From a virus, in IMG/VR virus record IMGVR_UViG_3300007229_000046, positions 1 to 29,765 of that record: a DNA stretch of 29,765 nucleotides; one strand, written 5' to 3'. The position numbers were made by a program, and so were the translations under genes. Below are positions 1-29,765 of the stretch, piece by piece. The number at the start of each line of letters is the position of its first letter. The stretch's first letter is position 1. Below the pieces are notes generated by a model. That model saw nothing but the letters and a program-made list of their open reading frames with translations, ran no database searches and was not told where the DNA came from.

Positions 1-1385
1 GTTTGGAAGAACATATTAAGCGCTTCCTGCGGGTTGTAGTTTGTTCCGTTGCCTAAGTCAATTTCAGCAAGTCCATCAGCGTCAAGGTAAACCCCATCGG
101 GTACCATGCGTGATAAAACCTGCTGTAGTTTTAAATGCGTTAATTGTATCGTGTCAGCAAAACCAGTGATTCTGCTAACTATAGATTCAATTCTTCCGTT
201 GTACATTCTAGGCGCTACAATAGAGTAATTCATTTTTACCTTATTGAAGTCGCTCTTAGAACGCATCATGTTTTCTGCCCGCTCCCACTTTAGTAGGATG
301 TCAGTACCTAGAATCATAACACCTTCATACACGCACTCAACTGACCGCTGTAGCTTTGAGTAACCACCTTCTTTATCTTCTGGTGGATTAAAAGTGTCAG
401 GTTTTTCTATGGCTTTATAGCCGCCAGTAGAAGTTTCTTTAACCTTGTAAACATTGTTCATAAAGGTCTTGTAGTTAAAATACAAAACCTGAACCTTGTT
501 TATATCGTTGACCTCTGTCCTGTAGGTTCTATTGCCGTACCTTTTAGACGCAGAGCTTTGGATTTTCTCTAGATCGTCAAGCGTGAGATGCTCAAACTCT
601 CTGGCAAGCTCGTTAATGGGTATAGTCTTTACTTCACCTACGTAGTATACGTCTTCGAAATAAGGTGATTCAGTTCTAGAGTAAACTATATTAGCTGGGT
701 CAACGTAATCTATAGTAACACCTTCACTCCAGTTAAAACTAGTTTTTACACAACCAAGTCCTAGCACCGTAAGATCGTAAACAAGTCTACGTCTAATCAA
801 GTCGTAGTCATTACCGTCTAGAAGCACGTTTATAGCTTGCTCTTCGGCAATCTCCACAGCTTGCTTATAGTTTAGCTGCATATGGAGAGAAAGCTCCTCC
901 TCGGTCTCCGGAAGCTCCTCTGCGTTAGTCTCAGATAAATCTATATTAAATAAAGCCTTTGAGTTGTCGTTAAACTGCTTCGACTTCATGTCACGGACTA
1001 TAGCGTCCATGTACTCAGTACGCTTGCTAACTCCGTATTGATCTTGCGAATAAGCTTTTATACTGAACATACGGTCAGATAGACCGTTAGTAACAATATC
1101 AACAAACTTAGGTATAATAGGTACAGGCTTCCAGTCTAGGTTCAAATAAGATAGATCACCGTTTATAGAGAGCTCATCTTTATACTTCTGTATAGACTGC
1201 TCTCCTCTAGCGTATAATCTAAGGCTGTGAAACTTATTCTTGTTATCATCAAACTTACTACCTCCAGCATCGTGAAACCACTCTTGCTCTACGGCTCTAG
1301 CAACCTTCAACCCATACTCTGGGCTCATTTTTTCTAGGTCACTTACAACCTGAGACGGGAAATTAACATATGCAACGTTAGCCAT
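1..1385 (-). CDS. Portal protein, C-terminal part missing (runs off left edge)
   Basis: I translated this from an ATG at 1385; the frame stays open to the left edge, giving 461 codons of the N-terminal part. The portal is the dodecameric ring at the capsid vertex through which DNA is packaged and ejected and to which the tail attaches. The call rests on position directly after the terminase (2 bases from its stop), on size, and on a general resemblance to portals of marine Bacteroidetes phages: an acidic helical N-terminal region, a long alpha/beta middle with the stretch VDPANIVYSRTESPYFED, and a C-terminal helical region (ITGFADTIQLTHLKLQQVL) that would fit a portal stem. The start has no Shine-Dalgarno site, only AAATAAAC. 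The fold was not verified, and another head-tail connector is the main alternative. Confidence 0.75.
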   Translation of the reverse strand, partial: MANVAYVNFPSQVVSDLEKMSPEYGLKVARAVEQEWFHDAGGSKFDDNKNKFHSLRLYARGEQSIQKYKDELSINGDLSYLNLDWKPVPIIPKFVDIVTNGLSDRMFSIKAYSQDQYGVSKRTEYMDAIVRDMKSKQFNDNSKALFNIDLSETNAEELPETEEELSLHMQLNYKQAVEIAEEQAINVLLDGNDYDLIRRRLVYDLTVLGLGCVKTSFNWSEGVTIDYVDPANIVYSRTESPYFEDVYYVGEVKTIPINELAREFEHLTLDDLEKIQSSASKRYGNRTYRTEVNDINKVQVLYFNYKTFMNNVYKVKETSTGGYKAIEKPDTFNPPEDKEGGYSKLQRSVECVYEGVMILGTDILLKWERAENMMRSKSDFNKVKMNYSIVAPRMYNGRIESIVSRITGFADTIQLTHLKLQQVLSRMVPDGVYLDADGLAEIDLGNGTNYNPQEALNMFFQ

Positions 1386-1387
1386 GT

Positions 1388-3604
1388 TTATTTAATTATT
1401 TCGGATGCAAATCCTTTGTTGTTGTATTTTGCTATATTCAAGTTGAGCGAAGGTTTATGCTTTTCAGCGTGTGGAGTGTATAGGTGTCTATTACAAGCCA
1501 TGATAGCCAGGCCTGAACTTATAGCCGCGTCAAATTTAGTTCTTTTGTTTATATCAAAACCAGCCCAGTCGTTCAGTGTTTCTTGAAAGTAAACTGTCCC
1601 GTAGTTGCCGTCACCTAGATGACCAACATGGGATTGTATATACATTTCAATCGCTGCCGCGTGGGCTTGTTTGATGTCTTCACTGGAGTTTGGTATACCA
1701 CCTACTTCTTTCTCAGCAACAGAAAGCTTATTCCAAACCTTGTCTGGTCTGTTCATGCTATAGCCTCTGTATCCTCTTCGCTTTAGGTAGTAAAGCAGTC
1801 TTGGTTTGTTGTTCTCTGCAAGTAGAGGCATTCCGTAAAACACCAATGCCATAAGCACGTCTTCAAAAAATATCTCAGCAGTTTGGGGTCTTGCTACATA
1901 CTCTAAGAAAAACGAGCTAGGCGGCGCGTCCTCCATGGAAAACTTAGTTAATCCATGAAGTGCTCCTTTTGAACCCTTTCCATCTACAGTTCCAGATATG
2001 TCGTAACTGTCACAACCAAAAGCACCTACGTGCTCGTTGCCAGGGAATTTTACCCCGTTTTTAACAATCGACTTGTTCTGTAGACTTATTGGCGGAACCC
2101 AGCTTATATTAAATCTTCCGTTAGGATCAGGGTAGAAGATTACTTTAGAATCTTTTACACCGTTCTCCCATTGAAAGCTACCTTTAGTGGTATGTGCGCT
2201 GTGACGGCTGCCCTCGTTATAATCTATTTGCTCGTAAATCTTTACTAGGTTGAATATACTATTCTTAGCCTCATCTCTAAAAGCGTGTTCTACGGTTCTA
2301 GGGAATTGTCTATAAAATTCGTTTAATCCATCCTGGTCATCTTTTAAACCATGGGCTTCGTTTTCCCAATGATCTATAACACCTATGTCTATTAGTTCAC
2401 CATCTGGTGACAGTCTTTCTCCATCGTCTGGAGTATTAAATACAGGAAATCCGAATCTGTCAATAAATCCCTCATAGTTCCATTCCATTGGGATAAAGAG
2501 AGAATAAAGCCCAGACTTCGTCTGTCCATTTCTATTTCTCTTTGAAACATTTGAATCATTGTACAGTTTCTTAAAGTTGTTACCGCCTTTGTCTAAAGCG
2601 TTTGAGGTAGACCCCATCAAGCACTTTCCTATAATTCTACTTCCTAACCTAAGACAAGTTTTAGTTACTCGCCAGTTGTTGAGTATGTTGTCAGGTCTTT
2701 CCCACTTACCACTTTCATCATGTACTAGCAGGTTAAGCTTTTCACCGTCATAACTGTTGTCGCCTGTGTTCTTCCAGTCAATCGTAGTGTCAAGTCCTAC
2801 TAGTTCCTCAAGCTTTTCATTGCTCTGTATCTTCCTTCTAGTAAACTTACTAGCAGGTACTCTATAAGCAAGTTCAGACTTAGGTCTGTCCATACCATCT
2901 TGTATAGGCTTGAAGAAAAACGGGTAGTTCATTGATATAGGAACTATCTTATCCGTAAACATTTTCTTTGCGTCTCCACCTGATTTAGACAACACTCCAT
3001 ATCTACTATCACTCGATATGGTCGCTAAGTTAACTGTTTCAGCTGAACTCATAAAAGAAAAACCAGATCTTCTATTCTTTAGATAGCACATGCCGTAGCA
3101 TCTTTTATCTGCTTTACACGCTTCCCAGAATATAAAAAATAACCTGTTTGACTCTCTGAAGTCTGCGGCACCTACGTCAATCTTGCTCCACTGGAGGTAC
3201 ATGTAGTGACTTCCAGTTATGTACGTTGGCTCTCCATCGTTCACGAACCAGAATCCTTCTTCTCTCCGAATAAACTCTTCGTCTATATAATCGTACCATC
3301 TTTCTTTAAGTTCTTCAGGGTAGGCTTTCCAGTCAAATATATTTTTAAGCTTGCCTAGTTCTTTAGGAACTTCTTGTTTAACCCATTGGTTAGCCCGGTT
3401 TTCAATCGTAGTGCTTTTTTTCGGTAAAGCTATTTTCAAGCCTTGTATTTCGTACACGTCCCCGATTTGACCGGTCTTAGAGATAACTATAACGTCATGC
3501 TCTTTATTATAACCATAGTCCCACTTTTTCGACTTGTTGAGTCTACTTATAGCGTTACTTTTTATAGGATGTATTACCTTAAGTAGCTCTTGCTGATACT
3601 TCAT
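1388..3604 (-). CDS. terL: Terminase large subunit (TerL)
   Basis: This is the ATP-driven DNA packaging motor with a headful or site-specific nuclease. The 738-residue protein shows an N-terminal ATPase: a Walker-A-like KNRRSGFS (176-183, non-canonical, lacking the final GKT), a Walker B LLVHDE (292-297) and a coupling motif GSTS (331-334). The C-terminal RNase H-like nuclease has candidate metal-binding acids D532 (GCDSYD), E597 (LLAENN) and D692 (KFDAAISSG). At 738 residues it is long for the family (often 450-650), with about 150 residues before the ATPase core; long TerLs of this kind occur in some Bacteroidetes phages. Its ATG overlaps the stop of the upstream TerS candidate by four bases (ATGA), indicating translational coupling. 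Confidence 0.93.
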   Translation of the reverse strand: MKYQQELLKVIHPIKSNAISRLNKSKKWDYGYNKEHDVIVISKTGQIGDVYEIQGLKIALPKKSTTIENRANQWVKQEVPKELGKLKNIFDWKAYPEELKERWYDYIDEEFIRREEGFWFVNDGEPTYITGSHYMYLQWSKIDVGAADFRESNRLFFIFWEACKADKRCYGMCYLKNRRSGFSFMSSAETVNLATISSDSRYGVLSKSGGDAKKMFTDKIVPISMNYPFFFKPIQDGMDRPKSELAYRVPASKFTRRKIQSNEKLEELVGLDTTIDWKNTGDNSYDGEKLNLLVHDESGKWERPDNILNNWRVTKTCLRLGSRIIGKCLMGSTSNALDKGGNNFKKLYNDSNVSKRNRNGQTKSGLYSLFIPMEWNYEGFIDRFGFPVFNTPDDGERLSPDGELIDIGVIDHWENEAHGLKDDQDGLNEFYRQFPRTVEHAFRDEAKNSIFNLVKIYEQIDYNEGSRHSAHTTKGSFQWENGVKDSKVIFYPDPNGRFNISWVPPISLQNKSIVKNGVKFPGNEHVGAFGCDSYDISGTVDGKGSKGALHGLTKFSMEDAPPSSFFLEYVARPQTAEIFFEDVLMALVFYGMPLLAENNKPRLLYYLKRRGYRGYSMNRPDKVWNKLSVAEKEVGGIPNSSEDIKQAHAAAIEMYIQSHVGHLGDGNYGTVYFQETLNDWAGFDINKRTKFDAAISSGLAIMACNRHLYTPHAEKHKPSLNLNIAKYNNKGFASEIIK

Positions 3605-3876
3605 CTAGATCTACCTTCGGCAAAACCTTTAAAAGTAGCTTCTTTACTAGACTCGCTTAGCACGCTGTCTAAAAGGTTCTGCTCTTCTTGAATTCTAGTG
3701 AGTATTTCAAACGCGTCGAATATAGCAAGCTTTTTAGTAGCAGCAGCGTTTTTAAGTCTATCAGCTGATATATCGTCATCAGAATCTATAATAGGTTCTT
3801 TAGCGACTTTAATCAACTCATCAACTGCTACTTGCCCAGCTTGGATTATACTCTTCTTCGTTTCCTTGATATTCAT
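3601..3876 (-). CDS. Candidate terminase small subunit
   Basis: The protein has 91 residues from the ATG at 3876. A longer frame exists from 3963, but its extra N-terminus is low-complexity and would overlap the upstream gene much more, so I prefer 3876. It is almost wholly helical, with a segment DDISADRLKNAAATKKLAIFD followed by an EILTRIQEEQNLL helix and a basic C-terminus (GFAEGRSR). Small terminase subunits bind the packaging site on DNA and form rings through such helical cores. The call is inferred from size, helicity and the place immediately upstream of TerL with a four-base overlap. No DNA-binding motif is clear, so it could also be another small head protein. Confidence 0.5.
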   Translation of the reverse strand: MNIKETKKSIIQAGQVAVDELIKVAKEPIIDSDDDISADRLKNAAATKKLAIFDAFEILTRIQEEQNLLDSVLSESSKEATFKGFAEGRSR

Positions 3877-4426
3877 ATTTAATTGTAATAAATTTAGACA
3901 GCACCCTATACATCCTTTGGCCTTCAACGATAAACTCAAACTCGCTGCTCGGCGTAAAGCCAACTAAGCTGCCCTCTTCTACTGTGCCGTCAGAGTACTT
4001 GACTATACCAACAAGCGGCATCTCTTCTAAGTCCTCTACTTCAAACCCTTCTATAGCAGACTGGTGCTTTATAGGTTGTACGAAGCAGTAGCCGTTTATG
4101 CTCTTCCAGTTATCGTTAGACTTGTACAGGTATAGCTGATCCGGAGATACTAAGTATTTTCCTTCTTCTAGAAAAGCCCTGCTGTTCTTCTCACGGCCTT
4201 TTACATCGTGCCATCGCCTAAAAACGTTATGGTGGACAAGTACCGTGTCACCGTCTTTTATATCTGTGTTAGATATCTTAGGCGTGGTTAAAACAACAGC
4301 CTCTCTATTTATATACTGGTGGTTGAATATCTCTGAGTTTATAATCAACTCATGTTCATCCACTTTTTTAACGTTGTTATATCTCTCACCTTTAGGTGAT
4401 ACAACAAAATTATATATTGATCTCAT
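3821..4426 (-). CDS. Possible GroES-fold (tandem) virion-cluster protein
   Basis: The 201-residue protein has two halves, each reading like a degenerate Cpn10/GroES beta-barrel. The first half has a loop region around residues 35-50 followed by IKDGDTVLVHHNVF and YLVSPDQLYLY, comparable to GroES 'vGDkVlf...yliv.e.DILa'. The second half has GYCFVQPIK, then GSLVGFTPSSEFEFIVEGQRMYRV. This comparison is by eye and the resemblance is weak. It is the gene upstream of the TerS candidate and overlaps it by 56 bases; its own ATG overlaps the stop of the preceding gene (TAATG). If the reading is right, it would be a second co-chaperonin-like protein beside the clear GroES at 8232. The alternative is a beta-rich structural protein. 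Confidence 0.45.
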   Translation of the reverse strand: MRSIYNFVVSPKGERYNNVKKVDEHELIINSEIFNHQYINREAVVLTTPKISNTDIKDGDTVLVHHNVFRRWHDVKGREKNSRAFLEEGKYLVSPDQLYLYKSNDNWKSINGYCFVQPIKHQSAIEGFEVEDLEEMPLVGIVKYSDGTVEEGSLVGFTPSSEFEFIVEGQRMYRVLSKFITIKYEYQGNEEEYNPSWASSS

Positions 4427-4653
4427 TAATATTCCAGGTTGTATTCAACTGAAATTGCCATGTTTTTATTAAAGTCCTTCCAAGGTATCACAGCGTTGCC
4501 TTTTCTTATGTAAATAGAGTACTTGTCTTCTTCCTCTAGTATATCACAAATAGTATGACCGCCATAAACCTCCTGACCCACAGCGTAATGCATGGAGTCA
4601 GTTTTGTAGTCTTTACCTATCGTTATCTTCCTTATTAGATGGCTCATCTTCAC
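4426..4653 (-). CDS. Hypothetical 75-residue protein
   Basis: A small protein with mixed charge (TIGKDYKTDSMHYAVGQEVYGG...YSIYIRKGNAVIPWKDF). The pattern of alternating hydrophobic residues suggests a small beta-barrel such as an SH3-like fold. I do not recognise a family. Starts at 4653 (MKMS) or 4647 (MSHL) are both possible; the first overlaps the upstream gene by 41 bases. Its stop overlaps the next start (TAATG), so it belongs to the same translationally coupled chain leading to TerL. Confidence 0.7.
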   Translation of the reverse strand: MKMSHLIRKITIGKDYKTDSMHYAVGQEVYGGHTICDILEEEDKYSIYIRKGNAVIPWKDFNKNMAISVEYNLEY

Positions 4654-4906
4654 CGTAGTTTATAACACCGGTTTGGATGTCTATATTGTTTGTACCGTAG
4701 GTTTCTTGAAGGTTTTTCTGCATCATAATAAGCTGCTCATTAACTTGGAACACGGACTGTACAGCTACGTGTTTTTGAAGTTCTAACTGAACAATATCGT
4801 TTCGGTGCTTGTTTATGTTTGCTACCGCTTGCTGCATATTCTGCAGTTCCTCTTTAGTGATCTCGGTTGGCTTGAGATCAACTACTTTGTTTTTTGATTT
4901 TCCCAT
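4613..4906 (-). CDS. Hypothetical coiled-coil protein
   Basis: The 97-residue protein has a long central helix (about residues 16-70: TKEELQNMQQAVANINKHR then VQLELQKHVAVQSVFQVNEQ) with heptad-like spacing, and an acidic tail (GEDEPSNKEDNDR). The size and coiled coil would suit a scaffolding or head-assembly helper, but this is only an inference from shape and its place in the head/packaging block. A Lys-rich N-terminus (MGKSKNK) precedes the helix. Confidence 0.7.
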   Translation of the reverse strand: MGKSKNKVVDLKPTEITKEELQNMQQAVANINKHRNDIVQLELQKHVAVQSVFQVNEQLIMMQKNLQETYGTNNIDIQTGVINYGEDEPSNKEDNDR

Positions 4907-4918
4907 GATTTAATTAAA

Positions 4919-5050
4919 TTAACGCCCTTGCCCTCGGTATTTTTTCTTGTATAAGGGAGAAGACTTTTGGTTTGATTGTTTTGTTTTCGCGTGAACCCCA
5001 GGTCTATTGATACTTTTTGATTCGTACGTATTTACGGCTTTATTAGCCAT
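4919..5050 (-). CDS. Small basic protein ending KKKYRGQGR
   Basis: A 43-residue reading frame from the ATG at 5050. It is very basic and contains NRPGVHAKTKQSNQKSS and a C-terminal YKKKYRGQGR. I recall similar short RPGVHAKTK...YRGQGR proteins as common among marine phages. No function is known to me. It is too short for many gene finders but lies exactly between two leftward genes in the same direction, with A/T-rich spacers on each side. Confidence 0.7.
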   Translation of the reverse strand: MANKAVNTYESKSINRPGVHAKTKQSNQKSSPLYKKKYRGQGR

Positions 5051-5083
5051 GATTAAATTGTATTAAATTGTTGTTAATTGTTT

Positions 5084-5413
5084 TTAATATCCAAAGTAGA
5101 ATATTACTCCACCAGCTGTGGTGGTTGGAGGCGTAAAACTATCCCACCTTCCATATATTGTTAGTCCAGCTGGGAATGAAGTAGCAGCATCTGATTCCGC
5201 AGCACCACCACCGTTGCCAGCAACAGCGGCTGTATGACTAAAATAAGCGGCATCAGGATTATCCGTAGAAGCTACCAGTGTAGACAATACTGTTGCTTCT
5301 AAAAAAGTTATAGCTATTATTTTTTTTCCAGTTGGAGGAGTAACTTCAACAGCCTCGTCGCTAAAACCACTACCAAACTGTCCTAATTGATCTGTTCCTA
5401 TGTTAAATCCCAT
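5084..5413 (-). CDS. Probable small virion protein (beta-rich)
   Basis: 109 residues beginning MGFNIG, rich in Gly, Ala, Ser and Thr, with alternating hydrophobic strands (IIAITFLEATVLSTLV; GLTIYGRWDSFTPP) and an aromatic C-terminus (GGVIFYFGY). The composition and the IYGRW segment fit a capsid decoration or fibre-tip protein. The N-terminus MGFNIG is loosely like the MAFKMKG start shared by neighbouring genes. It is placed three bases downstream of the holin gene. Function is not established. Confidence 0.65.
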   Translation of the reverse strand: MGFNIGTDQLGQFGSGFSDEAVEVTPPTGKKIIAITFLEATVLSTLVASTDNPDAAYFSHTAAVAGNGGGAAESDAATSFPAGLTIYGRWDSFTPPTTTAGGVIFYFGY

Positions 5414-5416
5414 AAT

Positions 5417-5809
5417 TTATTTTTTTACTTTTTCTAGTGATCTTCCGCCAAAATATGCACCGATCACGGTTATTAACACTAATTGAAGAAGGTCTACGTA
5501 TGAGTCCTTCACGTTGAAATTTATTGTCCCTGCATCAATGAATATCAATAACATCGTGCATACTATCAAGAATATAAGAACCATAGGCCTTACGTTCTTT
5601 GAAAGCCAAGAGTCAGATCTTAAGTCCGCCTCCCATCGAGAAGTGATGTTCTTTTCCATCTCTATCTCGTAATTCGCTACAAGCTCTTTTACCTTGCGTT
5701 CGGCTTCAAGTTTCTCGTCCTTCGATGTAGTTAAGTTATCTAGCACTCCACCGACGTTTTTTATAAGGTCGGCAGCTCCACCAGAAAGTACTTTACTAAG
5801 TATACCCAT
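5417..5809 (-). CDS. Holin, GTA-holin-3TM-like
   Basis: Holins make timed holes in the inner membrane so that endolysin can reach the wall. The 130-residue protein has an N-terminal Gly-rich amphipathic part, a charged helix (about 30-65), the segment RSDSWLSKNVRPMVLIF that is characteristic of the gene-transfer-agent type holin family, then two strong membrane segments (about 73-92 and 105-125) and a basic tail GGRSLEKVKK. Its ATG shares one base with the stop of the upstream gene (TAATG). No endolysin is recognisable in this window; the HExxH protein at 6495 is the nearest enzyme-like candidate. Confidence 0.75.
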   Translation of the reverse strand: MGILSKVLSGGAADLIKNVGGVLDNLTTSKDEKLEAERKVKELVANYEIEMEKNITSRWEADLRSDSWLSKNVRPMVLIFLIVCTMLLIFIDAGTINFNVKDSYVDLLQLVLITVIGAYFGGRSLEKVKK

Positions 5810-6282
5810 TATTTACCTCTGTTTTTTCTCGCTTTTTCTTTAGCGTTGTGATCTCGCAGTTCTTGTCTCTTCTTTGCTTTCTCAGCAGAGGAAAGGTTTG
5901 CCATAGCTCTTGAATCTTGTTTTTCAGCCTTGTCGCTAAGCTTTTTCGCTTTACCGGTGTTACCCCTTGCGCTTGCTTTAAGGGATCTTCTTGCTAGGTT
6001 AGCCGCTTTATTGTCCGCAGCGTAACCGGCTTCCCCGTCAACTCGGCGCGTTACAGCTGCTACTCTACCGAATTTCTTGTTTTTGATTCTCTCTCCTCGA
6101 TCTTTCATAGGAGACTCCGCTTTTGAAGCATGAACCGCTTTACGCTGGGCATCGCTTGCATATTTTTTCATAGGAGATTCTGGCGCCGCTTCGATCTTGG
6201 CTTTTAGTTCCTCTGGTAAGTTATGCTGCTTACCTACTAACGCTTTTGTCATTGGGCTTTTGCCCCTCATTTTAAATGCCAT
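5809..6282 (-). CDS. Lys/Arg/Ala-rich protein with MAFKM tag
   Basis: I place the start at 6282 (MAFKMRGKSPM), one base after the upstream stop, instead of an upstream in-frame ATG that would overlap that gene. The 157-residue protein is highly basic and helical, with repeated SPM motifs (GKSPMTKA, ESPMKKYA, ESPMKDRG) and a Lys/Ala-rich C-terminal half that could bind DNA or be a linker. The N-terminal heptapeptide recurs in three other genes of this block. I do not recognise a function; an internal virion or ejected protein is possible. Confidence 0.65.
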   Translation of the reverse strand: MAFKMRGKSPMTKALVGKQHNLPEELKAKIEAAPESPMKKYASDAQRKAVHASKAESPMKDRGERIKNKKFGRVAAVTRRVDGEAGYAADNKAANLARRSLKASARGNTGKAKKLSDKAEKQDSRAMANLSSAEKAKKRQELRDHNAKEKARKNRGK

Positions 6283-6283
6283 G

Positions 6284-6502
6284 TTAATTCTTTTTTGCAA
6301 ATTTTTCTACACCACTAATACCAAACGAACCTAAAACCACCCAAACAAACGAATTGTAAACAAAGTCGTTAATTACTAGATCCTTACCTATTGCTCCAGA
6401 AACAGTGTCTGCAATCATTACCAGAACCATTATTGCAAAGGCTACAAATCCAACTATTGCTTTTTCGTTCCATTCGTTCGAGTCTTTAAATATATCAAAC
6501 AT
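6284..6502 (-). CDS. Small two-helix membrane protein (holin-like)
   Basis: 72 residues from an ATG at 6502, which overlaps the stop of the upstream gene by eight bases; a longer frame reaching 6634 is open but lies over that gene. It has a short polar N-terminus (MFDIFKDSNEW), a first membrane segment (about 17-40, KAIVGFVAFAIMVLVMIAD) and a second (about 50-66, YNSFVWVVLGSFGISG) ending in EKFAKKN. The layout matches small phage holins. Lying two genes upstream of the GTA-type holin, it may act as a second holin or antiholin. Confidence 0.65.
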   Translation of the reverse strand: MFDIFKDSNEWNEKAIVGFVAFAIMVLVMIADTVSGAIGKDLVINDFVYNSFVWVVLGSFGISGVEKFAKKN

Positions 6503-6854
6503 CGCTCTCGTTTTTAACAGCTCGTTTTTCCCAAGGGAATACGTTGTCTCCTTCTGGGTACCACTTACCGTTGTATTTAATCTCACCGTCTTTACGAGGG
6601 TAAGTTTTTTTACCATCTCTAACAAAATCGTCACCGTATGCTATTTTACCGCTCTTCATCTCAGAGGCATGTAAGCTTTCATGCGCTATAACTCTTTTTT
6701 CTAGAGCGCTGCCCTTAGGCACGGACTTATCTATATGTATGCTTCCATCCATATTAGCCTCACCCATTATGCCTGATTCAAGGTTTTTTCTAAATATAGG
6801 CGTATCCTTGGAATTCCTATTCTGGCGTTTCTCTCTACCAAGTTTAAAACCCAT
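6495..6854 (-). CDS. HExxH-containing putative metallopeptidase
   Basis: 119 residues. Residues 58-62 read HESLH, a zinc-protease type HExxH, inside a helix preceded by ALEKRVIAHES and followed by ASEMKSGK. The C-terminal part (KDGEIKYNGKWYPEG) looks like a beta-hairpin. No third zinc ligand is obvious; H, D or E residues after position 63 are candidates. The N-terminus MGFKLG resembles the MAFKMKG starts nearby. It is placed beside two membrane proteins of the lysis type, so a role in wall digestion or virion maturation is conceivable. The enzymatic call is an inference from the motif. Confidence 0.6.
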   Translation of the reverse strand: MGFKLGREKRQNRNSKDTPIFRKNLESGIMGEANMDGSIHIDKSVPKGSALEKRVIAHESLHASEMKSGKIAYGDDFVRDGKKTYPRKDGEIKYNGKWYPEGDNVFPWEKRAVKNESDV

Positions 6855-6855
6855 A

Positions 6856-7296
6856 TTATCTATCTTTATCTCGTATCATATCATCTACAGACTTGCTATA
6901 GACTTTATCTGAATACGATTTGTTTTTATAAAAAACACTCCTGTCAGAGGTTGGTATATCCTCTTCACCTAGCAAGATACGGTATATCCTACTTACTAGC
7001 TGGGAGCATTGGAATGAAGTCTTGTATACAGAGTACTTTATACTCTTACCGTTTCTTTGCCTCCAAGTCTCTATCCATCCAGCTGATCGTAGCTTCTCCC
7101 ACCTTCTCTTATCCCAAGAGTACGTGTAAGCGCCCTCGATAAATTCGTTGCGGGTAAATCTACCCTTATGATCTAGGTATATCAATAACTCTAGATCGGC
7201 ATCGGTTAACCCATAAGTCTTACAGGCCCACTTACGCGTGAGCCTGTAGTACTTAAGGATATTCAATTCACGCAGATCCTGCGCGGTTAGTCTCAT
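6856..7296 (-). CDS. Winged-helix DNA-binding-like protein
   Basis: 146 residues. The middle part fits a MarR-like winged helix: helix DADLELLIYLD, recognition region FTRNEFIEG...YSWDKRRWEKLRSAGWIETW, and a wing RNGKSIKYSVYKTS. It then has a further helix and a charged tail. The family resemblance is by eye. A transcription-type protein inside the structural block is unusual and might control late expression or bind DNA in the capsid. It ends one base before the HExxH gene. Confidence 0.6.
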   Translation of the reverse strand: MRLTAQDLRELNILKYYRLTRKWACKTYGLTDADLELLIYLDHKGRFTRNEFIEGAYTYSWDKRRWEKLRSAGWIETWRQRNGKSIKYSVYKTSFQCSQLVSRIYRILLGEEDIPTSDRSVFYKNKSYSDKVYSKSVDDMIRDKDR

Positions 7297-7299
7297 GTG

Positions 7300-7674
7300 T
7301 TATGAGTCTATAGTTATAGCTAGAGCGGATATCGCTGGCATACCGGCCGCGTACACACTCTCTGTGAGGTCAGCGACTGTGTGCATGATGCCTCCGTGAG
7401 GGTGTGCGTTTAGCAAGCTTGAGACAGCTTCTGCTATCTCCTTGCATTTATGCCCGTTGATATCAGCTTGGTCATCTGCTACCGTTGCTGAGTTCAAATG
7501 CGTTAGCACAACTTTATCCAGGCCATCTCCCACGCCGGTTTGGCCTTCAAAGTATAACGTTGTAGTTGTAGCTGACGTTGGGTCTACACCTATGAATCTT
7601 GAGGCTGGCCACATAGCAGAATCGCCTGTTGCGTCTGCTCCATCGCCATCTGAGAAGTATAAATAATTTTCCAT
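7300..7674 (-). CDS. Virion-type protein, paralogue of 7699-8130
   Basis: 124 residues. Aligns by eye with the upstream protein over most of its length: NYLYF against PYLYF, WPASRFIGVDPTSATTTTLYF against VPASSYLGANPTGDNALTLSF, and a shared helix (CKEIAEAVSSLLNAHP against HKQVMAALASIMNSNP) followed by a VAD strand. The two are products of a duplication. Acidic, Thr/Ala-rich and probably beta-rich, as for decoration or minor capsid proteins. No enzymatic motif. Its TGA or TAA lies three bases before the winged-helix gene start. Confidence 0.65.
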   Translation of the reverse strand: MENYLYFSDGDGADATGDSAMWPASRFIGVDPTSATTTTLYFEGQTGVGDGLDKVVLTHLNSATVADDQADINGHKCKEIAEAVSSLLNAHPHGGIMHTVADLTESVYAAGMPAISALAITIDS

Positions 7675-7698
7675 GTTATTATTTTTTTATGTTAATTA

Positions 7699-8130
7699 TT
7701 AAGCGATTGCGCATCCAGTTACATTTCCCAAGAATGCCTTGTGGTATACAGCTGTTTTAGTTCCATACTGAGCTGGATCATAAGAAGTGCCCGCACCACC
7801 AGTAGCTGTAGTAAGCTCTTTAGCAGTTGTCACTTCAGCATCAGCAACCACGATAACCCCAGCGTTTGCTTTATTAGGATTAGAGTTCATTATAGACGCT
7901 AATGCGGCCATAACCTGCTTATGTGTATCCGTCGCTATAGTTAGGGTTACGACATTAACTGTGTCGGTTGCCACCACGTCTTCAAATGACAGCGTTAAAG
8001 CGTTGTCACCTGTTGGGTTAGCCCCTAAGTAAGAGCTAGCCGGAACGCAGATAGCCTCTGTCGTTGTAGCCACTTCTGCTTCCGCGAAGTAAAGGTAAGG
8101 GCCTTTCGCCCTAATTGATTGTTGTGCCAT
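7699..8130 (-). CDS. Virion-type protein, paralogue of 7300-7674
   Basis: 143 residues, Ala/Thr/Val-rich, with the shared core described for its paralogue and an extra C-terminal segment (AQYGTKTAVYHKAFLGNVTG). The AT box and A/T-rich leader just upstream (8131-8231) suggest that it is the first gene of its own transcript and may be strongly expressed, which would fit an abundant virion protein. Major capsid identity is not supported: it is short for a HK97 capsid protein and the family is not recognised. Confidence 0.65.
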   Translation of the reverse strand: MAQQSIRAKGPYLYFAEAEVATTTEAICVPASSYLGANPTGDNALTLSFEDVVATDTVNVVTLTIATDTHKQVMAALASIMNSNPNKANAGVIVVADAEVTTAKELTTATGGAGTSYDPAQYGTKTAVYHKAFLGNVTGCAIA

Positions 8131-8171
8131 TTTAAAATTTTTTAATTAGTTGTTTGTTTAAATGTTCTCCG

Positions 8172-8198
8172 TTTAAGGTTTGAGGTTCAAGGTTTAGG
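8172..8198. repeat. Short imperfect tandem repeat upstream of 8130
   Basis: Two near-identical units, TTTAAGGTTT and TTCAAGGTTT, lie head to tail about 14 bases apart in the leader of the gene at 7699-8130. They could be an operator or a leader element. The spacer has no reading frame of note. Confidence 0.45.
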
Positions 8199-8220
8199 TC
8201 TAATATATATATCACACGTT
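8199..8220 (-). promoter_or_regulatory. Candidate leftward promoter (AT box)
   Basis: On the minus strand the text reads GTGTGATATATATATTAG, about 70 bases ahead of the ATG at 8130. Similar ATATATAT boxes stand in other inter-operon gaps of this window (11781-11793, 12006-12021, 22217-22236), often following GTGT. The position after groES and before a virion-type gene suggests a separate late promoter. No host consensus is matched. Confidence 0.4.
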
Positions 8221-8231
8221 TAGTGAGGTAG

Positions 8232-8489
8232 TTACTCCACTAAAACAACGTCTCTTGCTCGAATCACTTGGTATACTGTATCTGCCCAAGTTATACCGTG
8301 TCCAGCATGTTTGTCGTAATATATAACATCTTTATCTTGTAGGCCTTCAACTAAGTTTCCAGTAGAAACTATAGTAGCCTTTACGTACCTATTGTCACTG
8401 TCTAGATCTTCTGTTAGAATTAAGCCTCCAACCTTTTTAGGTCCGACTTTCTCTATATCTACTACAATGTAGTCATTAATTGCTTTCAT
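8232..8489 (-). CDS. groES: Co-chaperonin GroES (Cpn10)
   Basis: GroES caps the GroEL cavity and triggers folding of enclosed protein. The 85-residue protein is about ten shorter than the bacterial norm. It has the N-terminal strand MKAINDYIVVDIE, a mobile loop (about 17-29) with GGLIL matching the hydrophobic IVL tripeptide that docks on GroEL, and a C-terminal half VIYYDKHAGHGITW...VIRARDVVLVE that matches the Cpn10 barrel. The roof loop is shortened. The start at 8489 overlaps the end of groEL by 14 bases, so the two are coupled. Gene order is groEL then groES, the reverse of the usual bacterial operon. Confidence 0.9.
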   Translation of the reverse strand: MKAINDYIVVDIEKVGPKKVGGLILTEDLDSDNRYVKATIVSTGNLVEGLQDKDVIYYDKHAGHGITWADTVYQVIRARDVVLVE

Positions 8490-10041
8490 CTGCTCTAGCG
8501 TTTGAGATTACACAATCAGCGGATATAATGGTAGACACTACAGAGCAAGCGTTTTTCAAAGCGGACTTAGTAACTAGAACTGGATCAATTATACCAGCTT
8601 CTACCATGTTTACAAATTCGCCTGAAACTACGTCCATACCCTCGCCTTCTTCTAACGTTATGTTGCAGATAAGCCCAGCGTTGTCTAGTATGACCTTGTA
8701 AGGAGCTCTTATGGCTCCAAACAGTATCTCTTCTCCCACCCCTTGGGGTGAAATTTTTTCAGAAGCGTTTAATAGCGCTACACCACCGCCAGGTACAATA
8801 CCTTCTTTTAATGCTGCTTTAGTTGCGTATATAGCGTCTTCAGCTCTATCTTTCTTTTCTTTAAGCTCTACCTTAGAGTTTGCGCCTACCTTGACAATAG
8901 CCACAGAACCTGATAAAGTAGCAACCCGCTCTTCTAGCTTCTTTTTAATAAAGCTATTCTTCTCTTCTTGAATCTTTTTAACTACAGAGTCAATCCTTTC
9001 CTCGATATCCTCTGTCATGCCTTCTAGCGTTATAACAGTATCACTTGCCGATGTTACAGCATACTGTGCTTCACCTAGGTATTCTGGCGTTATCATGTCT
9101 AGATCATCTCCTAGTGCTTCGTTTATAACTGTAGCGCCAGTGAGAACTGCAATATCTTCTGTAGCGTCGTTTTTAGTGGGTCCAAAGCCAGGTAGATCAA
9201 TAATGTTTACCTTAATGTTTCCTTTAACCTTGTTCATCATAAGAGCCGCTTTCACTTGCTGCGCTACAGGAGCGATAATCAGCAGCGCGCGGCCCTTCTT
9301 AATAACATGTTCTAGAACACCTTGAATCTTCCTCACGTTAGGTATCTCACTAGAAACAACTAGAACTAGAGGATTGTCTAGCTCTACTGTATTCTTCTCG
9401 GTATTAGTTATAAAGTGCTCGGACGTAATCCCACACTCTATTTTAACTCCATCTACTAGTTCAACGTACGTATCCTCTGTCTCGCTAGACTCCATAAGCA
9501 CGACACCACCTTTACCTACTTTTTCGTAAGCTTCCGCGATAGTTGTTCCCAGGCTAATGTCATTGTTGCAGCTAATAGAACTAACGTTGAATAGCATATC
9601 ACCCTCAACTTTAGTAGCAATTTGTTCGAGATACTTATTGATCTTTCCCAAGCCAGAAGCAATCCCGCTTTTAACGTCTCTAATAGATGCATTTTTATAG
9701 TTGTCTTTGTTTACCTCATTTAACAACGCCTCGGCAAGAACCGTAGCGGTTGTAGTTCCATCACCAGCTTCACGCACTGTGTTGCTGGCGGCTTCTTTTA
9801 TAAGTGTAGCACCTATGTTTTCAACGGGATCGTATAAGACTACGCTTTGGGCAACGGTTACTCCGTCTTTTGTGATCACCGGTTTACCGCGTCCATCTTC
9901 ATATATGACGCACTTTCCAGAAGCGCCAAGTGTGGATTTTACGGCTTTGGCCAGCTTGTGAACGCCGGTCATTATTTTATGCTTAGCTCCCTGACCAAAG
10001 TCTAATTGCTTGATCAGTTCGCTAGGAATGTTATACTCCAT
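8476..10041 (-). CDS. groEL: Chaperonin GroEL (Cpn60), phage-encoded
   Basis: GroEL is the ATP-driven double-ring folding chamber. The 521-residue protein covers the full family. Conserved sites are: STLGA (36-40, with Ala in place of the usual Pro of TLGP), TKDG (D59), GDGTTT (93-98), the catalytic-Asp region RAEDAIYATK (D402), PGGGVAL (417-423) and GIIDP (D486). The ATPase should therefore work. The apical domain is divergent: the segment corresponding to RGYLSPYF of E. coli reads CGITSEHF, which may change substrate or GroES binding. The C-terminal GGM repeat is absent. Placed among virion genes, it probably serves folding of capsid or tail proteins. Phage GroELs are known but rare, and with a partner groES rarer. 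Confidence 0.96.
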   Translation of the reverse strand: MEYNIPSELIKQLDFGQGAKHKIMTGVHKLAKAVKSTLGASGKCVIYEDGRGKPVITKDGVTVAQSVVLYDPVENIGATLIKEAASNTVREAGDGTTTATVLAEALLNEVNKDNYKNASIRDVKSGIASGLGKINKYLEQIATKVEGDMLFNVSSISCNNDISLGTTIAEAYEKVGKGGVVLMESSETEDTYVELVDGVKIECGITSEHFITNTEKNTVELDNPLVLVVSSEIPNVRKIQGVLEHVIKKGRALLIIAPVAQQVKAALMMNKVKGNIKVNIIDLPGFGPTKNDATEDIAVLTGATVINEALGDDLDMITPEYLGEAQYAVTSASDTVITLEGMTEDIEERIDSVVKKIQEEKNSFIKKKLEERVATLSGSVAIVKVGANSKVELKEKKDRAEDAIYATKAALKEGIVPGGGVALLNASEKISPQGVGEEILFGAIRAPYKVILDNAGLICNITLEEGEGMDVVSGEFVNMVEAGIIDPVLVTKSALKNACSVVSTIISADCVISNARADESN

Positions 10042-10073
10042 ATTATATTAAATTAAATTATAGTGGTTTGGTT

Positions 10074-10340
10074 TTATTTACTGGTCCTGCGGGCTTTTCT
10101 ATCGCCTCTTTTATCGTTGGTGTCCGCTCCTTGAGCGATGGGTTGGCTGGCTCTCTGGTCTTTAACGTCTGATCGGATTTCTTTCTTACGCTTGCGCTGG
10201 TACTTGTTGTACTCCTTTACTTCTTCGCGAGAACCTCCATGGTCTTTTAGAGACTTTCTCTCTTCACGGATATCCTGGCGCATTTCTTTTCTAGATCTAT
10301 CGCCATAGAATTTATCCATGCCTTTCATCTTGAATGCCAT
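10074..10340 (-). CDS. Basic helical protein with MAFKMKG tag
   Basis: The start is placed at 10340 (MAFKMKGMDKFYGD), since the longer frame from 10364 overlaps the upstream gene. 88 residues, about half charged, with a long Lys/Arg/Glu helix (RKEMRQDIREERKSLKDH, then VKEYNKYQRKRKKEIR) and a disordered basic tail. It could be a nucleic-acid-binding or scaffold-like protein. Unknown function. It precedes groEL by 32 bases. Confidence 0.65.
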   Translation of the reverse strand: MAFKMKGMDKFYGDRSRKEMRQDIREERKSLKDHGGSREEVKEYNKYQRKRKKEIRSDVKDQRASQPIAQGADTNDKRGDRKARRTSK

Positions 10341-10341
10341 G

Positions 10342-10560
10342 TTAGTTTTTCTTTTGGCGTACAATTTTACCGTTTTTCATGACGTAATCGTTGTCTACTA
10401 CGAATCCTTGAGCATCTACTTCTAGCTTACCTTTAGGATCTGCAATAGGAGCACCAGTGTCTACGTCTGAGTACTTGCCGTTTTCGTTTTTAATGCTTTG
10501 TCCAGCAATAGTTGTCTTTTTTCCTTTAGCAAAAGGTGCACCCTTCATCTTAAACGCCAT
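10342..10560 (-). CDS. Small basic protein with MAFKMKG tag
   Basis: 72 residues beginning MAFKMKGAPFAKGKKT. The remainder is Gly/Asp/Lys-rich with short turns (DVDTGAPIADPKGKLEVDAQG) and a basic end (KNGKIVRQKKN). No family recognised. Its stop is one base before the next gene's ATG, the same spacing as for the other tagged gene at 6282. Confidence 0.65.
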   Translation of the reverse strand: MAFKMKGAPFAKGKKTTIAGQSIKNENGKYSDVDTGAPIADPKGKLEVDAQGFVVDNDYVMKNGKIVRQKKN

Positions 10561-10565
10561 AATTT

Positions 10566-10862
10566 TTATTTTTTAAAAGTTTTGACCACTTTTGGTCCGC
10601 TAATTGTGTCTAGTTTTTTAGCAAAATACTCAATGCTTCCGTCAATAGCGGATTCTGCGCCATCTAAAGACTCTCTACGTGTCACGGAGTGCCACTTTTC
10701 GCCTTCTTCTGGGTTAGATACCTCGGTTTGGTAAAAACCGTTGGGTAATTGAGTAATTCGCCAGTGGCCTTTGTCGGCCATATGCTTCCATTGCCCGATT
10801 TCTTTATCGTTAGGCTTCGATGCGTACGCTGTAGACGTACTGTTGTAGTATAAATAGGTCAT
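10566..10862 (-). CDS. Hypothetical 98-residue protein
   Basis: Contains a Trp-rich centre (GQWKHMADKGHWRITQLPNG, then EKWHSVTRRESLDGAESAID) and a C-terminal helix EYFAKKLD. The pattern suggests a small alpha/beta fold. It does not carry the MAFKMKG start. No family is recognised; a minor virion protein or accessory factor is possible. Confidence 0.6.
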   Translation of the reverse strand: MTYLYYNSTSTAYASKPNDKEIGQWKHMADKGHWRITQLPNGFYQTEVSNPEEGEKWHSVTRRESLDGAESAIDGSIEYFAKKLDTISGPKVVKTFKK

Positions 10863-10891
10863 TTTCTTTGGTTTTATGACTGTTTATGGTA

Positions 10892-10906
10892 TAGGGACTT
10901 TCCCTA
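10892..10906. other. Short perfect hairpin between leftward genes
   Basis: TAGGGA-CTT-TCCCTA, a six-base stem with a three-base loop, in the 57-base gap between the genes at 10566-10862 and 10920-11282. No T-run follows on either strand, so it is not a classic terminator; it may be an RNA processing or operator site. Confidence 0.35.
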
Positions 10907-10919
10907 CGTTAGTTTATTA

Positions 10920-11282
10920 TTATCCTTTAGTCCAGTAGGCATATTCTAAGATGCAGCTTGCCGTGTCGGCTCTAGCTTCTAAACCAGCTCCATCGTTTAT
11001 GGGGAAAAAAGCAAACTCTCCAGGGCTTAATCTGGCATACTGTACGCTCGCTGTAGTTTGAAGTATGACGAAGTTTGTCGTGTCTATGTTTTTAGCATAG
11101 AAATACTTTACTCCACTAATAGCCTCATCTACCAGCTCTTGATTATCGGATGTTGTTATAGTGACCCTTGATATGCCGATCGCTGGGATGGTCACAGTTA
11201 ACGAGTCAGTTACTGATAGGTTTAAAGCCTCGCTTGTTGCGTCTGAACTTGTCAGCGTCAATGTTGGTACTAGTGTTGCCAT
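10920..11282 (-). CDS. Beta-rich probable virion protein
   Basis: 120 residues, Thr/Ser/Ala-rich with alternating hydrophobic strands (SLTVTIPAIGISRVTITTS, VKYFYAKNIDTTNFVILQT), then LSPGEFAFFPIND, and a C-terminal YAYWTKG. The LSPGEFAFFPI stretch resembles head-decoration or tail-fibre proteins that report a value to a beta barrel. Structural role is an inference from composition and location. Confidence 0.6.
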   Translation of the reverse strand: MATLVPTLTLTSSDATSEALNLSVTDSLTVTIPAIGISRVTITTSDNQELVDEAISGVKYFYAKNIDTTNFVILQTTASVQYARLSPGEFAFFPINDGAGLEARADTASCILEYAYWTKG

Positions 11283-11285
11283 CGT

Positions 11286-11762
11286 TTAGAGATTTCTTTT
11301 TCGGTCTTCCTTTTTACGCTCTGAAGCTGTCAAACTAGCCCGTCGCTTTCGTTCCGCCAAAGCAGCGGCTTTATTTTTATTCCTTTCATCCCGCCCTGCC
11401 TGATTCGCGTTCGTTCTGGCACGTGCTTTAGCTTGAGATGCTACGTCAGCTCCCGTGACATCTCTATCACGCATCGCATTAGCAGAAGCCTCGTTGGAGG
11501 CCATTTCAGTTGCGGTTTTTTCTCTAACCGCCTGGCGCTCGTCATCTGACATGTCGTTGTACCCAGACCCGACACGGACGCCGCGCAGTGCTTCAGCGTC
11601 TTTATTCTTAATGACCGTTGGGTCTATATCGCTCCCTGTGCCCATAGCGCCAAGCCCCTTCAACAACTCATTTGTAGCGCCTGGAACTGGTTTTCCATCC
11701 TTCATCGGACTGCCAATGCCGTAGTTACGGTACATCGGTGTTCCCTTCATTTTAAATGCCAT
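11286..11762 (-). CDS. MAFKMKG-tagged Arg/Lys-rich protein, first leftward gene
   Basis: 158 residues starting MAFKMKGTPMYRNYGIGSPMK. It has two SPM/TPM-type motifs near the start, then a helical Ala/Arg/Asp-rich region and a strongly basic end (KAAALAERKRRASLTASERK). It is the first gene of the leftward block and begins directly beside the divergent control region, 20 bases from an AT box. Function unknown; similar starts in marine phage proteins are ones I recall without an assigned role. Confidence 0.65.
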   Translation of the reverse strand: MAFKMKGTPMYRNYGIGSPMKDGKPVPGATNELLKGLGAMGTGSDIDPTVIKNKDAEALRGVRVGSGYNDMSDDERQAVREKTATEMASNEASANAMRDRDVTGADVASQAKARARTNANQAGRDERNKNKAAALAERKRRASLTASERKKEDRKRNL

Positions 11763-11780
11763 GATAGGTATTTATTTAGT

Positions 11781-11793
11781 GTGTGTATATATA
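11781..11793 (-). promoter_or_regulatory. Candidate leftward promoter (AT box)
   Basis: On the minus strand, CTATATATACAC is followed about 20 bases later by the ATG at 11762, with an A/T-rich leader between. It resembles the AT boxes at 8202-8212 and 22224-22235. Confidence 0.4.
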
Positions 11794-11831
11794 GTTGAAT
11801 AGTTACACGGTATACAAGTAATTTAAAAACA

Positions 11832-11875
11832 GTGACATAAGCCTGTTACTATCTGGCTTATCTAGCTAGTGTCAC
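11832..11875. repeat. Nested inverted repeat, candidate operator
   Basis: GTGAC then ATAAGCC (11832-11843), an 11-base loop, then GGCTTAT (11855-11861), a short spacer and GTCAC (11871-11875). The left arm and the loop start, 11832-11850, are the exact reverse complement of 20480-20498 at the start of the helix-turn-helix gene, which supports a protein-binding site. Confidence 0.55.
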
Positions 11876-11922
11876 ACTTAGCCCCGAAAAAAAATTACTA
11901 TAAATTTAGAGAGTTTGTGTAG

Positions 11923-11950
11923 CCCCCTCCCCCTGCCCCTCCCCCCTCCC
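11923..11950 (-). other. G-quadruplex-capable tract (G-rich on minus strand)
   Basis: Five C-runs of 5, 5, 4, 6 and 3 bases, separated by one or two bases, lie on the plus strand; the minus strand therefore has five G-runs and meets the usual G-quadruplex pattern. It stands out sharply from the A/T-rich surroundings. Confidence 0.7.
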
Positions 11951-11992
11951 AGGGAAAGTCGCTACTTTTAGGGCCCCCCGTCACGACATAAC

Positions 11993-12014
11993 TACGACGT
12001 CGCGTAGATAATAT
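11993..12014 (+). promoter_or_regulatory. Two-block element, copy 1
   Basis: TACGA, eight bases, AGATAATAT; it merges with an ATATATAT box and lies 24 bases ahead of the first rightward ATG at 12039. The final base differs from the consensus A. Confidence 0.55.
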
Positions 12015-12038
12015 ATATATAACAAACAAACAAACAAC

Positions 12039-12254
12039 ATGAACAACAACGATACCGAAAGAAATTTCTACACCAATTATCTCTGCTCATTCTACACGCA
12101 TGATCAACTCGATAAGTACTGCACTGCTACACTGTCAATAATGTACAAATCAATTCGAGGCCCATTCATCAACGAGCCTAATCCATTCTCCAACGTGTAC
12201 ACATGTCCAGCCACTGGCCAGCAACACAAAGGAAATACGAACCATAACGGATAA
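12039..12254 (+). CDS. Hypothetical early protein, 71 residues
   Basis: First rightward gene. It starts after an A/C-rich leader (ACAAACAAACAAACAAC) and has an N-terminal Asn/Asp cluster, several Tyr and Cys residues and CPATGQQHKG near the end. No family recognised. Small, unrelated early proteins at the start of a phage early region often act on host functions, which is a general expectation and not shown here. Confidence 0.6.
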   Translation: MNNNDTERNFYTNYLCSFYTHDQLDKYCTATLSIMYKSIRGPFINEPNPFSNVYTCPATGQQHKGNTNHNG

Positions 12255-12257
12255 TAA
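12236..12257 (+). promoter_or_regulatory. Two-block element, copy 2
   Basis: TACGA, eight bases, GGATAATAA, ending four bases before the ATG at 12262. It overlaps the end of the preceding coding region. Confidence 0.6.
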
Positions 12258-12261
12258 AGAT

Positions 12262-12393
12262 ATGAATAACAACATCCAACTACTGATGAGATCACCACTC
12301 GTCTCGCTGATCAAGCATTTCCTTTGGTGTATGGTATATGTGGCAGTATTGCTAACATTCCTCGCGGCAGCGTGTCATCTTCACGATATGTAA
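12262..12393 (+). CDS. Small single-span membrane protein
   Basis: 43 residues. After a short polar N-terminus and a basic turn (SLIKH) comes one membrane segment, about residues 20-37 (FLWCMVYVAVLLTFLAAA), and a short tail CHLHDM. Its start is set by the two-block element four bases upstream. Unknown role; it may act on the host envelope early in infection. Confidence 0.6.
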   Translation: MNNNIQLLMRSPLVSLIKHFLWCMVYVAVLLTFLAAACHLHDM

Positions 12394-12500
12394 GTCAAGT
12401 AACTTTCAACTTAAAATGAAAGTACACTTTGAGAGAGTGCGGAGTAACTCTTCTAAATAATACTCAACTAAACAAGTGTGCTACTTTTGCACAACATAAA

Positions 12501-12522
12501 TACGAAACCCAATAGATAATAA
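12501..12522 (+). promoter_or_regulatory. Two-block element, copy 3
   Basis: TACGA, eight bases, AGATAATAA, 26 bases before the ATG at 12549. The gap 12394-12548 that holds it also contains a small hairpin (TGTGC...GCACA around 12477-12494) and no gene. Confidence 0.6.
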
Positions 12523-12548
12523 GTCTATAACAATTTAAATCTTTTACA

Positions 12549-12779
12549 ATGTCAAATGTAATCCAATCAAAGCGCTTTGTCGTGCGCCAATCACTAATCG
12601 GCAAGAATCAAGTTATCGAGGTAACTTTCAAGAGTGGCAACACTGTAACTTATAACCACGATGTCGCTTTCGAGATCATGAAAGATAAGCTAGAAACTCT
12701 GCCATGCTGGTTAAAGTTCAAAAGCTACACTGCTAGCGGCAATATTCCAAAAGTGTTGCGCGACCAAAAGTTAGTGTAA
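12549..12779 (+). CDS. Hypothetical early protein, 76 residues
   Basis: Basic protein with beta-strand pattern in the first half (RFVVRQSLIGKNQVIEVTFKSGNTVTYNHD) and a helix (VAFEIMKDKLETLPCWLKF) in the second. Family not recognised. It precedes a long non-coding stretch with a tRNA-like element. Confidence 0.65.
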   Translation: MSNVIQSKRFVVRQSLIGKNQVIEVTFKSGNTVTYNHDVAFEIMKDKLETLPCWLKFKSYTASGNIPKVLRDQKLV

Positions 12780-12854
12780 CCACTCTTCTTAACTGCAGTC
12801 GGTGTTGAGCAATCGCCTTAACGACTATAAATAATATGAGCATGCGATTAACAT

Positions 12855-12988
12855 ACACCTCCTCATGGGAGAGGCGTGTGAATGATTAAAAGGGTAAAAC
12901 GCAGTAAGGTTGTTTCTCTGCAGACAGCAGCCTGACCTGCAGCCGGTTTTAACGTCACGCGACGAAGGTTCGACTCCTTCGGGGTGTA
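12855..12988 (+). ncRNA. tRNA-like element with enlarged middle
   Basis: The 3' part is clear: T arm GAAGG-TTCGACT-CCTTC at 12964-12980 and acceptor strand GGGGTGT at 12981-12987. The only upstream partner for the acceptor is ACACCTC at 12855-12861 (six Watson-Crick pairs and one wobble). Just after it, CATG/CGTG (12864-12867 with 12875-12878) can form a D-like stem. Between the D-like stem and the T arm lie about 85 bases in place of an anticodon arm, containing two CTGCAG palindromes. No standard anticodon arm could be found. It may be a degenerate tRNA or a tRNA-like RNA with an inserted domain. The surrounding gap 12780-12990 holds nothing else. Confidence 0.45.
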
Positions 12989-12990
12989 CT

Positions 12991-13167
12991 ATGGATATAA
13001 GTTTAATAATACTAGCTCTTGAAACTCTGCAAGAGCAAGTCAGTGACGCGATGTCAGTTGACGAACAAGCAGAAGACAGAGATAGATTTAACCGCATCAA
13101 GCGCGAGATCGAGCTATTTAAAGCAGAGCAAATCATTGCTATGTTCACAAACAAAACACGAGAGTAA
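12991..13167 (+). CDS. Hypothetical helical protein, 58 residues
   Basis: Starts at 12991 (MDISLIILALE); an in-frame extension upstream to 12910 would be translation of the tRNA-like element and is rejected. The protein is one long acidic/basic helix (LETLQEQVSDAMSVDEQAED, then RFNRIKREIELFKAEQ). Unknown function. Confidence 0.6.
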   Translation: MDISLIILALETLQEQVSDAMSVDEQAEDRDRFNRIKREIELFKAEQIIAMFTNKTRE

Positions 13168-13178
13168 GCAGATAATAA
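13157..13178 (+). promoter_or_regulatory. Two-block element, copy 4
   Basis: CACGA, eight bases, AGATAATAA, ending four bases before the ATG at 13183; its first block lies in the end of the preceding gene. Confidence 0.6.
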
Positions 13179-13182
13179 AGAT

Positions 13183-13458
13183 ATGAAACAAAGTAATGAA
13201 TTTAAGACAAACTTCTGGTGCGGCGTAACAGCAGAGTACAAGAAGCAAAGCGATGGCTGGTGGTCAGTACACTGCCGCGATGCAAATGGTGGCAACGAAG
13301 GCCGATGGTTCAAGCATCTTACCGAATGCGAAGAGTTCACGGCAGAGTTCAAGCTGCCTGAGAATATCGCTAAACGTAAGCGTTCGCTTGACTTATTCAG
13401 CAATTACGTTATGTCTTCAACTCGTAACTATAAAGGATATCGTGATGGCCTTGACTAA
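13183..13458 (+). CDS. Hypothetical early protein, 91 residues
   Basis: Aromatic-rich first half (NFWCGVTAEYKKQSDGWWSV) and a charged second half ending YRDGLD. No family recognised. It sits directly behind a two-block element. Confidence 0.65.
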   Translation: MKQSNEFKTNFWCGVTAEYKKQSDGWWSVHCRDANGGNEGRWFKHLTECEEFTAEFKLPENIAKRKRSLDLFSNYVMSSTRNYKGYRDGLD

Positions 13459-13591
13459 ACAACAGCAGCAAATCAGGTGTCAAATAGTATTAGACGACTT
13501 GTTAATGGTTGAGTTCGACGACTTCATGTACGGACTCGACAAGAAAAACGGCCTTATGCCATCACATGAATATAACACTAAAGTAAAGTAA
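13445..13591 (+). CDS. Hypothetical early protein, 48 residues
   Basis: Start at 13445 (MALTKQQQQIR), overlapping the previous stop by 14 bases; a longer frame from 13253 overlaps that gene almost fully and is rejected. Helical, acidic, with VLDDLLMVEFDDFMYGL. Unknown. Confidence 0.6.
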   Translation: MALTKQQQQIRCQIVLDDLLMVEFDDFMYGLDKKNGLMPSHEYNTKVK

Positions 13592-13592
13592 T

Positions 13593-13838
13593 ATGACACA
13601 AGATAAAGAGTGGTATTTAGTCCACGATCTCGCAGCAGCGATTAACAAAGGCAATAAAATGGCGTGCTTACGCATTAACGGAGGTAAAGACTCGACTAAC
13701 TTCACAGGTTTTGACATCCAAGTGAAAATGCCTATCGCTGGAACGTGGAACTGCGCTTACGATGCTGCTAAGTACTTACTAAACGACGTGCGATCTAGCT
13801 TCAGCACGACTACTATTGAATACTCATCTTCTTGGTAG
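13593..13838 (+). CDS. Hypothetical early protein, 81 residues
   Basis: Small alpha/beta protein (WYLVHDLAAAINKGNKMACLRINGG, then DAAKYLLNDVRSSFSTTTIEYSS). It starts one base after the previous stop, so it is probably co-translated. No family recognised. Confidence 0.65.
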   Translation: MTQDKEWYLVHDLAAAINKGNKMACLRINGGKDSTNFTGFDIQVKMPIAGTWNCAYDAAKYLLNDVRSSFSTTTIEYSSSW

Positions 13839-13851
13839 ATTACAAAATAAA

Positions 13852-13873
13852 CACGATAACTAACAGATAATAA
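13852..13873 (+). promoter_or_regulatory. Two-block element, copy 5
   Basis: CACGA, eight bases, AGATAATAA, preceded by ACAAAATAAA; the ATG at 13878 follows after four bases. Confidence 0.6.
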
Positions 13874-13877
13874 AGAC

Positions 13878-13973
13878 ATGAAACAATTCTTCTACAACAA
13901 CGCAGTGCCATTCGTGCTGCTCACGCACACTACTTTCGTAGTAACAGTATGCATAACCGCTATAACACAGTAA
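13878..13973 (+). CDS. Small membrane peptide, 31 residues
   Basis: A reading frame set by a two-block element four bases upstream. It has one hydrophobic segment (about residues 9-29: AVPFVLLTHTTFVVTVCITA). Too short for most gene finders; unknown role. Confidence 0.5.
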   Translation: MKQFFYNNAVPFVLLTHTTFVVTVCITAITQ

Positions 13974-13977
13974 TAAT

Positions 13978-14127
13978 ATGGACTATAAAACAATGTTCGA
14001 TCTTGCCATGGAGCAAAACGATTACCTTCTCAACGAACTAGAGTATAGCGAGGTAAAAGTAGAAAGTTTAGAAAGACAAATCAGAGAGTCACGCGACTTT
14101 CAAGAAGCACTCACATCTCTACTATGA
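13978..14127 (+). CDS. Hypothetical coiled-coil protein, 49 residues
   Basis: Acidic and helical (MDYKTMFDLAMEQNDYLLN, then EVKVESLERQIRESRDF). Its TGA overlaps the next ATG by four bases (ATGA), which supports it as a real gene. Confidence 0.6.
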   Translation: MDYKTMFDLAMEQNDYLLNELEYSEVKVESLERQIRESRDFQEALTSLL

Positions 14128-14366
14128 CTAATATCACAAACGAGCAGCATGAATTGCCAGGCGACGTCAAGTGGTACTACGTAACACTGTTAGATTTTAC
14201 TACAGGCGACGTATTTCACTACAAAATCACGGAAGATCAAGTAATGCTAACCGACACCGATGGCGTAAGACACGCGCTCGACCAAATCCACCGACAAAAC
14301 CACAGGTATGAGTTTATGCTACACGAGCAACCTCATCCTACTTACACAGAAATACTACAACTATGA
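14124..14366 (+). CDS. Hypothetical early protein, 80 residues
   Basis: Beta-rich start (VKWYYVTLLDFTTGDVFHYKI) followed by a helix and a His-rich tail (HRYEFMLHEQPHPTYTE). Coupled to both neighbours by four-base overlaps. Family not recognised. Confidence 0.65.
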   Translation: MTNITNEQHELPGDVKWYYVTLLDFTTGDVFHYKITEDQVMLTDTDGVRHALDQIHRQNHRYEFMLHEQPHPTYTEILQL

Positions 14367-14953
14367 ATGATTATCAAAGACAAGCAATGCGTTATCGGTG
14401 CGAGCCCGTGCAAAAAAATGCAATACGAGATGTATACGCAAAAGCACACGAAGGCCTATCGTGGACAAACAACGCTGAAAACACTTCTCAAGCTATCTAC
14501 AGCATGCGAAACGGTAACTCTATCATCTTAAAGCATTTCCTACAAGATCTAGGTTGGCAAGATATATCTACAAATGCACAGGTTAAAAACGGTACAACCG
14601 TCTTTGCTGTAGGCACGCCAAATTACGAAGGCTGTAGAATGCGCCAAGTTAAAATCGCTAGCTACAACAGTGGTTATATCCGCAAGTTTGTAGGCTATAG
14701 CGGCGCACACTATCAGCTAAACAAGACTTTTCTTCAAAACCACCTTATCTGGTCAAGCTGGTCTAAAAAATACTACAATCAAACTCGAAGTGTGCGTATT
14801 CTAATACCAGCTGAAGTCGATCGACTTATTGCATTGCTTAACCACGTTGTCAACGAGTTGTACAATCAAGATACTGCTCGACAGACAGTTCAAGCCTTCA
14901 AAGACTTGCTTAATGACGAATATGGCGTTTCTCGCCGCAAAACCAACGTATAA
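14363..14953 (+). CDS. Hypothetical early protein, 196 residues
   Basis: Basic protein. The first half is helical with NAENTSQAIYSMRNGNS; the middle has alternating strands (VKNGTTVFAVGTPNYEG, RMRQVKIASYNSGYIRKFV); the end is a long helix (VDRLIALLNHVVNELYNQD) and a basic tail SRRKTNV. No catalytic motif seen. Its stop shares one base with the next ATG. Confidence 0.7.
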   Translation: MNDYQRQAMRYRCEPVQKNAIRDVYAKAHEGLSWTNNAENTSQAIYSMRNGNSIILKHFLQDLGWQDISTNAQVKNGTTVFAVGTPNYEGCRMRQVKIASYNSGYIRKFVGYSGAHYQLNKTFLQNHLIWSSWSKKYYNQTRSVRILIPAEVDRLIALLNHVVNELYNQDTARQTVQAFKDLLNDEYGVSRRKTNV

Positions 14954-15246
14954 TGGCTAAAATAAACAAACAAATAGCGTTTAATAACTCCTTAAAGGAG
15001 CTCGCTGAAGAAGCTGCCGTAGAAATATACCATGAAGCGTATGATCTCGTTAGTGACAAAATGTACGAAGAAGCTATATTAGACAGGGAAGCGTTTGAAG
15101 TTGCACCGTTTGAAAAATATGAAGTCGAAGCGTTTCCTGTAGAAGGCAATAAAGTTTTTGCAACTGCTATAGATGATTTTGTTAGACACTTAGCTAATGA
15201 GTTACACTCTATACGTTTAGAAAACAATACCCAGCATTACGGCTAA
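14953..15246 (+). CDS. Hypothetical acidic protein, 97 residues
   Basis: Glu/Asp/Ala-rich helical protein (LKELAEEAAVEIYHEAYDLV, then AIDDFVRHLANELHSIR) with a middle strand pair (VAPFEKYEVEAFPVEGNKVF). Its acidity would suit a nucleic-acid mimic or inhibitor, but no evidence is in the sequence beyond charge. Confidence 0.65.
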   Translation: MAKINKQIAFNNSLKELAEEAAVEIYHEAYDLVSDKMYEEAILDREAFEVAPFEKYEVEAFPVEGNKVFATAIDDFVRHLANELHSIRLENNTQHYG

Positions 15247-15261
15247 GAAACACAAAATAAA

Positions 15262-15283
15262 CACGAACTAACACAGATAATAA
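15262..15283 (+). promoter_or_regulatory. Two-block element, copy 6
   Basis: CACGA, eight bases, AGATAATAA, preceded by ACAAAATAAA and followed after four bases by the ATG at 15288. Confidence 0.6.
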
Positions 15284-15287
15284 TATT

Positions 15288-15497
15288 ATGAAATGCAAAT
15301 GTAACACCCTAATTCCAGAAGGCAGGTTAAAACTAGGCTATAAAGTCTGTGTTAACTGTTCGACTGTTGAGCGATATGGCTGCGCGCCATTAATAAACCA
15401 CAAAACTGGTAACTCTATTCAGATCATGTCACGTGGCGATGCAGCTCGCATTGCTAAAATGACACGGCGAAAAGGTTACGGAACAATGCTACGATGA
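15288..15497 (+). CDS. Small zinc-ribbon-like protein
   Basis: 69 residues with four cysteines in a zinc-binding layout: CKC at 3-5 and CVNC near 21-24. The C-terminal half is basic (SRGDAARIAKMTRRKGYG). It may bind nucleic acid or a host protein such as RNA polymerase. The metal site is inferred from the spacing. Confidence 0.6.
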   Translation: MKCKCNTLIPEGRLKLGYKVCVNCSTVERYGCAPLINHKTGNSIQIMSRGDAARIAKMTRRKGYGTMLR

Positions 15498-15664
15498 AGG
15501 ACGCGCGTAAATACAGCCTTAAACCAGACTTTTTACCTAGAGAGTTCGATACCATAGAAGATTTAGTGCAATATGTGCTAGATCATGGTGTCGACCCAAG
15601 CTACGAGATCACGCACGGAGGTGTAGATACAGGTGAAAAAGCAATAGACTTCATAGTGTGCTAA
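15494..15664 (+). CDS. Hypothetical early protein, 56 residues
   Basis: Starts inside the end of the previous gene (ATGA overlap). Sequence LKPDFLPREFDTIEDLVQYV then HGVDPSYEITHGGVDTGEK. Unknown; the four-base overlap supports it. Confidence 0.6.
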   Translation: MKDARKYSLKPDFLPREFDTIEDLVQYVLDHGVDPSYEITHGGVDTGEKAIDFIVC

Positions 15665-15677
15665 GTCACAAAACAAA

Positions 15678-15699
15678 CACGATCACTAATAGATAATAA
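15678..15699 (+). promoter_or_regulatory. Two-block element, copy 7
   Basis: CACGA, eight bases, AGATAATAA, with an A/C-rich leader ACAAACAAACAAA before the ATG at 15717, similar to the leader of the first rightward gene at 12039. Confidence 0.6.
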
Positions 15700-15716
15700 T
15701 AATACAAACAAACAAA

Positions 15717-16124
15717 ATGGAAATGCCATCACAAAACGAAACACCTAGTGAAGTCTACGACACTTGGATAAGAGAGCTAACAGCAGCAAAACAAAAGCTA
15801 ACAGATGAACTTTATTCAGTAACAGCTGAAATTAGCGCCGCAGAGCAAGAAAAACAAAAAGCACTCAAACTTAGCGTTCCTGAAAGCTTAGTAGAGCATA
15901 TTGCAGAGCAGGTGCAAGCTTCAGTTGACGCGTTTTTTGACGCCGCGCAAGACGAGCCTGATATGTTCGATATTGAGCTGTCGATGGGTTACGATAACAA
16001 GGTAGAAATATGCAATATAGATCTGTCATCTCTTAACATACCTGTTGAAGACTTTGTCGTAGCGGCTTTTGAAGACGAGTGTGTAATCACAACTCCTGCT
16101 GATGCCAGTGCTCTCAAAAGTTGA
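15717..16124 (+). CDS. Hypothetical coiled-coil acidic protein, 135 residues
   Basis: N-terminal coiled coil (about 12-50: TWIRELTAAKQKLTDELYSV, TAEISAAEQEKQKAL) followed by an acidic alpha/beta half (VDAFFDAAQDEPDMFDIELS, then VEICNIDLSSLNIPVEDFV). No family recognised. Confidence 0.65.
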   Translation: MEMPSQNETPSEVYDTWIRELTAAKQKLTDELYSVTAEISAAEQEKQKALKLSVPESLVEHIAEQVQASVDAFFDAAQDEPDMFDIELSMGYDNKVEICNIDLSSLNIPVEDFVVAAFEDECVITTPADASALKS

Positions 16125-16176
16125 ACTATGGTTCAATAAGAACTTTGGCTGGTTCTTTAAAAACGGAAATAAATAA
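16102..16176 (+). CDS. Possible 24-residue peptide
   Basis: A short frame overlapping the previous gene's end (MPVLSKVELWFNKNFGWFFK, then NGNK), amphipathic with many aromatics. It may be a real coupled peptide or chance; evidence is only position and overlap. Confidence 0.3.
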   Translation: MPVLSKVELWFNKNFGWFFKNGNK

Positions 16177-16378
16177 CGCGACGGCGTAAGGTGTACTTAT
16201 GAAGGGCTAATCCTGCAAAGGTGAAATACAGCGCTGTAGTATACAACGGGCGTGGGTGTATGTACGACACCGTGATGTCACATGTAAGTACGACACAGGT
16301 AGCTCCTGTATTGCAGACACACGTTACGCACTGGCTTTGATTTATGGTCGCATAAATAGTGAGGTCAGTGCTTTTTAT
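16177..16378 (+). ncRNA. Structured non-coding stretch before tRNA-Arg
   Basis: No convincing gene. It contains a 12-base palindrome TACAGCGCTGTA (16227-16238), a five-base stem GGTGT/ACACC with a seven-base loop (16255-16271), ACAGG/CCTGT with a five-base loop (16294-16308), a repeat of GTACGACAC (16262 and 16288), and a terminator-like double stem at 16328-16376. The density of stems suggests one or more small RNAs or decayed tRNAs, transcribed with the tRNA that follows. Confidence 0.4.
16328..16376 (+). terminator. Terminator-like double hairpin
   Basis: Outer stem GCACTG (16328-16333) with CAGTGC (16366-16371); inner stem ATTTATG (16340-16346) with CATAAAT (16351-16357) around a GTCG loop; then TTTTT. 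It could end the preceding RNA or be part of a structured RNA read through into the tRNA two bases later. Confidence 0.45.
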
Positions 16379-16452
16379 AACCCTGTAGCTCAACTGGATA
16401 GAGCATCGCCCTTCTAAGGCGACGGTTAAGAGTTCGAATCTCTTCAGGGTTA
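16379..16452 (+). tRNA. tRNA-Arg (anticodon TCT)
   Basis: Full cloverleaf by hand: acceptor AACCCTG/CAGGGTT, D stem GCTC/GAGC, anticodon stem TCGCC/GGCGA around CTTCTAA, variable CGGTT, T stem AAGAG/CTCTT around TTCGAAT. Length 74 including the discriminator A; CCA is not encoded. TCT reads AGA, a codon that these phage genes use often, which is a usual reason for a phage to carry this tRNA. Confidence 0.95.
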
Positions 16453-16457
16453 CACAT

Positions 16458-16534
16458 AGACAAGTATCTCCTCAAGCTTATACCTTGTAGAAAGAGTAGC
16501 TGGTCACACGTGGGTTCAAGTCCCACCTTGTCTA
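16458..16534 (+). tRNA. tRNA-like, non-standard anticodon region (degenerate?)
   Basis: Acceptor stem AGACAAG/CTTGTCT is perfect over seven pairs, and the T arm GTGGG-TTCAAGT-CCCAC is perfect. The 45 bases between them give no normal D stem (no GG in the loop) or anticodon stem; only GTAT/ATAC (16464-16467 with 16480-16483) and AGCT/AGCT pairings appear. It may be a decaying tRNA or a tRNA-like RNA. It lies five bases after tRNA-Arg. Confidence 0.5.
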
Positions 16535-16543
16535 CAAAACAAA

Positions 16544-16565
16544 TACGATAACTAACAGATAATAA
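16544..16565 (+). promoter_or_regulatory. Two-block element, copy 8
   Basis: TACGA, eight bases, AGATAATAA, starting ten bases after the tRNA-like element and nine bases before the ATG at 16575. Confidence 0.6.
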
Positions 16566-16574
16566 TAATAAAAA

Positions 16575-16940
16575 ATGGCATTAACATGGGACGTAACAGG
16601 TGTAGAAAACGCCTGGTCAAAAACAGAAAAACCAGAAGGCAACGAGATTCAGTTCTTTCAAATACCCTTCTACGAAGAAGACGGTCAGCGCTATGAGATG
16701 AACGAGATGCTTCATTACGCGCTAATGTCTACTATGACAGTAGGTATTGCCGAGATCACGAATAAAAACTATACCAAGTTTTACAACCGTGTAATCCACT
16801 TAAACCAAGTGCGGTGCGTTGAAACTCACGCGTCTATCACGTTAGAGGCTATAAAAAAATGCATCGGCTTGAAAACCAACGCTGAAACCATGACAAAATC
16901 TCAATTTGTCAAGAGAAGCACTAAATTCTTAGATCTTTAA
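16575..16940 (+). CDS. Hypothetical conserved-looking phage protein, 121 residues
   Basis: Begins MALTWDVTGVENAW; the first half has aromatic strands (NEIQFFQIPFYEEDGQRYEM) and the second is helical (ITLEAIKKCIGLKTNAETM). I recall MALTWDVT-type starts in marine phage proteins of unknown role. No enzyme motif. Its stop overlaps the next ATG by one base. Confidence 0.7.
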   Translation: MALTWDVTGVENAWSKTEKPEGNEIQFFQIPFYEEDGQRYEMNEMLHYALMSTMTVGIAEITNKNYTKFYNRVIHLNQVRCVETHASITLEAIKKCIGLKTNAETMTKSQFVKRSTKFLDL

Positions 16941-17107
16941 TGAAAAAAGTAAAATTTCTAGAGCGTCATCTTTATGCGCCCGAACTAAACAAGCTATGGT
17001 ATAATGATAATACTTATAAAAAAGTACCTCAATGCACGACTATCGAAGAAGCAGAGAACCACGCAAGACTCGAAACCGCTATTAACCGCACAGACAAATA
17101 CTTCTAA
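16940..17107 (+). CDS. Hypothetical early protein, 55 residues
   Basis: Basic protein (MKKVKFLERHLYAPELNKLW) with helix TIEEAENHARLETAIN at the C-terminus. TAATG coupling with the upstream gene favours this frame over the competing one that starts at 17004. Confidence 0.6.
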   Translation: MKKVKFLERHLYAPELNKLWYNDNTYKKVPQCTTIEEAENHARLETAINRTDKYF

Positions 17108-17231
17108 TGGAATAAAAATAAAAACAACCGTAACTGTAAACCCAGCTAAAAACTTTAACGAGTGGGCTCAAGGTATACACGCGCAGATCGACAAGAACTA
17201 CAAAAACAAAATTAACAATAATGGAAAATAA
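17004..17231 (+). CDS. Hypothetical protein with uncertain start
   Basis: The part from about 17110 on (IKIKTTVTVNPAKNFNEWAQ, then GIHAQIDKNYKNK) reads like a real small protein, and its stop overlaps the next ATG. The only ATG in frame is 17004, which would overlap the 55-residue gene by 104 bases. The true start may be a non-ATG codon near 17107. Confidence 0.4.
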   Translation: MIILIKKYLNARLSKKQRTTQDSKPLLTAQTNTSNGIKIKTTVTVNPAKNFNEWAQGIHAQIDKNYKNKINNNGK

Positions 17232-17391
17232 TCAAAAATACAAAGCGTACGAGCGAGTACGCGTGTCAGGCGTTACTAATATGTTTGACGTACGTACAGT
17301 AGGAATGCTATCGGGGTTAAGCCGAGAAGACATACTGGACGTTATGCACAACTACAGCGAATACAGAACCCTATATGAAGTAAACAAATGA
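17221..17391 (+). CDS. Hypothetical early protein, 56 residues
   Basis: MENNQKYKAYERVRVSGVTN then TVGMLSGLSREDILDVMHNY: a possible short helix-turn-helix (LSGLSREDILDVM), not convincing alone. Overlaps the genes on both sides by short stretches (ATGA at 17388). Confidence 0.6.
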   Translation: MENNQKYKAYERVRVSGVTNMFDVRTVGMLSGLSREDILDVMHNYSEYRTLYEVNK

Positions 17392-17657
17392 GTAAAAAAG
17401 AACAAAACCTACCTAGCTGGTTTGATGGCACGATCTACGACGAAGGTGCTACCGTCCGCAACCCTTTCTCAGGCGAAGAGTTTGAGCTTAACAGCCGAGA
17501 ATTAAGCATGTACGACCTTGTCAAAGGTATAGAAATAACTATAGTAAGTATGTTTGTTAGCGGACCTGCTTACAACAAGCTAATAAAAACTCAACGCAAA
17601 GGCTTGGACTGGTTCAGGCAAAACGCACCTGAGGCTTACATGGCTCTACTAGACTAA
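17388..17657 (+). CDS. Conserved-type phage protein of unknown function
   Basis: 89 residues with GTIYDEGATVRNPFSGEEFE and ELSMYDLVKGIEI. I recall this combination (NPFSGEE...ELSMYDF) in many cyanophage and marine phage proteins, without a known role. C-terminal helix KTQRKGLDWFRQNAPEAYMA. Overlaps upstream gene by four bases. Confidence 0.75.
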   Translation: MSKKEQNLPSWFDGTIYDEGATVRNPFSGEEFELNSRELSMYDLVKGIEITIVSMFVSGPAYNKLIKTQRKGLDWFRQNAPEAYMALLD

Positions 17658-17734
17658 TGTGGGCCTTAGTAGGAGTTCTAACCTTCGTGGTTGTAGAACA
17701 AATAATAGAAAGCAAAAGAAAATTTAAAGAATAA
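17657..17734 (+). CDS. Membrane peptide, 25 residues
   Basis: MWALVGVLTFVVVEQIIESK followed by RKFKE: one short hydrophobic segment and a basic end. It starts at the last base of the upstream stop (TAATG). Real gene status is supported only by this coupling. Confidence 0.4.
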   Translation: MWALVGVLTFVVVEQIIESKRKFKE

Positions 17735-17738
17735 AAAC

Positions 17739-18230
17739 ATGAGCATCAGGAAAAAAGTATTGATAAGGTTTGCCGACAGGCGCGCGGCTGTGGCTTTTAA
17801 TTTTCATCCACAGAACTTCTTCTTAGAGGTTGAGTTAAACACGACAGATTGTCTAGAGTCTGTTCGCCAGAGAGTTGCCAGCGTGGCAACAGACAAGGCT
17901 TGGAGAGAGAAAAACATGGGCACTTTTGTCACTGAAAGCGTTATTGGGCTTAGCTTTAATATAGGTTTTCCTAATGATAGAATAAGAATAACAGGTAGAT
18001 CAACCGCGGCAGGGGAAATCGACAAAGCTTTTGGCTGTGATGAAGTTGTATACGTCTGGTTTAAAGACACAACAGAGTTTATTAAAGACGGCTTAGATGC
18101 CAAGTTCGCCCGATGGGATTGGTTGCAAAGCAATAATATACCTTGGATAAGCTGTTTTAACGGCCAGCACGGCCAGCGCTGCACAGTTGTTTCATCAGCT
18201 GTAAAGCTTTCACCTGTAATGTACTTGTAA
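17739..18230 (+). CDS. Hypothetical protein, 163 residues
   Basis: Alpha/beta pattern: VLIRFADRRAAVAFNFH, a helix at CLESVRQRVASVATDKAW, strands at VIGLSFNIGFPNDRIRITG, and a C-terminal part ISCFNGQHGQRCTVVSSAV. No family recognised. A two-block element follows the gene directly. Confidence 0.7.
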   Translation: MSIRKKVLIRFADRRAAVAFNFHPQNFFLEVELNTTDCLESVRQRVASVATDKAWREKNMGTFVTESVIGLSFNIGFPNDRIRITGRSTAAGEIDKAFGCDEVVYVWFKDTTEFIKDGLDAKFARWDWLQSNNIPWISCFNGQHGQRCTVVSSAVKLSPVMYL

Positions 18231-18241
18231 CACATAATAAA

Positions 18242-18263
18242 TACGAATAACCATGGATAATAA
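18242..18263 (+). promoter_or_regulatory. Two-block element, copy 9 (spans a start codon)
   Basis: TACGA, eight bases, GGATAATAA. Here the second block begins at the G of the ATG at 18253, so the element overlaps the start of the coding region. This differs from the other copies, where the start lies downstream. Confidence 0.5.
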
Positions 18264-18558
18264 AGATGACGATCTTGAAAGAGAACAAGACATTGAAGAT
18301 CTGGCCAACAGAATAGTAGGTAAGATAATGAAGATAAAAGCGTTAAGTGGCAAAGAATCGCAATACGCGTCGACTGAAGATCCGTTAGAAATGCTCGTAC
18401 CTAACGTACCTAGGCTGTACAAGATGTATGGCGAGCTAGCAAAGCTTATGACTTTTCTAGGTTTGTTTGAAGAAGACGAAGAGTATGAAAAATGCGCTGA
18501 AATAAAAGAAAGAATAATGATGATAAATAAAATACTAGAGAAATATGATGAGATATAA
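18253..18558 (+). CDS. Hypothetical acidic helical protein, UVR-like motif
   Basis: 101 residues. The segment EDEEYEKCAEIKERIMMINK resembles the UVR motif of UvrB/UvrC ('y.kAaelRd.I'), a helical protein-binding hairpin. The N-terminus is very acidic (MDNKDDDLEREQDIEDLANR). It may bind a repair or replication partner; only the motif resemblance supports this. It overlaps the ligase start by 14 bases. Confidence 0.65.
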   Translation: MDNKDDDLEREQDIEDLANRIVGKIMKIKALSGKESQYASTEDPLEMLVPNVPRLYKMYGELAKLMTFLGLFEEDEEYEKCAEIKERIMMINKILEKYDEI

Positions 18559-19447
18559 ACCAATGCTAGCGCATAAGTTTGACAAAAAAAAAGTTGACTG
18601 GAAATCACGAACAACGTTTATGCAACCAAAACTAGATGGCGTGCGTTGTTTAATACAGTATGATAAAGATAAAAAAGCTGTAACTGCTTACTCTAGAACA
18701 GGTAAGCCATGGCTAAACATAGACCACATTTTACAAGATCTTGAACCAATGTTCAAAGGTTTACCAGACGTTGTTCTCGACGGCGAGCTTTACAACCACG
18801 AGTTAAAGAACGACTTCGAAAAAATCATATCGCTTGTAAGAAAGAAAAAACCAAAACCCGAAGACAGAGAAGAGTCTAAGCAACTAGTACAGTTTCACTG
18901 CTACGACGTTATCGAAGGCGATCCTACTCACGAATTAAACGCTAGGTTTGACGCGCGTAACACTTTTCTAAATATAATAGTAAAACCAAGCCAGTGCGTT
19001 CGCATTGTAGAAACAATCAACCTATACCAAAGTCAAAGCTCTTGGCAAATTCACGTAGAATACGGTAATCCCAGAGCGCTTGCGTTGCATAAAAAGTGGC
19101 TAAAGCAAGGCTACGAAGGTTCTATACTGCGCTTAAACGGCGTATACGAACAAAAGCGATCACACAGCTTGCAGAAGTTCAAAGACTTCCATGACACCGA
19201 AGCAGAAATCGTCGGTTGGGTTGAAGGCAAAGGCAAACGCGTAGGCACTGTCGGTAAGTTCTTAGCCCGTGATTCTGAAGGCATTGAATTTGGTATGCCT
19301 GTCATGGAAAACTTTAGCTACCTACAGTCTAACTTCAAAGAAATGCAAGGCTGGATCGGCAAGACCGCTACTTTCACTTACTTCGAACGTACTAAAGCAA
19401 ACAGCTACAGACACCCACTATTTAAATGCATCCGCGACTATGAATAA
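18545..19447 (+). CDS. ATP-dependent DNA ligase
   Basis: Seals nicks in phage DNA during replication and recombination. 300 residues. The adenylated lysine lies in motif I, QPKLDGVR (K29). Motif III is VVLDGELYN, motif IV EGSILRLNG and motif V LQKFKDF; the C-terminal OB fold starts near EAEIVGWVEGKGKRVGTVG. The size fits compact phage and viral ATP ligases. The first ATG (18545) gives MMR; the second Met at 18548 is equally possible. Neighbouring genes are replication and repair type. Confidence 0.92.
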   Translation: MMRYKPMLAHKFDKKKVDWKSRTTFMQPKLDGVRCLIQYDKDKKAVTAYSRTGKPWLNIDHILQDLEPMFKGLPDVVLDGELYNHELKNDFEKIISLVRKKKPKPEDREESKQLVQFHCYDVIEGDPTHELNARFDARNTFLNIIVKPSQCVRIVETINLYQSQSSWQIHVEYGNPRALALHKKWLKQGYEGSILRLNGVYEQKRSHSLQKFKDFHDTEAEIVGWVEGKGKRVGTVGKFLARDSEGIEFGMPVMENFSYLQSNFKEMQGWIGKTATFTYFERTKANSYRHPLFKCIRDYE

Positions 19448-19592
19448 TAAACTACACGACTGTGCCATGCTGCTAGAAAATGCAGGCTTTTGGCTAAAAA
19501 CAACACATAATAAACCTAAAGACTTACATTTCTTAATAAAAGAAATAGAAACCTTATACCAAGAATACATAAATGAGACGACTAATATATGA
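19440..19592 (+). CDS. Hypothetical helical protein, 50 residues
   Basis: Starts inside the ligase end (overlap of 8 bases). Helical: LHDCAMLLENAGFWLKTTHN and LHFLIKEIETLYQEYIN. A longer frame from 19269 lies over ligase sequence and is rejected. Unknown role. Confidence 0.55.
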   Translation: MNNKLHDCAMLLENAGFWLKTTHNKPKDLHFLIKEIETLYQEYINETTNI

Positions 19593-19683
19593 CATGTACT
19601 ACGCCGACGAGATCAGCGTGGAAATAGCAGAACGATTACTAGATAAACTAAATGAAGTTAGAAACAAACGCAAAGGCTATTAA
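19573..19683 (+). CDS. Hypothetical helical protein, 36 residues
   Basis: MRRLIYDMYYADEISVEIAE then RLLDKLNEVRNKRKGY: overlaps both neighbours by short stretches, consistent with the compact chain of small genes. Unknown. Confidence 0.45.
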   Translation: MRRLIYDMYYADEISVEIAERLLDKLNEVRNKRKGY

Positions 19684-19897
19684 GAAATTTTTTAACCGTT
19701 GGTTAGAGTTTACTACCCTTGATATAAAGTCATGGGAATCAGTTAAGGCTGATTTAGAAAGCCAAAGGCTAGTGGTTGACTTCTTACGTAAAGACTTAAA
19801 AAAAGCTAACGCTCAGATTGATTTTTGCAGAAAGAAGATAAGAGTTTTAACTCAAGCTAAAAAAAACAACGAAAAGTCATTTGACATAATAGATTAA
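19652..19897 (+). CDS. Hypothetical coiled-coil protein, 81 residues
   Basis: Basic coiled coil with heptads (about 25-70: WESVKADLESQRLVVDFLRK, DLKKANAQIDFCRKKIRVLT). Overlaps the preceding small gene by 32 bases. Function unknown. Confidence 0.6.
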   Translation: MKLETNAKAIKKFFNRWLEFTTLDIKSWESVKADLESQRLVVDFLRKDLKKANAQIDFCRKKIRVLTQAKKNNEKSFDIID

Positions 19898-19898
19898 C

Positions 19899-20375
19899 AT
19901 GAATATATTTTATCTCCATGAAGACCCAAAAAAAGCAGCTGAATATCAGTATAACAAGCACGTTGTTAAAATGATCTTAGAATCAGCTCAGATGCTATGT
20001 ACAGCTCATCACTTGCTAGATGGACCTGATGCAGATGTGCCATACAAGATTGCTCACAAGAACCACCCGTCTACCGTGTGGGCAAGGCAGTCATCGCAGA
20101 ATTACGCCTGGCTTTACTACCACATGGTAGCTCTAGGTGATGAGTACACGAAACGCTACGGTAAAACACATTTAACAATAAAAAAGTGTAAAGACAAACT
20201 TGCTAAGCTGCCTGGAGGTATATTCTACACAGGTTTTGAACAACCTCCACAGTGTATGCCAGAAGAATACAAAGACAATTGCAGTATAAAAGCCTACTGG
20301 AACTACTACATCGGCGACAAACATAGGGTGGCTAACAACAATGAAACCATTAAGACAAAGATGTATGAACGATAA
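19899..20375 (+). CDS. Conserved phage protein, possible pyrimidine-dimer glycosylase relative
   Basis: 158 residues. It has MNIFYLHEDPKKAAEYQYNK, HVVKMILESAQML, a HKNHPSTVWARQSSQNYAWL stretch, CDEYTKRYGK-like DEYTKRYGKTH, and PPQCMPEEYKDN followed by AYWNYYIGDKHR. I recall similar phage proteins annotated as pyrimidine dimer DNA glycosylase (DenV/endonuclease V type), and the MPEEY...YY end is compatible with that. The catalytic N-terminal Thr of T4 DenV is not present, so the enzymatic role is doubtful. Confidence 0.6.
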   Translation: MNIFYLHEDPKKAAEYQYNKHVVKMILESAQMLCTAHHLLDGPDADVPYKIAHKNHPSTVWARQSSQNYAWLYYHMVALGDEYTKRYGKTHLTIKKCKDKLAKLPGGIFYTGFEQPPQCMPEEYKDNCSIKAYWNYYIGDKHRVANNNETIKTKMYER

Positions 20376-20484
20376 ACTAAAGAAAAGAATCAAGGATTTT
20401 AATGAATGTAATTCTAAAAGAATTATTTTATGCACACTAAAACCGTTAGAGACTGTGACAACAGCCCCTAATAAGAATAAGTAA
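20365..20484 (+). CDS. Hypothetical small basic protein, 39 residues
   Basis: Start at 20365 (MNDKLKKRIKDFNECNSKRI); an earlier in-frame ATG at 20341 would give 47 residues but a larger overlap. Its stop lies within the 19-base sequence shared with the divergent control region. Unknown function. Confidence 0.4.
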   Translation: MNDKLKKRIKDFNECNSKRIILCTLKPLETVTTAPNKNK

Positions 20485-20498
20485 CAGGCTTATGTCAC
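20480..20498 (+). promoter_or_regulatory. 19-base copy of control-region sequence, candidate operator
   Basis: AGTAACAGGCTTATGTCAC includes the ATG of the helix-turn-helix gene (20492). It is the exact reverse complement of 11832-11850 in the divergent control region, which points to a shared binding site and autoregulation. Confidence 0.55.
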
Positions 20499-21115
20499 AA
20501 TACGAAAGAAATTTAGAGTTACTTAACACGATGCGGGTTGTCTACAATCGAGAACCTATCAGCGACGTGCCTACGGTAGAGAACAGCCAATACATGTTCT
20601 TCTCTGACGGTACGCACGAATGCTACTCGTTGTTCAGAAGTAAAGCTAAAATTACTACGTATAAGTCTTTAAAGTGGCATTTATTAGTGCTCTGGTACTT
20701 AAACTCTGATCTAGATCGCGAAGAGTTTCTAAAGATAGTAGATGTATTATCAGAAAAACGCAATGGATTCGTTAGTTTTAGCGTTAACCTAGAGGTGTTA
20801 GACAGGATAGTCAAAGAGATTCACGCGTGTAACTTAAACATCGCGCCTAGAAACAAAATTAGAAAAGTAGTATTTAAAGCTAACTCAGGACTCACGAAAG
20901 AACAAAAACTACGAATCGTCGGTGAGTTAATAGGTAGGGCTAAAAAGATTGATTCTAACGACATTTATTCAGTTATGATAGACTTACATGATAACGGGGA
21001 AAAGATCACAATAGGACGCGTCTCTAGCATCCTAAACGTGTCTTCAAGAACAATACACAGGAACATGCCAGACGAACTCAAGAGAGAAAAAGAAATATTA
21101 AACAGAACATTATAA
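20492..21115 (+). CDS. Helix-turn-helix protein, candidate regulator
   Basis: 207 residues. The N-terminal part is alpha/beta without a known motif. The C-terminal part is a good helix-turn-helix: IYSVMIDLHDNGEKITIGRV, then SSILNVSSRTIHRNMPDELK, where ITIGRVSSILNVSSRTIHRN has the turn and recognition helix. It may regulate phage transcription or initiate replication. The 19-base site at its own start and in the divergent control region makes autoregulation plausible. It is two genes ahead of the sigma factor. Confidence 0.7.
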   Translation: MSQYERNLELLNTMRVVYNREPISDVPTVENSQYMFFSDGTHECYSLFRSKAKITTYKSLKWHLLVLWYLNSDLDREEFLKIVDVLSEKRNGFVSFSVNLEVLDRIVKEIHACNLNIAPRNKIRKVVFKANSGLTKEQKLRIVGELIGRAKKIDSNDIYSVMIDLHDNGEKITIGRVSSILNVSSRTIHRNMPDELKREKEILNRTL

Positions 21116-21116
21116 A

Positions 21117-21395
21117 ATGCAAAATAGAAAAGTAAAAAACCACACGTTTGAATACGTTAAAAACGACAGTGAAGACGTTCACGACGAAATAGGTTTCTAC
21201 CAATGTAGAGGCGCTATGTACTATGACGAAGATCACGACCAAGTTCCTGAACCTAGTCTATGGCAAGCCGCTATAGCGCTAGCAAAAGAATTACGAAAAG
21301 AAGGCTTTGAAGCAGAGCCTGAGCACTCAGAAAAAGGTTGGGTTGAGGTTTACGTGCTAACGTTACCAGAAAAAGAAAAAAACGAAATAGAATGA
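21117..21395 (+). CDS. Hypothetical acidic protein, 92 residues
   Basis: Acidic with a middle CRGAMYYDEDHDQVPEPSLW and an alpha/beta end (ALAKELRKEGFEAEPEHSEK, then GWVEVYVLTLP). No family recognised. It starts one base after the previous stop and overlaps the sigma factor start by four bases. Confidence 0.65.
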   Translation: MQNRKVKNHTFEYVKNDSEDVHDEIGFYQCRGAMYYDEDHDQVPEPSLWQAAIALAKELRKEGFEAEPEHSEKGWVEVYVLTLPEKEKNEIE

Positions 21396-22180
21396 AGAAT
21401 TATAATATACAAAACTACATCCGCTATAAAAACGATGTAGACCGAAGCGTAGGTAGGTTAGAAGGTAAGTTCTGGGACGAGTACAGTCGAGACGAACTGA
21501 TAGTTAAGTTCTTGCCTCTAGTAGAAAATCTAGCAAGAAAGTTCTCTACAGCCCAACAAGCATCCGGTGTTATGGATATAACAGATATAATACAAGAAGG
21601 AAGCAAAGGCTTAGTACAAGCTGTTGACAAGATCAACTGGGAAGTGTTAATGGAATCAAACGATATAGAAAAAACAATCAAATCTTTCTTGTCTAAAAGG
21701 ATAAAAGGCGCAATAAGAAGAGGTATAGATATAAACAGAGGCACGATGCGGATACCTGAGCATAAGCTAAACGAAATAAGACAGGTAGATAAACTAGAAA
21801 AACAAACACCAAATGAATACGACACACCAAATAGCAAGTCTGTTGAAGTTTTTTTTAATTCTATATTCCTCAGTCTTGATAAGCTAGTGGATGACGAATC
21901 AACTCAGTACGACGTGCCTGAGCCTATAGAAGGCTACAACAAAGATCTTTTAAACTCTTACTTGATAGGTATATTAAAAACCCATTTAAACAACAAAGAA
22001 TTTCAAGTTGTAAGATTAAGTTACGGCTTAGATTGCAAGAAGCATTCAGCGGTAGAAATAGCAAAAGAATTAAACATCAAGGGAGATAGCGCTTACGTGC
22101 GTGTTTCGCAGCTTAAAAGACAAGCAATCAATAAACTAATAAACACCGTAGATCACTCGCAAGTGGTTGACCTTCTATAA
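21392..22180 (+). CDS. Sigma-70-family RNA polymerase sigma factor
   Basis: 262 residues. Region 2 is clear: FLPLVENLARKFSTAQQASG, then DITDIIQEGSKGLVQAVDKI, and FLSKRIKGAIRRGID with MRIPEH (region 2.4/3 boundary). The C-terminal region 4 has FQVVRLSYGLDCKKHSAVEI, AKELNIKGDSAYVRVSQLKR, a helix-turn-helix for the -35 element. It would direct host RNA polymerase to phage promoters, probably for the leftward virion genes. Region 1 is missing, as in small alternative sigma factors. Which promoter it reads is unknown. Confidence 0.85.
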   Translation: MKNYNIQNYIRYKNDVDRSVGRLEGKFWDEYSRDELIVKFLPLVENLARKFSTAQQASGVMDITDIIQEGSKGLVQAVDKINWEVLMESNDIEKTIKSFLSKRIKGAIRRGIDINRGTMRIPEHKLNEIRQVDKLEKQTPNEYDTPNSKSVEVFFNSIFLSLDKLVDDESTQYDVPEPIEGYNKDLLNSYLIGILKTHLNNKEFQVVRLSYGLDCKKHSAVEIAKELNIKGDSAYVRVSQLKRQAINKLINTVDHSQVVDLL

Positions 22181-22204
22181 GTTACGGAGTGAAAATACTT
22201 AAAA

Positions 22205-22240
22205 ACCTAAAAAAATGTGTAATTATATATATATAAACCA
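22205..22240 (+). promoter_or_regulatory. Candidate promoter (AT box) before the recombination genes
   Basis: In the 69-base gap 22181-22249, TGTGTAATTATATATATATA is followed by an A/C-rich leader and the ATG at 22250. It resembles the AT boxes in the divergent region and at 8202-8212. Confidence 0.45.
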
Positions 22241-22249
22241 AACACCAAA

Positions 22250-22804
22250 ATGAAAGACTTAAACGAAAAACTGGCGCAAGTCCAGACAAAACTAAAAGCT
22301 AAAAAATCTAGCTACAATTCGTTTGGCAAATATTATTTCCGTAAAGCGGAAGATATTCTAGAGGCAACAAAGCCTTTTCTAGTCGAGTTAGGAATCACAG
22401 TCACGATTAAAGAATCGATCGTAATGACTGATCCTGTGCCAATACTCGAAACAACAGCAATTTTCTCGGATGGAGTAGATCAGATAACTGCAACAGCAGT
22501 GGTCGGTGTTGACTTGTCTCAAAAAGGAATGCAAACGTCACAGCAGTTTGGCGCCGCATCATCTTATGGCAAGAAGTATGCCTTAGGCAACTTGTTTCTA
22601 ATCGACGACACAGCAGATTCAGACTCCACAAACAAACACGGTAAAGATGCGCCGGCACCAAAGCAGAAAGTAGAAAAAACAGAATTAAAAGGAAATGATT
22701 TAGAAAAAGCAAAAGCATATATACAAGGTGGCGGCAATATTGAAGCTATTAAACAAAAATACAAACTCTCTCCTGAAATAGAAAGCGAGTTAACCAAGCT
22801 ATGA
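22250..22804 (+). CDS. ERF-family single-strand annealing protein
   Basis: Anneals complementary single strands during phage recombination and repair. 184 residues. The core has YYFRKAEDILEATKPFLVEL and the family signature QFGAASSYGKKYALGNLFLI, followed by DDTADSD. The C-terminal 60 residues are a variable Lys-rich tail with a small helical domain (LEKAKAYIQGGGNIEAIKQK). The next gene, a RecE-like exonuclease, starts at its last codons; exonuclease and annealing protein usually work as a pair. Confidence 0.88.
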   Translation: MKDLNEKLAQVQTKLKAKKSSYNSFGKYYFRKAEDILEATKPFLVELGITVTIKESIVMTDPVPILETTAIFSDGVDQITATAVVGVDLSQKGMQTSQQFGAASSYGKKYALGNLFLIDDTADSDSTNKHGKDAPAPKQKVEKTELKGNDLEKAKAYIQGGGNIEAIKQKYKLSPEIESELTKL

Positions 22805-23535
22805 ATAAAGAAATATACGAGAGGTTAAAGAACGACGAGGATTACTACGGTAAGTTTGGTCAACAATTCTTAAGCAACTCAAACATAAGCACACTGTTAA
22901 AAAACCCATTACAATTACATGAACCAACTCCAAGCATACCAGCATTTTTAGTCGGTGGATACTTCCACACAGCTATACTAGAACCAGACAAACTAAAGTC
23001 TTTTAAAATAGTTGAGGCTACCTCAAGAAACACAAAAGCATACAAAGAGATATCTAACGGAGAACTCTGCTTGCTTCAACACGAGGTAGACAAGATCGAG
23101 GTCATGACCAAGAAGCTTTTAGAAAACAACATATGTAGAGACCTAATACAACCTTTACTGGGTAACGTAGAGTACGAACAACCATCAGTAACAAAGCTCT
23201 TTAATAACATGTGGAAAGGCAAGGCAGACATAGTTAATCACGATGAAAAACTAGTGATTGACTTAAAGACAACGGCTGATATAGATAAATTCAGGTGGTC
23301 TGCTTCTAAATACAACTACGACAGTCAGGCTTATATATACCGAAAGTTATTCGGTTACGATATGCTTTTCATAGCAATGGACAAAAGTACTAATCAAATA
23401 GGCTTGTTCGAATGCTCTTCTGAGTTTTATAGATCAGGAGAAAGAAAAGTAGAGAAAGCAAGCGAAGTATATGATTTATTTTTTAAAACAGAAAACTTCG
23501 ACCACAAACAACACTTAATCACATCCACGTTATAA
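22801..23535 (+). CDS. RecE/RecB-like PDDEXK exonuclease
   Basis: Processes double-stranded ends to provide single strands for the ERF protein. 244 residues. The nuclease core is WKGKADIVNHDEKLVIDLKT (D of KADIV, then D and K of VIDLKTT), followed by SKYNYDSQAYIYRKLFG, where the Q and Y fit the RecB-type motif. The N-terminal part (ISTLLKNPLQLHEP..., GGYFHTAILEPDKL) matches the usual lid region with an HTAILEP motif. A two-block element follows the stop. Confidence 0.85.
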   Translation: MNKEIYERLKNDEDYYGKFGQQFLSNSNISTLLKNPLQLHEPTPSIPAFLVGGYFHTAILEPDKLKSFKIVEATSRNTKAYKEISNGELCLLQHEVDKIEVMTKKLLENNICRDLIQPLLGNVEYEQPSVTKLFNNMWKGKADIVNHDEKLVIDLKTTADIDKFRWSASKYNYDSQAYIYRKLFGYDMLFIAMDKSTNQIGLFECSSEFYRSGERKVEKASEVYDLFFKTENFDHKQHLITSTL

Positions 23536-23536
23536 A

Positions 23537-23558
23537 TACGAACACAAACAGATAATAA
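23537..23558 (+). promoter_or_regulatory. Two-block element, copy 10
   Basis: TACGA, eight bases, AGATAATAA, four bases before the ATG at 23563. It lies 5.3 kb from the previous copy and ahead of the replication genes. Confidence 0.6.
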
Positions 23559-23562
23559 AAAT

Positions 23563-23802
23563 ATGAAAAACCTTTTTAAAACCAAAGCCCAGAGAGCGCA
23601 AGCCATGGCAAAAGCAGTTCCTATGAAGATCTGTAGAATATCAGGCAAGAAGTTTCCTGCAACAATAAACAACTTCTACCACAATAGGTCTTATCCAGAC
23701 AAGTTCCATCCGTACCATAAAAGCTTTGACAACTTTAGACGAACAACCGGAGCGTCTGTAGACCAATGTAGAAACCTAGTAAACTTAGTAAATTCAAAAT
23801 AA
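23563..23802 (+). CDS. Hypothetical basic protein, 79 residues
   Basis: Contains CRISGKKFPATINNFYHNRS then YPDKFHPYHKSFDNFRRTTG, basic and aromatic. The CRISGK start of a possible single zinc knuckle has no matching second pair. It is placed just before the SSB-like gene, with no intervening gap (stop followed at once by ATG). Function unknown. Confidence 0.65.
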   Translation: MKNLFKTKAQRAQAMAKAVPMKICRISGKKFPATINNFYHNRSYPDKFHPYHKSFDNFRRTTGASVDQCRNLVNLVNSK

Positions 23803-24114
23803 ATGGCAAGTATAATTAAAACAAGTATCAACTTAAACGATCTTCCTAAAGACAAGCTTATCAAAGGCAAGAAAGGTCTTTATTTACCTATAACTATAAC
23901 CCTCAACGACGAGGTCGACCAGTTCGGTAACCAAGGTCCCGTCTGTGTAGATCAGTCTAAAGAAGAGCGCGAGGCTAAAAACCCTAAAACGTACTTGGGT
24001 AACGTGAAAGTTGTATGGACAAACGGAGACAACGTAAGTCCTGCACCAAGAGAAGGAGGCCAAGAGGCGCCAGTTAACCAACCTAAACAAGATAATGTAG
24101 ACTTACCATTCTAA
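23803..24114 (+). CDS. Single-stranded DNA-binding protein-like
   Basis: 103 residues. A basic beta-rich N-terminal half (LNDLPKDKLIKGKKGLYLPI, then TITLNDEVDQFGNQGPVCV) and a disordered acidic tail ending DNVDLPF, the typical SSB tip that binds other replication proteins. The location directly before the primase-helicase supports the call. The OB fold is inferred from strand pattern and is not proven. Confidence 0.7.
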   Translation: MASIIKTSINLNDLPKDKLIKGKKGLYLPITITLNDEVDQFGNQGPVCVDQSKEEREAKNPKTYLGNVKVVWTNGDNVSPAPREGGQEAPVNQPKQDNVDLPF

Positions 24115-25830
24115 ATGAACGTACAAGACAAAGAGATCAATGGATTTGTGATTGAGAAATTCAATCAACACGAGCTAGACGCAGGCGCGACGCAGGGGAT
24201 TTGTCCCCTGTGTTCGTCTGGTAGGCAACCCAAGAACCAGAAAGCAAAATGTGCTTCCTACGACTGGGAACGTGGTCTCGGAACTTGTCACAACTGTGAT
24301 ACTAGCTTTCAGCTTAACACTTATGAAAGGAAAGGTTCAAGCGAAAAGGTCTACGTAAGACCTGACGTAAAACCCTTAAACGACGTAAGCACAAAAGTTG
24401 AAGGATGGTTTGAATCAAGGGGCATCTCAAAGAAAACACTTATGGATCTTCGCGTAAGCGAGGGTTCAGAGTGGATGCCTCAAACAGGACAACCCGAGAA
24501 CACTATTCACTTTAACTACTATGTAGGTGAACAGTTAATCAACGTGAAATACAGAGACGGCAGAAAAAACTTTAAGTTATTTAAAGGCGCTGAAAAAGTA
24601 TTTTACAACATAGACGCCACGGTCGGATACGACTGGTGTGTTGTTACTGAAGGAGAAATGGATGTGCTAGCATTGCATGAGGCTGGAGTTAAAAACGCTA
24701 TCTCGGTTCCTAATGGAGCTACGTTAAACTCTAACAACTTAGACTATCTAGACAACTGTATAGACTACTTTGAAGACAAAACAAAGATAGTATTAGCCTT
24801 AGACACAGACGAGGCTGGTCAAGCTTTAAAACAAGAGTTTATAAGAAGGCTAGGCGCTGAGGTTTGTTACTTAGTAGACTTCGACGCGTGTAAAGATGCT
24901 AACGAGTATCTCCAAGAGCACGGTATAGCTAAACTAAAGTCTGTTATATCCTCAGCAACTCAAGTGCCTTTAGAAGGCGTTTCAACGCTGTATGATATAG
25001 AAGATGAATTAAAAGACTTTGTTAAAAATGGTTTCAAGCCAGGTTTTCAAGTAGGTCTACCTAACTTTGATTCAATATTCAGCACTTACACAGGGCAGTT
25101 TATAACTGTTACAGGTATACCTTCGTCAGGCAAGTCTGATTTTGTAGATCAAATGGTAATAGGCTACAACGCTAACTATGGTTGGAAGACGGCTTTCGCA
25201 TCTCCTGAGAACCACCCTACATACCTTCATGCTCACAAGTTAATGCGTAAGACCTGGCAAGACATGCCTAGACCTGATGACATAGGTACACAGCAATGGA
25301 ACAAAGTAGCAGATCATGTTAATGATAACTACTTCTTTATTGACATGGATCGATACACATTAGACGCAGTTCTACGTAAGGGCGCTGAGCTAGTAAAAAG
25401 AAAAGGTATAAAATGTCTGGTTATAGATCCTTTTAATAAAGTAAGAGACACGGAGTGTAAAACAGAAGACGTGAATAGATACACGATGGAGTATCTTACT
25501 AAGATTGAGATTTTCGCTAAGAAGTATGACGTGCTTGTATTTATTGTGGCTCACCCCACTAAAATGTACAAAGATAAAGATGGTAAGATCGAGGAACCAA
25601 CGATGTACAATATTAAGGGTGGTGGTGAGTGGTACGATGCTAGCTACCATGGTCTTTTAATACACAGGGACTACGAGGCAAAAACCGTAAAAGCTAAAGT
25701 GCTAAAGGTTAAGTTTCAAAACCTAGGCGAGAATGGCGCAGAAGCACATTTTACGTGGGAACCTAGATCAGGCTGCTTCTTACCCAGTATTGCTGACATG
25801 GAAAGTAAAGAGTCTATGCCATGGGAATGA
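24115..25830 (+). CDS. Primase-helicase (T7 gp4-like)
   Basis: Unwinds DNA and makes primers at the fork. 571 residues. N-terminal zinc motif CPLC (30-33) and CHNC (58-61); TOPRIM primase with TEGEMDVLALHEAG (178-191) and LALDTDEAG (227-235); C-terminal RecA-like helicase with Walker A GIPSSGKS (334-341), Walker B CLVIDPFNK (about 435-443), and VFIVAHPTKM with the His of the conserved motif. The order zinc-TOPRIM-helicase is that of T7 gp4. No DNA polymerase is in the window. Confidence 0.92.
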   Translation: MNVQDKEINGFVIEKFNQHELDAGATQGICPLCSSGRQPKNQKAKCASYDWERGLGTCHNCDTSFQLNTYERKGSSEKVYVRPDVKPLNDVSTKVEGWFESRGISKKTLMDLRVSEGSEWMPQTGQPENTIHFNYYVGEQLINVKYRDGRKNFKLFKGAEKVFYNIDATVGYDWCVVTEGEMDVLALHEAGVKNAISVPNGATLNSNNLDYLDNCIDYFEDKTKIVLALDTDEAGQALKQEFIRRLGAEVCYLVDFDACKDANEYLQEHGIAKLKSVISSATQVPLEGVSTLYDIEDELKDFVKNGFKPGFQVGLPNFDSIFSTYTGQFITVTGIPSSGKSDFVDQMVIGYNANYGWKTAFASPENHPTYLHAHKLMRKTWQDMPRPDDIGTQQWNKVADHVNDNYFFIDMDRYTLDAVLRKGAELVKRKGIKCLVIDPFNKVRDTECKTEDVNRYTMEYLTKIEIFAKKYDVLVFIVAHPTKMYKDKDGKIEEPTMYNIKGGGEWYDASYHGLLIHRDYEAKTVKAKVLKVKFQNLGENGAEAHFTWEPRSGCFLPSIADMESKESMPWE

Positions 25831-26102
25831 GCAAGCTAAGAAAAACAAAGCTAAAGAAAAACGCAGGAAGATCAGCAGGTACCTACTCTTATACAGAAGC
25901 ACAAATAAAGCACGTGCGGTGGTGCATGAAAAACGGCATATCCGTGTCTATGAACCCTGACTGGAAGACTCCAGATGGATGGTATATAGAGATAAAAATG
26001 AAAGACAGTATCCATATCGACCCCAAATCCTATCTAGCCGAAGAAGCATTTGAAAAGCTATACGAATACTATAAATACTACTACAATAAATATGAAAAAT
26101 AG
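25827..26102 (+). CDS. Hypothetical basic protein, 91 residues
   Basis: The start at 25827 gives the standard four-base overlap (ATGA) with the helicase; 25821 is an in-frame alternative. Basic N-terminus (MSKLRKTKLKKNAGRSAG), a short alpha/beta part (YTEAQIKHVRWCMKNGISVS) and a Tyr-rich C-terminal helix (LYEYYKYYYNKYEK). Role unknown. Confidence 0.65.
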   Translation: MSKLRKTKLKKNAGRSAGTYSYTEAQIKHVRWCMKNGISVSMNPDWKTPDGWYIEIKMKDSIHIDPKSYLAEEAFEKLYEYYKYYYNKYEK

Positions 26103-26736
26103 ATTTTACAACGCAGACTCTGCTTTCAGTTATTTTTTAAACGAGATCAGACGTAATGGTATAGAGTTTGGTGATACTAAAGCTTTATTCAATGTAGGTT
26201 TTACTATGGAACATCCACGTGATATGTTTATACTAAACACAGAACGTAAGTGGAACAGAGAGTACGCTGAAGCTGAATGGAAATGGTATTTGTCAGGTGA
26301 TCGCAACATACGTAAGTTAGGCGACTTGTACGGCAAAGTACCACCAATATGGACGCGTATGGCTGATGAAGATGGTAATGTTAACTCTAACTACGGTTGG
26401 CAGTGGAAACGCAACGATCAACTTCAAAAGGTTATAGATATGCTTTCAGATGAAAACACTAGACAAGCGGCTATAAGTATATACGACGGTAAAGAAATAC
26501 ACGCGTATGACAACGATACACCATGCACTTATGCTGTCCAGTTTACAGTGATGCCTAAAACTAGAAAGCTCAACATGGCTGTAGTTATGAGGTCAAACGA
26601 TTTATGGTTTGGTTTCTGCAACGATCAGTATTGTTTTGCTAGCTTACAAATGCTTGTAGCATACGAGCTAGGTATTGACTGTGGTGAGTATTACCATTAC
26701 GCACATAATTTACATTTATACAACAACAAACTATGA
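26092..26736 (+). CDS. Thymidylate-synthase-fold enzyme, candidate dCMP hydroxymethylase
   Basis: 214 residues from the ATG at 26092; a longer frame from 26050 overlaps the upstream gene. Motifs: KLGDLYGKVPP, NSNYGWQWKRNDQLQKVIDM, catalytic Cys in TPCTYAVQF (C145), MRSNDLWFGFCND (167-178) and HNLHLY (205-210). The position equal to Asn177 of E. coli thymidylate synthase is Asp (D178), as in T4 dCMP hydroxymethylase, which uses dCMP in place of dUMP. The C-terminal 40-50 residues of thymidylate synthase are absent. If it makes hydroxymethyl-dCMP, phage DNA may carry modified cytosine. A thymidylate synthase with altered site is the alternative. Confidence 0.8.
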   Translation: MKNRFYNADSAFSYFLNEIRRNGIEFGDTKALFNVGFTMEHPRDMFILNTERKWNREYAEAEWKWYLSGDRNIRKLGDLYGKVPPIWTRMADEDGNVNSNYGWQWKRNDQLQKVIDMLSDENTRQAAISIYDGKEIHAYDNDTPCTYAVQFTVMPKTRKLNMAVVMRSNDLWFGFCNDQYCFASLQMLVAYELGIDCGEYYHYAHNLHLYNNKL

Positions 26737-27086
26737 AAAAAACATTAATAATAGCTTTTACGTTAGCGTGCTCCATGCTGACAGCCCAAGACACTATATG
26801 TGTTATGGTTACACTAAACGAGGTTATAAAGTTTGATTACTATACCTCAGAAGTCATTGAAAGCTTTGAATCAACAGGCGATATAACTTTTACAGTGGCT
26901 GACAACCAGGTTTTATGCTTACATCTTTATGACGGTAAAAGAAGGTTTCGAGGCCTAACAATTACATCTTCAGACGGGTATGTTTCAGATTTAGACGGTG
27001 TCTCATCTAAAGATCAAGTTTATTACACTTTAGAAGACTTCAACGTAGAAAGCGTAAAAGTATCTAAGTCAAGACGAAACCGATGA
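26733..27086 (+). CDS. Secreted or periplasmic protein with signal peptide
   Basis: 117 residues. The N-terminus MKKTLIIAFTLACSMLTAQD is a typical signal peptide with a cleavage site after TAQ, of the form common in Bacteroidetes. The mature part is beta-rich (VMVTLNEVIKFDYYTSEVIE, DITFTVADNQVLCLHLYDGK) with a C-terminal basic tail. Exporting a protein from inside a replication/nucleotide operon is unusual; it may act in superinfection exclusion or on the cell surface. Confidence 0.7.
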   Translation: MKKTLIIAFTLACSMLTAQDTICVMVTLNEVIKFDYYTSEVIESFESTGDITFTVADNQVLCLHLYDGKRRFRGLTITSSDGYVSDLDGVSSKDQVYYTLEDFNVESVKVSKSRRNR

Positions 27087-28018
27087 CCTACTGCATATAT
27101 CACATACCGGGAAAAAAGATCGGTGTAACCAATAACCCTCAAGAGAGAATAACAAACCAACAAGGATATGAAGAACACGAATATGAAATACTAGAAATGT
27201 CTGATGATATAAGTTATATATCACGGAAAGAAATAGAACTACAAAAAAAATACGGTTACAAGGTAGATACTACACCGTATGAAGACTTAATTTTTAACAA
27301 CCACAAAAACAAAAACCATAAAAAAGAAATGAATATAAATGTAACAGAGCAAACCACAACGTTTCCTTATCCTGTAAACAAACTTAAAGGGCATTTAATG
27401 GATGCTATAGGTATGAGATGGGAAACTCCTCACGGCTTGTTTTCTTTGTCAACACATTCCGTGCAATGGATAATGAACAACGTGAAAGTCTCCTCTTTCC
27501 GCGAGAACAGAAGCTACATCTACAACAAGTCTATGGCGCGGTACTACAGCTTAGATCCCATGCGTTCAATTGCTCCACACTTTAACCAAGCAGAAAGATG
27601 CAAAGAAGCCCCCTTAGACGTCCAGGCAGCGTGTGGACCCGATTGTGAATGCACAGGCTCTGCAGATGACTGGAAGTGGCATCACGAGGCCGAGAGCCGA
27701 TTCGCAAACACCAAACACGACTATGTCATGTTCAACGAGATTAGAGCTTGGGCGCAAGAGAGAGGGTTGTACGCAAAAGGCGATGCTAAAACCCAGTACT
27801 TAAAACTAATTGAAGAGGCAGGTGAGTTAGGCAGGGCAATACTTAAAAACGATCTAGCTGAACAAGAAGACGCGATCGGCGATATGGTTGTAGTTTTAGT
27901 AAACCTATCGGAGCTTATTGACATCCCTATAGAGCAATGCATAGAGTCGGCTTATGATGTTATATCAAAAAGAACAGGTAAAATGATTAACGGAACATTT
28001 GTGAAAGATGAAAAGTAA
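27083..28018 (+). CDS. GIY-YIG-like and MazG fusion protein
   Basis: 311 residues in three parts. Residues 1-60 resemble a GIY-YIG nuclease: YCIYHIPGKKIGVTNNPQER, with R22 as the catalytic Arg candidate and E50 in RKEIELQKKYGY. The middle (about 85-200) has no recognised family and includes a Cys-rich stretch (AACGPDCECTG). The C-terminal part (about 218-300) is an all-alpha NTP pyrophosphohydrolase of the MazG type: EEAGELGRAI and EDAIGDMVVVLVNL carry the metal-binding acids. MazG-like enzymes remove unwanted or signalling nucleotides. The nuclease identity is tentative. Confidence 0.75.
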   Translation: MTYCIYHIPGKKIGVTNNPQERITNQQGYEEHEYEILEMSDDISYISRKEIELQKKYGYKVDTTPYEDLIFNNHKNKNHKKEMNINVTEQTTTFPYPVNKLKGHLMDAIGMRWETPHGLFSLSTHSVQWIMNNVKVSSFRENRSYIYNKSMARYYSLDPMRSIAPHFNQAERCKEAPLDVQAACGPDCECTGSADDWKWHHEAESRFANTKHDYVMFNEIRAWAQERGLYAKGDAKTQYLKLIEEAGELGRAILKNDLAEQEDAIGDMVVVLVNLSELIDIPIEQCIESAYDVISKRTGKMINGTFVKDEK

Positions 28019-28319
28019 AAATATACAATTCAGAGACCCTGTAGTAGAAAGGGTTGTAGATAAGTTTGTGTCAAGGTCTGACTTAGGTTTTGCTAAATAC
28101 GGTAGAACTTTAGACAGCGAACGAACAGAGAAGCTAAAAGGTTTAATAGGATATCTAACAGACGTACAAGAAGAGCTTATGGATGCTATATTGTATATTC
28201 AGTCTGCTAGAGAGGAACTCTTAGACCAACAAGAAGCATCTGAACAAGCTAGGATGGACATAATAGGCCGCAATGGCAATGATGGTATTCATTACTCAGC
28301 TGAGCTAGGCTCTGACTAA
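28008..28319 (+). CDS. MazG-like helical protein
   Basis: 103 residues. The segment KYGRTLD followed by VQEELMDAILYIQSA resembles phage MazG-like proteins (KYG.TLdR...EE.mDailYl), with acids E and D as metal ligand candidates. It lacks the first part of the full fold. A pyrophosphohydrolase on dNTPs such as dCTP is possible, and it lies next to the MazG fusion and near the hydroxymethylase candidate. Confidence 0.65.
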   Translation: MKSKNIQFRDPVVERVVDKFVSRSDLGFAKYGRTLDSERTEKLKGLIGYLTDVQEELMDAILYIQSAREELLDQQEASEQARMDIIGRNGNDGIHYSAELGSD

Positions 28320-28783
28320 TGGGAAAAGGCAAAACACATAAAACCAAAAGTAGAAAAAGAGGTCCAGTGAGGTCTAAGAAGGTTGTCCTTGACGGGATAA
28401 CCTTCGCCTCGGGTCTTGAGAAATATATGTATCTTGCTTTAAAAAAAGCTCATATTAAATCTGAGTATGAGGGCGAGACGTTTATTCTACAAGAAGGATT
28501 TGATTTTGACATGGAGTCTTACGAGAGACAAGCTAATGGAAAAGGTTATTTTGCTAACCGAGGAGAAAAGAAAATACTACCTATCAAGTATACTCCAGAC
28601 TTCATCGGCGAAGACTTTATAATAGAAACGAAAGGAAGGGCTAACGACAGCTTCCCTCTTAGATGGAAAATGTTCAAGCAACAGGTTAATAAAACAAGAT
28701 CGCATGTGACTTTATATAAACCTCAAAACCAAAAAGAATGCGATGAGGTTATACAGATAATATTAAACAAAAGAAAAAAATGA
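28319..28783 (+). CDS. PDDEXK endonuclease, DUF1064-like
   Basis: 154 residues. Basic N-terminus, FASGLEKYMYLAL (Glu), then IKYTPDFIGEDFIIETKGRA (Asp and E-x-K) and FKQQV. The arrangement is that of DUF1064-type PDDEXK nucleases in phages, thought to act on branched DNA or as homing-type nucleases. The start shares one base with the previous stop. Recombination role is likely but not shown. Confidence 0.75.
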   Translation: MGKGKTHKTKSRKRGPVRSKKVVLDGITFASGLEKYMYLALKKAHIKSEYEGETFILQEGFDFDMESYERQANGKGYFANRGEKKILPIKYTPDFIGEDFIIETKGRANDSFPLRWKMFKQQVNKTRSHVTLYKPQNQKECDEVIQIILNKRKK

Positions 28784-28926
28784 AAAGAAATTGGGAAGTA
28801 AGTTTAGGTTTTTACCCAGGCATCCTGCTTGGGTTTAGATCTTACGAAATGGAAGAGGTTGTGAACCACGTGTTATACGTGCCGTTTATGGACGTTTGTT
28901 TAACTTTAGAAAAGCAAGGCAAATGA
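28780..28926 (+). CDS. Small protein before ribonucleotide reductase
   Basis: 48 residues (MKRNWEVSLGFYPGILLGFR, then EEVVNHVLYVPFMDVCLTLE). Overlaps both neighbours by four bases (ATGA). I recall similar short proteins beside phage nucleotide-metabolism genes; no function is known to me. Confidence 0.6.
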   Translation: MKRNWEVSLGFYPGILLGFRSYEMEEVVNHVLYVPFMDVCLTLEKQGK

Positions 28927-29765
28927 GTAAGGTAAGCAGAGACATACTCTCAGATATTACAGTTCATATGAAGTATGCTAAGTTCATACCAGAGCTTAAC
29001 AGAAGAGAAACGTGGCACGAGTTAGTAGATCGTAACAAAGCCATGCACCAAAAGAAGTACCCTAAGCTAACCGAAGAGATTGAAGAAGTTTACAAGTACG
29101 TCTACGATAAGAAAGTTTTGCCGTCAATGCGAAGTTTACAGTTTGCTGGCAAGCCTATTGAGATATCTCCAAACAGGCTCTACAACTGTAGTTACCTACC
29201 TATAGACCATATTGATAGCTTCAGTGAAACAATGTTTTTACTGCTTTCTGGCTGCGGTGTTGGCTACTCTGTTCAGCAGCATCACATTAAAAAACTCCCT
29301 TACATCAGCAAACCTTTTGAAACAAGATCGAGGCGTTTTGTTGTTGGGGACAGCATAGAAGGTTGGGCGGACGCCGTAAAGGTTTTAATTGAGTCTTACT
29401 TAGGTGGAAGAAAATGTTCTAAAGTTAAGTTTGACTACTCCGACGTAAGACCAAAAGGCGCTAGGTTAGTAACCTCAGGAGGTAAAGCGCCAGGCCCTCA
29501 ACCTTTAAAAGAATGCTTGTTAAAGGTGAAAGGTATTTTAAATGCTAAAGACGACGCAACTCAGTTAACCTCTTTAGAAGTACACGACATAGTTTGCCAT
29601 ATCGCTGATGCTGTGTTAGCTGGTGGTATTAGAAGGGCTGCTTTAATATCTTTGTTCAGCGCTTCAGATGAAGAAATGATATCTTGCAAGAGCGGCGACT
29701 GGTGGGAACTCAACGCCCAAAGAGGTCGGGCTAACAACTCCGCGGTTTTGATGAGACATAAGATA
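28923..29765 (+). CDS. Class II ribonucleotide reductase, N-terminal part (cut by right edge)
   Basis: 281 codons to the right edge. The frame matches adenosylcobalamin-dependent ribonucleoside-triphosphate reductase: TVHMKYAKFIPELNRRETWH, VLPSMRSLQFAGKPIE, RLYNCSYLPID (first redox Cys), FLLLSGCGVGYSVQQHHIKK and GGIRRAALISLFS. It makes deoxynucleotides for DNA synthesis. Class II enzymes need vitamin B12 and work with or without oxygen, which fits marine phages. The catalytic C-terminal portion is outside the window. Confidence 0.9.
   Translation, partial: MSKVSRDILSDITVHMKYAKFIPELNRRETWHELVDRNKAMHQKKYPKLTEEIEEVYKYVYDKKVLPSMRSLQFAGKPIEISPNRLYNCSYLPIDHIDSFSETMFLLLSGCGVGYSVQQHHIKKLPYISKPFETRSRRFVVGDSIEGWADAVKVLIESYLGGRKCSKVKFDYSDVRPKGARLVTSGGKAPGPQPLKECLLKVKGILNAKDDATQLTSLEVHDIVCHIADAVLAGGIRRAALISLFSASDEEMISCKSGDWWELNAQRGRANNSAVLMRHKI

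What the first reader, a model, noticed from the sequence alone, without database searches (positions are those of the whole stretch)
11993..23558. Ten copies of a two-block element YACGA-N8-RGATAATA with constant spacing
Seen: ten sites with the same 8-base gap, all on the rightward strand, preceded in most by ACAAAATAAA-like sequence. Five end just four bases before an ATG, three lie further upstream (9, 17 and 26 bases), one spans a start codon and one merges with an AT box. The last base varies once. Within the leftward genes I found none. Inference: GATAAT could be a -10 box, which would make many of these transcripts leaderless; or it is a translation element for a host that uses little Shine-Dalgarno. 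Repeating in front of tiny genes, it may be a phage-specific early promoter.
Basis: partly seen in the sequence, partly recalled or inferred. Interest (0 to 1): 0.8.

Follow-up and report, generated by a model that had tools for sequence, protein, structure and literature searches.

The report
Phage sigma factor's own promoters
The ten repeats are almost certainly transcription start signals used by a sigma factor that this marine phage carries itself, part of a large undescribed family of phages of Bacteroidota-like hosts, and about half of the ten probably start the messenger RNA exactly on the start codon.

Summary
Observation confirmed: ten exact sites, all on the + strand, none expected by chance. 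Numbered from that purine as +1, GATAAT is the -10 box, TACAAA a -35 box with a rigid 19-bp spacer, and YACGA a third block inside the spacer. The window encodes a sigma70-family protein (21392-22180). Loci fetched only by this sigma gene carry the element upstream of it (478 sites/1.0 Mb upstream, 6 antisense/2.1 Mb). Related phages without this sigma lack it, and no T7-type polymerase was found. So these are promoters of a phage-encoded sigma factor acting with host core polymerase (inferred, not measured). Five window promoters would make leaderless mRNAs. Across the family the -10 box is fixed, while the -35 and YACGA blocks switch between lineages without tracking sigma region 4, so who reads them is open. 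The base before GATAATA is genome-specific, suggesting co-evolution with a trans-acting factor. Known kind of system, new and unusually strict variant; no description found in the papers searched.

The parts
11982..12019 (+). Promoter 1: -35-like CACGAC 11982-11987, YACGA 11993-11997, -10 GATAATA 12007-12013, predicted +1 12019; 20-nt leader to ATG 12039 (weakest upstream block)
   Evidence: (25.1 bits)
12225..12262 (+). Promoter 2: CACAAA 12225-12230, TACGA 12236-12240, -10 12250-12256, +1 = A of ATG 12262 (leaderless, 43 aa)
12490..12527 (+). Promoter 3: CACAAC 12490-12495, TACGA 12501-12505, -10 12515-12521, +1 12527; 22-nt leader to ATG 12549
13146..13183 (+). Promoter 4: CACAAA 13146-13151, CACGA 13157-13161, -10 13171-13177, +1 = A of ATG 13183 (leaderless, 91 aa)
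13841..13878 (+). Promoter 5: TACAAA 13841-13846, CACGA 13852-13856, -10 13866-13872, +1 = A of ATG 13878 (leaderless, 31 aa)
15251..15288 (+). Promoter 6: CACAAA 15251-15256, CACGA 15262-15266, -10 15276-15282, +1 = A of ATG 15288 (leaderless, 69 aa)
15667..15704 (+). Promoter 7: CACAAA 15667-15672, CACGA 15678-15682, -10 15692-15698, +1 15704; 13-nt leader to ATG 15717
16533..16570 (+). Promoter 8: TACAAA 16533-16538, TACGA 16544-16548, -10 16558-16564, +1 16570; 5-nt leader to ATG 16575 (best score, 40.7 bits)
18231..18268 (+). Promoter 9: CACATA 18231-18236, TACGA 18242-18246, -10 18256-18262, +1 18268; overlaps the ATG of ORF 18253-18558, so a transcript from here would lack that ATG
   Evidence: sequence
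23526..23563 (+). Promoter 10: CACGTT 23526-23531, TACGA 23537-23541, -10 23551-23557, +1 = A of ATG 23563 (leaderless, 79 aa)
21392..22180 (+). Phage sigma70-family factor, 262 aa: region 2 (about 33-116), 3.0-like RIPEH (120-130), region 4 (about 198-252); proposed reader of the -10 box
   Evidence: PHROG 351 E 9e-21; TIGR02937 52.2 bits vs cut-off 42.9; PDB profile hits to SigA/FliA; AF2 model matches sigmaA holoenzymes
20492..21115 (+). Conserved 207-aa protein (p207) with C-terminal HTH, found in 120 of 132 sigma loci, usually directly upstream of sigma; possible co-factor, role unresolved

Best explanation
Each site is a promoter recognised by host core RNA polymerase carrying the phage's own sigma factor (ORF 21392-22180). 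Domain 2 of that sigma would read and melt GATAAT as the -10 box (-12 to -7). Transcription would start at the purine 6 nt further on (+1 = 12 nt after the G). [T/C]ACAAA (-37 to -32) is the -35 box, and YACGA (-26 to -22) is a third contact in the spacer, read by sigma or by a helper. The promoters switch on many small genes and the replication module of the rightward arm, probably after the sigma factor has been made early in infection. At five window sites +1 coincides with the A of the ATG, so those mRNAs would be leaderless. Shown: the site anatomy, its rigidity, its strand bias and its linkage to the sigma gene. Inferred: sigma-DNA recognition, transcription start sites, timing and leaderless translation.
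For: 1) Ten sites against zero expected; one strand; upstream of small genes. 2) Independent linkage: loci fetched only by the sigma protein (132 non-redundant) carry 478 sites in 1.007 Mb upstream, 23 in 0.971 Mb downstream, 6 in 2.08 Mb antisense, and 1 with the pattern reversed. 3) In reverse, 32 of 50 motif-bearing records encode this sigma at 49-69% identity; at least 12 of the 18 others end within 3.3 kb past the last site (positions). 4) The sigma is almost absent elsewhere (one weak hit in 50,697 phage records); the complete relative MW202828 and 50 kb of an Elemovirus have no site. 5) Promoter anatomy: +1 purine 657/662, -10 GATAATA in 258/265 given the upstream blocks, TACAAA-N19-GATAATA 345 against 3 or fewer at any other spacing. 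6) ATGs at +1 nearly always open an ORF of 35 aa or more (102 of 106), while ATGs at -2, outside the transcript, are mostly dead (13 of 172 open; 114 stop within two codons). 7) The -13 base is genome-specific: MI 1.38 bits, shuffles mean 0.52, max 0.68 of 2000. 8) Sites sit directly before the sigma gene itself in several phages. 9) No single-subunit RNA polymerase in the 57 related phage records searched, with T7 as positive control.
Against: No transcript 5' end has been mapped and no host is in culture. Spacing of 19 bp, with almost no tolerance, is longer and stricter than usual for sigma70 promoters. The -35 and YACGA blocks change completely between lineages (TACAAA, TCGAAA, CACGGA, AATAAG...) without tracking sigma region 4 (Mantel r -0.03), so sigma region 4 is probably not the sole reader. 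A few motif-bearing contigs (e.g. G035, G043) lack the sigma without an obvious truncation. The sigma is below Pfam's gathering scores for regions 2 and 4. A giant structural protein of unknown function could in principle hide a divergent RNA polymerase.
Confidence: 0.88

Rival explanations
1. T7-like single-subunit RNA polymerase promoters: AAATACGA...GATAATA resembles T7 TAATACGACTCACTATAGGGAGA, with +1 at the G of GATAATA.
For: TACGA aligns with T7 -14 to -10 and G with +1; the absolute rigidity of spacing is T7-like.
Against: No PF00940 match in 57 related phage records, some 60-79 kb long, while the same search finds T7 RNAP at 1e-110. The purine at +12 and the ATG peak there fit a -10 box, and sigma linkage is strong.
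Confidence: 0.03
2. A translation-initiation element or mRNA leader signal, like the Start Associated Sequences of Cluster K mycobacteriophages (PMC3203893).
For: Near start codons; Bacteroidota lack Shine-Dalgarno sequences (PMC6847099); A-rich downstream stretch.
Against: Distance from the element to the ATG runs from 5 to over 60 nt; conserved bases reach 37 bp upstream of the predicted start; ATG at +1 implies the element is not in the mRNA; no Shine-Dalgarno-like core; a sigma gene, not a ribosomal factor, is linked.
Confidence: 0.03
3. Operator or 'stoperator'-like binding site for a phage regulator that tunes transcription from other promoters (as in L5-type phages).
For: Many asymmetric copies in one orientation near gene starts; the upstream blocks evolve independently of sigma region 4; conserved HTH neighbour p207.
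Against: The composite -35/-10/+1 geometry with 99% purine at +1; no integrase or repressor seen among the window proteins searched; linkage to the sigma gene.
Confidence: 0.04
4. Promoters of the host's primary sigma factor.
For: GATAAT resembles TATAAT of proteobacterial sigma70.
Against: Bacteroidota sigmaA reads TTTG/TAnnTTTG (PMC6847099); relatives of the same probable host group without the phage sigma have no site; the -13 base and -35 block are phage-specific.
Confidence: 0.02

Closest known systems
phiEco32 gp36 and 7-11 gp47 sigma factors and their promoters (PMC8948821)
   Same: Phage-encoded sigma directing host RNAP to phage-only promoters placed through the genome; start 6-9 nt from the -10-like element
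   Different: phiEco32 uses one element (tAATGTAtA), 7-11 a bipartite GTAAtg-16-aCTA with eight sites; unrelated sequences; here three blocks, 19-bp spacer, Bacteroidota-type phages, many leaderless starts
FliA/sigma28 promoters (TAAA-N15-GCCGATAA, from memory)
   Same: GATAA-type -10; sigma region 2.4 RI[K/R]GA resembles FliA (own comparison from memory); PDB profile hit to FliA 1rp3
   Different: -35 differs; best family scores are RpoD/SigA-like, FliA/WhiG model only 41 of 190 bits
T4 middle promoters with MotA (from memory; review PMC2988021 listed but not read)
   Same: -10 box plus an extra conserved block inside the usual spacer read by a phage protein - what it may work like
   Different: No MotA homologue identified; here the phage brings its own sigma
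Start Associated Sequences and extended SAS of Cluster K mycobacteriophages (PMC3203893)
   Same: One-orientation repeats near start codons of non-structural genes; subcluster-specific variants
   Different: SAS carries a Shine-Dalgarno core and is proposed for translation; here promoter geometry
Bacteroidota sigmaA promoters (PMC6847099, PMC9723704)
   Same: Likely host machinery; leaderless mRNAs exist (5.5% in F. psychrophilum)
   Different: Consensus TTTG/TAnnTTTG is unrelated to TACAAA/GATAATA

Membership tests
sigma70-type promoter of a phage-encoded sigma | -10 hexamer with A-11 and T-7 conserved | tested here: met
   GATAAT; 264/265 A at -11, 258/265 T at -7 when selected only on upstream blocks
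sigma70-type promoter of a phage-encoded sigma | -35 box 16-18 bp upstream | tested here: inconclusive
   TACAAA present but at 19 bp, with almost no length variation
sigma70-type promoter of a phage-encoded sigma | Purine start site 6-8 nt after the -10 | tested here: met
   657/662 purine at that position by sequence; 5' ends not mapped
sigma70-type promoter of a phage-encoded sigma | Sigma gene in the same genomes | tested here: met
sigma70-type promoter of a phage-encoded sigma | Transcription by the sigma-core holoenzyme | not testable with these tools
   needs in vitro transcription or infected-cell RNA
sigma70 protein superfamily | Regions 2 and 4 recognisable | tested here: met
   TIGR02937 above cut-off, PHROG 351, AF2 fold matches sigmaA; Pfam regions 2 and 4 below gathering score
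T7-like RNAP promoter | Single-subunit RNAP encoded by the phage | tested here: not met
   with T7 control
Bacteroidota sigmaA promoter | TTTG / TAnnTTTG | tested here: not met
   consensus differs
Leaderless genes | Start codon at the transcript 5' end | tested here: inconclusive
   ATG at predicted +1 in 5/10 window sites and 55/662 sites in 34/95 genomes; transcripts not mapped
Start Associated Sequence (Cluster K) | Shine-Dalgarno core 3-7 nt before ATG | tested here: not met
   no AGGAG; distance 5 to over 60 nt

The most novel reading that the evidence does not exclude
Promoter choice is split between two phage proteins: a conserved sigma that reads only the fixed -10/+1 part, and a separate, fast-evolving DNA-binding protein that covers TACAAA and YACGA (one helical turn apart on the same DNA face) and re-specifies the upstream half in each phage lineage, giving orthogonal promoter sets between co-infecting phages. 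The HTH neighbour p207 is one candidate, but it is absent in the TCGAAA-type clade and in L274/L262, so another factor is possible.
Probability: 0.3. Interest if true: 0.78.

Novelty: new variant of a known kind. Interest (0 to 1): 0.64.

Why it matters
It gives a transcription programme to a large, almost uncultured group of phages found in metagenome-derived viral contigs (at least 366 sigma relatives in IMG/VR), and predicts start sites to the base. The motif is specific enough to recognise members from a few kilobases. The family offers a natural experiment in promoter-sigma co-evolution: hundreds of sites, one fixed -10 box, and upstream blocks that switch between lineages. The strict geometry suggests an orthogonal expression system for Bacteroidota. 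The enriched leaderless starts bear on how ribosomes that ignore Shine-Dalgarno sequences pick starts.

Tried and rejected
T7-like promoter idea: attractive by sequence, rejected after PF00940 searches with T7 as positive control. ATG peak at offset 10: looked like gene starts, but most are ATGTAA start-stops lying outside the predicted transcript. YACGA as the -35 box: rejected, because it is missing in about a dozen sigma-bearing genomes while TACAAA-19-GATAATA stays. p207 as reader of TACAAA or YACGA: absent in all six TCGAAA genomes, but also in L274/L262 which keep TACAAA, so unresolved. Sigma residue I129M with -13 = T: 5 of 6 genomes, but too few independent origins to test. Column covariation of sigma or p207 with the -35 class: hits exist but are confounded by descent; overall distances do not track. 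Host identification from bacterial genomes: only short contigs in MAGs, probably mis-binned phage. Host-type TAHHTTTG promoters in the window: no excess over shuffles. A crAss-type giant RNA polymerase in two near-complete relatives: no family hit for the one giant protein scanned and no shared DxDxD motif. Literature: no paper on this motif or sigma found in the held library.
Full report
CHECK. The pattern YACGA-N8-RGATAATA is present ten times, exactly, only on the + strand, between 11993 and 23557; shuffled sequence gives none, and relaxing to two mismatches adds only chance hits. The window is a 29.8-kb IMG/VR virus fragment. Leftward genes (terminase, portal, GroEL/GroES and other structural or accessory genes) fill 1-11762; rightward small genes plus ligase, Erf, exonuclease and primase-helicase fill the rest. 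Closest named relatives by terminase are MW202828 (63%), Flavobacterium elemo phages (44%) and Cellulophaga phages (37%), so the host is probably a Bacteroidota bacterium (inference).

THE ELEMENT IS LONGER. A pattern scan of IMG/VR found it in at least 117 stretches. In 50 source records it lies on one strand (one exception), and the reversed control pattern never occurs. Aligning 320, then 611 distinct sites shows conservation from TACAAA at offset -25 to a purine at offset +12, counted from the G of GATAATA. Taking +12 as +1, GATAAT is at -12 to -7, YACGA at -26 to -22 and TACAAA at -37 to -32.

THE SIGMA FACTOR. ORF 21392-22180 is a sigma70-family protein (AF2 model mean pLDDT 79.5 with sigmaA holoenzymes as top fold matches). 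It has homologues at 49-69% in 32 of 50 motif-bearing records. At least 12 of the 18 records without it break off within 3.3 kb downstream of their last site, where the gene would lie (positions). Among 50,697 phage records only one weak hit exists. The test was then turned round: loci were fetched by sigma protein only, reduced to 132 non-redundant ones, and scanned. Sites: 478 in 1.007 Mb upstream of sigma, 23 in 0.971 Mb downstream, 6 in 2.08 Mb antisense, 1 for the reversed pattern. Of 90 loci with at least 6 kb upstream, 74 have two or more sites. The complete sigma-less relative MW202828 and 50 kb of an Elemovirus have none even at 8 bits, where window sites score 25-41.

GEOMETRY. Spacing is rigid: TACAAA-N19-GATAATA 345 times against at most 3 at any other spacing from 14 to 25; [T/C]ACGA-N9-GATAATA 420 times against at most 2. 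Selecting sites on the upstream blocks alone, GATAATA follows in 258 of 265. In 662 genome-consistent sites of 95 phages the +1 base is A or G in 657, and the -1 base is a pyrimidine in 463. ATG at +1 opens an ORF of 35 aa or more in 102 of 106 cases, whereas ATG two bases earlier opens one in 13 of 172. That is expected if RNA starts at +1 and the earlier ATG is never transcribed. The leader-length distribution is bimodal: 0 nt (55 sites in 34 genomes) and 20-24 nt (145 sites). In the window, sites 2, 4, 5, 6 and 10 have ATG at +1; sites 1, 3, 7 and 8 have leaders of 20, 22, 13 and 5 nt; site 9 starts inside ORF 18253. In cultured flavobacteria leaderless mRNAs are a minority (5.5%, PMC9723704).

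WHAT VARIES. The base before GATAATA (-13) is A, G, C or T but largely consistent within a genome (e.g. 8/8 T in L150, 9/9 C in L170): MI 1.38 bits against a shuffled mean of 0.52 and maximum of 0.68 in 2000. Since the neighbouring N8 differs between these sites, this is not recent copying; it suggests a trans-acting reader that changes. In about a dozen sigma-bearing genomes YACGA is absent while TACAAA-19-GATAATA remains. Others keep YACGA but have TCGAAA, AATAAG or TATAAG in place of TACAAA, or have CACGGA without YACGA. The -10 box stays the same in these, though those sites were found through GATAATA. The switches do not follow sequence distance in sigma region 4 (r -0.03) or p207 (r -0.04). 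The two blocks are about one helical turn apart.

p207. A 207-aa protein with a C-terminal HTH (Pfam HTH_11 in 43 of 46 members, below the family cut-off for the window member) sits next to sigma in most genomes. It has no convincing PDB fold match. It is missing from the six TCGAAA genomes, but also from L274 and L262 which keep TACAAA. Its role is open.

ALTERNATIVES. The T7-promoter likeness (TAATACGA...G) was tested and fails for lack of a polymerase: PF00940 finds T7 RNAP but nothing in 57 related phage records. Two near-complete relatives (66.7 and 70.7 kb) show no recognisable RNA polymerase gene, though their giant protein remains uncharacterised. A translation element is inconsistent with the variable ATG distance. 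Host sigmaA promoters have another consensus (PMC6847099).

MECHANISM. Shown: anatomy, rigidity, strand bias, sigma linkage, genome-specific -13 base. Inferred: the sigma binds host core RNAP, reads GATAAT, initiates at +1, and drives the small-gene/replication arm, probably as a middle regulon; sites directly before the sigma gene in L170, L175, L210 and L214 suggest positive feedback there. No experiment has been done.

KNOWN OR NEW. Phage sigma factors with their own promoters are a known kind; phiEco32 and 7-11 are experimentally mapped examples (PMC8948821). This sigma family, its three-block promoter and its leaderless use were not found in the searched literature, which lacks most subscription journals. 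I rate it a new variant of a known kind.

Noticed in passing
window 12852-12993 (+): tRNA-like structure: T-arm GAAGG-TTCGACT-CCTTC and an acceptor-like stem closing about 135 nt, with a very long central arm; RNA fold z = -3.56, 0 of 200 shuffles as good; not called by ARAGORN or Rfam.
   Followed up: partly
window 16458-16537 (+): Second tRNA-like stretch (AGACAAG...CTTGTCT with T-arm GTGGG-TTCAAGT-CCCAC) next to the genuine tRNA-Arg(tct) 16379-16453; not called, weak fold otherwise.
   Followed up: partly
window 18253-18558 (+): ORF whose ATG lies within the promoter at 18242; transcripts from that promoter would lack the ATG, so it needs read-through, an internal start, or is misannotated.
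   Followed up: no
window 8232-10041 (-): Phage-encoded GroES-like and GroEL genes within the leftward arm, shared with MW202828 and elemo phages.
   Followed up: no
window 19899-20375 (+): Pyrimidine-dimer DNA glycosylase (Pyr_excise) homologue, in about 74% of sigma-bearing loci.
   Followed up: no
window 28896-29765 (+): Start of a B12-dependent (class II) ribonucleotide reductase running off the contig end; relatives carry RNR genes in the same arm.
   Followed up: no
L352 929-9265 (relative G015): Giant 2778-aa protein (a 3224-aa one in G048) with no PHROG or Pfam match; function unknown.
   Followed up: partly
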